Positions 1 to 64,000 of a stretch of DNA of 64,000 nt are shown here, one piece after another; within the stretch, counting starts at the first letter, position 1; every line of letters starts with the position of its first letter. Source of the stretch: Luidia sarsii (lineage: Eukaryota; Echinodermata; Asteroidea; Paxillosida; Luidiidae); NCBI GenBank assembly GCA_949987565.1, contig OX465110.1, forward strand, positions 15,292,290 to 15,356,289. The letters run 5' to 3'. The notes beneath the pieces are model-generated. The model saw only the letters and a list, made by a program, of their open reading frames with translations. It made no database searches and was not told where the DNA came from. A program made the translations under genes and the position numbers.

Positions 1-1085
1 CCCAAAAAAGATTAGAAAATCTAGTACATACTAAATTCCTGTGGTTCCTGCAAATATGGAATCGAGTTAGCTAGTGTTTAGGGTAATTCCTTTCAGTTCC
101 AACAAAGATGAGAGTGCATCACAGTAGTTTTCTGTGACTCTAACGAAGATGAGAGTGCATAGTAATTTCTTGTGGTTCCATCGAAAGATAGGAATGAGAT
201 TGTCAGTGCATAGTGCATGTAACTTCCCATGGTTCCAGCAAAAGATAGGAATGAGATTGTTAGTGCATAGTAACTTCCCGTGGTTCCTTTAGTTCCAGCA
301 AATGATAGGAATGTGATTGTTTGCACATACATGTAGTATCTTCCTTTGGTCCTTCCAGCAAATGATAGGAATGAGATTTTTGTGCATAGTCACTTCCCAT
401 GGTTCCAGCAAAAGATCGGAATGAGTTTGTCAGTGCATAGTAACTTCCCATGGTTCCTTTGGTTCCCTTTGGTTCCCTTTGTTTCCAGCAAATGATAGGA
501 ATGAGATTGTTTCTGCATAGTATCCTCCTTTGGTACTTCCAGCAAATTATAGGAATGAGATTGTTAGTGCATAGCAACTTCCCATGGTTCCTTTGGTTAC
601 AGCAAATGATAGGAATGTGATTGTTTGTGCATAGTAACTTCCTTTGGTACTTCCAGAAAATGATAGTAATGAGATTGTTAGTGCATAGCAACTCAAGTTC
701 CTTTGGATCCACAAAAAGATAGGAATGCGATTGTTAATGCAGAGAAACTTCCCATGGTTCCTTTGGTTGCAGCAAATGATAAGAATGAGATTGCTTGTGC
801 ATAGCAACATCCTGTGGTTCCAGCAATTGATGAGAATTAGATTGTGCATAGTAACTTCCTTTGGTACTTCCAGCAAATGATAGGAATGAAATTGCTTGTG
901 CACAGTAACTTCCTGTGGCTCCAGCAATTGATTAGAAATAGATTGCTTGTGCACAGTAACTTCCTGCAGTTCCAGCAATTGATTAGAAAATAGATTGCTT
1001 GTGTACAGTAACTTCCTGCGGTTCCAGCAATTGATTAGGAATAGATTGCTTGTGCAAAGTAACTTCCTGCCAGTTCCAACAAGCT
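1..1085. repeat. Degenerate minisatellite, unit about 50-60 bp
   Basis: Roughly 17-18 diverged units carry the words TTCCAGCAAATGATAGGAAT, GAGATTGTTTGTGCATAG and TAACTTCC, with spacing of about 48-80 bp. The array starts at or before the window edge and stops about 80 bp before the TSNAXIP1 stop codon. The open frames across it are low-complexity products of the unit and have no family resemblance. I saw no clear minus-strand polyadenylation signal in it. Confidence 0.9.
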
Positions 1086-1167
1086 GGAGTAGGTCTGGTC
1101 GGCGACTGCTTGTTCTGGACGGACTTGGATGAGGGTTGAAGGTGGGGGGGGGGGGAGGTCCTGGCTG

Positions 1168-1378
1168 TTAGAGCTCGGAGCTATTCAGTAGGCCTATGCG
1201 CCGGACCCCGGCTTTCAAGAGCCGCTGCAGGACCGTCTCGGCGGGGGTGGGCTGGGCGGCGGTGAGCTGGTCGTTGGCCACGGCAAAGGCCCGGGCCAGA
1301 TACTCTATCATGTGGTTCTTGTCGATCTCGGCGTCCACCACATTGATGGCCATACGCAACTCCGGCAAGGGCACCACA
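1168..1378 (-). CDS. TSNAXIP1: TSNAXIP1 exon 16 (C-terminus)
   Basis: Encodes residues 700-769 in the model, starting VVPLPELRMAINVVDAEIDK and ending LLNSSEL before a TAA at 1168-1170. The acceptor is CTGCAG, and the first base completes an Asp codon begun in exon 15. The sequence is helical and GC-rich compared with its flanks. Confidence 0.88.
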
Positions 1379-4300
1379 CTGCAGAGAGGAAGGAGGGTTG
1401 TTTATTTTTTACAAGAGATTTTGAAATCTTGAAAAGAAAGAAAGAAAAATGACAACGACAATTTGACAATGAAAACTGTGACTGGACCGGGACTTGAACA
1501 CGAGACCTCTGGATTAACATACCAGTGCTCTTCCATCTAAGCTATCCAGCCCTTAGATGGTGGCCTTCCCTAATAGTCAACTAGTCTTTGTCGGGGCTCA
1601 AATTTTGGCTAATGACAGACTTTGATGAAAGACTTAGTTGACTGTTTGGAAAGGCCGTCTGAATGCTGGATAGCTGAGATGGTGAGAGCGCTGGTACGCA
1701 AAAGGAGGTCTCTGGTTCAAGTCCTGGTCCAGTCAACTAGTCTTTGCTGGGGTAGGGGCGCCAGTTGGAAGCAATTAAACTATTAACTGCTGCATATCTC
1801 TAGGGATCACAACCCCGCTTTCATTCAGATGTAAACAACTAATACTTGTAAACACTGACTACAGCAGCTAATAACGGTAGAGAACAAAAACAATTGACTG
1901 GATTTCTTTTTTGGGAATATTTTATGGGTTAACACACAAACTGTGGCAATCTTTTGACTTTTAGGGCCTTTAACGATCGCGCAAGGTTCAAAGTTTACGC
2001 ATGACAGTTCTACACTGTTCTTCATCAAATCAAATAATGGAATCTGAGTGTTGGCTGGGGATTTCATTTGCCAGGACTTACTCTCTCTCTCCCAGCTCCA
2101 TCTTGATCTGCTCCACGTAGTGTTGCCGTTCTTCCTGATCCTGTTTCCGGATCAAGTTGACAAAGGGACGTGCACCGCCATCTTCATCCTGGGACAGGTA
2201 AAAATCATCGATATTTATGCCTCCCTGGAGATATACGGACGTTGAATGCTTCTGACAGGTGCCTATGGGTGTTTTTTTAAAATAAAGGCTTAGGCTTCGG
2301 CTTCATCTCCGTCTGACAAAACCTGAAAATCCAGGTTTGTCGCCAAATCTGAAGGTTTGTTGGCTTGATTGGTACAGAGAATTCAACATCTTCTTCTTGT
2401 GTTTGAGGCAAGCAGCAATTAGACGTGCTGCTGTCTCAAGTTGTTGTCGTTCGCCCGGGCTCGATCGGAAGACCGAGAACCAGTAACCAGGGCCCACCAA
2501 CTAGGAGGTCGACAACACGGGCCCCAGAGAATTCAACAAGAAACTGGGGCCAAACACTTGTTTTTGAGATGCCTGTGATATAATGAGTAAGATTGATATG
2601 ACCATAGCCTAATCCCGAGCCTAAGCCTTCATTTCGAAAACGGCCATAGACAGACTGGATAGACAATGTAGAAACATTCAGTAATGTGCAAGGAAACAAA
2701 GCAGCTGATAATACCATACACAGCCATTTGCACATGCAAAGTGCTATTGGTTTGGTGTACATTTTTCTTTCTAGCCTGATTTTGACCCCGAAAGTGGCAG
2801 GTTTTGGAGACAAATACCCGAGTTGGTCCATGAAAGAAGTGAGGTGGGCTGCCTCACAGAATAATATGCTGGGGGGGGGACCCTGCACGATCTCACCTCC
2901 AAGAAGAGGTCCTGGTACTTCAACGTCTCCTCCCCCTCCTGGGGGTTCAGGTCGGCCAGGGCAGCATCCAGCAGGGCCTCCAGGTTCTCCTCCGGCTTGA
3001 GGGCAAAGACCTCCTTCAGTGCTGCCTCCAAGTTGGCCTTGCTTATCACCCTGATGGCGGTGGGCTCTGGTTTCTCGACCTACCCCCCAAAAAATTGTGA
3101 AAAATAAATCAAACAAATGGACATAAAGGCCCTACACAACATTGGTCGAGGTCAAAGAATAGCATCCATACGTTGTCTGATCCAACATATGCATAAAATA
3201 GCACGCCTGTGAAAATTTCAGCTCAATCCGCTAACCGAGTCTCGAGAAAATCGTGAAAACCGCTTCATTTGTTTCGCGAAAATGCAGCATTCAACGCCGT
3301 ACTGGTCCGAAAAATAGTTTAGAGCTCAGTGAGACGTAAAGTATTTCTTTTACTCATTTCTCCTAAAATACAACATTTTAGGCAGCAATATTTCGGTGAG
3401 AGGTTTCTACTATAACCATCTTCAAACTGTATAAGTTTCATGTAAATCTGTGAACATTCTGTTTTTCGATCTTACCGATGTTGTGTAGGGGCTTTAAAGG
3501 CCCTATACAACAATGTATACAACAACTATACAACATTGGTAAAAGGTCAAAAGTTTTCCACAGTTTGTGTTTAAACCATTAAAACACAAATAAAAAAAAA
3601 TATTGCTTTTTCTCTTGGTTGTATTAGTGCACGAGAACAAAGCCATGTCTCCACAAGGATACAGATTCAGGTATGTCTATACATGTGTGTGTCTGGGTGA
3701 CAGTACCTTTTCCTGTGGTTCCTCTCCCTCTCCCTCTCCCGCCTCTTGAGGGGGTGCTTTGTCTTCGGCAGCCGCAGGGGTCGGGGGCTGGATCTCCACG
3801 GTCTCCGAGGCCTTGTCCAGCGCTTCCATCAGTTGCCCCAGCATCTCCATCTGGTGGTTGTACACACTCTCCTCCACCTATGATGGCAAATAACAAAGTG
3901 AGTGAAATTGAGCGACACTGTGAAAATCTAAACCGTGACAATTAGGTTGCCATTTAAAACCAAATTCATATTGATTTCATGAATCTTTTTACAGTGAATT
4001 CACCCTGAACATTTCACCTCATCTGACCTGCTCTTAAAATCACCAGGAACCTAATTAGGCTCTTTAGAAACTGGGCCCTATAGGAGCTGGGCTCTTTAGG
4101 AACTGGGCTCTTTAGAAGCTGGGCTCTTTAGAAGCTGGGCTCTTTAGGAACTGGGCTCTTTAGGAACTGGGCTCTTTAGGAACTGGGCTCTTTAGGAACT
4201 GGGCTCTTTAGGAACTGGGCTCTTTAGGAACTGGGCTCTTTAGGAACTGGGCTCTTTAGGAGCTGGGCTCTTTAGGAACTGGGCTCTATAGGAGCTGGGC

Positions 4301-7300
4301 TCTTTAGGAACTGGGATTTTTTAGGAGCTGGGCTCTTTAGGAGCTGGGCTCTTTAGGAACTGGGCTCTTTAGGAACTGGGCTCTTTAGGAACTGGGCTCT
4401 TTAGGAACTGGGCTCTTTAGGAACTGGGCTCTTTAGGAACTGGGCTCTTTAGGAGCTGGGCTCTTTATGAACTGGGATTTTTTTAGGAACTGGGCTCTAC
4501 AGGAGCTGGGCTCTTTAGGAACTGGGCTCTATAGGAGCTGGGCTCTTTAGAAGCTGGGCTCTTTAGGAACTGGGCTCTTTAGGAACTGGGCTCTTTAGGA
4601 GCTGGGCTCTTTAGGAACTGGGCTCTTTAGGATCTGGGCTCTTTACGAACTGGGATTTTTTAGGAACTGGGCTCTACAGGAGCTGGGCACTCTAGGAACT
4701 GGGCTCTATAGGAGCTGGGCTCTTTAGGAGCTGGGCTCTTTAGGAGCTGGGCTCTTTAGGAACTGGGCTCTATAGGAGCTGGGCTCTTTAGGAACTGGGA
4801 TTTTTTAGGAACTGGGCTCTACAGGAGCTGGGCTCTTTAGGAACTGGGCTCTATAGGAGCTGGGCTCTTTAGGAACTGGGCTCTTTAGGAACTGGGCTCT
4901 TTGGGATCTGGGCTCTTTAGGATCTGGGCTCTTTAGGATCTAGGCTCTTCAGGAACTGGGCTCTTTAGGAACTGGTCTCTTTTGACATAGACAAGGGACT
5001 TGGGATGTGGTCTACATTTTAAAGGGGTCGACGAGATCTCTCATAGTGAATCAATCACCGAACACACTTTGCCCGATCTTCCCCCACAGGCGTACCTCGT
5101 TCTTGAGGACCTGATAGAAGAGGCTGCACAGGCCCTCGCTGTCCTCGTACCGCTGGCAGGCATCGTCCAGGTTGTAGGCCTTCTCGGCGATCACCTTCTT
5201 GTCCCTGTACATCTCGTCCAGGAACCGGGCCAGGTAGGCATCCATGGACTCGGGGGTGCCACTCCCCTGAGGGTTCGAAGGAAAACAAAGCACACTGTCA
5301 AGGTTGTTTTGACACTGAACAAACACGTGAACCAGGTGAAGATGCAATGTGAAAAGAAAAACTGAGGTGATTTCACCCGTTTTTCACGGGCAACAGTTTT
5401 TCCAATGCGAGTTCATCAGTGTTCATCAAGGGCACATTCTTGGTGGTATTAAAGTGGCTGCAATGTCTATCGCCTATGACGGGCAATTGAATAGACTAGC
5501 TACAACAGACTGGCAACCTACATGTATGTACAGTAGCTTTCCATAAACTCATGCATAATTTGAAGCCATGGCCAATACAGTGTATTTCTAGTTGCTTCCA
5601 TGACTCCTGTGTAATTTGGAGCCACAGCCTAGCAGCCAATCTATAGTGGCCTTCCATATACTCATGTGTAATTCAAAGCCACAGCCAGACAGCCTATTTA
5701 TAGTGGCTGTCCATAGACTAATGTAATTAAAAGCCACAGCCAGACAGCCTAAAAGCCTTCCATAGACTCAAGTATAATCCGAAGCCACAGCCTATCTATA
5801 GTGGCTGTCCATATACTCCTGTGTAATTCGAAGCCACAGCCAGACAGCCTATCTATAGTGGCTGTCCATAGACTCATGTGTAACTAGAAGCCATAGCCAC
5901 TGAGGGCCTTGTCTTTGTCTGTCGCCAACCTCTGATTCCAGCTTGTTTTTGGCCTTCCAGACGTCCTTGATGATTTCCAAGGCATCCCCCTTGGAGTATT
6001 CGCGGTTCCGCACTTTGGTCTCAGTGTGGAGGTAGACGGGAACATCCTCACCCAATCCCTACAAGATGAAATTGAAAACAAAAAGCCCAAAACATTCATT
6101 TTCAGAAACTGAATCAAACTGATCAAAACTGATCAAAACAACGGCTGAGAAATCTTCCAACCTGAGACCTCTGGCTTAATGTACCAGCGCTCATACCATC
6201 TGAGCTATCCAGCCCTTAGATGGTGGCCTTTACCAAACAGTCAACTAGTCTTTGCCAATTGCCTGGGTGGGGGCCCCAGTCACAAGCAATTCAACCATTA
6301 ACTGCCGTATATCTCCGGGGATCACATCCCCGCTTTCATTCAGATGTAAGCAACCCATTTTTGTACTACCTGGCTACAGCAGCTCGGGGATCACACAAAG
6401 TGGATGCAATTAGAGTCATGGTTCTGAAAAGAACCCGAGTGTTAACTTGACGTTCCGGCCAGTATATGCTCTGGCCATCATCAGGAGAATGTTGAGTTAT
6501 CAACCATACCTCTTCCTAAAGAGACCTTAATATACATGGTGTCACCGCAAACCCTCCCATATTGTTTCACCCACCATGCAAAGCCTCATGTCTTAGATAA
6601 GAGGCTTTGCATGGTGGAAATACTAAGTGGAAGGTTTGCGATGATACCATCTTCTCTTTCAAGAAGGAGTGTGGCTCTGAAAGAGTACACACTACCCGAG
6701 ACACTGAGTTACCGGCTCTTTTCAGAGCCACAGTCCTTCTCGAACGAGAATTATTACATGGTGTCACCGCAAACCTTGCACCATTCATCCATGGCTTTTC
6801 CAAGACTGGAGAAGTGATGGAAAAACAATGCCAGGACTTTTCCGTGTTTTCCATTGACTGCAGGAACCCTGACAAGCCTCGCGCTTAATTTTTTTTTTAA
6901 CTAGCCCATCGGGCTATTAAATTGAGTTTTTTTTGCTACCCTGCAGCATGTTTTACTAGCCCTGTATAGTTAATATTGAATTTACAAATGTAACACAAGG
7001 TTATTAGGTCAAGTAAAACAAATGATTAGTTTCTACTTTCTCATCCCCGCCCGGATAATTTTTTGCCGCCACACTGGCTGTCTACTTTTTACTAGTCCAC
7101 CGGGCTAGCAAAGTGGGTCATTTTACTAGCCCGCAGCTGTTTCTACTAGACAATGATCGTCGGGCTATGTGGTAAGGTCGAGCCCTGCCTGATAGTATCA
7201 TGATTTGGGGTGGAGGAGAATGTCATCGGATGAGGGTGCTAAGGGACTCACCCTGGGCTCAAAGAAGGCCAGGCCTTCGCCGTCCCCGGCCAGTTCCTTC

Positions 7301-10300
7301 AGCAGGAGCTCCACCTTGTAGTCGCTGCTCTTGTCCTTGGCGATGGCCTGCCAACGCTCCTCCCCACCCTCCAGGTACCCGGCGCACCGGTCCCACTCGG
7401 GCCTGTCCAGACAAAAGAGCCAGATCCGCGAAGAGTAAAGGTCAATGTGTCATGGGCCAATTTCATAGAGCTGCTTAAGCATCAAAACTTGCTTAAAGGC
7501 CGTATACAACATTGGGAAGATCGGAAAAGATCGATGTCCACAGATTTCCCTCTAATTGACACAGTTTGTAGATGGTCATGATAGAATCCTCATGTTGAAA
7601 TTTACGGTCTGGGATGCTGTACTTCACTCAAACATCGACATTGTTATTACTCGTTACACTACAGAACGTTGCGAAAACCGTGACTTTTTGGCATTTTTCT
7701 ACTTTCTCAGATAACCATTTGAGCTAAAACCTTTGGAGGATTTTTTTTTGGGAATGTTTAATGGTTTGACACACATGAGGAGTAATGGTTTAGCTTAGTG
7801 GGTTTTCTTTTTAATGTATATTCCAGAGATAGTTGGGGATGAGACTCAGAATGAGTCTCACACCAAACTGACAAGATGTCTGTCGAAGACAGCCTGAATT
7901 TCTCAGGCCTCGAGACCCCCCAAAAGTCTTGGGGAGAGAGTTCCTAAGTTGTGTGTAGTACGGAGTGAAGGATCTCTGATGGCTTGCAGTTCTGAATACA
8001 ACCTGGCTTAAAGCCCCTACACAACATTGTCCGAGGTCAAAGAATAGCATCCATACGTTGTCTGATCCAACATATGCATGAAATAGCACACCTGTGAAAA
8101 TTTCAGCTCAATCCGCCAACCGAGTCTCAAGAAAATCGCGAAAATCGCTTCATTTGTTTCGCGAAAATGCAGCATTCAACGTCGTACTGTTCTGAAAAAT
8201 AGTTAAGATCTCGGTGAGACGTAAACTATTTCTTTTACTCATTTCTCCCAAAGTACAACATTTTAGGCAGAAATATTTCAATGAGAGGTTTCTACTATAA
8301 GCATCTTGAAACTGTATAAGTTTTGTGTAAATCATTTCTGTTTTTCGATCTTACCAATGTTGTGTAGGGGCTTTAAAGGGATGATCCCGTACAGAACTGC
8401 GCAGTGACCTTGTGTGTTGATGGAAACCATTACAGTGTGTGATAGTGGAGAATGGTCTACAAGTTGACATACATATATTATGATGATACCATAAACAGAC
8501 ACAGTACCTTGGTGTGGCCGATCGTTTTAGTATCTCTAGCTCAGAGTAGAACTCGTCTCGTTGAGTAAGCATCTGTTTATTGACCTCGAGTAGTGTGCTG
8601 GAATGAAACAAACAAATCATCCAAATAATGGCCATGTCTTCATTCTGTGAAAATCAAAACCGTGAACATTTGGGTGAATACATGCGTGTCATGTTGCCAT
8701 GAAAAACCAAATTCACAGTGATTTCATGGACCCTTTTAGAGTGAATCCACCCTGAACATTTCACCTCATCTGACCTGCTCTTAAAATCACCGCACAGCTC
8801 ATCCGGCTGCAAGCAAGTTGTGGTCTAGTCTGTTCAATTGTACACCATAGGCTTGTGCATTGCGGCTATTTACCACCAAGAATGCGGCCTTGAATAGACA
8901 ACTGGCATGACTGGTGAAATCACCTAAATGCCCTTTAAAGTTTGAGATTACCATCTTGGTCGTTGATGTCATTAAGCACTTTGCACCATTTTCTATTACT
9001 TCATGGCTGTTTTTTGGTTGCTAATGTATACAGGGTGCAATTTCCTGATAATTTTCACTCAATAAAAAACTGCGCGGGTCACATAAGCATGCTGCATTGT
9101 TTTACCCTTCCCGAGGTGTAATAGACACTCTTTTCTCAGTGCGTCATTTTAGATTCAGAAATAGGATCTTAGTTCTTTTTTATTTTATAATTACAACAGA
9201 CACAAAACTGAGGAAATCTTGAGGTCCATCGGCAACTTACTCGTGTTCTCCCATGAGTGTTTCGTGATCGTTTTTCAGTGTTGCCAATTCCTCCTGTAAT
9301 TTCTGTGGAAAGTAAAAAAAATGAACGAGGAAAAAAAAAATCATTAACAAAAGTTTGGCTGAAGCTGAAGTTTGAGCTAAAACCTTTGCAGGATTTCTTT
9401 ACTGGAATGTTTAATGATTTAACACACAAACTGTGGCAATCTTTTGACTTTTACCAATACTGTATAGGGCCTTTAACGATCGTGCAATGTTGTATGGGGC
9501 CTTTAGTGATGGCTTTATGGAGGATGCTATGCTTTTTCCCACATTTGTGGCCGTGCAACTGCACACAGGGGGCTGTACCTCATGCTGAGCCTTCAGCCCT
9601 TCAAAGTCTCGTCTGGGCACCACGTCGCCATAGTTAGCGATCATCTCTGTCAACCTCTGAGTAGCCTCCGTCAGATCCTCTCTCGCTTTCCTAAAAACAC
9701 AAAAAAGGAGCGAAATTTAATACAAGCGATCAAAAATGGTCTCTTACTCCACCATCTCCTCAACCAATCATTCGCAACCTCAGTGTGATCTTGACTTTGA
9801 CCTGGGCCCTTTTCCAAAACCTGGCTTAGGCTTCGGCTCCGGCTTCATCTCTGTTATCCAAAAGCTGAAAAGACAGGTTGGAGTTCTTTGTTGAAGCTTT
9901 GGAAATGCAGAGTAACTTCAAAAAATGAAGCCAAAGACCTTCCATTTTCTCTGCTTTGTAATTTTGAAATGGACGAAAGAAAGATTGTCAAAGCTGGAGT
10001 CTAAACTGGGCTGGACTAGCGGCGGACACTGTGCATCTGTATGATCATTATATGCTGACTTGCCATCACCTCAACAATCAGGGAAGACTCTTATGACGGC
10101 TCAGAATTAGTTGTCTGCATCTGAATGAAAGCGGGGACGTGATCCCTGGAGATATACAGCAGTTAATGGTTGAATGCTTCTGTCTGCCCCCTCCCACTCT
10201 GCCAAAGACTAGTTGACTATTAGGTAAGGCCGTCATCTAAGGGCTTGATACTGGATAGCTCAGATGGTAAGAACACTGATACACAAAATCAGAGGTCTCG

Positions 10301-13300
10301 GGTTCAAGTCCCGGTACAATTTTCATTGCCATCATTGCTTGTCTGTCCTTCATGTATGTCTTGTATCTGATTGACTAAATACATGTAACTACTGGGTACA
10401 CTAATCCAGTTTATATACCAATACATGTATTTATTGTTAATGTGTACTGAAAAATGTTCTCAGGCACATCCGCCACAGGGCTTGGTGAAAACGGATGATG
10501 CCTCCGAACGTGTTCCATTCCATTTGAACTTGTATAGCCTCTATATCTATTGTGTGTGGAAAAAAAATTGTTTAGATTTTTTTTTTTTTTTTTCAATTTA
10601 TTTGAATGAGACTTAAGGCTTTGCATGGTGGGTGAATCAATATAGGAAGGTTTGCGGTGAACACCATGTATCAGGTCTCTTATAGGAAGAGGTATGGTTC
10701 TGAAAAGAACCTGAGGGTAACTCAAGTTGAGGGTAACCCTGAGGGTAACCCTCAGGTTCCTTTCAGAACCATACCTCTTCCTTTAAGGGACCTGATACAT
10801 GGTGTTCACCGCAAACCTTCCTATATTCAATTTATTTATTGAATTGAATCATCCAAAATTGTTAAAAAGTCAGCTTTTCCTTAATTTGTAGTTAATGAAC
10901 TGCTCTCTTCAGTCTGTCTCCTCCACCGGGTTCTTATCCGCACCTTAAGGCGATCTTGAGCTTGACGGGATCCTCCTTGGCCTCGCCGGCCGGATTGACC
11001 TGACCCTGGGACTTCTGGTAGTCCTCCTGCTGGTAGCGTAGGTCGTTGATGTCAGAGACCAGGAGTTTGCGGGCATCGCACTCATTGCGGTACTTGTAGT
11101 ACTCGGCAGCGACCTCTTCCTGCAACTGTGCATCCAAGACAGACTCCGTATTATGACCACAAGTTGACTTTTCAATGAGGGTTGTTTTCTTTTCATTTTA
11201 GTTTTTTTTTTCTCAACCTTTTGGCAGAAACTATTGGACAGTAGGTGGGACGGCAAGGTCAAGCGGCACTGCATCAAGACCAGTTGGCAGGGCACCAAGG
11301 CCAGTTTGCAAGGCACCAAGGTCTGTTGGCAGGGCACCCAGGGCAGTTGGCAGGGCACCCAGGCCAGTTGGCAGGGCACCCAGGCCAGTTGGCAGGGCAC
11401 CCAGGCCAGTTGGCAGGGCACCCAGGCCAGTTGGCAAGGCACCCAGGCCAGTTGGCAGGGCACCCAGGCCAGTTGGCAGGGCACCCAGGCCAGTTGGCAG
11501 GGCACCCAGGCCAGTTGGCAATGCACCAAGGCCATTTGCCAGCGCACCTCTGCCAGAGTTAGAAGCACACCTCGGCCAGTTGGCAGGGCAGGGGCAGTCA
11601 CACAAGATGCCAGATGACAGGGGCACCAAGGCCAGTTGGCAGGGCAACAAAGCCAGTTGGCAAGGCACCTCGGCCAGTTGGCAGGGCAACAAAGCCAGTT
11701 GGCAGAGCACCAGGGCCATTTGCAGGGCAGTCAGACCAATTGGCAGTGTACCTTGACCAGTTGGCAGGGCAGGGACAGTCACACCAGATGGCAGGGCAGC
11801 CAGGCCAGTTGGCAGGGCAGCCAGGCCAGTTGGCATGGACATCCAGGCCAGTTGGCAGGGCAGCCAGGCCAGTTGGCAGGGTACCAAGGCCAGTTGGCAT
11901 GGGGACCCATGCCAATTGATAGGGCAGACAGGCCAGTTGGCATGGGGACCCAGGCCAATTGACAGGGCAGCCAGGCCAGTTGGCAGGGCATCAAGGCCAG
12001 TTGGCATGGTGACCCAGGCTAATTGACAGGGCAGCCAGGCCAGTTGGCAGGACAACCAGGTCAGTTGGCAAGGCACCCAGGCCAGTTGGCAGGGAACCCA
12101 GGCCAGTTGGCAGGGCACCCAGGCCAGTTGGCAAGGCACCCAGGCCAGTTGGCAGGGCACCCAGACCCAGGCCAGTTTTGTTGAGACCGGATACATGTGT
12201 AGGTGAGTTCCTCAATATTTTTGATCGTAGAATCCATTGGACAACAGAATGGCCGGCCAAATCACTCGATCTGCACCTGACCCCAAATCTCATGCCACTT
12301 CGTGGTACCCACTCCATTGTACCTCAAGCCCTCACAACACCACAGGATAAGAAGTCCCTCGTTATAGAGTCCATTGGCCCAGAGGAGGGTGCTTCCCCCC
12401 GACTCAGTACCTTGTCAATCTGCATTTGGAGTGAGACCTCATGCTGCTTCATGGCATCTATCCTCTCCTGCAGCGCCCTCTTGTCCTTCTTCAGGTCCAG
12501 CATCTCCTGGCGCTCCTCCTCTCGAAGTGCCATCACCTTCTGATCACACTGCTCTGAGACAGTCACCAGCATAGACTGTAACGAGTCCAGGATAGAAATA
12601 GATAATAAACGATCACAGGAGCTTCATCATTTTCATTGTCATGCCCTTTCACAGCCTACCCATCCTCTTCATCCTCGCAGTCCTCCAAATCCTCCCCAAT
12701 TTCCCATCCTGATCATCCTTATCCTCCTCCACATCATTCCTTCTCCTCCACCTCCTCTTCATCATCATCATCATCACCATTATCATCATCACCACCACCA
12801 CCACCATCACCACCATCACCACCATCACTGTCATCATCATCACCATCACGCCACCATTTACCACCATCACTGTCAACATCATCAACATCATCACCGCCAT
12901 CAACATCATCATCACCATCACCACCATCATCATTACCATCACTACCATCACCACTATCCCCACCATCACCACCATCACCACCATCATCATTACCATCACT
13001 ACCATCACCATCATCCCCACCATCACCACCATCATCATTACCATCACTACCATCACCACTATCCCCACCATCACCACCATCACCACCATCATCATTACCA
13101 TCACTACCATCACAACCATCATCCCCACCATCACCACCATCACCACTATCACCATCATCACCACCATCACTGCCATCACCATCATTGATTGTCCGCGGAC
13201 AGTATAGAATGCCCAGCAGGTATGTGCTCTGCCAATAGCTTTCAATCATAATAATTATGTGATCTCTGATTACTAGGGATGGGGGTGATCTGGGGATGAT

Positions 13301-16300
13301 GTCTCTGGATAGGTGAGACAATGCGAGACAGTCAGATAATATCATAGATGGTATACTATTACTAGACACATCTCCCAATTTTCTTTGCAGATTTAGTTTC
13401 TAATTATGTTTGCATCAAGAGTAACACCACTGCAAAGCAACCTTTTCTCAGGAAGTGACCACAGAAGTTTTGGGTCCTATTTCATGCACCAGGCTTCTAT
13501 CCGTTCACTTCCACACTGCCAAGTGCATCTTCACTACACACTTCATCTGTCCACAGGATTTTCGTCATCTTCCAAAGAATCTGCATATCACAGCTTTTCA
13601 AAAGCTCCTTTATATCAGGAGTTACTGGCCAAGCTTCACTAACGTACATCCAAGAATACCATTCCTTTTTCGGGGGCGAGGCTACTGTTCCCAAATCTGG
13701 CTGGACACGTACCTTAAGAGGTTCCAGCTCCCTGATTTGCTCCCTCTGGTGAGACAACATCATCTCGTACTCCGTCTTGATGGAGGAGAGTAGAGGCTTG
13801 TAGGTCTTGAAGTCTCCAATCAAGTACTCAAATACCTCCCTGTACGCCTATGTTGTAGTACAGACAAGCCATGGTAAAATTAACTTTCTGATCCAAGACG
13901 AAGTGGAAGGTTTGCGGAGGCACCATGTAACACTTCTCTTTCCAGAAGAAGTGTGGCTCTGAAAAGAGCCGGTAACTCAACGTTTCGGGTAGTGTGTTAC
14001 TCTGCCCGTCCTCAGGAGACATCTAGCAGACAATGTCTTGTTGCCGTGAAAAGAAAGTTCACTGCAGTTTCACCACATTTTCTTGCTCAAATGCTCTACA
14101 CCAGCTTTCCGTGGTGATTTCACCAGTTGTCTTTTCAACTTTCAAGGCCACATTCTTGGTGGTAAATGGCCGCAATGCACATGCCTATGGTGTACAACTA
14201 CACAGACTAGACCACAACTGCCTGGCAGATGAGTCGTGTGGTGATTTTTAAGAGTGGGTCAAATGAGGTGAAATGTTCAGGGTGAATTCACTCTAAAAGG
14301 GTACATGAAATCACTATGATTTAGTATGAATTTGGATTTTCATGGCAACATGACATATTCACCCAATTTTCAGTGAGAGTGGGATCTAGAGGCAGATTGC
14401 CTATTAATATTCATGACAAAGGTGGCATCCATATTCATATCTCATCCATATTCATGGCTACATGAATAATGCAGTACCCACCTGCAGCCTGAGCTCGCTG
14501 GGGCCGGCCTTGTCCCCATCCAGGTTGCGCAGCTCCTTCTGGAGGAAGATCTCCAGCTGCTCCAGGAAGCGGGGCTTGGGGATGACCGAGCGCTGGGGGT
14601 CCTCGGCCGCCTCGACCGTCAGACGGCCGTCGGGGCTGGAGCGGGGCCGGTGGGCCGGCAGGGCTGGCTTGGCGGTGGCCTGGGCCGTGGCGTGGGCCGG
14701 CCAGGTGTCCAGGGCACCGGCCTTGGTGTCCACAAAGGGCTGGAGAGGGAGGCCATGATTCAAAGGAGGGCTGGAGATGTTAGTAGCCATTCAAAAGCAT
14801 AGCAGATTGCGAACTACTTGTTGTGGTCAAGTTCACAAAACGTTAAGACTCGTCCTAACTCGAGTTAAGAAGAGTAACTCGTCCTAACTGAGAACGATTT
14901 CATCAAAGATAAGAAGGGTTTAACACATAATAAGTAAGATCGATCATAAGTAAGATCGATCCTAGAGCTAGGACTCTTCCTAAATCCAAGGATCGATCTT
15001 AAGTTAGTGTTGTGTATTAGTCACACCTAACTATCTTGACCCCCCTTACCTAGTAACCTTCAGCTCACTTCAGCCCACTACTACACATGACTCAATTATC
15101 CTGGACCCATTCCACTGACCACTTTCCTAGAAACCTTATGATCAGACCTCCTGCATTGAAACCTGTTTACCAAGCCCTCTATCCTCCATCATTTAAGTAT
15201 TGTATTATAATTATTGGTCACCTACTTCTTTTAGACCACACCCCCAACTCTTGCTAAGACAGTAGAAGAGAGAGTAAGAGAGACGACAGAAGAGTATGTT
15301 TATGGATCAGAGTTAGAGTACAATTGCTAGATGCTGCGTTAAGTGTAATAAAAGAATGCTGTATATCGTTGCCACTACATCAGAGTGAACTTAGTCCAAT
15401 GTGAAAAGTGTGAAAGTCTGAAGAGTAAAGCCTTTCTGATCCCGGAACACAACATTAGGAAGAGTTTCGTGAAATCGACTGCTGGAGGTTTGAAGGTTTC
15501 AAAGCATTGCAGCATTGGGAATTGAGCACTGAAGAAATAATGTTCCAAATCACTGTATCATTGAGAATTCAGAGCTGAAGGGGTAGCGACTTGACGGACT
15601 GAGAGATAATGACTGAATGCATACCAATATTGAGAACTAACTGCTGGAGATTTTCAGGTTTCAAAGCATTGAGAATTGAGCACTGGAGATAATGTTTCAA
15701 AATTACTGCAGCACTGAGAATTCAGAGCTGGAGGGGTAGCGATCCAAAAGCATAGTGGTATTTGGAATTGACGGACTGAGAGATAATGATTGAATGCATA
15801 GCAGTATTGAGTTTTCAGAAGACAGGAATTATGAGGTAACCATGCAAAGCCTTGCAGTTTTAGGAACTGAGGGATGCAATAGCAAAACAATTAGACTGAC
15901 AAATATCAAGGCATGTAACCAGTTATTGAAGATTCGCAAACCCCGAACAATCAATCTGACCACTTTTAAAATTTGAAAAATTGGCAAAGAAAACTTTGAT
16001 TGGACTGGGACTAAGTGAAAGCCAATGCCAATTTTTCAAATTGTTCAAAAGTTCCCAGTCAGTTTTTTCAGTTGTTTCACTTTTAAAGTTGTTTAAGATG
16101 GCTGGTAGCAAAGCGCTGGCAATGTGCAAACCGGTTGCCAAGTTGACCTTGGTGTAACGCACCGAGGTAAAAAAAAACCCGACTCTTCCACCCAGTTTGT
16201 GCACGGAGTGTCAAGTCGCGTCCGTTATTGATATGGAACTCTTCCCAAACAGCTTTCTGCAGCCTCGGTTGCAGCCAGTTTCCTTACCTTGAGGGACTGC

Positions 16301-17955
16301 GGCTGGGGTAGCTTGTGTTTGGTCTTGTCGTGGACAGCCGTCAGCTGATAGCTGGGACCCTGTAGGCCTTCATACTGCCTGACTGCCCTGGGGGATATGC
16401 CCTGACCCACAGCTGGCTGTGTGCTGCATGAAGGAATGAATCAGTATGCACAATGAGTGAGTCAGTGAATATATTTGGAGGTAAACAAGCTCATGACATC
16501 ATATACAATGCAGTGTTTAATGCGAAGTAAAAACTTGAGAAATTCCCGAGTAACATTAAGTAAAATTTGAGTCTCAATATTTAGAGGGCCTGATGTTTCG
16601 ATCCTAGCAGGACCTTTCTCAAAGGCGGAGTCACTCTGCCTTTGAGAAAGGTCCTGCTAGGGATCGAAACGTCAGGCCCACTAAATTTTGAGATTTGCAT
16701 TTTGGTAATTTTAGTCCGTAAACAGTTTGCAAAATTTTGGAGTCCTACTTGCAAAATTTGAGTCCTACAAAATTGTTTCAAACTGCTCATTGACTTCAGT
16801 TGAATGACCAAAAGTATCCAATTCTCAAATAATAAGAGCCTTGAGGTTTCAGCCCAGCAGGAACTTTCTCAAAATCAAACTTTTAAGACCTTTAAGAAAG
16901 TTCCTGCTAGGATTGAAGCATCAGGTCTTCTAGTTTTTAAAGATTTAATCAACTGTGGTTAATGGCCGAGTGCTTCTGACTGGGGCCCACACCATGTAGC
17001 AAAGGTAGTTGACTATTTCAGTATTTGGGAGAGCTGCCATTACATGAAATGTTCACAGATTTACATGAAACTTAAACTGTTTGAAGATGGTCATAGTAGA
17101 AACCTCTCACTGAAATATTTCTGCCTAAAAAAAAATAGTCAAATGTTGTATTTTGGGAGAAATGAGAAAAGGAAATAGTTTACGTTTCACCGAGATCTAA
17201 ACTATTTTTTCGAACAGTACGGCGTTGAATGCTGCATTTTCGCAAAACAAATGAAGCGGTTTTCACGGTTTTCTCGAGACTCGGTTGGCGGATTGAGCTG
17301 GAATTTTAACAGGTGTGCTCTTTCATGCATGTGGTGGATCAGACAACGTATGGATGCTATTCTTTGACCTCGACCAATATTGTGTAGGGGCTTTAAAAAA
17401 AGGGCATTATACATTTACTAGTAATTACTAATAAGTAATAGTTAGTTGAGTAAAATTATTAGATTATTTAATAAGATTATCACCACTCAATAGACAGAGT
17501 ATATAGACTATAGACTAGTATTATAAGCCTTAGTAAGTTAGTTAGAATTTAGAAAGTTAGACACTCAATAAAAAAACTAGTCCATGACATTCAATGTTCA
17601 TTGATTGACAAGTTTCACTCCACTTTCGGTGAGTGCATGAGAATGTCAAATTCAACAGCTCCGACCGATTGAATAGGCAAGGAGTATACACCATGTATCT
17701 TGCTTAGCTGAGGTAGCCTACAGCTTGGATAAAGACCAAATCTGAGGCTTTTCCCCAACCACGTTCAATAAAAGAAGCAGGCTGGATTCAAGTTACTCGG
17801 GTATAACACTGGCAGGACGTGTACGGAAAATGGTGTTTTCCTGACACTTGGTCACAACACAAAACTGTCGCCTTTAAATGCGTTAATTCAAGTTCTATAA
17901 AGATCTACCTTCCGATCGGCGGCAATTTTGCCAGAGGCATCGCTTTAGTTGTCAT
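1168..17955 (-). CDS. TSNAXIP1: TSNAXIP1 orthologue, full gene model (16 coding exons)
   Basis: This is a coiled-coil protein whose vertebrate relative binds translin-associated factor X (TSNAX) and is expressed mainly in testis and ciliated cells. Coding exons 5' to 3' on the minus strand are 17955-17909, 16423-16288, 14739-14482, 13847-13713, 12575-12411, 11125-10944, 9690-9579, 9302-9241, 8597-8508, 7402-7252, 6058-5930, 5266-5096, 3877-3707, 3079-2897, 2188-2082 and 1378-1168. All junctions are GT-AG and phases agree throughout, giving 2310 nt (769 residues plus stop). The TSNAXIP1 N-terminal domain covers about residues 100-210, with PKPRFLEQLEIFLQKEL, FKTYKPLLSSIK and HQREQIRELEPLK. Residues about 200-400 are a long acidic/basic coiled coil, including ARKLLVSDINDLRYQ. 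The C-terminal half is acidic and helical. Identity rests on remembered family sequences. The gene neighbourhood supports it, because RANBP10 adjoins TSNAXIP1 in human. Exon 1 is the least certain part. Confidence 0.9.
1480..1735. repeat. Inverted pair of tRNA-derived SINE heads
   Basis: An antisense tRNA-like unit (about 1480-1557) faces a sense unit (about 1666-1735). Each has an A-box-like segment (TAGCTGAGATGGTGAGAGCG in the sense unit) and a B-box-like segment (GGTTCAAGTCC). A spacer of about 108 bp between them contains GACTTAGTTGAC. The same arrangement with the same spacer recurs at 51095-51359. SINE body sequence continues to about 1850. Confidence 0.85.
1890..1985. repeat. Fragment of TTAA-type MITE family B
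   Basis: Shares the words GTTAACACACAAACTGTGGC and AGGGCCTTTAACGATCG with copies at 9360-9505 and, in the opposite orientation, 39633-39954. It is truncated. Confidence 0.7.
2082..2188 (-). CDS. TSNAXIP1: TSNAXIP1 exon 15
   Basis: Encodes residues 665-699, starting DEDGGARPFVNLIRKQ and ending QIKMELGER. The acceptor is CCCAG and the donor is GTAAGT, with phase 2 at the 3' end. The following exon completes the split Asp codon. Confidence 0.88.
2897..3079 (-). CDS. TSNAXIP1: TSNAXIP1 exon 14
   Basis: Encodes residues 604-664, including ISKANLEAALKEVFALKPEE and LLDAALADLN, in amphipathic helices with a weak EF-hand-like character. The acceptor is TAG and the donor is GTGAGA, phase 0 at both ends. 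Confidence 0.88.
3124..3497 (-). mobile_element. MITE family A, copy 1
   Basis: A non-autonomous element of about 374 bp with terminal inverted repeats starting (T)TAAAGCCCCTACACAAC and ending in the complement at GGGGCTTTAA. It contains no open reading frame. Other copies lie at 8008-8376, 17050-17396 (truncated) and 32063-32460. TTAA at both ends fits a piggyBac-type target, but that assignment is inference. Confidence 0.85.
3498..3590. repeat. MITE family B fragment abutting family A
   Basis: Begins GGCCCTATACAAC, then has a repeated TATACAACA stretch and CAGTTTGTGTTTAAACC. It matches the start of the longer copy at 39633. It directly follows the end of the family A copy. Confidence 0.65.
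3707..3877 (-). CDS. TSNAXIP1: TSNAXIP1 exon 13
   Basis: Encodes residues 547-603: a helix (NHQMEMLGQLMEALDKAS) followed by a proline/acidic linker ending EGEGEEPQEK. The acceptor is ATAG and the donor is GTACTG, phase 0 at both ends. The linker is likely disordered and variable between species. Confidence 0.85.
3918..4044 (-). mobile_element. MITE family D fragment
   Basis: Shares TGAACATTTCACCTCATC and GACCTGCTCTTAAAATCACC with the longer copies at 8646-8935 and 14030-14375. The 16-bp minisatellite begins exactly where this fragment ends. Confidence 0.75.
4045..4980. repeat. 16-bp minisatellite, about 58 copies
   Basis: The unit is CTGGGCTCTTTAGGAA with variants AGGAGC, CTCTACAGG, CTCTATAGG and GGGATTTTTT. 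The variants recur in the same order near 4484, 4655 and 4797, so the array has a higher-order structure. It fills the intron between exons 13 and 12 and stops about 115 bp short of exon 12. Confidence 0.95.
5096..5266 (-). CDS. TSNAXIP1: TSNAXIP1 exon 12
   Basis: Encodes residues 490-546, including DAYLARFLDEMYRDKKVIAE and EGLCSLFYQVLKNE. It is strongly helical. The acceptor is CCTCAG and the donor is GTACGC, phase 0 at both ends. Confidence 0.9.
5364..5515 (+). mobile_element. MITE family D fragment
   Basis: Contains GGTGATTTCACCCG, CACATTCTTGGTGGTA and GGCTGCAATG. These also occur in order in the family D copy at 14030-14375. Confidence 0.65.
5530..5900. repeat. Tandem repeat, unit about 60-65 bp, about 5-6 copies
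   Basis: Each unit contains TCCATAGACTCATGTGTAAT, GAAGCCACAGCC and TATCTATAGTGGC, with small deletions between units. It ends about 30 bp before exon 11. Confidence 0.85.
5930..6058 (-). CDS. TSNAXIP1: TSNAXIP1 exon 11
   Basis: Encodes residues 447-489, starting GLGEDVPVYLHTETKVRNR and ending AKNKLESE. The acceptor is TGTAG. The donor is a weak GTTGGC. Phase is 0 at both ends. Confidence 0.88.
6146..6410 (-). repeat. tRNA-derived SINE (antisense)
   Basis: Reverse-complement A/B-box region at about 6160-6225, then the shared SINE body TTCAACCATTAACTGC and CCCCGCTTTCATTCAGATG. In sense orientation the body precedes the tRNA-like unit, an unusual order for a SINE. The same order is seen at 10098-10325. 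Confidence 0.8.
6449..6484 (-). other. Hammerhead-like motif
   Basis: The minus strand reads CTGATGA, then a stem GGCCAG/CTGGCC, then GGAACGTC. It resembles a hammerhead core, but GAA is changed to GGAA and one base sits between CTGATGA and the stem. It adjoins family C foldback sequence. Confidence 0.5.
6525..6840. repeat. Foldback repeat family C
   Basis: Imperfect inverted repeats carry GGAAGGTTTGCGATGA, AAGGAGTGTGGCTCTGAAA and their complements, for example CACCGCAAACCTT at about 6765. It is one of five copies, with others at 10655, 13892, 48905 and 56952. Confidence 0.75.
7252..7402 (-). CDS. TSNAXIP1: TSNAXIP1 exon 10
   Basis: Encodes residues 396-446, starting PEWDRCAGYLEGGEERW and including SSDYKVELLLKELAGDG. 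The acceptor is GGACAG and the donor is GTGAGT. The first base completes a split Arg codon. Confidence 0.9.
7493..7790. mobile_element. MITE family B, copy with eroded right end
   Basis: Starts TTAAAGGCCGTATACAACATT and shares TTTGAGCTAAAACCTTTG and GGAATGTTTAATGG with copies at 9360 and 39633. The right terminus is not recognisable. It is AT-rich and noncoding. Confidence 0.65.
8008..8376 (-). mobile_element. MITE family A, copy 2 (intact)
   Basis: 369 bp, TTAA at both ends and complementary termini. It carries no TACATG insertion, so it serves as the empty-site reference for the copy at 32063-32460: it reads GTGTGCTATTTCATG and GTTTACGTCTCACC on its minus strand. Confidence 0.9.
8508..8597 (-). 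CDS. TSNAXIP1: TSNAXIP1 exon 9
   Basis: Encodes residues 366-395 (TLLEVNKQMLTQRDEFYSEL), a coiled-coil segment. The acceptor is TTCCAG and the donor is GTACTG. The flanking split codons (Asp, Arg) agree with the neighbouring exons. Confidence 0.9.
8646..8935 (-). mobile_element. MITE family D, near-complete copy
   Basis: Runs from GTGAAAATCAAAACCGTGAA to GGTGAAATCACC. It shares GCGGCTATTTACCACCAAGA with the copy at 14030-14375, which lies in the opposite orientation. It is noncoding. Confidence 0.75.
9241..9302 (-). CDS. TSNAXIP1: TSNAXIP1 exon 8
   Basis: A 62-nt coiled-coil exon (KLQEELATLKNDHETLMGEH), residues 346-365. The acceptor is CCACAG and the donor is GTAAGT, phase 2 at the 3' end. 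Confidence 0.9.
9360..9505. repeat. MITE family B fragment
   Basis: Contains GAGCTAAAACCTTTGCAGG, AACACACAAACTGTGGC and a duplicated terminus (ATAGGGCCTTTA, then TATGGGGCCTTTAG). It lies in the intron between exons 8 and 7. Confidence 0.7.
9579..9690 (-). CDS. TSNAXIP1: TSNAXIP1 exon 7
   Basis: Encodes residues 308-345, including AREDLTEATQRLTEMIANYG and VVPRRDFEGLKAQHE. The acceptor is TTTTAG and the donor is GTACAG. The first base completes a split Arg codon. Confidence 0.9.
10098..10325 (+). repeat. tRNA-derived SINE (sense)
   Basis: Body CATCTGAATGAAAGCGGGGA, then GCAGTTAATGGTTGAATGC, then a tRNA-like region with TAGCTCAGATGGTAAGAACA (A box) and GGGTTCAAGTCCCGG (B box). The tRNA-like unit is at the 3' side. 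Confidence 0.85.
10614..10835. repeat. Foldback repeat family C, near-perfect palindrome
   Basis: The left arm (about 10648-10720) contains GGAAGGTTTGCGGTGAACAC and GTTCTGAAAAGAACCTGAGG. The right arm (about 10740-10828) is its complement. Several copies of GAGGGTAAC lie between them. It is transcribed within TSNAXIP1 intron 6 and could form a long hairpin. Confidence 0.88.
10944..11125 (-). CDS. TSNAXIP1: TSNAXIP1 exon 6
   Basis: Encodes residues 248-307, starting LQEEVAAEYYKYRNECDARK and including LLVSDINDLRYQQED, a hallmark conserved stretch of TSNAXIP1. The acceptor is CACAG and the donor is GTGCGG, phase 2. Confidence 0.92.
11276..12180. repeat. 21-bp minisatellite, about 43 copies
   Basis: The unit is close to GGCAGGGCACCCAGGCCAGTT. 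It is perfect at about 11330-11520 and more diverged elsewhere. Because the unit is seven codons long, several frames stay open for hundreds of bases on both strands, giving repeats such as QLAWVPC. It sits inside the intron between exons 6 and 5, out of frame with exon 6, so I read it as noncoding. Confidence 0.95.
12411..12575 (-). CDS. TSNAXIP1: TSNAXIP1 exon 5
   Basis: Encodes residues 193-247, SMLVTVSEQCDQKVMALREE through SLQMQIDK, the beginning of the long coiled coil after the N-terminal domain. The acceptor is TTACAG and the donor is GTACTG, phase 0 at both ends. Confidence 0.92.
12693..13192. repeat. Trinucleotide-type (CCA/CAT)n tract
   Basis: About 500 bp of CCACCATCA, CATCATCA and related words, including blocks of about 54-60 bp that repeat (CCATCATCATTACCATCACT). 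The long Ser/Pro- or Met/Val-rich open frames across it are compositional artefacts. Intron 4 of TSNAXIP1. Confidence 0.95.
13713..13847 (-). CDS. TSNAXIP1: TSNAXIP1 exon 4
   Basis: Encodes residues 148-192, AYREVFEYLIGDFKTYKPLL through REQIRELEPLK. This is the core of the TSNAXIP1 N-terminal domain and the most recognisable part of the gene. The acceptor is CATAG and the donor is GTACGT, phase 0 at both ends. Confidence 0.95.
13892..14028. repeat. Foldback family C copy with hammerhead-like motif
   Basis: Contains GTGGAAGGTTTGCGGAGGC and GTGTGGCTCTGAAAAGAGCC. Read on the minus strand, 14015-13979 is CTGAGGA, a GGG/CCC-based stem, then GAAACG. This agrees with the CUGANGA...GAAA core apart from one extra base before the stem. 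Confidence 0.7.
14030..14375 (+). mobile_element. MITE family D, long copy
   Basis: Carries GGTGATTTCACCAG, GGTGTACAACTACACAGAC, GAGGTGAAATGTTCAGGG and TTTTCATGGCAACATGAC. It is inverted relative to 8646-8935. No coding capacity is seen. Confidence 0.78.
14482..14739 (-). CDS. TSNAXIP1: TSNAXIP1 exon 3
   Basis: Encodes residues 62-147: an Ala/Pro-rich linker beginning PFVDTKAGALDTW, then VIPKPRFLEQLEIFLQKELR opening the N-terminal domain. The acceptor CTCTCCAG has a good pyrimidine tract and the donor is GTGGGT. The frame also stays open upstream to 14790, but the phase match to exon 2 favours this acceptor. Confidence 0.9.
15480..15811. repeat. Two tandem copies of a roughly 165-bp unit
   Basis: Both copies hold GGTTTCAAAGCATTG, GAATTGAGCACTG, AATTCAGAGCTG, GGGGTAGCGA and TGACGGACTGAGAGATAATG in the same order. 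They lie in TSNAXIP1 intron 2. Confidence 0.85.
16288..16423 (-). CDS. TSNAXIP1: TSNAXIP1 exon 2
   Basis: Encodes residues 16-61 (TQPAVGQGISPRAVRQYEGL through LPQPQSLK). An in-frame stop lies just upstream of the acceptor CATGCAG, so translation must enter by splicing. The donor is GTAAGG. Confidence 0.82.
16586..16679. repeat. Foldback of Penelope-type tail (family E)
   Basis: Two inverted arms of about 44 bp carry GATCCTAGCAGGACCTTTCT and its complement. Family E is the 3' tail seen next to the Penelope endonuclease fragment at 30525-30656. A weaker foldback of the same family follows at about 16838-16932. Confidence 0.85.
17050..17396 (+). mobile_element. MITE family A, 5'-truncated copy
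   Basis: Begins inside the element (ATGTTCACAGATTTACATGA) and runs to the right terminus TGTGTAGGGGCTTTAA. The left end is missing. Confidence 0.8.
17909..17955 (-). CDS. TSNAXIP1: TSNAXIP1 exon 1 (proposed start exon)
   Basis: ATG at 17955-17953 opens 47 coding bases (MTTKAMPLAKLPPIG plus AG) ending at a GTAGAT donor. The phase fits exon 2 exactly, whose first base C completes a Ser codon. I chose it because it is the only phase-compatible ATG-plus-donor I noticed upstream, and it lies 95 bp from an X-box-like site. It is short, so homology gives no support. Confidence 0.5.
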
Positions 17956-18049
17956 TTCTGCCAAAGTTGCTCCAAATGTTCACACCGTTCTAGACATTGT
18001 TTACGATAGTTGACCGTGCAGTGTCGTAACTCGTATGGGCCCGTATGTC

Positions 18050-18062
18050 GTTGCTATGGCAC
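18050..18062. promoter_or_regulatory. Candidate RFX X-box
   Basis: GTTGCTATGGCAC matches 11 of 14 positions of the symmetric X-box GTTGCCATGGCAAC when extended one base. RFX factors bind X-boxes within a few hundred bases of ciliary-gene starts. The position, 95 bp upstream of the proposed TSNAXIP1 ATG, is typical. Confidence 0.5.
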
Positions 18063-19491
18063 ATGCCGCACGATGACCAGTCTCGATTCGAGTCGCAGTC
18101 CTGACCAGTCTTGTTGCGCAACCAACCTGCGCTCGAATCAAGTCTACGCAGACGAGGCGCAATATAATTATACTATATTATTTCTAATGAGTAATGACCG
18201 AAGATTGAACTTGCATTAATGAAAAAAAAATATTTGAAGTCTTCTGCCTCCAAGCCAACGACGAATTCAGAGACAAAACGATATTTTTTAACGAATACTG
18301 CTGTGGCAATTGTAAATAAACAAATAAATAAATGCACGAATTACATATGCCACTGCCAGTGACATGCCGTGCTCAAGTTGTCAACCTGCCTGTGAGTGAC
18401 TGTGATGTGGTGAGCCATGGAGGAATAGTTCGTATTCCTCCATGGGTGAGCCAAGGCGGTAACTCAGCGAACGACATCAAAAACCAGAGTGGGCAACAAC
18501 AGCATGCAGCAGTCTTATCAGCGGTCATTCCTTCCTCCGTGGTCATACGCAAGAAGATGCGATGAATGGCACAGCTAATTGCAGTTTTATTATTTGAATT
18601 CATAACTAACCAATTTACTATCAACTTCTCTCTGTGGTTTTTATGTCATAATAATTGTATGGATTACATGTCCCACTGGCACACTTCAGGGACATTTTAT
18701 TTGCGGAATACAAACCTTTTTGACCGCATGGAAAATTAATTCATAAGATGCACATATTATATATTCATTATAAATAAGAAAAAATCATTTTCACCACAGC
18801 TGCTTTGTTTGTGTTAATATCCTACTTTCAGAAAAGTGAGGCTACAAAATTTCACGTGAATATGAAAAAGAAACGATAAAACAAAAAATCCAACTGAAAT
18901 CTTTGGGGAAAGGAGACTTTATCGCAAAACAATAACACACCCATTGTTGTGATCTGAAATAAGTGAAAATCCTTTACAAAACATGTTGCAAACATACAAC
19001 TTTCTTAAAAATAATATACAAAATAGTTGAAATAGTTTGAACAAGCAGTTTCAGAAAAAAATGCTGTAAAAAGTTGCTGTTGCACGAAAGTTAATAATGC
19101 ATGATTCAAAATAATCGAAATAATCGACAACGAAGTAAACAAATCAACCGAATAACGATATATGATTAATTATTGATTGATTAATTGAATGAAACTCGTG
19201 GCGACTGTAAACAAAATAATGATCTTATGAATATTCTGGACTTTAACTATCGCCCAGTAGCATGGTGCCCGTTTCCGCTAGAAACAAAACGTGGTAACGA
19301 TTTCCACAGTAAAAGTGGTCGTGAAGTCAGGGTTTCGGTCTACCATCATTCTTTGTCCGATGGCTGGTTCCGCTCGCACTGTGCGCGTAGGGTGAATGCG
19401 TGCGAGGCGCGGGGTACCCACGAACCGATGCCGTGCATTGCAATGTGTAGAATATTGGCTATGCAAATGAACGTCATCATATGGGCAAAAA
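18063..19491. promoter_or_regulatory. Divergent intergenic region and RANBP9/10 5' flank
   Basis: Mostly AT-rich with no recognisable gene. A small CCATGGAGGAAT hairpin lies at 18415-18446. The segment at about 19310-19440 is relatively CpG-rich. An octamer ATGCAAAT (19461-19468) and an ACGTCAT element (about 19471-19477) lie just upstream of the RANBP9/10 start codon. No TATA box is evident. Promoter function is inferred from position. Confidence 0.5.
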
Positions 19492-19684
19492 ATGGCGACT
19501 CGCGAAGAAGGAACTAGCAATAGCAGCAACCAAAACAGTGAAAACGTAGACCCTACAGACAGGCTAAAACAGCTCTATCCCGCTGTCAATGAGGAGGAAA
19601 CACCTTTGCCTAGACTATGGAACACGAAAAATAAATGTACCCTCATTGGGCTGTCGCAAAACAACCTACGGGTCCATTACAAAG
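19492..19684 (+). CDS. RANBP9/10: RANBP9/10 exon 1 with start codon
   Basis: Residues 1-64, [10 protein letters not shown] through [11 protein letters not shown]. The ATG has A at -3 and G at +4. [19 protein letters not shown] is a family hallmark. The donor is GTAAGT, phase 1. Confidence 0.96.
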
Positions 19685-22600
19685 GTAAGTCCCAGGCTGA
19701 ATAATAATTCACTCATTCAATAACACAACACTGAGGAGTGATGGTAGACTGTATGTATTGACTGCTGTACAGTTTATATCATGAGTACATGGTGTGCATT
19801 TGGTGATATTATGATCGTGCATCACGTCATTGTTCATTGATTGCATGTTGTCAACAGTGTATTTCTCCCAAACTTCTCCCTTTCAACTATTTATCTCTGC
19901 ATATCGTTTGGCTTGCGAATGGTTTGTCAAACTGAGTCAAATGTTACTTCTTGAAGTTGAACTTGAAGTTCTTCTGTTCTGACTCTGACTTTGAGTTCTG
20001 TTTTGTGTGTTAATGTGTTTCCTCCAGTCGAAGCAAATCTCTCTCAGTCTCTGACTAGGTTAGCCCTACCTCCATTGTTAGTCATGACCATTACTGCCAT
20101 GGTTCTACCTGGGACATTTCATCACCTACTCCACAGCAAGCCAATTTGAAGCTTTCATTATTTTGATTTGCCCAGAGATGTGTGATCGATGTCTTGCTTG
20201 ACTCATGAAATGAACAAATGTGTTAGATTTCAAAGCTTATATAGTATTTTTGTTAAAGTTAAGAAAATGTTTAGCATTTTCCTAGTCATTGTAATTCAGT
20301 ATCCTCATTGTGTCAACCACCACCATGGATATGATTATGAGTAAGGTTTAGGTAAAAAATGCATTGAATTAATGTCATTGTCATATTAAAAATTAATGTG
20401 ATTCATGTTTAGTCACTTAACTGTTTATTTAGCGCACCTTGCACAGTTCAGTTGCTTTTCAAGTCTTAAAAATAAGACAAAAATGTTGCAAACTGCTTAC
20501 TAATTAAAACTACAAAAATACAAATCTCACAGATTGATTTAGCAGACTCCTGGCAGGACATTTCTCGAAGGCAGAATAAGAAGGGACCTGCCAGGATTGA
20601 ATTGTCTGGCCCGCTAAAATCGTTGAGCATTTCAAAATCGTTGAAAGACTGTATTATTACTAGCCACTGTCCAGGAAATAGCAAGAAGCCAAGATGCAAC
20701 ACTGAATCATTAAGTAGGATTTAGTTGTTTTCAATGAGTAGTGTTAGACCTTCACTTGATACAGTTGCAATATAGTGGACAAATGTTCACCACGAATGTA
20801 CATGAATCTTCTTTTTCTTTCCAACATTTTGGTAGTCATACACTGAGCTGGTTTCTTGCTCCAGCAGCACAACACAAATAAACAACAACAATTACTGTGT
20901 CGATAATGAGATGATGAAATGGTTAATTGAAGGGACTGATTGACCCTATAGTATAGGTCATACAATTTGTACTGTAGCCCTGATCTTTCGGAAACACATA
21001 TTTTGTCACGAATGAGTCAATGGCTATGTTGATTTTGAAGGTTTAATTTTAAAGAAAAAGAAAAAAATCAGGTGTTAAGGGATTTATAAAAAGGCCTATA
21101 AATGTAATACATGTACCGTTGTCATTTTTCATACTTATTAAGTACACATGTATGTATACTATATTATACAGTACAAAATAATATAGATCAGGACACAATT
21201 TAATCCATGTTTCCGTCAGTGATTTTTGTTTCTTTTTTATTGTTCAAAATTTAGTGGGCCTGACGTTTTCATCCTAGCAGGACCTTTCTCAAAGGCAGAG
21301 TCAGTTAAAAGGCTATTAAAATATAGAATAGTACTAGTAGGCGGCTGGCCTATAGAATTGCAAGTCAGGCCACTGAGAATAATGAAGACAAACCGGTTTG
21401 TTATGGTCCCAGTAGAAAGCATAACAAGAAATACACACATTTTGTCTGTTCTATGAATAGGCCATTGGTTTGCGTTGCTCAGAATGGGCTCTGAACAGGT
21501 CGTGAACGGACCAACACAAGGATTGGCCTTGTAGTTTAATGTCAGTCACTTGCCTTTTACCACCAGACCAAAACCCCTGAATTTTAGACTAAAGGAGGAG
21601 GGGAGGGTGATCAGGAGAGCACAGAATTTGTTCAGGGGTGTGATGTGCATGCAGTATGGATGACTTCCATTACAGGACTTCCAGCACTGATCCCACCCTT
21701 GAAACTAAGCATTGCTAATGTAGCATGGTATTAACCACAATGTCTTCTTCCCAAGTACTGTACATGTAGGATGCGTTTGATTATCAAATTAAAGCGCGGA
21801 ATTACAGCTTGAGAATCTCTGACGGTCGTCCTGACTGATCCCTCAAATGCTACTGTACCTACATTTCTGAATTTATTGCTCTTAATATCTGTACATGTGC
21901 GTGTCTATTTATGGGTCAGTTGGATCCTCTTTTCTTATGTTTCTTACTTCATTATGCGTACATGTAGTTTATTGATTTAACAAGCTCATCATGGTCATCT
22001 TTCGCGTTGGGGTTACATACATGTACATGTTTACATCTACGTGATTTAAGATAGAAATACAATATAACCCAAACGTCGAACCCCACCTTTACAACTGTAC
22101 TGGTACACTGTACAGATGTCATGTTCATGTACATGTACATATATGTAAATGTACTGTACACTGTAGTATCTGTGCAGTACTTGTTTGTACTGTACATGTA
22201 CAGTATGCACCTAGACGGTGATGTTTGTTGTGTGAACTGTTCCATAACAATAAGCAGTACGATGTCATCCATAATTGCGCTGTGCTGTGTCCTATGTGAT
22301 CCTTTGTTTCAGCATCAACTAGGCCTACTGTACTGTATAGCACTATGGGTACTGTGTTGTGTCACAAAGCTTTCCATATTGATACATGTACATGTACTGT
22401 AATGTACGCATGTACATGTACCATGTAGGCACTACTAGGCATGTACATGTAGTATGTACATGTATGTGTGACACTGAAATGCTCAATTTTTTTTTACTAC
22501 ATTCCATTAGGTGACTCTGTCATGGATGCTGTCGTCATTTGGATTAGATTATGTTTTTCTTCCGCCACAATCCTGTGACGATGTCGGAATCATCTTCCAC

Positions 22601-25600
22601 CGGTCTCTGTGGGTTATGCTTGTCTTTGGCATAGCCAGCAGGTTACCAGTTAAGGGCTTGAATTGGGGAGGGGGTGCAGTTGGAGGTCAGACTGCTGCTA
22701 CCCTGCTGTGGTGTTAACGTAATTCCACTTGAATCTGAACTTCTGAAGCAGTGAGAGCAAGGTTAATTACCGATATTTCTTTTCTCCCCCCTTCCTTCGT
22801 GTACATGTATCTATTTTGTCCTTGTCACTCTGCCTTGGAGAAAGGTCCTGCTAGGATCGAAACGTCAGGCCCACTAAATTTTAAGACTTACATTTTGGTA
22901 ATTTTAGTCAGTACATGTAAGCAGTTTGCAACATTTTTGTATATCACCTTAAGATATTTGTGCACATGTATGATGTATGGGTACTATACATACATGAACT
23001 GTACATTTCCATTTTATTTTGTTGGTCCCACCGTCACAGACAGGTCTTTTGTCAGGAAGTTTAAAATGTAAAGTTCTTGTTACTTTCAAAATGATCACCG
23101 AGATCACGATGTAATTTGGAAGATATGCGCCTTTTTGTTTTAGTTGTGTACTAAATGTGCAGTAAACTTATGGCATGGATAGTATTGTCAGTTATAAAAC
23201 ATGTACTTCTATGCATAACTGATACCATGGGTTAATTCACACTCATTAGTCTTTTCTTATAATGTACCGTACATGTTCTATTGTGTGAATACTGAACACA
23301 GGCCTTTATGTACTGTGTACAATGTAATGTAGGCCTACATGTACATTGTACATGTACACATGTAGGCCCTACAGTACACACTGTACAACATTACATGTAC
23401 TGCACATGTACTGTACATACACGTGTGCTACACCGTACATATACAATGGTTTTACAAAACTTTTAAACAAAAATGTAGAGGGCCTGACGTTTCCATCCTT
23501 GCAGGACCTTTCTCAAAGTTCCTTCTAGGCTGCTACTACATGTACATGTACAACTGTATGCTACTGTAGGATTTAAACGTACATGTAAGTTACATTTTTG
23601 AGATACATTGTACAGTACATGTCTATGTGCATTTTGGTCATTTTCACGTACTGTACAACTCAGTACAAGTCAGTACAAGTTTTTACAAAACAACAGAATG
23701 TGTACAGTGTATGCCACAAAACCAAATAGTTCAGTGCTATCTTTAGAGCACACATGTACAGCCTGTCAAGCACAAATATTTTTGTGATGAGGTGGGGTTT
23801 ACCACAGTGTTAAACTTTCATAACAAGTTGGAATTACATGTACTGTATGGTGTACACACATGCTTACATGTACATGTACATGTACAGTACATTATGTACA
23901 TGTACAGTACAATACATGTACATTGTGTAGCTGTTACGTAGAAGACCTGGCAATTCAATCCGAGCAGGACTTTCTCAAAGGCGGATTCTGGCTTTGGGAA
24001 AAGTCCTGTAAGGATTACAACATCCTGCTAGAACTAAGAAGAGCATCAGATCCTCTATCTGTTTTTGAAGTTTGAGTCAAGAAGGTGCGCATTATACACA
24101 GGATTTTACGGTAGACATTAGACAATGTACATGTACATGTACATTTACAATTACATACAAATGTATGAACATACAAATGTACACATGTACAATGTACTAC
24201 ATGTACATGAGTACTGTAGGCCTACATGTACGTACACTAAAGGCTACAGTACAGTACATAATTTGCATGTGTACATGTACATGTACATGTACATGTACAT
24301 GTACACTGTGCATGTACATGTACATGTACATGCAGTACAGTATACATGTATATTGTACCGGTACAGTACGTACTGTACATGTACAGTCCATTTGTACCGG
24401 GTAGGGGTCAATATGCTCCGCAGTCCGTACACACATTCTGTGTTGTTACATGCACATTGTCCCCCCCAAAAACTCATTGTTCCTGATTCACTCTTGCAGT
24501 TGCATTGCATTATGGGAAGTCCCCCCCCCCCTATTCCCAGCATCATTACATTCAAGGACTACAATCAGATTAATCTTAAGCTGGGCAGCAAATGACTTCA
24601 AGCGTGCATTTTGTTGCTCCATGGCTATTGTGTTGTGTCACTTGTGTGTAGTTGTGTACACTATGTTATTTGAATTGGCTTATTTTTTTATGAGCATCTA
24701 CATACTGTACGTACACAGTGTACATGTACAATGTACAGGTACATGTAAGGTACAATTGTACATGCATGTTCACTCCATGCATGTACAGTGTATTACATGT
24801 ACATGTGTGTACACCCCCACATTGGAGTCTAGCACAAAATGTGCAGACCAGTATTCAATCACTTGCAATGTTTACATGATGTTAAGACTTACTGTAAGAC
24901 TTATTAATGAATGTACATGGTGTACAGTACAGTGTACAGTGTACGTGGTGTACAGTAGTGTACATGGTGTACAGTACAGTGTACACGTGTACATGTGTAC
25001 TGTACATGTATAAACAATAGAAATAATTAATAAAGCACATTCCTAAGAGTGTCACCACTGCCATTTTCTATTCAATGTCACATACTGTACATGTACAAAA
25101 TGAACTCATTACTGGTCATCTTGCCTCCCATTTTCCTCATTACTAAGACCCATTCACCCACATAATTTTGTGTAGCCGCTCATAATTATTATGGCCTGCT
25201 GTCCAATAATTATTGTGCTATCAGATTACAGGGGAGGGTCAGGGTGTAGTCATGTAGCCACATTTGTACATTATGTGTACATTGTATACACTGTACATAT
25301 AATTACAGTATGTACCGGTAATGCCATGGTCAAACACTGAACAAAGTACATTTGTACATAAAGTGTTACAGTATACAAAAATGTTGCAAACTGCTTACTG
25401 ACTAAAATTACCAAAATGCATCTTAAAATCTTAATCCTTCTTTTGTGTTCACTCCTTCACACTTCTCTCTTTCCCCCTCTTCTCACTAATCCCTACTTTA
25501 CTCCTTGCCCTTCCCTTTGATCTCACCCTAACAGCTTTACTCTTTGTCCTTTGTTTCTCATCCATGTCCTATTCACTCTCTTCCCCCTTCCTTCGTGTAG

Positions 25601-28600
25601 ATGCATCTGTGTTGTCCTTGTCACTCTGCCTTTGAGAAAGGTCCTATTAGGATCGAAACTTCAGGCCTCACTTAATTTTAAGATTTACTTTTGTACATGT
25701 AACAAACCCATTCAGGTTGTCTGGCTGACTGTTGTTGTTGGTGCTCTGTGAGTGTGTGGTTGGCAGGTATGGCTGAAGTTTACTGCCCTTTATGCCATGA
25801 ACAGTACACATGTACATTGTGTACCATACTTGTTTTTGTTTGGTAAAAGGACATGCACAGGATTCTTTGCAGGTCGTCAACACTTTCAGGTGATGGCTGA
25901 CTGAATGCTTGCCATGGCTCATGGCTTACCTACATGGGGGTGATGCTAATTTCCGTTTACATGTACAGTACATGTACATATTCATGAACACTGCAACTTG
26001 CAAGCAAACAAACTGTAGACCTGTATTTAATACAAATGGTGGTTTACATAATGTTTTAATGATCACACTCAGCGGTCCCAAAATTTGTCTACGTCATGTT
26101 CAACATGTACACAACTGTAGTCTGTATACTGGCATGTGCATTATATAGGCCTAGATGTAAATGCCACATTTATTGCAGTATGCAATGCATGGCCATACTG
26201 TAGGTAACTCAATTTGGACAGAAAGTGCTGTTTCATGCATGTACACGTACACTAATTACACTGTACTTGTACATGTATGTATACATGTACATGTACACAA
26301 CAGGATCTTAATTCAGTAGTTTGACCTGGCCTGCTCAGTGCCTTGATGTGATAAGCAACATGGTCATTGTGCTCCAGCATGAATATTCATTTAGTATTGA
26401 TTCCAGTGAGCAGAGTTTTGCTCTGCTGTGAATTTGTTGTGATTGTGATTTTGAAGGGTAATGACCCACAAAGTACGTGCATACATGTACATGTACAATG
26501 ATGTGGGCATTGGGCACAGTTTGAGTATTTACAGTGTACTGTAGGCAAGCCTGTTGATGATCTGCGTGTTGGATAATTGTCGTACTTTTTGTATAAAAGC
26601 GTTACGGTAATTTGATGCTGGTATACTGTACACATGTACTGTACTGTGCAGTGCATGTGTACATGTAATCCATTCTGAAAGCAATTTGTACAATATACAT
26701 GTATATAATACATTTGTACAATATATTACCGGTATACATGTACACTGTACATTTCTATATACTGTACATGTACATGTACCGTATTGCATGTACACACAAT
26801 GTACAGTACTGTCTACTGTGTACCTGTCTAGTACATGTACAGTACATGTACGGTACACTGTACCGGTACATACAGTAAACATGTACATGTATGTACAGTA
26901 CACATGTATGTACTGTACTGTACATGTACATTTGCTTGTTACATGATGTACATGTACTGTATACATGTATGTATCATAATTTTCGGAATATAACTGTATG
27001 TGTGTGTAAGCTGCGGCTATAATTATAAATACATACATGTGTACTAAGGCTGTTGTCGACAAGGCTTTTGTCGACATTGTCGCGACAAAGAAAATATTCC
27101 GACATGTCGACAAGGTTTTTCGGTTGTCGCGACAAAAACAATAAAATACATTAGCCTATCTCTAGTCATAATGGCCAATCTCTGAAAAGAAGGGAATAAA
27201 AAGGGAACAAAAAATCCTAAAATTGTGCGCTGAGCATTTCATTTTTGCTTATCCACGCCACAAAATAATAGTTACTAAATATGTTGGAAGTTGGAAGGGA
27301 TCGCGACGCGACCAAAGAAAATCGTTCACCGAACGCATTTTGCCATTACGATGTACAGTGTAAATACTGTATAGCGCACGTTTCTATGGCCGGTCGTCAG
27401 CAGTACAGTAGCTGGTATACGTTGCTGCATCGCATGCATTTAATACACGTGCGTACGGGATACCAGTGCTATGCAGAGATCGGGAAAGATCGTGGACGTC
27501 CGAGGGAAGGATCGAGAAATGAGTTCGCACGTGCGTCGCGGTCGGTTCCCAGTTGAAAGTAGCCGCATGTTTGGGCCCAAAATCCCGGCGACCGCGTATT
27601 TTATTTCGTTGAAAAACGGACCGGAAGTACATTATTTACATCGGAAAAAGGCCTCCTTTGCCGCATACGTTCTAGGTTTGTCTGAATGTATGGCTGAATA
27701 CGCGGCCTCCTCCGTTTTTGGGCCCAATACGCAGCTGGTTTTTGGGTGCCCAATACGCGGCTACCTTTAGCTAGGTTCGGACGGTGACGTCTTTTCTTTT
27801 CACTGAAACTATATGGTTCTCCAACTTCCATGTACATGTGTACATAGCCAATTGGAAAGCCACTGCAGCCGCTGTGCAGCGAATTCATAAATATTCATTA
27901 TTTCTTGCATTGAGAACGCACGCATCGCCGATCGATGACGTCATGAATAAACAATGAGCAATCGCTTTTTTATGATTTTTTTAGGAAATTACGACTGAAA
28001 CACCCAATATCGGCACAAAAATTAATTTGTTGTGTATAATGTTAAATACGAAAGCCATTTAATATGAAATTTTATTGAAATTAAGATTATCCATGAAAAC
28101 TAATTTCACAAGTTCACAACTATGGCGGTTTGACATGCCCCATTCGTTTAATACCTAAAAAAATCCTACAATGTGACTACAGATTTTTGACTAAATCGGG
28201 TCTCTGTCGCGACAATGTCGACAGTCGGCATAAAATTCTCGCGACATGTCGACAAGAATTTTTTCTCACGACAACAGCCTTAATGTGTACATTGTGTACA
28301 TTACATGTATGTTGATTTTGCCCAATAAAAAGTTTATTGTGGCTAAATAATAATAATATACACATCCAATGTACATGTACTGTAGTGTACCGACAGTTTA
28401 TCCTATGTTGATGTACGTGTACCGGTATATGAGACAGCTCTTGTCAACCAGAAAAGAGAAATATCAATTATTATTATCTGAGGCAATTCATGACCGAAAG
28501 TTACAGTAGAACAGACATTTCGACAGAACAGAGTCCCGCTTGATGGTTCTGAGGTATCGTACAATATTACGAACGGTACATGTATCTTTTCCAATACTGG

Positions 28601-31600
28601 TAGTCTGCACTAAATTTGTACTGAACATGTACATGTTTGTACATCCTTTTACATGTACGTGTACAATGTACAGTATGTCATGTATGTTTTGGTGTACATG
28701 TACACTGTACATGTACAGTAGGCCTACATGTACACTGTACATGTACACATGTATCTACATGTAGCTGAATAATGGCTACCGGTACTTGTACAGTACATGT
28801 ACATACTTACATGTATACTGAACATTGTGTGTACTTGAGTACCAAATGACTTCAAGTGTTCAGTACGATGTGCCTTGCCCCTACAAATGTATGTACGAAA
28901 ATGTTGGTATGAAGTGAATGGGGTATGAGACTTTGAAATGAAATACATGTAGAATAAATCTTGTTTAATTAAATTTCCGGCATGTGACTCAGTCGTATCA
29001 GTAGTACTAGTAGTCGCAGCAGCAGTATAATGAAGACGACATCGGTAAATAAAAGTTAGAAAGGTGCGGCTTATACAAAGGTGCAGGTTACATGTTAAGG
29101 CCTCAATCAAGTTAGTGTGGAAATTTTGGATCGCTGTGGCTTATACTCCGTGCGGCTAACCGCTTATACTAAAAAAATTACGGTACCCCATTTACACTTA
29201 CAGTACAATGTAGGTGTACGTGTACATACATGTACACGCACAGTACATGACATGTACATTGTACATGTACACACAATGTACGTGTACATGTACAAGTGCT
29301 TGTACATGTACACTGTACACGTACGTGTACATGTACAAGTGCTTGTACAATGTACATGTACATGTACAGTACCTGTGCAGGCACAGGTACATGTACATGT
29401 ACAGTACTGTGTACAGCTACAATGTACAGGTATGTGTTTCTACATAAGTACAGGGTATGGGTTCACAGCGTACCGAAATAGCCGTTTCTTGGAACCACTC
29501 CTTTGCCCATACATCACATGTAAGTCCCCTGGAAGCTTCAAAGGCACACTCCCCCGCATAGACATGATGGATTGGGAGTTGATCTGCACCAGGGACTGAA
29601 TTTCTTTTGGTCACATACACCCTGTATACATACACATGTACATGTACTGTATTGATACTGTATTTGTGTTTGTACATTTTGTGCTTGACTGCCTATACTG
29701 TACAAAATCTCTAACGATTGTAGTTGTGAAAATGTTTGACATTTAACCACTTTTTTGCAGTGACTCTCATTCAGTCAGTGTTAATGGTACAATGTACATG
29801 TAAATTCTCATCCACAGACCAGACATTTACAAATTTAACTTCTCACATGATTTCAGAAGAAAATGTGCAATGAATTATTGATATGTGTATGAACCATGTG
29901 CCTTATAAGAAGAACCCATGAGTAAAATGAGATGCATTTCATTATTTTGTTTTCTCGTGATTTCAGGCGTCGGCAAATCTCACAAAGATGCGGCCTCGGT
30001 AACGTCAGCACATCCCATCCCAGCCTCAGCTGGCATCTACTACTTTGAGGTCACCATCGTTAGCAAGGGACGCGATGGGTAAGGGAGGGCTCCCCCACAC
30101 CCCAACCCCCCCCCCCCCCAACACCCCAGCAGCCTAAGGCTTAGTACCACAGGGTTGCTGTAATACGGTACTCATCAGAGAAGTGATACACATGTACATA
30201 CAAAAATGTTGCAAACTGCTTACTGACTAAAATTACCAAAATGCAAATCTCAACATTTAATGGGCCTGACATTTCGATCCTAGCAGGACCTTTCTCAAAG
30301 GCAGAGTGACAAGGACAAAACAGATACATGTACATGAAGGAAGGGGGAAGAGAGTGAATAGGACACAGATGAGAAACAAAGGACAAAGAGTAAAGCTGGT
30401 AGGGTGAGATCAAAGGGAAGGGTAAGGAGTAGGGTAGGGATTAGTGAGAAGAGGGGGAAAGATCAAAGAGAAAAGTGTGGAGGAGTGAACACAAAAGAAG
30501 GATTATCAGAAAGCATGCATGGTGTTAGTCATTACCCTCGTGTATGTTGAGACCATGTGGTTGAATAGTCCGAAGACGCTTCATCCACATTTTCTCACGG
30601 CTAAGACGGACAGCCAGCATTACTACAGTGACCAAGGGATTCTATGCCAAGTACACTCATATCTGATATCAAATGATCAGGGAGATTGAAGTGATACCCA
30701 ACAGGGGTGTCCATTTTACCGGTTTTGATCTAATCAGAGAAACTTGAAACTCAAAGTTTCTCTGATAATATAGAAAAGACACAGATGTTCTAGCTTTTGT
30801 TCAACTTTTTTCTTTTGGGCCGGTTTCAGAAATTGTTGAAAACTTCCCAGTCAGTTGTATTTTTCTTTGTTTGTTTGAAAATAAAAGTGTTTCAAAAAGT
30901 TGCACCGTTGCATCCACATTGATCCCCGAACTGCTGTTGCATGGTTTAAGGCTAAATGCTGTTTGCATCTGAATAAAATGCAATCAATGGTTAAATGCTT
31001 CTGACTGGCACCCTAATCCCAGTCAATTTTCCTTTCCATTGTTTGTTTGAATGAAAAATAAATAAATGAATTAATTGATTAAATTAAATTTAAAAATACA
31101 AATACAATTTTAGATTCTGTTCAAATACATGTAACTTTTGAAGTAATTATTCAATCCCTTTCTGTCCAGTATTAAATATTCCATACTGCACTAGAAACCA
31201 GGAGTAGTGGGACCGAGTCCTGCCCTACACTGTACATGTAGCTGCACATATTTTTTTTGTCAGCAGGGGGAAGCTCTGAGCATGCAGTCACTAATTACAC
31301 ATGTACTATCTACACTGTACATGTATATTTAGTAAGGCAAACCATCATTCAATTACACTGTACATTCTCTTCAATGTCAAAACATCTTTATATCAGTGAT
31401 TCAATGCGGCACCTACATGTACCGCAGTACAATCTCGAATCTACATTGTACATGTACCACCCGACCTTGACCAGCTTTGACCTGATAAGTAAAAAGACAA
31501 CCGCACTAGAAAGCAGGAGTCAGAGGTTTGAGTCCAACCTGAGCTGCGTGTATTTTTTCTTTCAGCAGGCAATTGGGCCCAGGTTTGAGCATGCAGTGTA

Positions 31601-34600
31601 CGTGTACATCATCGAGTATGGCAAACCCTCATTGAATTACTCACCTGTCTCTATCCCAAAAATTTTCCCGCTGTACGCTTCAACCCCCAATCTGTTCCTG
31701 TGCATAGGCTCTCCGTAGTTTTTCCTAAAAAAGGGCTATGTAGTGTATTGTAAATGTACATGTACATGTACATGTACAGTACAGGACAGTGCCTCTGCGC
31801 TGATCATGTGTACTCAGGAAATAATGTTTCAATTTGGATTGGATTGGATTGGACCGTTGGACCATTGGACGAAAACGAAATTTAAGGCATGGTGGGAAGA
31901 ACATCAGAAGGGAAGCAAATATTGAATACCTTTTAGGCTTTGCTTCATTGGGCCTGGGGATGTTTTAATTTTGTGTTATGTTCAGTGTATACCGGTACAT
32001 GTACAGTGTACATGTACATGTACTGTATATATTCACAGACCAATGACTGTATGGCTCTCTACTTAAAGCCACATTGGTAAGATCGAAAAACAGAAATGTT
32101 CACATATTTACATGAAACTTATACAGTTTGAAGATGGTTATAGTACAAACCATTCACTGAAATATTTCTGCCTAAAATGTTGTATTTTAGGAGAAATTAG
32201 TAAAGGAAATAGTTTACATGTACATGTACACATTGTACGTCTCACCGAGATCTAATTTTTTTTTTTCGGAACAGTACGGCGTTGAATGCTGCATTTTCGC
32301 GAAACAAATGAAGCGGTTTTTCACTATTTTCTCAAGACTCGGTTGGCAGATTGAGCTGAAATTTTCACAGGTGTGCTACATGTATTTCATGCATATGTTG
32401 GATCAGACAACGTATGGATGCTATTCTTTGACCTCGACCAATGTTGTGTAGGGGCTTTAAGTAAGAAATGCCCTCCAGGCTCCATTACACCACAGGGAAT
32501 ATTCCATTTTATTTGATAGAGTCATCCATATCATTTGAACTTGATTGCAATGGAGTGCAATATGTCCTGGCCTCCTGGGAAAGGCAATATTTGCTAGTTA
32601 TAACTAGTATTACTCTATTACTGTCTGAGTTTTCCATAAAAAATCAATACCATAATCCCTTGGCATAAGTCCCTAGCCAAAAGCTTCCCCACCTGTCCCC
32701 TGTTTTTCAGAGAACTCAGGAGAACAGAAATCCCTAATCAAATTTGGCACGTTGTCCAATTTGGTGATTAGATCAGTCAGATTCGCCCATCAGAGCACGC
32801 TCTATGTACATATTCCTCTATGACTTTGCTGTTTGTCACCTTTCGTCTAATGTATGTGTGTGTACACTGTTACAGTAGTTGGGTGTCTTCATTTTGCATA
32901 TAAATTATATAGTACATGTATACCGGTACATATACCATGTACAGTACATGTACATGTATACATACATGTACATACACGTACAGTGTATGTACTGTACATG
33001 TACATGTGTACAGTGTGTACATACTACATGCACAAAGTACTGTACATTGTACATTTACATTGTACATGTACATTGTACATTACATGTACAGTGTACATGT
33101 ATGCGGTGCTTAATGCACATTGCACAGTGCTGTATTGATTGTACTGGTATGGTACACGTACTGTACATGTACATGTATGTACTGTACATGTACTGTACAG
33201 TGTACATGTACTGTACATTGTACATGTACTGATACACGTGTGTACAACACTGTATATGTTCACATTACTGTAGCTTTGTTCATGGACAGTGTACTGTACA
33301 TGACATGTACATTTGTACATGTACATGGGTACATTTGTACATGTACATGTACAATGTACATGTATGGTACATGTACATGTACATTACTGTAATTGGTTAA
33401 ATTCACTTGACTTAATGCGCAGTGCTAAACTTGCATGCACACTGACCATGAACTGCTACATTTACACTGTGCAGTACATGTACACAACTGCATGTACAGT
33501 GTACGTGGCCACCGAGTCTGCATACCTGCCCCATAAATTCTTTATGTACATGTACATGTACATGTACATTGTACATGTACGTGCACACTTGACATCTATC
33601 ATTTCTCTGCATTGCATAGGCCATGTACGTGTACATGTACCGGTACATTGTACATACTGTACAGTACATAAAGAATGTACATGTATTGGACAGTTAACCT
33701 TGACCAGCTCAGTGGCCATCCCTTTTGACATCTGTTTTGGGTAAAATAAAAGGCTATTGCTTTACATGTGTACACTGATTCACAGCATACAATAAAAGGT
33801 GCCTAAATACATGTACACATGTGTACAGTACATGTGCATGTACATGCACATGTACTGTACATCTAATTGTTGTTGCAAAAAATCTACAAATAATCTTTTG
33901 CAGTGATAATATTGATATCCTTTCCACCTGGTTCAAAACAAACATGGTTTTGGTTGTGGTATTTCAGGCATTGTTAGAACTTCCTGGTTCCTTTTCATAT
34001 TGCATGCTCCAGTCTTGGAGAGAGGGCCTGACTTTCAATCCTGGCAGGACCTTTCGCTGCCTTTGACAAAAGGTCAACTGGTCAAGGTCAGGGGGTCAGG
34101 GCAAAGTGGTTTCCAAATAAATCCAGATGGAGATAAAAATGGTGTGTCAATTGGATCCCAGAAGCACCTTTCTCCACCCTCTAGGAAGGTCCCACTAAAA
34201 TCAGGACGTCATGAAGCTTCTTGACATGATTCAGTGTGTTTTCCTGGCCATTTGGGCCAGCAAGGCTCTTCTGGTAAGAGTCTTGAAAGAACAGATCCAT
34301 TTCATTTTATCCAAATCGAATCCAAATTCAAACAAATCGAATCCATTTGAAAATTTAGTGGGCCTGACATTTCCATCCTAGCAGGACCTTTCTCAAAGGC
34401 AGAGAGAAAGGTCCTGCTACATGTGTAGGATCGAAATGTCAGGCCCACTAAATTTAAAGATTTGCATTTTGGTAATTTTAGTCAGTAAGCAGTTTGCAAC
34501 ATTTTTGTATACATATCCATTTGAAAACAAATACATGTAGCAAAGAAAGTTGCTTTGGCCGGACCAGTCCTTGAACATTTGACCTCTGGCCTTATGTACA

Positions 34601-37600
34601 CAGGTACACACGTACATGTACAAGTACATGTACAAGTACAAGAAAGCTCACAGAAAAACCCACAGACTTGTATACATTGTACACAGTGTACATGTCATGT
34701 ACTGTACATTTTCATTTACATACATGTACATGTAGACACCACATGTACATGTGTACATGGTGTGTACATGTACTGTACATGTAAATGTACATTGTGTGTA
34801 CAATTTTGTAAGCTGTACCGAACAAGTACAGTACATGTACATGTACATGCACTGTACATGTACAGTACATTGTGTACATGTACACATACATGTACTTTAC
34901 GTATACCGTACATTTATTTCCCCTGGACCACAGAAGGGAACCTGACTTTGGTATGGAGGATTGGACTTGCTCAACATAATTGCAACATTCTGAGAGATAT
35001 TGACACAGTGTGTCTTCATTATTTACAGACATCCCTCAACCCAGTAGCAAATGCGCAAGCATGTAAAATACCCGGTAGCTATGTGCACATTCCTTGTGTA
35101 CAGAGTACATGTACATGTACATGTACATGTACGTGTTCATATACACGTACATTGTACTGTACATACATGTATACTTATACATGTATCGTACGTACACATG
35201 TATGCATGTGCTTGATGTCATTTTACATATCTTTTTTTGTTAACATTTCAATCATAAATGTTTATGTATGGTGTACTAGTATCATTAAGGGGAAAAAGAT
35301 AAATCGTGTGGCCCGGATGACATACCGGTACATATACACTGTAGACCCACAGTACATGTTCCTCCCAAAAGTACTGTACAGTGTACATGTACATGTACAT
35401 GTAGTTTTCATATGAGTTTAGTAAGTAATCCAATTTGTTATTTTTAAAATTCTTCCTTTAGATAATGAAGTTGTGGTAGGCCAAGCGCAACGGTGGTAAA
35501 AAAACAATGGTTGTGCCCGCACCTTCTGTAATCCTCCTTGTGCTGACAAATTATAGTCCCATCTCACTGACTGATCAATAGCTTTGCTAGTATTGCAGAG
35601 AGCTTTCTTGTGGAATGATTAATTAAGGACTAATTAGAAGATATTAATGGTAATATTAAAGGTATACAAGTACTTTGCATTACTTGGTTAGCTTCCTTCA
35701 CTTCCTCCATCAGTGGGTTGATAAACCAGCAATGTCGGTTGTTCTGACGGACGTCTCCAAAACATTTGATACAGTGGACCATAATCTGGTTATTGAAAAT
35801 GTCATTCACTTGGGGGGGGGGGGCGCAGATCCATCATCCTCCGGTTGTGTGACTTTTTGAGTAACCGCAAGCAGTGTCTTCGTTATCACGAAACCTCGTC
35901 ATTCTATACATTTTTGACGGACGGCCTCCCGTGCAGTGTACTTACATGTACCGGTAGTTGGGACCAAATGCATTCCAAACCATTATCAATGATGCCGTTG
36001 AGGGGGTCCCTGGTACCGTAGCATGAATTCGTGGAAATACAGTGTACACATGTACAGTACATGTAGGCCTACACTACAGTGTACAACTGTACATGTACAA
36101 ATGTACATGGGTGTGGATGACCTGACACTGGTAGAAAGATTGTCATTAGGGACATTTTGGTGTCCAAATTGTAAATAATAGCGATTTGAATCATGTTTCA
36201 AGGACCCTACATGTAATTGTTTTCGCGTTCACAACTTCATAGAACTTCACACAGGCTAAAGAATCTTGATGCAAAAAATTCCTAGCTGAAAGTGGTTAGC
36301 ACAGTGGGTGTGTCCTTGAGCCTTGAGGGTGGCCCATTCAGGGATGCATATAAATGAGCACCGCATTTCCTATCAGTCAGAGCGCAAGCGGCGCATTGTG
36401 GGAATAAAACAACCGATGCCTACAGTACACACATCGCGTCGCAATTAATCGCGATTATTTGGAAAAGTCTCACTAGTAAATCCCACTAATAATCACGTTT
36501 ATTGGGTTCACACGCATAGACCGTGGGCCAAATCGAAAAAGCTTACCGTTTGTTAATTGATCGGGCTCAACTCAGACGGCCAACTGATAGTCAAACAAAC
36601 TGTTGTCAAAAAATAGTGAAAATGGATTGGTGGATGTTCTTTTGCGATTTTCTTGCACGTTAATGTGTAAGAACAAGAAATATCAACGGAAAAGTATAGT
36701 TTTTTAATTGCCGTACATGGCTGAGACATTGTAGTCTGGTCTACGTCCCGATCGTATTTTAACATACAAATGTATGTATACGATGACGTTTGGGAGCCAC
36801 GTTACATAGCGAAATCCTTGCAAGGTGGCGTCCCGTAATGATGGTCACGAGGATTTCCGTTCTGAAAGTCGTGTCGAAAGATCATAAATTGAGACAAAAA
36901 GTGGACAGATGGCAGCAATGTTTTTGTCCGCTTTCCGAAGTACATGTAGTAACAGAGGTGCAACTGCAAACGAGTCTGGACATTCCAACTTCCAGTTCAT
37001 AACATCCTTCATGTACATGTACATGTACTTTACAGTATAGTATTCATGGCACATGTACACGTGTACATGTACACGTGTACATGTACATACACATTGCAGC
37101 CTCAGACAATTTATTTCTGGAGCAAAGTAAATGTATTATGTGTAATAGACAATGACGTGAGCAAGAGAGAAAGTATTTGTGGGGTTACACCCGGTTTAGA
37201 TGTACAAGATACATGTACATACAGTGTAGTTTATACATACATGTACATGTGTACCATACATGTACATGTACACGTACATGTACAATGTACGTGTGTGTGT
37301 GTACACGTATGCATGTACACAATGACATGTACATGTACATGTACAGCATCTTTTTACATGTACAACTGTGTGTACATCATCACATGTACAGTGTGCTGTA
37401 CTGTAGATTGTAAATGTACAATGTACATTTTACCTGTACATGTACATGTACATGAACACTGCAGTTGTTTTGAACAGGTTTTTATTGCGGAGGAAAACAT
37501 TTTCTCCTCATACAGTGTATACATTGGGCATGTACATGTATAGTACAGTACATTGTACATGTATACACACTGTACATGTACACATGTACATGTACTGTAC

Positions 37601-40600
37601 AGTAATGTTCACATGTACACGTGTACATTGTATGAAACTTAATACATTTACTGTACATGTTTACATGTTTACATACATGTACATGTACATGTATGTCCGA
37701 CCGGTACATGTACATGTACTGTACGTACACGTACATTGTATGATTATGAACAATTCATTGCATGTACTGGTACATTTATGTGTAGCATTTTTTTTACACA
37801 GAACCATCTGCAACAGATCACTTGCTTGCCAATTGATTTTTTATTATCCCCTTGGCCTTAGCATTGAGCCTTTAAATATGGTACAGTACATGTATAATCC
37901 TCTTCTCATATTTGAACATTTGCCACAACAGGCCAGCAACACAGACACAATAAGTGGACTCTGACTATGCATGTGCTGTACAAGTGTACAGGTGTATGTG
38001 TTTACTGTTTAGGCAGTAGACAAGGATCTGTAGGTACTACACTGTATGTTGCCTGTAGGTAAACACAATTTATTAAGCATGGTGCCTCTACTGCAGTGTC
38101 CTGACTCCCATGCAAACATCCCTATGTGAAATGGTCTTGTGCCAAATATGGGGCCAGACTACATGTACATGTACATGTGTAGTACATGTACCATTGTTGA
38201 TCAGTGCTTATAACATCATACACACATGTACAGGTACAGTGTACATACTGTACATGTACAGTACATGTATACAAACATGTACATGTGTGTACAAACTACA
38301 AAGTACATACATGTACTGGTGTACATGTACCGGTAGTATAGGACCCTATACATGTAATGTACATGTAAGTCATTATCGAAGCCCATAATTATGTATCCTT
38401 TGTCTGTATTGTACAATGTACATGTACATGTACATGTACTAAGTTAACTGTACATATGTACATGTACATTGTACAATGTACATGTACATGTACAAGTACA
38501 GTACGTGTAGGGCTGTACATGTAGGCCTACATGTACATGTACACGTACTGTGATAAATGCAAAAGTTTCAGACAAAGTCATGTACATCATGTACATGTAC
38601 ATGTACAGTACATGATGTACAGGTGTACAGTACATGTACATTGTGGTTTTGACAGTTTACCAACAAATGTGCATGTCACGTGTACATGTACATGTACATG
38701 TACATGTCCCGTATTGTGTACATACCTGTACATGTACATGTACTGTACATGTACACGTGTACATGTACATGTGACCATGTACACACACACGTACCCTGTA
38801 CATGTATACATGTACATGTACACACAATGTACATACATGTACATGTATGTAATGTACAGTGTACATACATGTATGTAATGTACACATGTACATGTATGTG
38901 TACAGTACATACATGTATACATGTACGGTACATGTTTGTGCATAAATGTACACATGTACCTGTACAGTACAGCCTGTACATGCACTGTACAGTACATGTG
39001 TATACGTATACATGTACACGTACAGTACATGTAGACCTAATGGGACAGTAAAGTACACCTGTACTGTAGTGTACACGTACATGTGTACGTGTATGCATGT
39101 ACATGTACATGTACATGTACATACCGGTACATGTACAGTACATGTACGTGTACATGTACGTGTACATACATGTACATGTACATCGTGTACGTATACATCA
39201 GTACTGTACATTCATGTACAGTACGTACACAATGTACATGTATACGTATATATCTTTGTACAATACATGTACATTACATGTGCTGTGCATAGTAGGCCAT
39301 GTACATGTAAACTGTTTGTATACAACACACATAATTATTGTACAGTATGTTTACATACAGGCCCAGGGACATTGAAGAATCCCAACTCTTGCATGAATAC
39401 AGAACAGTGTAGACAGCTGCACGTTGCGCTACATGTAGTTTCTCTGCCTGTAAATTATGACCCTTCCTCTGTGTGCTATACCCTGTCTGTATTGTGAATA
39501 ATACTTTGGCAGCCCCCATTGCACTTTGCTTTCATTGAGGAAGAAGAAAACCTCAGAATTAAGTCTCACGTGACTTGACAATCCTGTCAGTGTCACCTGC
39601 TGTCGTTTCTGTGGATCTGCAGTTTTGTTTAATAAAGGCCCTATACAACATTTTTAACGATCAATAGATAGCCACAGTTTTTGTGTTAAACCACTAAACA
39701 TTCCAAAAAAGCAAAGATTTTAGCTCAAGTGGTAATCTGAGAAAGTAGAAAAATGAAGAAAAATAAACGTCACGGTTTATTGACTTCACTCACCAGCCTT
39801 TAGTGTAAGAAATAGTTTACTACTCGCGAGTAATGAACTACATGTATTTGATATGGACAGCATCCCAGAGACCCAGACTCTGTAAATACATGTAAGAGGG
39901 AAATCTGTGGACATTGATTTTGTTGATCTCCCCAATGTTGTATTGGGCCTTTAAGGCTTGCTTTCATCCACGCATTGACTGCACCACAGATATTTAGTGA
40001 TGGTGTGACAATGCGATTGGTCATGTCGTGTGATGCGTGTTTGCAGCATGGTACATGTATAAGTCAGTCACAGTCACACTCTTGAATTTCATTGCCCGAT
40101 GTCTTCATCTGATATCCCTACCCCTGGGTCCTTTTTGGGGGGCTGAAAATCACCGGAGTCACTCTCGTTTGTACCGTACATGTACCGGGTACTGTACATG
40201 TGTTCATGCAGACCAACATCAATCATCACCTTGGCTGTTTGAATAGGTTCAGATTCCCATTGCAGAGGAAATACTTTTCCACCCTCATCGAGTTCTGTTT
40301 TGTTAACACCCAAAAGATTAACAATTTAAATTGTGATAATGCACACATACAGTTGTACATGTATGTACATGTGCATGCACAGTAGTAGAAATGTGTCTTT
40401 TTCTTCAAGTCTGATTACATGGATAATTATTTACATGTATAGTCACAAATCACATGTTCAAGTATTAAATTTCATACTTACACAACACATGTACATTGGG
40501 TACATGTATGCAGGATATCATGTGCTCTGCCAAATTTTTGGGTTTATAATACACTGTACATGCAGTGAGTGATACATGTACAGTACCTTGTCGAACCCAC

Positions 40601-43600
40601 ACACATACATGTAGTGGAACATGCATTGTACACACTGTATGGTATTTGATAAACATGAACAATACATGTACATGTACATGCACAGTCCAATGTACATGTA
40701 CAGTGTACATGTATAATTTTTGTACATTAACTCCTGGAGAGAAATACATAAAGAAGTTTGTACGTGCATACAGGTACATGTGTACCACTGATAGACAATG
40801 TTAAGCCTTGAGTGAAGACCGGGGCACCAGGCTGCCTCTATACAGTGGTCTGACCTATGACTATGAGGCACTGTGTCTGGCACCTGCCTCTTGGTGCATG
40901 AAGAGCACAGGCTCTGGATGGGACAGGTTAAATTACTGCGTACATTGTATGTAAAGACATGACTAACAGGTGCCATGTTGAAACAAAGAACGGAGAGATA
41001 GTACATGTAGCAAGACTTGAACGGAGACTACTGTACGTGTACATACGTATGTATCAGTACACAATGTACGGTACATGTACATGTACATGTATACCGGTAC
41101 ATACATGTAAACGTGCATGTATTTACTGTACAATGTGCATGTACAGTTGTACATGTGTAGATGGCCTCTTGTGGTCCATCCACACAGTTACGTGTATTTG
41201 TCTGTGTACATGAAGAGCACAGACTATACATGTAGACTCTGTTGGAGACTGGTATACTGTACAACATGTACGTGTAGGTAAAGGCATGACTAACATTGAT
41301 TTCCACCAGGGTCAACTCAGCTGCCTGGCATTATTTTGGGTGGTAACACCACTGTGGTGTGGGTGATGATTCACCCAGACCATGCCCCAGCACCATGCAG
41401 CAACTGTGCAACCTCTGCCCACAAAAGGAAAGAAAAGCCAAAACAACCACTGTACTGAATCCACCTGAGTACGACTGCGAGTGATACCGGTACAAAGGAC
41501 AAAGGGCTTCACTGTTTGTCTAGCCATCGCCCCCCCCTTCCTGTTTTGTTGTTGTTGTTGTTTTTCTTTTTTTCTAAGTACGGTAGTCTCAGTTTCTTTA
41601 CTCACTGAGTTGGTACAGTACATGTGTGTACATGTACATGTTGATTGTTGTTGACAATACTCATTCATAAAATGCAGTGTATGTACAGTGTACATGTACA
41701 CTCATGGAGGATTCCTCCATGGTACACTGTACTGTACATGATGTACATGTACATCTGTACTGCACATACACTGTACACCCTGTACATGTACACAGTACAT
41801 GTACATGCAGTGTACATGTACACATGTACATTGACACTTGACAGTACAGTACATGTATGTTAAGATTTTAAAATGACCTCTGTTCTCTGATAACCTTTAT
41901 ATGACAAAAGCCGCGTTTCCACTGGACTTATTTTGGTCAAAGTAACCGAGATGATGGTTACTTTTCCCATTTTAAGTCCAGTGGAAACGGCCAAGTTAAA
42001 TTTCCTCTCGGTTACTCTAACCTAGCCGAATGGTTACTTTTACCGGCCAACCTCTGCCCTGTAAAAGTGACCAGGTAAGTTTAACCGAGCCGATTAGTCC
42101 AGTGGAAATGCACCACTCAGTAAAATGCGACTCGGTAAAAAAAACACATCCGGCCTACTGTATGACGAAAACACGTACATGCACTGTGCACAACATCTGC
42201 TTCGTGTCGCGGGCTAAATGTACACACGTACATGTACATGTACAGTACATGTACATGTTGTGTAATTCGTTGTGTTATAGTTTACGTTGTGTAATTACGT
42301 TGTGCAATTCTAAAAAGATACATGTACGGTACAGTGTACAACCATGGATTTCCTTCCTCCATGGTACAACTGTACATGTACATGTGTACATGTACAGTAC
42401 CTATACCTGTACATGTTGTATGTTGTATAAAGTAAGACGGGTAAAAACATGGATGTACTTTGTAGTCATTGTTTGTCAGTGAACCTCCAGGTGACTTCAA
42501 CTTTCCTCCCAGCCAGAAGGTCACTCAACTACATGTACAGTATGTAATAGGAGTTGAATGAAATTCTGAAATGTCAGGAATGCCTCATTAGTAAATGCAT
42601 GTATTCATTTGTATTGTGACTATAGTCAGTGTGGTTTGACAATACAAACTATGCACTATAATGCAGTATGGCTGTATGCACAGTATACTACAGTATGTAC
42701 GTGTACATGTACGTACAATGTACATGTGTGGGTACATCTACACACATGTACACGTATGTATACATGTACTGGTATACAGTACGGTACATGTACATGTACA
42801 TGTACTGTACAATGTACTGTACAATGTAACATGTACTGTACTGTGTACATTTTACATGTACTGTACACTGTACACGTCGACAGGTACTGTACAGTGTACA
42901 GTACATGTACATGTACATGTACCTGAAAGTTTGATGTGGGAGGTGGGACTGTTCGATAGCTGGTACATATGTACATGTAGTGTCTGCATATCAAAGGATT
43001 CAGGAAATATCAGTGAAAAAGAAGACAAATCTGGTCACCAAAAGTCAGTACAGTACCGGTACATTTATGCAAACTACATGTACACTGTAGGGCAAACATG
43101 TTGCAAACTGCTTATTGACTAAAATGACCAAAGTGCAATTAAAATATATAAAATTAGGACGGCTTGACGTTTCAATCCTTCCACTTCCAGGACCTTACTC
43201 AAAGGTCAATGTACCAAGTGTACATGTACATTGTGTACAATAGTCAAGAACAGTAGTACATGTGTGTACATGTGTACCAGTAGGCCTACACAATGTACAT
43301 GTACAGTACAATGTACATGTACATGTAGTTAATCATGAATGTATTGTACATGTAGTGTACAATGTGTTTATGCATGGAGGAATATGTATCATTGTGCATA
43401 CTACAGTAGAGTACAGTATGTGTATAGGGACATGTTGAAATGATTCCATGAACAAAGAATGTGCTTACCAGGGAGTTTAAGGGTGATTCATTCTGTTTTT
43501 CTTTTGGCTTAAAAATAGAATGGTTCGACCTGTTGTGTCTGCTCACCCCACCCGCTTGCACAAAATGACCTTGGCATTTTCACAATGGATTATGTTTCTT

Positions 43601-46600
43601 GTTTTGTAATGTACAGTTTGTGTACATATTTAAAGTACAGTACATGTACATGTATGTTAAATTGTGGGAGCTATAGGGTTTAATCACGTACCATACAGTG
43701 TACGGTACGTGTATACATGTTCAACTGTTCATGTACACTGTAGGTACCTCGTGTTCACTAACAAGTAACAGGTGATTCAATAACAAGTGCACAGTGGGTT
43801 AACCTGCTCTTACATGTATCTACCGGTAATCATAATTTCAGCATTGTCTACATAAAGTATGCACATACATGTACACCTGTATACATGGGCGCGAATCTAG
43901 TGCCTTGTGGAGACCTACATGTACCGGTACATTGTACATGTACAGTGTGTACACCATACATGTGTACATGTACAGTACTGTACCGGCACATGTACACGTG
44001 TGTTTGTACTACATGTACATGTACATGTATATTTTAGACTTTAGCCTAACTCCCTTGACAACAAAGCCAGTCATAATATTTTGTAGGATTGTCTTTTTAT
44101 TGCCACTTACATGTATACGTACAGTGTACATGTACATGCGTAGGGAAGGATTCTTTCATTGCTGCATGAAAGCACTTTCATGTTCAGGTACATGTACAAA
44201 CAGTACATGAACTCAACTGTACACATGTACATGTACTGTATGTACGGTGTACAAATGTACAAATAAGTGCGGTTAAATTAATACTGACATACATGTACTG
44301 TACATCATACACACGTGTACATGTACATTGTTTCATATACATCTACATGTACATGTACATTGTGCATACTGTACTGTTGTAAACACTGAAATGTGTCTGC
44401 ATTGTACAGTACACAATGTACATTCAAGCCTACTGTCTGTACAGTACATCTGCACGTCCATTGTACAGTACTGTACATGTACCGGTATACACTTAAATTA
44501 CACTGTACAAGTAATATAATGTGCTCTGTGGATTGTATGCATATACAGTGTACATGTACATGTACACATGTATGTACCTACATGTAGTAGTAGTACAGTA
44601 TACAAATTTACGTGTACATGTACTGAGCTTTAATTAAGATTTGTGCGTTGTGTTCTCAGTTTAATTCTCAGCACCAGAAGCCAGAAGTCCTCCATAATTC
44701 GTGCTCAGTAGAATCTCAAGGATAACCCATTAACCGCATACATACCGGTACATTGTATTTGTGACCCCTGCTCTCATCAACATAAGTAATCTTTGTTTTG
44801 GTTTAGTTTAAAGGTTGGCATTGAAGGGGAAGATGAATATTTTGGCAAATTGTGCGCTTTGACTTAATAATGAGTTGTATTTATGCAGTGCTCAGCACCT
44901 GATTGCAATTTTATGCCGTAGGATAAAGGTTGGGATATAGCGACTTACATGTACATACTGTATACACTACTATACAGTACAGTTTGCATTATATGCACAC
45001 CTCATTAAACTGTTGGCTCTTGTAGTTGTACATGTACAATGTGTGTACATGATGTGATGTTGTTACATGTTGCTTGTACCGGTACATGTACACTGTACAA
45101 CTGATGTACAGTACATGTACATGTACATGTGTATTACATGTATACGTTTGATTTACAGAACATACGTGTACATGTAATATTCAAATGGCTTGGGTGTCAT
45201 ACTGTACATGTACATGTAGGCCTATGGCTTGGTTGAAACGTACATGCTGGCAGGATTCTGTTGCTTACATGTACATGTACATGTATTTGTATCTACTGTA
45301 CCTCCTTGACTAGTATAACCAGCTAGAGCTTTTAGTAAACATGTACATGTACATGTACATGTACATGTACATGTAGAAAAGCTCCCCCTCCCCCATTTGC
45401 AACATTCCACATGTGTACAGTACATGTACATGTACATACATGTACTTTGTAGGATGAATCTTTGACGATGGCAATTTTGATTGTATCCCCTACATAGCGC
45501 TGTTGATGACGTACATCTGCCTACATGTACAGTAGGTGTGTGTGCACATGCATACATGTACTGTACTACACGTACATGTAGTAATACAGGCAGGAGTGGA
45601 TGGAGGGTGGGGGGATGGAAGGAGGGAGATGGGCCGAGTTCATCGACCCCTGACATTTGATTTGCCAGCCAGCGGCCTGGCGCCATTGCTGCTGGTGCTG
45701 AGGGTCCTGCGCTTGCTTGCTGCAGCTTCAGAGTTGCCGCTGCAGTCCGGAGCGATAGGAGGTGTTATAGAGGGAGATAAACCGTCAGTTGAGCAGCGAG
45801 AAGGATGCAGCGCCTGTTATTACACTGCACTGTTGATCTGATACAAGGCCGGTGCTTTATCCCTTCATGACTGTGCTGAGGGAAAAAGGGTGCATTTTTG
45901 GCGGTCACAGGCTCACAGCCAAGTATTGGTTAAGGTCGTTTCTATTTGGCTCAGCACTTCATCATCCAGTGTCACTCTAACCTCACTGAAATTGCCTCCC
46001 GGGGAAAATCACAGTGGAGTGGATTCCTTGTTGAGGCAATACTTGGTTGTGACTTGTGACCTGCACAATGCACCCCCAGTCACTGGTCATCACGTTGAAT
46101 TGTTTTGGCTTGCTGTTGTTTTCTCCCAATGACGACACATGTGTCGATGAAGAGCTGCAGATTCGTGGTTACTTGTTAGTATTTCTCCCAAATTCGGGCC
46201 TTGAGGTTTTGGGTTCCCAGCAGGACCTTTCCCAAAGGCTGCTAGAAAGGTGCTTGGGTCCTGGGCTCCTGACTGAGGCTCTGTCTTTGAGCAAGGTCCT
46301 ACATGTACAAGGACTGAAACGTTGGCTGCACTAGATTTTTGAGATTCATGTAAATTGAAGTTTCAATCATTTGAGTCACTGAGTCGTGTGTACGTGTAGT
46401 TTGCACAATTACTGTTTTACTGAAATTTTGTGTATAGTATTTTCTATTTGTTTATTTCCACTCGCACTATTGTAGAGTGCAAAAGCATGAACTGGTCTGT
46501 GAACTTTTGTTCTTGTCTGTGCACTACTGTCCATGTACATGTACAGTACATGTACATGATTGTTTACTTTTTACATGTTAGTCTCAGGCTGCCTTTGGGT

Positions 46601-49600
46601 TCAGCCAAGGACCTCTGCTATGGTGGACTGACAGATGAGGGAAAATAATGATACATGTACATGAACATGTACACATGTACATATGTACATGTACATGTAC
46701 AGTGCCATTGTGTGTACATGTACATTGTACATTGTGTACATGTACATGTGTACATGTATGTGTTCATGTGTATACGGTTTATGCGTAACTCAATAACTGA
46801 GACTTTGCATGTAAACAATGGGCTTCATTTATCACAATTAACAGGTATTCGTGTAAATGTGGCATATATTTTAAAAACCAATTGGCGTCTGTGTCCACTA
46901 AATTTAGACTCTACATACGCTACATGTGTACGTATCATACGTACATCCTTCCGTCACTAGATGGAAATGTTGTGTTTCTAGTTCTACAGTGCACATCAAT
47001 CATCTTGAGGCTGGTAAAAGGCCCAATGGAATATCAGCGGGATCTTAGTTTGAGTCCGTGCCTTTTTTGGCAACACAAATGGATGGAAAACTCACGGATT
47101 CTGTGAGCATGAGTTGCAATTGAGTGTGCCTGCAGTGCGCATTGGGAGAGTTGTGGAGTTTGACTCGTGCGAAGTGATGGACAAATCGGTCCGCAGTATT
47201 TGGCAGTCTGCAATGTCTCCAAGAGTGAGGCTCCATTTGTGACCCGTCACAGCATAATGAGGAATAACCCCCACTTTTGGGATTTTGAGATTTTCTAATG
47301 ATGTGAAAGAGTATACCATTAGCTTTCAAATGATATCAAAATTATTTCCGTATGAACTTTGTTGTAAATAGTACAAGGGGACTTCGCTCATTCATTTGGT
47401 ACCAGACACAATATAGCAGCACCATTCTAACTCCTCGAAAGCGGCCATTCAAAAAGGCAGGAATGGGAACAGTACACAAACACTCCCCCGAAATCCTCGT
47501 TTCTTCAACATTCAGAGACGGATTTCGAAAAAAATCCTTTAGACATAATATCCTCCAATACATTAACTTTCCGAAAGTAAAAAAAATTAAAAAAAAATTG
47601 ATTTTTTATCGAATTGAGAAGATACTTTGACTTCAGGCGTTGTTTACTCGAAAAGTGTTTTGGTGGGATATTCCTCATGTCAATGTGCCGGGTCACATTT
47701 TGTGTTACATGTACCGGTAGTGTCGTGTGCATCTTGATGGGGACTCGGGAAGGCAGGGTTAGGTTTGGGAGAGAAGTCTTCTCCACATTACCCATGAACC
47801 GCCTCAGTGTTTAGTTTACAGTGTACTCTGATCTCCCCTTCACATAATGAGCGCTGTTGTTCCAGGAGTGCAAGGCCGGATGAGGAGAGACTGTGGCTGG
47901 GAAGTGGTGATTAGGGAGGACAGTCCCTCCTCTCCCGGTACTTCCCTATGCCTCGCCTGCTCATCGGACACATTTTGAGTGCCTGAAGTTTCAATCCTTC
48001 TGTACATTTGCAGGACCTCTCTGAAAGGCATAATGGTCATTTTAGTTAGTGTAAAACTTATTGCAACACTTGTGTCAACATCTGTCAGTGTCAAGGTGCT
48101 TAAACAAAGAAACCCACAGGAAAATAAACTATCTACTATACTACTATAAACTATGTACATGTACTATACATTACATACATGTACTTGTACATTGTACAAG
48201 CTAACAAGAATTTAATGGTAATTTTTTCTTTAGTTCTACTGCATACAATGTACCGGTATATAAGGGCACTGCAATTCGTTGCCGTGAAAATCCTCCAAAT
48301 TTAAGGGCACTGCAGCAATTACTGTACATACCGGGAGGTGGTGCTATACATTGTTTCGTCGTTATTTTATTTAGGGGAGTTGCTTCTTGCCTTCCTCGCG
48401 AATGCTTCGTGAAAGCTTTTCGCGAAACGCGCAAATTAAGGGGGTCGACCAAAATGTCTAAATCGCGCATGCTTCGCGAAAATATTTTTGTGAAAGGACT
48501 TTCGTGTGGAGTCTACTTAATTTTGACTGGTACGGTATATTACACATTACGATGTGCACAAGGTGTCACATTGAAGATGAATATCTTCAAGCCATGCTCT
48601 GCAATTTGACTCTCCACCCCCTCCCTCTTCTATTTTATTTCATATAGTACTTTTCACCAACTGAAAAACAATTCTGAGAATTCTCATTTTGATTGGGGCC
48701 GGGGAGGTGGGGGGGGGGAATTTAGTCAGTCTTGCATATTGTTCTTGCCGTTGTCCCTAAAATCAAATCCATCCACTTCACCCTTGCAGTCGAAGGGATG
48801 CATTTTGAAAATAGCATTTTGAAAGTTAGTTGCATTTTTCAAAGTCATTTTCGCCTTTCTTTTAGTGGGTACATAATACATTGGTCAATGAGGTTATTAA
48901 TGCAAAGCTGGAGGTTTGCATTGTGGAAGTGCAGAGTGGAAAGCTTTCGCTGACACCATGTGCATGTACATGTAACTGTAAGTCATCCTCTTTTGAGATG
49001 GACTGTGGCTCTGAACATATGCAGAACAGAGCCGGTAACTCAGCGTTTCGAGTAGTGTGTACTCTGCCCGTCCTTACAAGACTGCTGTATTGCAACTACG
49101 GTAACATGAAGGGATCAGGAGGTGTGTTAAAAAAAAGAAAAAAAAATTGCCACCGTGACCACAGACGTCATGACCTCAGGCACCCCTGGGAGGGGGGGGG
49201 GGGAAGTGCAGCCAACCTATGCAAGGCTTCAGCTGCTGTCATCAGATGACCGTCTGACATAGTGACAGTGACTGTGAAAGATACATCTATAGATAGACAA
49301 CCATTCTGGAAGGCATTCCATTCAAAATCTTAAATCAAAACCTCCACCCCCTCCGAAGAAAAAAAATCACGTTTGTCACTAGATAGTGAATAAAAAACTA
49401 AACTCTGTATTTTTTTATATTTTTTTTTATCTGCAGATACATGGGCATTGGTATATCTACAGAGGACTTTTTTGGCAATGTGAACAGACTACCAGGTAAA
49501 TGTTTGTTTTTGTTTTGTTTTGTCTTGTCTTTCTTTGTTTCCCATTATTTGGCCGCATCTATTTATTTTGGTCGGGTGGGATATCGTCCCTGTGGAGATA

Positions 49601-52600
49601 GCGGCTGTTTTCGGTCCGGAGATATGCACGGATCAGCCCGGATAGGGTAATAATTTTGCCAAGGTCTGGCTGTGTGATCAATACAATATGAACGCACGTA
49701 TGCACGTACATGTACGTGTACACTATACCTGTGCCTGTGTGTGCAAAGACAAGGGCTCTATGATATTGGTTCAAGGGCATTATGATATTGAATATGAAAC
49801 CTCAAGTCCCAACTTCGCACAGCTGCACACGGAAAACTGGTAAGCATGAAAATACTTTCTTGGTTAAAATACAGGTACATGTGACAGTGTACATACAGAG
49901 ACTGCAAACCATTTTTCGCATGGTACTTTGTGATATACAAAAATGTTGCAAACTGCTAACTGACTAAAATTACCAAAATGCAAATCTTAAAATTTAGTGG
50001 GCCTGACGTTTCGATCCTAGCAGGACCTTTCTCAAAGGCAGAGTGCTACAGTGTACTCTGCCTTTGAGAAAGGTCCTGCTAGGATCGAAACATCTGGTAC
50101 CTTTTGTGTTTGATTTGACTTGTACAGTATTGTCCAATCAAAAGATGTGCGTGTGGACTGTTAGATTGAAAGTGGTACATGTACCCGCTGCTGTACAAAT
50201 ATGGATCCACCATGCGACCTTGGCTAGCTCATTGGGCAAGTGGTTGGAGATGCCTACACTAGCAAGCAGAACTTTGTGCGTTCAAATCTCGCCCCTAGCT
50301 ACCTGGTTGGGGTTTTTTCAGCAGGCAATTGGGCAAGAGCATTAGTATACATGTACATGTACATTACCAATAACATAAAATGTAGGGCAAGCCCACTTTT
50401 ATTGACTTGAACCTAACCTCCAACTGATACTGCATTTTAATGACTTTTGAAAGGCACAGGTATATTGATGTACATGTACCTGCCGATATACATTATTTGA
50501 ATCCGCTACACGACCTCGACCAGCTCGGTGGTCCAGTGGTTAAGACGTCCGTACTAGAATTTGGGAGTCGCGAATCCCGCCCGAGCTGCCTGAAATATTT
50601 TTTCATCAGGCACCGGGCAAAGCACTGAGCTCTCTGTGTTTGGGCAAAACCTCTCAGAATTATATACATTTACCTGAGTGTATGTCCAATTAAATGATGA
50701 AACAAAATCCCGGGGAAAAAAAAGGTGGAAAGACAGCATGAACGACTGGGTTGTCTCTCGCTCTCTCCGCAGGCTGGGACAAGCATTCCTACGGCTATCA
50801 CGGCGACAACGGCCTAACCTTCAACTCGGCGGGGAATGGCCAGCCCTATGGGCCCACCTTCACCACAGGCGACGTGGTGGGCTGTGGTGTCAACCTCATT
50901 GACAACACGTGCTTCTACACCAAGAATGGAGTCAACCTGGGAGTGGCTTTCACCGACCTACCTGTGAGTGGAGGGGACTCGCGTCAAAGATGGGCCCTAG
51001 TGGTCTTTGTTAGGATTTGGACTTATTTTCGGACCCGTCCTGGTATTCATACCAATTTTGCTCAAATTGAAAAAAAAATGGCAGAGAAAACTTTGACTGG
51101 ACCGGGACTTGAACCTGAGACCTCTGGATTAACGTACCAGTGCTCTCCCGTCTGAACTGTCCAGCCCTTAGGTGGTGGCCTTCCCAAATAGTTAACTAGT
51201 CGGGGCTCAGATTTTGGCTCATGACAGACTTTGATGAAAGACTTACATGTAGTTGACTGTTTGGAAAGGCCGTCTGAATGCTGGATAGCTGAAATGCCTG
51301 AGATGGTGAGAGTGCTGGTACACAAAATGAGGTCTCGGGTTCAAGTCCTGGTCCAGTCCAAGTTTTCTGTGCCATTTTTCAAAATCTGTCTGCCTTTGAG
51401 AAAGGTCCTGCTAGGATTGAAACGTCTGGCGCACTAAATTTTGAGATTTTTCAAAATTATTCAGAATTGTTCAAAAGTTCCAGTCATTTTTTTTTTTTTT
51501 GCCCTGTACAGTGTGTTCCTTTATTTGTGTGCTTTTTATGGAGATGAAATCCTGCCCCTAGAAAGCAATTAAGTGTCCCTGAGAGTCACGACTATTTTAG
51601 CCACAGCTACAAGGCTGTAATCCCGACTTGCACTTCATGTATTTTAAGCCTGTCAGTGTCAGATGAAGGTCCAGCAGATGGCAAATCCTTCTCCATCCCC
51701 CATCCCCCACTCCCCACTCCCTCCATCCCCCACTCCCCACTCCCTCCATCCCCCACTTCCTCACTCCCCCCCCATTCCCACTCCCTCCACCTCCACTCCC
51801 CCACCCCCACTCCCCCACCCCCACTCCATCCATCCCCACTCCCCCACCCCCCACTCCCCCACCCCCCACTTCTCCTTTTGGGGTCTCTTTTTTGCTTCGC
51901 TGCCCCTTCCAGTCCGGGAGCCACTGCGTGCTTTTAAATTGAGGTTGAATTGTTCTTTGAGATCTGAACTTGTTTGTTTTTGGGGTTCGTTTATTTTACT
52001 TTTAGGACTCTAAGCCAGAGCCAGTGCCTTAGCCATGGGTTCATAGAAGCCTGTGGGCAAACGCGCTACAGTGTATATCTCATTGAAGTCATAGTCATCA
52101 GGCATGCATGAGCTCCCAGTGACTTGCTCTTTTTGAACCTTTCATTTGTGTATACCCAGAGCAACCTTTACCCTACCGTGGGACTACAGACACCGGGGGA
52201 GATTGTGGACACCAACTTTGGACAGAATCCATTTGTCTTCAATATCGATGATCTCATGCAGGTTGGTTGGTCGTTCTATCAATGTGTCTGTCTGTGCTGT
52301 CTGTGCTGTCTGCCTCTCTGCCTCTCTACCTTTCTGCCTCTCTGTCTCTTTGTCTCTCTGCCCCTCTGTCTCTCTGTCTCTGTTTCACTGTCCTTCCATC
52401 CCTCTGTTTCTGTCTCTCCTTGTCTATCTCTCTGTTTCTGTTTCTTTATGTCTGTCTCTCTGTCTTTCGGTATCTGTCTTTCAGTCTCTCTGTCTTTCTG
52501 TATCTATGTCTCTCTGTGTCTCTGTTTCTCTGTCTCTCTGTCTCTCTCTGCCTCTCTGTCTCTCTCTGCCTCTCTGTCTCTCTGCCTCTCTGTCTCTCTG

Positions 52601-55600
52601 CCTCTCTGTCTCTCTGTCTCTCTGTCTCTCTGTCTCTCTCTCTGTCTCTCTCTGCCTCTCTGTCTCTCTCTGCCTCTCTGTCTCCCTGTCTCTCTCTCTC
52701 TGTCTCTCCCTGCCTCTCTGTCTCTCTGTCTCTCTCTGCTTCTCTCTCTGTGACTGCACATACATGTATGTATCTTTGTTTTGGTCTCTGTATTTATTTA
52801 TTTGTCGCCCTCTGTCTCTCTGTCTCACTCTCTGTCCGCGTCTGTCTTAATCTCTCTGTCTGTACTATGAATGCTAAGTCCGAGTTGTGAGTTTTTCTGT
52901 CAGTCTGTCTGTTTGTGTGTTTTTCCTACACTTGTGTGACCTTCAACCCTCAACTAAACTCCAACCACTCTGTGAGCACATGCATTGTTGATACATACAT
53001 GTAGGTAGGCCCTATATACATGTATTGAAAACCCTGTGGGCGGTTGGTAGAGACTAGAGATCACAGTGTCCTGTTTACAATGGCTCTTCAGGGAAGTAGA
53101 TTGTACCATTTGGTGACACACTCACCTGAACGAGGGCAAGAGGCCGGTAACAAAAGTACAAAGATCCAGGGTAAAAATCAGCCCCATTGCTACTACACTC
53201 TTCACAAGATGATATAAAAGGTCATTCAATTCAATGAACAGGGTATTTAGAAATAACCTTTTCAAACTTTCTCAGTCTGAATTCTTCTGAATTGCCTGTG
53301 TATTACTATTACATTTATATAAATGTATTATAGGTACAACTACTACTATGTATCATGTCTTTCATGGGCCGTTCTGAACACAAATGTACGAATGATAAGC
53401 ATTGTAAGTCTTTGCTTATTTTGAAATGAGCATATATTTTTAGCTTCACCATTTTATGTCCGTCCATTAATGGAGGCTATTTTTGTATTCACAGGGATTA
53501 ATTGGTATGGTGATTCGAGGCATAATTTACCACCTTCCTTTTTACTGCCTCAGTGAGGCACTATCAGGAGCCGTCATTAATACCAGGATCTATTTTGGGC
53601 TATTGCCAATCCACTCTCCCTCCCCTCCTATTCGCTCTCTGTCTGTCTCCCTCTCTCTCACTCCCTGTCTCCTTCTCTTTCTCCCTCTCTCTCTCACTCT
53701 CCCCCTCTCTCCCCCTCTCTCTCCCCCTGTCTCCCTCTCTCTCACTCCCCGTCTCCCTCTCCCCCTGCCTCTCTCTCTCTCCCTGGCTCTCTCTCCCTCT
53801 GCCTCCTGTCTCCCTCTCTCTCTCTTTCTCTCCCTGCCTCCCTCTCACTATCTTGCTCTCTTCCTCTCCCCCTCTCTCCTTCTGTCCCCCTCTCCCCTCC
53901 CTCTCTCCCTCCCCCTCTCCCCTCCCTCTCTCCCTCTCCCTCTCTCCCCCGCCCTCCCTCTCTCCCTCCCTCTCTCTCTCTCCTTCTCTCCCTTCCTCTC
54001 TCCCTCTATTTCTGTCACCCCCTTCTCTCTCACTCTCTTTTTCTCTTTAAGGAAATGAGGATGAAGACTTGTGCCACTATTTCCCGATTTCCTGTGCCCG
54101 ACGACAAGGGAGAATGGCAGACGACATTACACAGGTGTGATGCTCAACCCAGAACTGTCAAACCAACAACCTATGGGGTTTCCCCAAATGTTTAAAATGT
54201 GTAGAAACAAATGAAGGAAAACTGGGAGATTTTAAAAAAATGTTTAAAATTGGCAAAGAAAAAACCCCGACTGGACCTGGACTCAACCTCTGGTTTTGCA
54301 CACCAGTGCTGTTACCATCAGAGCCATCCAGCCGTTAGAAATTCATTTAGGAATTCAATCTCTCTGATTGCCAGAATAAACCATTTATCTATGTATCTAG
54401 GTGCCGGGGTGGGGCTCCAGTCAGAAGCATTTAATCATTAATTGCTGTGCATAATATCTCCAGGGATCACAAATTATGTATTTGATAGGCTTCATATCCA
54501 CTTTCTCGGAGGGAATAACTCTTCACAAAGGGTCCGAGGGCTCGATGTTTCAATTGTAACTGGGGATCTCTCAAATAATGCAGTGAGAACGGTTCCTCTG
54601 CGTCCTCAGCCTCTGCCTCTGGGAAAGATTCGGATGGCCAGTGGCCAATATTCAGCCAAAAGTGGTGTTTTGATGTTTTGAAGAAAAAGCCATTTTGCCG
54701 GTAATTGCTTCAGAGTGAATGTTCCGGCATGCCTTCCTTGTGCATTGCATCCAGAAATATTTGTCTTCTGGATTTTGTTTTGTGATTGACCCTCTCCGCT
54801 TTTCAATCTGCACTCCCCTATTTCAGAATGGTATCAACCTACCTAGTCCACCACGGCTATTGCTCGACGGCCAAGTGCTTCGCTCGATGCACGGGTCAGA
54901 CCATTGCCGAGGAGGTAACCTCCATGGAGAACAGACAAAGTAAATAGTGTTTTTGTTTTATCTTGAGTTCTCACCATAGCCACAGGGTTTATCAGTAGCA
55001 CATTTCTGTAACGGGAAGGAGTGAGTGAGGTCTTATAAGGGATCTTTGGTGTGGTGAGGTGTGAGAAAAATCCTATACAGTGGCCCACTCAGGAGTAAGT
55101 TTTGCAATGGTGCGACACTCCTCTCTTTGTTTGAACTTGATTATTGGTTTGTTGTTGTTTTTGTTTACCGCTCGGCAGGAATACAGAGGCTGGTTTTGGA
55201 CGGACGCATGGGGGAGGCTATTGAGACCACGCAGAGACTGTACCCGACGTTACTGGAGCACAAGCCCAACCTGGAGTTCATGCTCAAGTGCCGGCAGTTT
55301 GTGGAGATGGTGAACGGGACGGACAGCGAGATCCGCAGCCTTCGCAGCCCCCGCTCGCACCCCAACAGCCGGCACGTCAGCCCCGCCATGAGCCCCCACC
55401 ACGAGAGTATATCACTGCCCTCGTCCTCCGCAGCACCAACCTCGTCCTCGTCTTCGTCCTCTTCGCACCACATGGAGATCCAGTCGCATCAGGGAAGCAC
55501 CACTAGCAGTAGTCTGTACCACGGCAAGCCGGGCTCGGGCTCGCCCAAGACTCAGCCCCGCCAGCCCCCGGCCGCCGACCAGCCGGGCCCCTCGGAGCCC

Positions 55601-58600
55601 GGGGCCCTGAACGGCTCGCCCAAGGGCCAGATCATGAACGGCAGCGGCGCCCCCAAGAGCCTGCGGCCGGAGGAGGCGGCGGCCGGCGAGGCCGAGGTGG
55701 CCATGGACGTGGAGTGCGGCCCGCAGGCCGCTCACCCGCCGGCCCCGCCCCACCACCCGCACCTACCGCACCAGCCGCACCACCACCACCACCACCACCA
55801 CGAGGTGGCCACCGCCAATGAGCGCAATCGTCGGAACGGGGCGCCGGTCCGCAACGGCAGCGTGCCCGTCATGAACGGCTCCTGCCCTGTGGACGATATG
55901 GACACCGATGACATTGGTAGGGAGACTTCCTAAAGTAGTTGACGCACTGTGCTGTACAAAACTGACAGGTCCTGTCAGTACTCTACTGGTTTTTTTTGTT
56001 TTTTTTGCAGGCCCCGCACTTTGGGCCAGATAGCTCACTTGGTAGAGCGGTGCGACTGCAAACCAAAGGTCACGGGTTCAAATCCTGGTGCAATTCAATT
56101 TTCTTGGCTTCTTCGTTTATGAGTTTTAAATCTCCTGAGTTTTTCTTTCCGTGTTTTTGTGTTGTTGTAAAGTAGCACACTGATTTTCAAAAGCTGCCTC
56201 CACTTTGTGTGATCCCTAAGCTGCTGTAGCAAGGTTTCGACAATTGGTTGTTTGTGTCTGAATTAAACCATTGGCGATCCCTGGAGATGTATGGCAGTTA
56301 ATGGTTAAATGCCTCTGACTGGCAACCTCACCCCAGTAAAAAGTAGTTGACTATTTGAGAAGGCCACCATCTATGAGCTGGAAAGCTCAGATGGTAAGAG
56401 TGCAGGTATGCAAAACCAGAGGTCTTAGGTTCAAGACCTGGTTTGGCCAACTTGTTGGGTTTTTTTTTGCCATTTTTTCAATTTTTTTCAAAACACACCG
56501 ATTGTTGACTAAAATGACCCGAAACAGACCAATCTTTACAGTACACTTTAAAAAGGTCCAACATTTCAATCCAGGCAGACCCTTTCTCAAAAGCCTGTGA
56601 AAGGCCCATGATAAATGTTTGGTTAGTATCAAAATCTCTACCTTCTAATCTTCTATGATCTAGGCCCATTTCCCCAAACCAGTTCAGACTCTGGCTCTGG
56701 CTCATGGCCCAGCATTGTCTACATGTGTATGTTATCAACAAATTGTTTGGGGCTTCTGTGTTGAAGTTGAAGCTGGGAGTCTTGTTTTCTTCTCTCCCCA
56801 ACCTACCACACGTTCAAGCCAAAGAGTCCTGGGTGAGATATATGGTGAAACAAAGCCAGAGCCTTAGCCGAAGGCCCCAATTATTGGATAGCGCTGACAC
56901 CAGAAAGAGTTGAGATATTTTAAGGTTTTGGCAGGGTTAGAGTCACACAAAGTGGAAGGTTTGCGGTGACACCATGTAACACTTCTCTTTCGAGAAGGAG
57001 TGTGGCTCTGAAAAGATACGGTAACTCAACATTTTGGGTAGTGTGTACACTGCCCATCGTCAGCAGTCTCCTGATGACGGGTAGAGTACACACTACCCGA
57101 AACATTGAGTTCTCGACTCTTTTCAGAGCCACACTCCTTCTGGATAGAGAAGTGTTACAGTGTCACCGCAAACCTTCCGCACACAAACCTTCAAGTCTTA
57201 TCTAGAGTTACACAGTTAGACTTACACAATGTACAGTACCATTAAATCTTCTTTCCTTTGTTGGTTTTATCCAATCTGTCTTCATTTCTCACGTTGCATT
57301 TTGCTCCCCTCTCCCCACCCAGTCATAGAACCTCGCAGCATGAAGAGGCAACTGTGCGGGGGTAACGTGGCTGCCATAGAGCGCATGCTGTCCTTTGGTC
57401 GGGAGCTGCAGGCCATGTTTGAGAGGCTGTGCAGGGACGTTGGCAAGAGCGAGACCAACCAGAAAGCATTACAGGTCAGTGAACCCAATAAGATACTCCA
57501 GCCACATGTAGACTTGTGAGGCTCGTGGCTCAGACTTGAGATCGAGTCATATTTACCACATCTTGGTCTTGAGTCTTACTTTCCATGACTCAGATTAGGA
57601 CTAGTCATATCTGCCAGTACTCAGACATGGACTAGTCCAATTCGATCTTATTATCTCTTATTTTCCTTGACTCAGACTTGGACTTGTCTAACGTTGAGTC
57701 TTATTTTCCATGACTCAGACTCATCCAATTCAAGCCTTTTTTTCGATGACTCGGACTCATCTGACTTGAGTCTTACTTTCAATGACTCTTACTAGTATTT
57801 GAGCCATATCTACCAGTACTCGGACTCATCCAGTCTTATTTTCCATCCTCGGACTCATCTAATGCACCCCATTTTACTCATGACTCAAACTCGTTGACTC
57901 ATACTGGGGTCATTTTTCATGACTTAGGCTTGAGCGTCAATCTCCATGATTCAGACTTAGACATGAGTCAAGATGACAAATGACGTGGAATCAGACTCAG
58001 ACCTACTGACTCAGACATGTAAGTGACTTGTGACTCGATAAATGGAAACCATTGCGACAGGAAGAGGTCAAATGATTGTCTGTAGCCCTATTTTGAATGC
58101 CATTCTGAGTTCTTAGTGTTTTACTCCCCCCATTTCAGGATGCATTCAGCTTGCTAGCCTATTCAGATCCATGGAATAGCCCCGTGGGTTACCAGTTAGA
58201 CCCGGTGCTCCGCGAGCCAGTATGTGCAGCTCTGAACAGTGCCATTCTAGGTGAGTATCAAAAAAACCGAGGTGTCCTTTAGAGGCCACCGTCTCAGGGT
58301 TGCTGGTTTGCTTGACTGGAGGCCTTTTGTCCTGTCTTATACCAGCCTTTCATCTACTATATTTGAAGTTGATAGACAAAGGATTTGAAAGCAATGACCC
58401 CAGGTACATGTAAGATGGCCGCTGTATTCATATTCAGCTTCCAATACCATACAGAGTTACTGACATGACCTTACAATAGGGCCCTCATTTTCATAAGGAT
58501 ATTTGAAAATCAAGTAAATACAAAAAAAAATGTTGTAATCTGCTCACTGACTAAAATTACCTGCAATTCATATCTCTCAAAAGTTAGAGGGTCTGACGTT

Positions 58601-58918
58601 TTGATTCTAGCAGGACCAAGGTAAAAAGGATGAACAATTACTGACTCCACTAAGAAAAACGAAGCTTCCCAAAATGATTGTGCACTTCAGATCCCTAGAT
58701 GACAGCAGAGAATGAGCCTGACTGTGGTGTTTATTGCAGAGACCCTTTAATAAGCCATTTATCTATCTGTCTATCTGTCTATTCCAGAATTGCAAAATAT
58801 GCCCAAACATCCGCTGCTGGAGTTGGCCATCGGTCACACCATGGAGACCATGAAGCTCATGTCCAAGTACGGTCCGGGCTCCTGTGCCTTCACCAGTGTC
58901 CAGAGCTTCATCCACTGA
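19492..58918 (+). CDS. RANBP9/10: RANBP9/RANBP10 orthologue, full gene model (11 coding exons)
   Basis: The family is a scaffold of the CTLH (GID) E3 ubiquitin ligase and binds many partners through its SPRY domain. Coding exons are 19492-19684, 29967-30078, 49437-49495, 50773-50963, 52160-52261, 54052-54134, 54827-54939, 55179-55916, 57323-57474, 58139-58250 and 58788-58918. All are GT-AG, and phases chain perfectly to TGA (1986 nt, 661 residues plus stop). SPRY spans about residues 36-220 ([54 protein letters not shown]). LisH spans about 247-282 ([12 protein letters not shown]). CTLH spans about 286-342 ([19 protein letters not shown]). A Ser/Pro/His-rich linker precedes a CRA domain from about 535 ([22 protein letters not shown]). 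Length lies between human RANBP10 and RANBP9. [20 protein letters not shown] looks slightly closer to RANBP10. It probably represents the pre-duplication gene. Confidence 0.96.
20485..20610. repeat. Penelope-type tail (family E) fragment
   Basis: Contains TGTTGCAAACTGCTTACT and inverted CTGGCAGGACATTTCTC / GGGACCTGCCAGGATTGAA, a diverged foldback of family E. Other short fragments lie near 21245-21305, 23476-23525, 23940-24060, 34012-34215, 43095-43210, 46195-46345, 47970-48080 and 58535-58620. Confidence 0.7.
22818..22947 (+). repeat. Penelope-type tail (family E) with TACATGTA insertion
   Basis: AAGGTCCTGCTAGGATCGAA continues to TTTTAGTCAGTACATGTAAG, where sibling copies read CAGTAAGCAG. 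The six extra bases sit exactly at a TA. Confidence 0.9.
25375..25700. repeat. Penelope-type tail (family E), long foldback copy
   Basis: A minus-oriented end (TTGCAAACTGCTTACTGAC) is followed by a plus-oriented copy of about 250 bp rich in CCTTT and CTCTTCCCCCTTCC. It ends GAGAAAGGTCCTATTAGGAT. It corresponds to the 3' UTR side of the element at 30196-30656. Confidence 0.8.
27045..28282. mobile_element. Non-autonomous hAT-type DNA transposon
   Basis: 1238 bp with 14-bp terminal inverted repeats TAAGGCTGTTGTCG, flanked by a perfect 8-bp direct repeat ATGTGTAC (27037-27044 and 28283-28290). The TIR start fits the hAT consensus YARNG, and 8 bp is the hAT target-site length. Both ends carry subterminal TGTCGACA and TGTCGCGACA palindromes (about 27055-27135 and 28203-28255). 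The interior has only short frames with no transposase motif that I recognise. It inserted into a TACATG-type word. Confidence 0.92.
29967..30078 (+). CDS. RANBP9/10: RANBP9/10 exon 2
   Basis: Residues 65-101, [20 protein letters not shown] then [16 protein letters not shown], the first strands of the SPRY domain. The acceptor is TTTCAG and the donor is GTAAGG, phase 2. Confidence 0.97.
30196..30524 (-). mobile_element. Penelope-like element 3' untranslated tail (family E)
   Basis: It follows the stop codon of the endonuclease fragment on the minus strand and ends CAAACTGCTTACTGACT (plus-strand view). It contains the hammerhead-like unit TTTGAGAAAGGTCCTGCTAG followed by GATCGAAATG. This copy links family E, scattered over the window, to a Penelope-like parent. 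Confidence 0.75.
30525..30656 (-). pseudogene. Penelope-like element endonuclease C-terminus
   Basis: The minus strand encodes [18 protein letters not shown] and then reaches a stop (30527-30525). This resembles the conserved end of the GIY-YIG endonuclease of Penelope-like elements (R-E-x-x-W-x-x-x-L-x-T-x-x-P-x-G-L-N). The frame is closed upstream by a stop, so only a 5'-truncated remnant survives. The reverse-transcriptase part is absent. Confidence 0.72.
30800..31020 (+). repeat. SINE body fragment
   Basis: Contains GTTTGCATCTGAATAAAATG, CAATGGTTAAATGCTTCTGA and CTGGCACCCTAATCCCAGT, as in the SINE copies at 10098 and 56020. The tRNA-like part is missing here. Confidence 0.7.
31176..31395 (+). 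repeat. Second tRNA-SINE family, diverged copy
   Basis: GCACTAGAAACCAGGAG, then GACCGAGTCCTGCCC (B-box-like), then TTTTGTCAGCAGG and a CATGCAGTCACT tail. It matches the copies at 31455 and 50205. It is interrupted by TACATG words. Confidence 0.65.
31455..31660 (+). repeat. Second tRNA-SINE family, copy
   Basis: CGACCTTGACCAGCTTTGA, GCACTAGAAAGCAGGAGTC, GAGGTTTGAGTCCAACC (B box) and TTTCAGCAGGCAATTGGGC. The related copies at 50205 and 50505 keep the same order. Confidence 0.72.
32063..32460 (+). mobile_element. MITE family A with TA-site insertions
   Basis: 398 bp with TTAA at both ends. Compared with the intact copy at 8008-8376 it carries extra bases at 32215-32237 and TACATGTA at 32377-32384, each starting and ending in TA. 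Removing them restores the length of the reference copy. Confidence 0.9.
34352..34515. repeat. Penelope-type tail foldback with interrupted loop
   Basis: GTGGGCCTGACATTTCCATC is followed by its complementary arm. The arm reads CCTGCTACATGTGTAGGATC instead of the CCTGCTAGGATC found elsewhere. The extra bases lie between two TA dinucleotides (34418-34427). Confidence 0.85.
35548..36145 (+). pseudogene. Non-LTR retrotransposon reverse transcriptase, decayed
   Basis: Successive frames give [42 protein letters not shown] and later VDDLTLVE, which are the fingers and palm motifs of a non-LTR (Jockey/CR1-like) reverse transcriptase. Stops and frameshifts interrupt it, including a poly-G run near 35812-35822. 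About 72 bp of TACATG-type words separate the tyrosine codon of the active-site motif (ending at 36040) from the V-D-D codons (from 36113). Confidence 0.82.
39633..39954. mobile_element. MITE family B, complete copy
   Basis: 322 bp from TAAAGGCCCTATACAACATT to AATGTTGTATTGGGCCTTTA. The termini are complementary. It includes TTTTAGCTCAAGTGGTAATC and CCACAGTTTTTGTGTTAAAC and shows no coding frame. Confidence 0.85.
41913..42111. mobile_element. Short MITE with GCGTTTCCACTGGACT ends
   Basis: The left terminus GCGTTTCCACTGGACT is complementary to the right AGTCCAGTGGAAATGC. Internal copies of AGTCCAGTGGAAACGG and several GGTTACTTTT/AAGTAACC words suggest nested units. It is noncoding. Confidence 0.75.
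47238..47697. mobile_element. MITE with TGTGACCCG ends
   Basis: About 460 bp. Left TGTGACCCGTCACAGC and ATGAGGAATA are mirrored by right TATTCCTCAT and GCCGGGTCACA. It is AT-rich inside with a poly-A tract at about 47577-47600. No transposase is seen. Confidence 0.78.
48905..49085. repeat. Foldback family C, decayed copy
   Basis: GCTGGAGGTTTGCATTG, GACTGTGGCTCTGAA, GCGTTTCGAGTAGTGTGTAC and CTGCCCGTCC keep family order with many substitutions. Confidence 0.65.
49437..49495 (+). CDS. RANBP9/10: RANBP9/10 exon 3
   Basis: A 59-nt SPRY exon encoding [19 protein letters not shown] (residues 102-121 including split glycines). The acceptor is CTGCAG and the donor is GTAAAT. Confidence 0.96.
49933..50100. 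repeat. Penelope-type tail foldback (family E)
   Basis: A minus-oriented arm from CAAAAATGTTGCAAACTGC to CTCAAAGGCAGAG is followed by the complementary plus arm ending GGATCGAAACATCTGG, with a short loop at about 50042-50053. Confidence 0.88.
50205..50365 (+). repeat. Second tRNA-SINE family
   Basis: GCGACCTTGGCTAGCTCATT then GCGTTCAAATCTCGCC (B box), with the tail TTTTTTCAGCAGGCAATTGG. It is flanked by TACATG words at its 3' end. Confidence 0.78.
50505..50645 (+). repeat. Second tRNA-SINE family, variant
   Basis: ACGACCTCGACCAGCTCGGT, GTCCAGTGGTTAAGACG (A box), GAGTCGCGAATCCCGCC (B box) and TTTTCATCAGGCACCGGGC. Confidence 0.78.
50773..50963 (+). CDS. RANBP9/10: RANBP9/10 exon 4
   Basis: Residues 122-185, the SPRY core: [40 protein letters not shown] and [18 protein letters not shown]. 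The acceptor is CCGCAG and the donor is GTGAGT, ending in phase 0. Confidence 0.98.
51095..51359. repeat. Inverted pair of tRNA-SINE heads, copy 2
   Basis: An antisense unit (51095-51168) and a sense unit (51281-51359) face each other across the spacer also found at 1558-1665. Here the spacer carries TACATGTA (51244-51251) where copy 1 has TA. The sense A box has a small insertion (AATGCCTGA). Confidence 0.88.
51360..51455 (+). repeat. Penelope-type tail joined to the tRNA head
   Basis: About 30 bp after the B box the sequence becomes CTGCCTTTGAGAAAGGTCCT, then GCTAGGATTGAAACGTCTGG and CACTAAATTTTGAGATTT, the family E tail. This gives a tRNA-Penelope chimera in SINE layout. Confidence 0.8.
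51690..51872. repeat. C-rich minisatellite
   Basis: Units related to CCATCCCCCACTCCC and CACCCCCACTCCCC. The complementary strand has many G runs of four to six and could form G-quadruplexes. It lies in intron 4 of RANBP9/10. Confidence 0.92.
52160..52261 (+). CDS. RANBP9/10: RANBP9/10 exon 5
   Basis: Residues 186-219, [20 protein letters not shown] then [10 protein letters not shown], the end of the SPRY domain. The acceptor is CCCAG and the donor is GTTGGT, phase 0. Confidence 0.97.
52285..52860. repeat. (TCTCTGTC/TCTCTGCC)n pyrimidine-rich satellite
   Basis: Starts right after the exon 5 donor and runs with little interruption for about 460 bp (to about 52750), then more loosely. The open frames on both strands (Leu/Ser/Cys-rich or Arg/Glu/Thr-rich) are compositional. 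Confidence 0.95.
53610..54051. repeat. Polypyrimidine (CT)n satellite merging with the exon 6 acceptor
   Basis: About 440 bp of CTCTCCCTC-type sequence on the plus strand ends at TTCTCTTTAAG, the 3' splice site of exon 6. It is far longer than a normal pyrimidine tract. Confidence 0.95.
54052..54134 (+). CDS. RANBP9/10: RANBP9/10 exon 6
   Basis: Residues 220-246, [20 protein letters not shown] then EWQTTLH. It aligns without gaps to the segment between SPRY and LisH of the human proteins, though the family's REW has become EMR. The donor is GTGTGA, phase 2. Confidence 0.93.
54250..54475 (-). repeat. tRNA-derived SINE (antisense)
   Basis: The reverse-complement B box (GGACTCAACCTCTGG, diverged) and A box lie at about 54275-54340. 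The body follows with TTTAATCATTAATTGCTG and ATCTCCAGGGATCACA. Confidence 0.75.
54827..54939 (+). CDS. RANBP9/10: RANBP9/10 exon 7
   Basis: Residues 247-284, [20 protein letters not shown] and [13 protein letters not shown]: the LisH dimerisation motif. The acceptor is TTTCAG and the donor is GTAAAT, phase 1. Confidence 0.97.
55179..55916 (+). CDS. RANBP9/10: RANBP9/10 exon 8 (CTLH and linker)
   Basis: Residues 285-530. The CTLH helices come first ([37 protein letters not shown]). A linker of about 190 residues follows, rich in Ser, Pro and Gly, with an eight-Ser run, an eight-His run (at about 55778-55802) and repeated NGS/NGSxP motifs. The exon is very GC-rich compared with surrounding introns. 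The linker length and His run are lineage features I do not recall from vertebrates. The acceptor is GGCAG and the donor is GTAGGG. Confidence 0.96.
56025..56600 (+). repeat. Composite SINE: two tRNA-like units plus Penelope-type tail
   Basis: The first tRNA-like unit (56031-56092) has TAGCTCACTTGGTAGAGCGG and GGGTTCAAATCCTGG. The SINE body follows (GATCCCTGGAGATGTATGGC). The second tRNA-like unit (56378-56445) has AAGCTCAGATGGTAAGAGTG and AGGTTCAAGACCTGG. After it come TTGACTAAAATGACC and the diverged family E motif AACATTTCAATCCAGGCAGA. Confidence 0.8.
56952..57181. repeat. Foldback family C, long hairpin with hammerhead-like motif
   Basis: The arms of about 110 bp include GGAAGGTTTGCGGTGACACC and its complement. 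At 57071-57103 the plus strand reads CTGATGA, one C, stem GGGTAG/CTACCC, then GAAAC. The opposite arm carries the same motif inverted (CTGACGA on the minus strand at about 57060). Confidence 0.88.
57323..57474 (+). CDS. RANBP9/10: RANBP9/10 exon 9
   Basis: Residues 531-581, [20 protein letters not shown] and [20 protein letters not shown]. This is the start of the CRA domain. The acceptor is CCCAG and the donor is GTCAGT, phase 0. Confidence 0.97.
57520..58040. repeat. Degenerate tandem repeat around GACTCAGACT
   Basis: Units of variable length carry GACTCAGACTTGGACTAGTC, CTTATTTTCCATGACTC and ACTCATC. It fills intron 9 almost completely. Confidence 0.88.
58139..58250 (+). CDS. RANBP9/10: RANBP9/10 exon 10
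   Basis: Residues 582-618, [20 protein letters not shown] then [17 protein letters not shown], the most conserved CRA segment. The acceptor is TTTCAG and the donor is GTGAGT. Confidence 0.98.
58788..58918 (+). CDS. RANBP9/10: RANBP9/10 exon 11 with stop
   Basis: Residues 619-661, [20 protein letters not shown] through FTSVQSFIH and TGA at 58916-58918. It corresponds to the family C-terminus, which ends near DYLH in human. The acceptor is TTCCAG. Confidence 0.96.
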
Positions 58919-61500
58919 CCCCGATCCCACCCCGGGTTGTCCCCTCACACTCACACCCTCTCACCCCTCCCCCCTCCTCCCTCCCCCTCCCTCTCCCTCC
59001 TCCCTCCTCCCTCCTCCCTCCTCCCTTGCTCACTCGACGCTCAACTCAAACTCAATGACTCCTCGCGTTCCCCTCTGCATTGCGGGTCTGATCTCCTGTT
59101 TAGTAAACACCTGCACACCCCTACCCCTCCCCCTCCCCCCCCTCTCCGATAACATCCCATTACAAGACAGAACTTCCACCCACCCCCGTGTCAATCATAC
59201 AATAGTGGACCTTGTTTGGAAAAGCAGTGAAATCACTTGCACCCTCCGAATTGGTTACGCCCGCCACGTGTCAAGTCTAAACGACTCTTAAAACTCCCGG
59301 TGAATTAATGAATCCCAGGGAATTCTGCGCTCGGACGGTCGTCAGATCTTTCTCACCCGAGAATGAAGCGGTGATGGGAAACAGCACGTATGTACAGCAT
59401 TCCGGGATTAAATTGGAGCACTTAGTGAGACCCCCTGGCCTGACTCCTTCAGGAAGACTTCGCCGGACCCAGTCGACGTGTATCAGTGGTTGGCGAGGAA
59501 ATGAAGGATTCAAGCAACTGCCCGCAGGATCTTATGCTTGCAGCATTAGCATAGATATTGGCGCATAATGCTGTAAGCGTGATGGCAGTAAGTGGATTGT
59601 CTGCAGGTCACTGGCACAGTCATATTGCCAACCCCCTACTGTGGAGCGTTCATGCTTTACACGTTCATGTACATAGAACCAGACTACTTGTACAGCAGCA
59701 CTGTACCCAAACAGAGAGTTCACCCACACAAAAAAAGAGGAAAATTCCCCAGAAGTCCTAAAGGGCTTCGTGCTTGACTCCGGATTTGAACTGAGGCCAT
59801 GCGTGTTAGGATGGCCACCTTTGTTTGTGTGGAAAGAGTGTTGGTTGGACCCGATTTGTGTTTTTAATGAAAGTGATGGAGACGGCGAAAGATTAGAAAT
59901 TTGAAAAAACGGGGGACGCGAGATTGTCAATGACCAGTCCATTGATGCTTTGGTGGTGTACAGTGCCTTGGAAATTCGGTTGTAAGTAGGCCGGAGTCGT
60001 ATCAGAGGGATGAATACACTTTGGTATGGGTGGATGGTTCCAAGACTAGCTCTTACAGAGCTGAAAGGAAAGAACGTATTGGCCAGGCCTGATTGTGGGG
60101 TGTTTTTTTTTATAGTAAGTTTGGCATGAGTTCAGAAATAACTTATTTCTTTCTTTCTTCTTTAAAAAAGAATAATACATCAAAAAAATCATCTGTCCTG
60201 AAGAGATTTTGCCAGTGAATTCTCCGACTCTGAAATTAGTCTGTGTAGCTTGATTTGGCTTTTGTGACAGCTCTTCTCTTTTTGCTTGCCACTAGAGGGC
60301 GCCAGACAGTGAACGCATCCCATACTGGCGGCTCACTAGTCCACAGCGCGATTTCAACGATAGCACCCATGTCGCTTCTCAATCCATGACATACATCGCC
60401 ATCAAAAAGCCCCCCCCCCCAAACAAAAATAAATCAATAAAAAAATATCCTCATTCCCCCAAAAGTGAGTCTAGATAATTCACCCCCTCCAACTGAAAAA
60501 AAAGAAGACCCCCTTGTAAAGTTGTACCAAAAGGTCCCATCTTCAAATCCTACCTCCTGCCATAATTAGAAAAGTAAAGTGTAATTCCCTCCACAAATCA
60601 GACAGTGTTATGCCTTTCAAATAAAGTCATTCTCCTCCAGATTCTGTCTCCAAAGATTCTGTCTGAACTTCAAAAAGTCAAAGTGACCTTGCAAACTGGT
60701 CGCCTCATCTCAACTCTACCATCTTGGGGTTTGTTTTGTTTTGTAATTTAAAAGCATGGACTCCGGCAAGTCAAGGGCGTTGATCCAATGTCAGATCGAT
60801 GCCCTCTCCTTGCACGGTCTGGTGCTTGGGTGTGCATACCCAATGCGGGGAGACGGCCAGCCGAACCGATTCAAATACCTCATGGCTTTTGCGAGATGGC
60901 AACTGTAAATCAGAGAACTGGGAGGAAAAAAAAAAAAGCAAGATGATTGAAGATATTGTACATAACAGATTCTAGTGGGTTGCTCAAATGGCTGCTCCAT
61001 CTGACTGGTCTAGTCTGGCAAGGCACAGGCAGTCTTTTTTCTATATATATATATTTTAGGGGGCTGTACATTTTAACAAGTTTTTGCAGAAGAGTCCCGG
61101 TTTTTTCCCCTTTCACCTAGCCTTCCTCCCATACCCACCCCTCCATTGTTCAGATCCTGTGCTCCCACATCCCTCCTCCCCTCCCGAGTTTTGATAATTC
61201 AGTGCAAGAAAGAAGGAAGAGATTGTTGGTTTCTTCTTGAAATTTCTCGACACTGTTTTGGCGGTGGAAGACAAGGAAAGCATTCTGAAAAGCACTTCGA
61301 TACGTGGCCTGTTTGTAACACAAAAACCAGAAGTATTAAACCTTATCAGCCCACTCAACGCCACACTCTCCCGGTAAACTGTGAAAACGACCCGCTGTGA
61401 TCTCGTGAAGGGTGTGACTTGAAATTGAAAGAGAAAAGGAAAACAGAAAGAAAAAGAAATAAACAACCAACAAATGCAATCAAAATTTTTTGTTTTTGTT
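58919..61500 (+). other. RANBP9/10 3' UTR (extent uncertain)
   Basis: Begins with a C/T-rich stretch (about 58950-59030). No further open frame is convincing. Possible polyadenylation signals AATAAA lie at 60428-60433, 60436-60441, 60620-60625 and 61458-61463. The last is followed by a T-rich stretch at about 61480-61505, so it is the best candidate for the major end, but which is used cannot be told from sequence. Confidence 0.6.
61458..61463 (+). terminator. RANBP9/10: Candidate polyadenylation signal
   Basis: AATAAA within a purine-rich stretch, followed about 20 bp later by T-rich DNA (TTTTTTGTTTTTG), the usual layout of a cleavage and polyadenylation site. Confidence 0.45.
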
Positions 61501-61886
61501 TTTTAAAGACAAAGGTCCAATTATTTAATGAACGTGTTTGAAAATAAGGCAGAAGTAAGGTTTTATGTTATTTGTAAATTTATAAATTACTGACTAGCGT
61601 AGAGATTTTTAATGACAAATGAATTATAATTTTTTTGGTTGGTTTCCGTAGCATTTATTCTGTGTATTTCCTGCCCAGTCTGACCCCAGGGGCTTGTGTA
61701 ACTGCTGCCGTACATACTGAGTGAACTCCAGGTTTATTTTTTCCTTTTTTTGTTTGGTATTATTTCTTTCTTTTCTTTTTTGCTGGGGAGGAGGTTCTAA
61801 ATTTTCACAAATTTATTGAGAGGGACGTCTTCATTTCTCTTTGGAAATTGTCACCTCAGGCCAGTTGTATGATTGTATACGTGTTC

Positions 61887-62785
61887 ATGGCCATGAGTGT
61901 AAGTATGAGTACTTGGCCATGAGTACAAGTATGAGTGCTTGGCTATGAGTACAAGTATGAGTACTTGGCTATGAGTACAAGTATGAGTACTTGGCCATGA
62001 GTACAAGTATGAGTACTTGGCCATGAGTACAAGTATGAGTACTTATCCATGAGCATAAGTATGAATACTTGGCTATGAGTACAAGTATAATTACTTGGCC
62101 ATGAGTACAAGTATGAGTGCTTGGCCATTAGTACAAGTATGAGTACTTGGCCATGAGTACAAGTATGAGTACTTGGCCATGAGTATAAGTATGAGTACTT
62201 GGCCATGAGTACAAGTATGAGTACTTGTCCATGAGCATAAGTATGAGTACTTGGCCATGAGTACAAGTATGAGTACTTGGCCATTAGTACAAGTATGAGT
62301 ACTTGGCCATGAGTACAAGTATGAGTGCTTGGCCATTAGTACAAGTATGAGTACTTGGCCATGAGTACAAGTATGAGTACTTGGCCATGAGTATAAGTAT
62401 GAGTACTTGGCCATGAGTACAAGTATGAGTACTTGTCCATGAGTACAAGTATGAGTACTTGTCCATGAGCATAAGTATGAGTACTTGGCCATGAGTACAA
62501 GTATGAGTACTTGTCCATGAGTACAAGTATGAGTACTTGTCCATGAGCATAAGTGTGAGTACTTGGCCATGAGTACAAGTATGAGTACTTGGCCATGCAT
62601 GAGTACAAGTATGAGTACGTGGCTATGAGTACAAGTATGAGTACGTGGCCATGAGTACAAGTATGAGTACTTGTCCATGAGCATACCGGTAAGTGTGAGT
62701 ACTTGGCCATGAGTACAAGTATGAGTACTTGTCCATGAGCATACCGGTAAGTGTGAGTACTTGGCCATGAGTACAAGTATGAGCA
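61887..62785. repeat. 26-bp minisatellite, about 34 copies
   Basis: The unit is close to GAGTACTTGG + CCATGAGTACAAGTAT, itself made of two related halves (GAGTACAAGTAT and GAGTACTTGGCCAT). Variants GTCCATGAGCATAAG and ACCGGTAAG recur in blocks, showing a higher-order pattern. Long Tyr/Leu/Ser/Thr frames on the minus strand are artefacts of the unit. Confidence 0.95.
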
Positions 62786-62934
62786 ATCGAGCCATTACAA
62801 TCGAGCCAAACAATTTCCCCCAAATAGAAGAGTATGGGTACAAATGCAAATATTTGGTTTGACACGGTGTATGAGCGCATGTCCACAAGTTTGAGCACAA
62901 TTATAAACAAGTATCAGTTGAAGTACAGATACTG

Positions 62935-63115
62935 CATGGGTGGGGCCATAGTTGAACAGTAAGAGCATTCGTCAGAAGGTTGCTGGTTGGAATCCCACTC
63001 ATACCTGAAGCAGGAATAACTCTGTCCTCTCAGCAGCAAATAGGCACCCGGTTTTCTTCAGAGCCGGGGGCAATGTTAAAGGGGGCGAGGAAAGAAACTG
63101 GCCACCCTCGTCATG
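62935..63115 (+). repeat. tRNA-like SINE, third family
   Basis: CATAGTTGAACAGTAAGAGC (A-box-like) and GCTGGTTGGAATCCCACTC (B-box-like), then CAGCAGCAAATAGGCACCCG. I see only one copy in the window. Confidence 0.6.
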
Positions 63116-64000
63116 CTGTGGCTTTGTAAATGTGCATCTCTAAAAAGGCTCATTCTCAACACTATAATAATAGTATGGGACACCCTTTACCTTTTTACAT
63201 ATATACTTCAATGCTACCTTATGCAAAGCATGCTTTTTTCCCCCAATGGTCTGCCTATACAATACGCTTTCTGTTAATCTCAAATATTGTTCTTTTTTTA
63301 GGGTGGGGATGGGTGACTTTGATTGTTTTGGATGTTTTTGAGCCAGGTGGAACTGTTGTTTGTTGATTTTCAATTGCAATATTTGCAATGGCCTTTGGTT
63401 TGGAATGGAACCTTGTTTTATGGATAGGATTTGTCCAGTCAATGACAGTCCTCTGTGACAATTCAAAGTTAAATTGGATTGATAACCAAGATTTCAAAAG
63501 TTTAAAAAAGTCCAGCATTGAAATTTGGCCCCAAATAAAAAGAATTGTAGCATTTTCCTCGGTGTTTTTTTTAATGGTCTCTGCAATTGACATTTAATCA
63601 CTTCAATCCATGCAACAGAACTGTTTTGCTTTGTTGCTAACCATCAAACTTTTTTTTGACATTTTGTGTGGGGATGTAATTTGCAAGTTTTCAGTTTTTA
63701 TGCTAATAAGAATTTCAATATTCATGAGCAAATTTGTGACGCCATCACAGGATCATGCAATAGAAACCCAATTTGTTTTGTACAAAAGTTTCTGAAAATT
63801 TCTGGGTTTTTTTCCTGCAGATCCCTAAACCTGTTGATTTACTGCCAAAATGTATACTTCATAATCATTTTAGTGAAGTAGTTTTTCATCAAACCTAATC
63901 CAGAGGGATAAATTTGCAGTTTGAACGTTAATGTTTATCTTATGTTTTTAAAACTGTGGGTTCCTGACATGACCTTACAATAGCGCCCTCATTTTTTGGC
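63116..64000. other. AT-rich DNA without recognisable gene
   Basis: Short open frames only, none with family resemblance or convincing splice context. The last 40 bases (CTGACATGACCTTACAATAG, then GCCCTCATTTT) repeat a segment at about 58458-58490, so an interspersed repeat begins near the window edge. Confidence 0.7.

Follow-up and report, generated by a model that had tools for sequence, protein, structure and literature searches.

Layered transposon excision scars and a target-site feedback as the probable origin of a TACATG-rich region in the starfish Luidia sarsii

The window analysed here is a 64,000-nucleotide stretch of Luidia sarsii DNA, and its region 21900–46790 is dense in words of the form TA-x-TA (x being CATG, CAG, CTG, CANTG, CCGG or GGCC). 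Layered transposon excision scars, combined with a feedback through the target ATG-TA-CAT, probably built this region. Copies of an interspersed repeat carry TA-bounded insertions, chains of mixed words stand at a single TA, and a Tc1-type family with a preference for ATG-TA-CAT is present. From these observations in one assembly, we infer that excision of such elements makes the scars and that the feedback operates. The original prediction, an excision-scar reading of the TACATG landscape, draws support from the repeat-copy insertions, the mixed chains and the location of the Tc1-type family in the arrays.

In the proposed mechanism, excision scars were written over one another in the region, as in a palimpsest. 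Elements that move by cut-and-paste, of the Tc1 type and relatives, would insert at TA and duplicate it, and their departure would leave two or three terminal bases per end, which repair would turn into TA-x-TA. CA..TG ends would give CATG or, with one more end base, CACTG, CAGTG or CACGTG; CAG..CTG ends with a 3-base stagger would give CAG or CTG; CC..GG ends would give CCGG, and GG..CC ends GGCC. Every scar would contribute an additional TA. In addition, a family with the ends CACTG..CAGTG prefers ATG-TA-CAT, and because two adjacent CATG scars produce the whole of this target (one scar producing half), a self-reinforcing loop is proposed, in which scarred DNA would draw more insertions and mixed chains would grow into microsatellite-like blocks. 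The odds are somewhat better than even that the Tc1-type family engineers its own landing sites in this way, while other CAG-, CC- and GG-ended families write into the same blocks.

Replication slippage is the usual account of simple repeats. If scar layering is true, a large class of microsatellite-like DNA records transposon traffic, legible by word as to which ends, which stagger and what order. The damage done by a mobile element would then provide it with more targets, a loop of niche construction open to modelling and assay. If the element does engineer its targets, ordinary TAs would become expanding target-rich blocks, kilobases at a time, genome-wide and free of slippage.

Extent and Word Content of the Region

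TACATG occurs at 16.6 per kb within 21900–46790, compared with 0.97 per kb elsewhere in the window and 0.72 per kb in sixteen 10-kb segments sampled from fixed positions of this genome. The predicted landscape of about 25 kb has real boundaries, near 22 kb and near 47 kb. Its enrichment is strong, but the claim that it is "built from" TA-x-TA words goes too far, for the intact listed words (593) cover 16.9% of its bases, against 0.8% in the rest. Among 1-kb bins, that from 38001 has the highest scar-word cover, and at 38410–39281 TRF and word cover delineate a long mixed-word stretch, a 6-bp array with just 64% matches. In line with the RANBP9/10 identity proposed for the gene, a RANBP9/10-like CTLH exon of an animal-type gene lies at 55058–55933.

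Words between successive TAs were counted and compared with an order-4 Markov model trained on the region. All nine words named as frequent exceed the expectation: CATG 330 (237 expected), CAG 75 (43), CTG 72 (48), CAGTG 26 (11), CACTG 22 (9), CATTG 21 (4), CCGG 21 (7), CAATG 17 (5) and GGCC 9 (0.4). Further words outside the earlier list reach similar counts (CGTG 19, CACATG 18, CATGTG 18, CACG 13), and words of 0–2 bases are frequent in the region without excess (empty 135, CA 58). The word pattern is genome-wide, beyond this gene, with 18,245 genomic occurrences of TACATGTACATGTACATGTA. Outside the region, palindromes between TAs also exceed expectation (CATG 72 vs. 22.6, CCGG 14 vs. 2.4, GGCC 9 vs. 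1.9); pooled, they are 2.64-fold at TA and 0.83- to 2.07-fold at 15 other dinucleotides.

Scars in Copies of an Interspersed Repeat

At one TA (site 1) of an interspersed repeat, 41,140 copies genome-wide are empty, 132 carry TACATGTA and 33 carry chains of scar words; the chains were drawn from 43 strings, which also include six tandem duplications and four strings without a scar-type second word. In 23 of the 33 chains, a non-CATG word lies between exact anchors. The only such word is GCAGAG in one of these, and CAG, CTG, CAGTG, CCGG or CCGGG occurs in 10; the remaining 10 of the 33 contain CATG only. Among 100 of the 243 strings at another TA of the same repeat, 11 are TACCGGTA, four are TAGGCCTA and none is TACATGTA, and most of the others are 1–2-base or unrelated gains. 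TA-bounded insertions were predicted, and they are present, x being CATG at one TA and CCGG or GGCC at another.

At these repeat TAs, scars make up the smaller part of the short insertions, with 13 TACATGTA, 10 TAGCAC duplications and 11 TAGCAG duplications among 100 of 1349 strings. The suggested alignment of repeat copies with a tally of insertions, run in part (on one interspersed repeat), gives TA-x-TA words and mixed chains at TA and no TC-CATG-TC among 100 of 2209 strings at a non-TA control point, where most strings are tandem duplications, 10 are of a different scar type and the remainder is mixed. The 6-bp gains with 2–5 bp of homology are equal in number, seven at TA and seven elsewhere, which speaks against the prediction. 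The words at TA are CATG in four cases, CCGG in one (the empty copy having GA), CTGG in one and trivial in one. For two of the seven non-TA gains, which come from one family site in two copies, an alternative alignment also gives a palindromic word.

Isolated scars are likewise found at TAs of repeat copies. The TACATGTA at 22912–22919 (plus strand) occupies a GTCAG-TA-AGCAG repeat site with TA only in other copies (10 subject alignments), and that at 32377–32384 (plus strand) lies in an interspersed repeat copy with the empty form TA (five subject alignments). At 34418–34427, repeat-copy alignment places TACATGTGTA at the TA of the site GATCC-TA-GCAGGACC, the repeat being on the minus strand. 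Beyond the reported region, TACATGTA at 51244–51251 (plus strand) has the empty form TA in one subject alignment. Before isolated scars were counted, loci L005, L006 and L008 were removed as overlapping, as were pairs in the same sequence no more than 3 kb apart; among the ten doubly scarred loci, L032 has an extra single scar 30 bp off and was measured there.

The idea that two TAs per scar build the arrays holds in part. Chains do grow at a single TA, but they account for 20% of the copies with a scar, whereas 0.4% of all copies have one, so the gain of two TAs for one is too weak alone. Regional clustering and target preference are the likelier explanation of the chains.

Word Shape and the Contribution of Slippage

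The microsatellite account, in which replication slippage or unequal exchange expanded (TACATG)n arrays that point mutations and small indels later eroded, while the element merely favours landing there, is unlikely. It fits the 6-bp periodicity detected in the region, some perfect runs (45339–45375, 6.2 copies), the CATG-only chains at site 1 and the preference of the Tc1-type element for such contexts. However, it predicts indels over all unit positions, and one-base losses within CATG words are central in 147 cases and outer in 17, the gains being central in 86 and outer in 6. Simulated mutated (TACATG)n arrays lack this central bias and do not match the word spectrum; simulations of TA rewriting reproduce the bias. 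Nor does slippage account for TA becoming TACATGTA in copies of a repeat that lacked this word at the site, or for CAG, CTG, CAGTG and CCGG mixed between exact anchors.

CATG runs in the window are single (148), double (40), triple (13), fourfold (1) and fivefold (2). Shuffling the words gives about as many adjacent CATG pairs as are seen (77 vs. 74.3 ± 4.6 in shuffles); this clustering comparison has little power against heavily mutated arrays and lends weak support against slippage. Rewriting simulations with landing bias are clumped (141 vs. 126 ± 4.6; 158 vs. 140 ± 5.5) and the unbiased one is not; the words of the region are less clumped than the biased simulations, which counts against a strong feedback in its simple form.

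A combination of both routes, in which real scars seed and diversify the blocks and slippage extends the CATG runs, is a serious possibility, though at somewhat less than even odds. The proportion of CATG-only chains suits it, the isolated scars and mixed chains still requiring insertion; the CATG runs in the window are short and unclustered, which makes a slippage contribution unnecessary. Slippage may still add to the pure CATG runs.

A Tc1-Type Family with CA..TG Ends

An element of the Tc1 type with CA..TG ends, L047:769–2572, lies inside an array and holds an open 360-aa transposase frame. Its terminal inverted repeats are perfect over 27 bp, up to the first mismatch, and the transposase matches PF01498 (Tc3-type HTH, 9e-22) and PF13358 (DDE_3, 3.6e-14), both above the curated cut-off. 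The element and its relatives are Tc1/mariner elements by their inverted repeats, transposase domains and TA insertion. The element departs from the DD34E Tc1 subgroup, with 46 residues, not 34, between the presumed second D and E. By eye, a similar extra stretch is visible in the relatives P0121, P0122 and P0124.

Genome-wide, the family has 76 TA-preceded ends, including 28 head-to-head pairs, and most copies lie within TA-x-TA arrays; the window contains no copy of the exact CACTGCC end. The family is a plausible source of the CATG scars. With x taken from the terminal two or three bases of an element, CA..TG ends predict the CATG scars seen at TA in repeat copies, and the family would be their cause. 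The 76 ends stand against roughly 168,000 TACATGTA words genome-wide (extrapolated from 0.356 per kb over 471 Mb).

The search for Tc1/mariner ends matching the other x-words was partly successful. TA-preceded CAG..CTG ends are abundant genome-wide (1440, as against 13 for the reversed pattern used as control), but CC.. elements at the CCGG-prone TA give 11 matches, as many as the reversed control, and no source element for the CCGG or GGCC words was recovered at that TA. Full CAG elements at site 1 were set aside: 49 matches were obtained where the reversed control gave 9, but many are partial repeat copies, and none is recurrent. For the other DDE_3 frames (L045/L046, L048/L050, L049, L051), no inverted repeats were detected in scans that covered TA-flanked pairs at all seven loci and pairs with any flank at L045.

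The excess of scars over counted elements of one family, and the CCGG-prone TA without a resident element, would suit a transposon-free origin, such as end-joining that adds untemplated or palindromic bases at TA breaks. Such an origin is highly improbable, as a TA break holds no information for CATG, CCGG or GGCC, two TAs of one repeat carry different words, and CATG matches both the ends and the target of a resident Tc1-type family.

Target Preference for ATG-TA-CAT

The flanks of the family's copies show a preference for ATG-TA-CAT. Among 26 of the 28 paired copies (C5:22867028 and C6:24016736 were left out), ATG adjoins the TA on the left in 20, CAT on the right in 21, both in 15 and at least one in 26. 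The background for these contexts is 3.3% and 0.45%, the latter being the share of ATG-TA-CAT among TAs; the flanking TA itself was imposed by the search pattern and hence is not independent evidence. In one copy, L067/L068, the adjoining tandem unit, which shares 98% identity across 101 bp, has ATGTACAT with a single TA and no element, and this comparison directly shows insertion at TA with TA duplication.

Alternatively, the flanking ATG and CAT may be an outer inverted repeat of the element rather than its target, in which case the scar word would still be CATG, with neither preference nor feedback. This is very unlikely. ATGTACACTG and CAGTGTACAT are indeed mutually inverted and present in most copies, but the neighbouring unit of L067/L068 has ATGTACAT without an element. 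Moreover, over 52 ends, the bases adjoining TA (G 49, T 45, A 45) are looser than element bases 17–27, which are mostly mismatch-free over 22 ends, and in the 10 ends that lie outside arrays the agreement breaks off abruptly beyond the three TA-adjacent bases.

Comparison with Known Systems

In C. elegans, Tc1 excision leaves the scar TACATGTA. The same 4-base palindrome stands here between two TAs, as CA and TG remnants of two bases from each end would leave it; there, however, the events are single per locus, whereas here the chains are layered and the blocks extend for kilobases, throughout a genome of 471 Mb. Transposons nested in microsatellites are also known, and the present element is likewise inserted in an array resembling a simple repeat; unlike in those cases, there is evidence here that scars can make the array. 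In a literature search of titles and abstract openings, with subscription papers outside its range, no scar-built simple repeats occur among the matches listed.

Sleeping Beauty footprints are TACAGTA and TACTGTA (PMC4378557), identical to the CAG and CTG words here. Tc1-type families are alike in preferring particular TA contexts: according to the consulted portions of PMC7913693 and PMC4877112, Sleeping Beauty and ZB prefer the palindromic AT repeat ATATATAT and Bari prefers AT-rich sequence, the context being palindromic in Sleeping Beauty, ZB and here. The palindrome here, ATG-TA-CAT, matches the expected scar of the element itself, a coincidence not described in those portions for Sleeping Beauty, ZB or Bari.

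Other Over-Represented Words

AGCT was rejected as a scar word, since eight of its nine isolated occurrences belong to a single 29-bp tandem array at L015. CTAG (12 vs. 2.3) and GTAC (9 vs. 2.0) are above expectation but contain TA and hence are absent from the census of successive TAs. The excess of TGAG/CAAG was set aside, as it matches the repeat unit of an array at 61888–62783 in the window.

TA-bounded words in the dense region and its surroundings

In the window (C12:15292290-15356289 of a 470.9-Mb genome), the relatives of the RANBP9/10-like exon are animal. TACATG reaches 16.6/kb at window positions 21900–46790 (the dense region). Elsewhere in the window its density is 0.97/kb, and sixteen 10-kb stretches of the same genome give 0.72/kb. 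All words that the original prediction placed between successive TAs here were recovered, together with CGTG, CACG, CACATG, and CATGTG, and intact listed words constitute 16.9% of the region's bases. Judged from sequence, the reading of these TA-x-TA words as putative excision scars of TA-inserting elements is well supported.

Across 195.5 kb of sequence outside the region, TA-bounded palindromes exceed the maximum-order Markov expectation (CATG, 72 vs 22.6; CCGG, 14 vs 2.4; GGCC, 9 vs 1.9). Pooled palindromes are enriched 2.64-fold at TA versus 0.83- to 2.07-fold at other dinucleotides, and non-palindromic words at TA 1.36-fold. Isolated words outside the region, filtered for array words within 40 bp, comprise 26 CATG, 10 CCGG, and 8 GGCC, with flanks that appear unrelated among those listed. 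Long tandem arrays also lie at 4058–4982 (16-bp unit, 57.5 copies) and 61888–62783 (26-bp unit, 33.8 copies) of the window.

Insertions and chains in interspersed repeat copies

Self-alignment of the window and the retrieved loci revealed TA to TACATGTA changes at window positions 22911, 32377, and 51244 and at L007:1249, another locus of the genome. Further TA-bounded gains read TAGGCCTA, TACCGTA, and TACATGTGTA; the empty copy of one TACCGGTA gain reads GA, not TA.

Genome-wide, the repeat site GATCC-TA-GCAGGACC is empty in 41,140 copies and carries TACATGTA in 132. Another 43 copies have an extra insertion to the right of the first TACATGTA; 33 of these are chains, such as CATG-CTG-CATG, CATG-CAG, CATG-CAGTG, and CATG-CATG-CCGG, with exact anchors on both sides. 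Such mixed chains support a layered growth of the words. At this site, scars are outnumbered by another type of gain (among 100 strings listed of 1349, 13 TACATGTA vs 21 TAGCAC/TAGCAG duplications). The same repeat has a further TA at GTCAG-TA-AGCAG, where the 100 strings listed of 243 include 11 TACCGGTA, 4 TAGGCCTA, and no TACATGTA; the window's own copy carries one. In copies of this one repeat, a tally of short insertions by flank and word, as had been proposed, yields TA to TA-x-TA changes, and TC-CATG-TC is absent from the 100 strings listed of 2209 at a TC control point, which are mostly an 18-bp tandem duplication.

Ten of those control strings belong to a second scar class, found genome-wide at GATCCTAGCAGGACC, CCTTTCTCAAAGGCA, and TTAGTCAGTAAGCAG sites, with a 5–8 bp target duplication whose junction base is altered or missing (TAGCA-C-TAGCA, CTCAAA-C-TCAAAGG, GTCAGTA-C-TCAGTAAGC); its sequence is suggestive of hAT-type 8-bp duplications. 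The repeat also forms 18-bp tandem arrays of AAAGGCAGGACCTTTCTC genome-wide, e.g., C1:916775-917601.

A first CATG scar is present in 0.4% of the GATCC-TA-GCAGGACC copies ((132 + 33)/41,305), and 20% of the scarred copies (33/165) are chains. The predicted doubling of TA targets by each scar is insufficient alone for this excess. The TACATGTA density within ±500 bp is 6.9/kb around singly scarred copies (n = 10) and 3.2/kb around doubly scarred ones (n = 10), compared with 2.0/kb at 18 empty sites of the retrieved data, some in the dense window, and 0.36/kb in a 160-kb sample; regional clustering therefore accounts for part of it.

Indel spectrum

If the words were mutated (TACATG)n arrays, one-base losses and gains would be expected at all CATG positions. 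In the region, however, losses yield CAG (75) and CTG (72) versus ATG (8) and CAT (9), and 86 gains are CANTG (17–26 per N) versus 6 for all other single-base gains. Simulated slippage with mutation gave a bias of about 1:1 or opposite to that observed. Simulated TA-rewriting gave central versus outer ratios of 156:13 for losses and 106:3 for gains, which shows consistency rather than proof because the simulation was fed the observed words.

A candidate Tc1-type source element

Excerpts of PMC3878927 and PMC2170065 describe 2–3-base 3' overhangs and a footprint including the TA duplication for Tc1/mariner elements. A Tc1 DDE search (12 matches) led to the anticipated element with CA..TG ends, L047:769-2572, sitting in an array (...GTACAGTACGTGTACATGTA at left, TACATGTACATGTACCGGTA... 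at right). It is 1804 bp long, with 27-bp perfect inverted repeats starting CACTGCC and an open 360-aa frame containing PF01498 and PF13358. Its transposase has 46 residues between the presumed second D and E, and relatives 68–83% identical share such an extra stretch. Its ends would predict CATG, CACTG, CAGTG, and CACGTG, which number 330, 22, 26, and 5 in the region; CAGCTG, the product expected of CAG..CTG ends, is absent there. Genome-wide, 76 exact TA-preceded ends include 28 head-to-head pairs, 14 of which measure 1334–1344 bp. Seven of these long copies share 97.0–98.7% identity and have therefore moved recently; their last 285 bp are 73% like L047.

Target preference and possible feedback

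Flanks were compared for 26 of the 28 pairs, with the flanking TA imposed by the search pattern: ATG precedes 20, CAT follows 21, both flank 15, and all 26 have at least one. The background for TA is 3.3% for one half-site and 0.45% for both (8.0% for both in the dense region). Outside arrays (n = 5), ATG occurs in 4 and CAT in 3. These bases, so regularly adjoining the copies, could be outer element ends rather than target, but the results say no: the adjacent tandem unit at L067/L068, 98% identical over 101 bp, has ATGTACAT without the element; agreement among ten ends outside arrays halts after three bases; and ATG/CAT vary more than the element's own bases. Passages of PMC7913693 give ATATATAT as the target favoured by Sleeping Beauty and ZB.

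The target ATG-TA-CAT therefore equals the product of two adjacent CATG scars, and one scar supplies half. The ATG half-site lies beside CATG scars lacking a TACATG/TACTG neighbour in 18 of 126 half-contexts (vs 3.2%). Preferred target and scar product would close a feedback loop, and the matching ends and target suggest such feedback by the resident family. Against it counts the low clumping of CATG: adjacent pairs along the region's chains number 77 versus 74.3 ± 4.6, i.e., identical words are unclustered, in a test weak against decayed arrays. When landing beside TG/CA was favoured fivefold or twentyfold, simulated rewriting produced clumped words (141 vs 126 ± 4.6; 158 vs 140 ± 5.5); the run without bias did not (58 vs 55.6 ± 3.5).

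Candidate ends of the other words

Elements with CAG..CTG ends, cut with a 3-base stagger, would account for the CAG/CTG words, the pattern reported for Sleeping Beauty in a passage of PMC4378557. TA-preceded ends of this type number 1440 genome-wide versus 13 in a reversed control. CCGG and GGCC would fit CC..GG and GG..CC ends, respectively, and CAATG and CATTG would require CAA or CAT ends, or one added base. Of the elements predicted to match the words, CA..TG and CAG..CTG-type ends were found and CC..GG or GG..CC elements were not, in a search for CC ends at the CCGG-prone TA of the repeat (11 matches versus 11 in a reversed control) and a GG-end search short of genome-wide. Two small elements were also observed: a 42-bp one, almost only two inverted repeats, inside a TACATG block (L055, C7:4732972-4733217), and a 341-bp TA-flanked inverted-repeat element with ends GTCCCA..TGGGAC in a TACATG-like context (L009:2466-2806).
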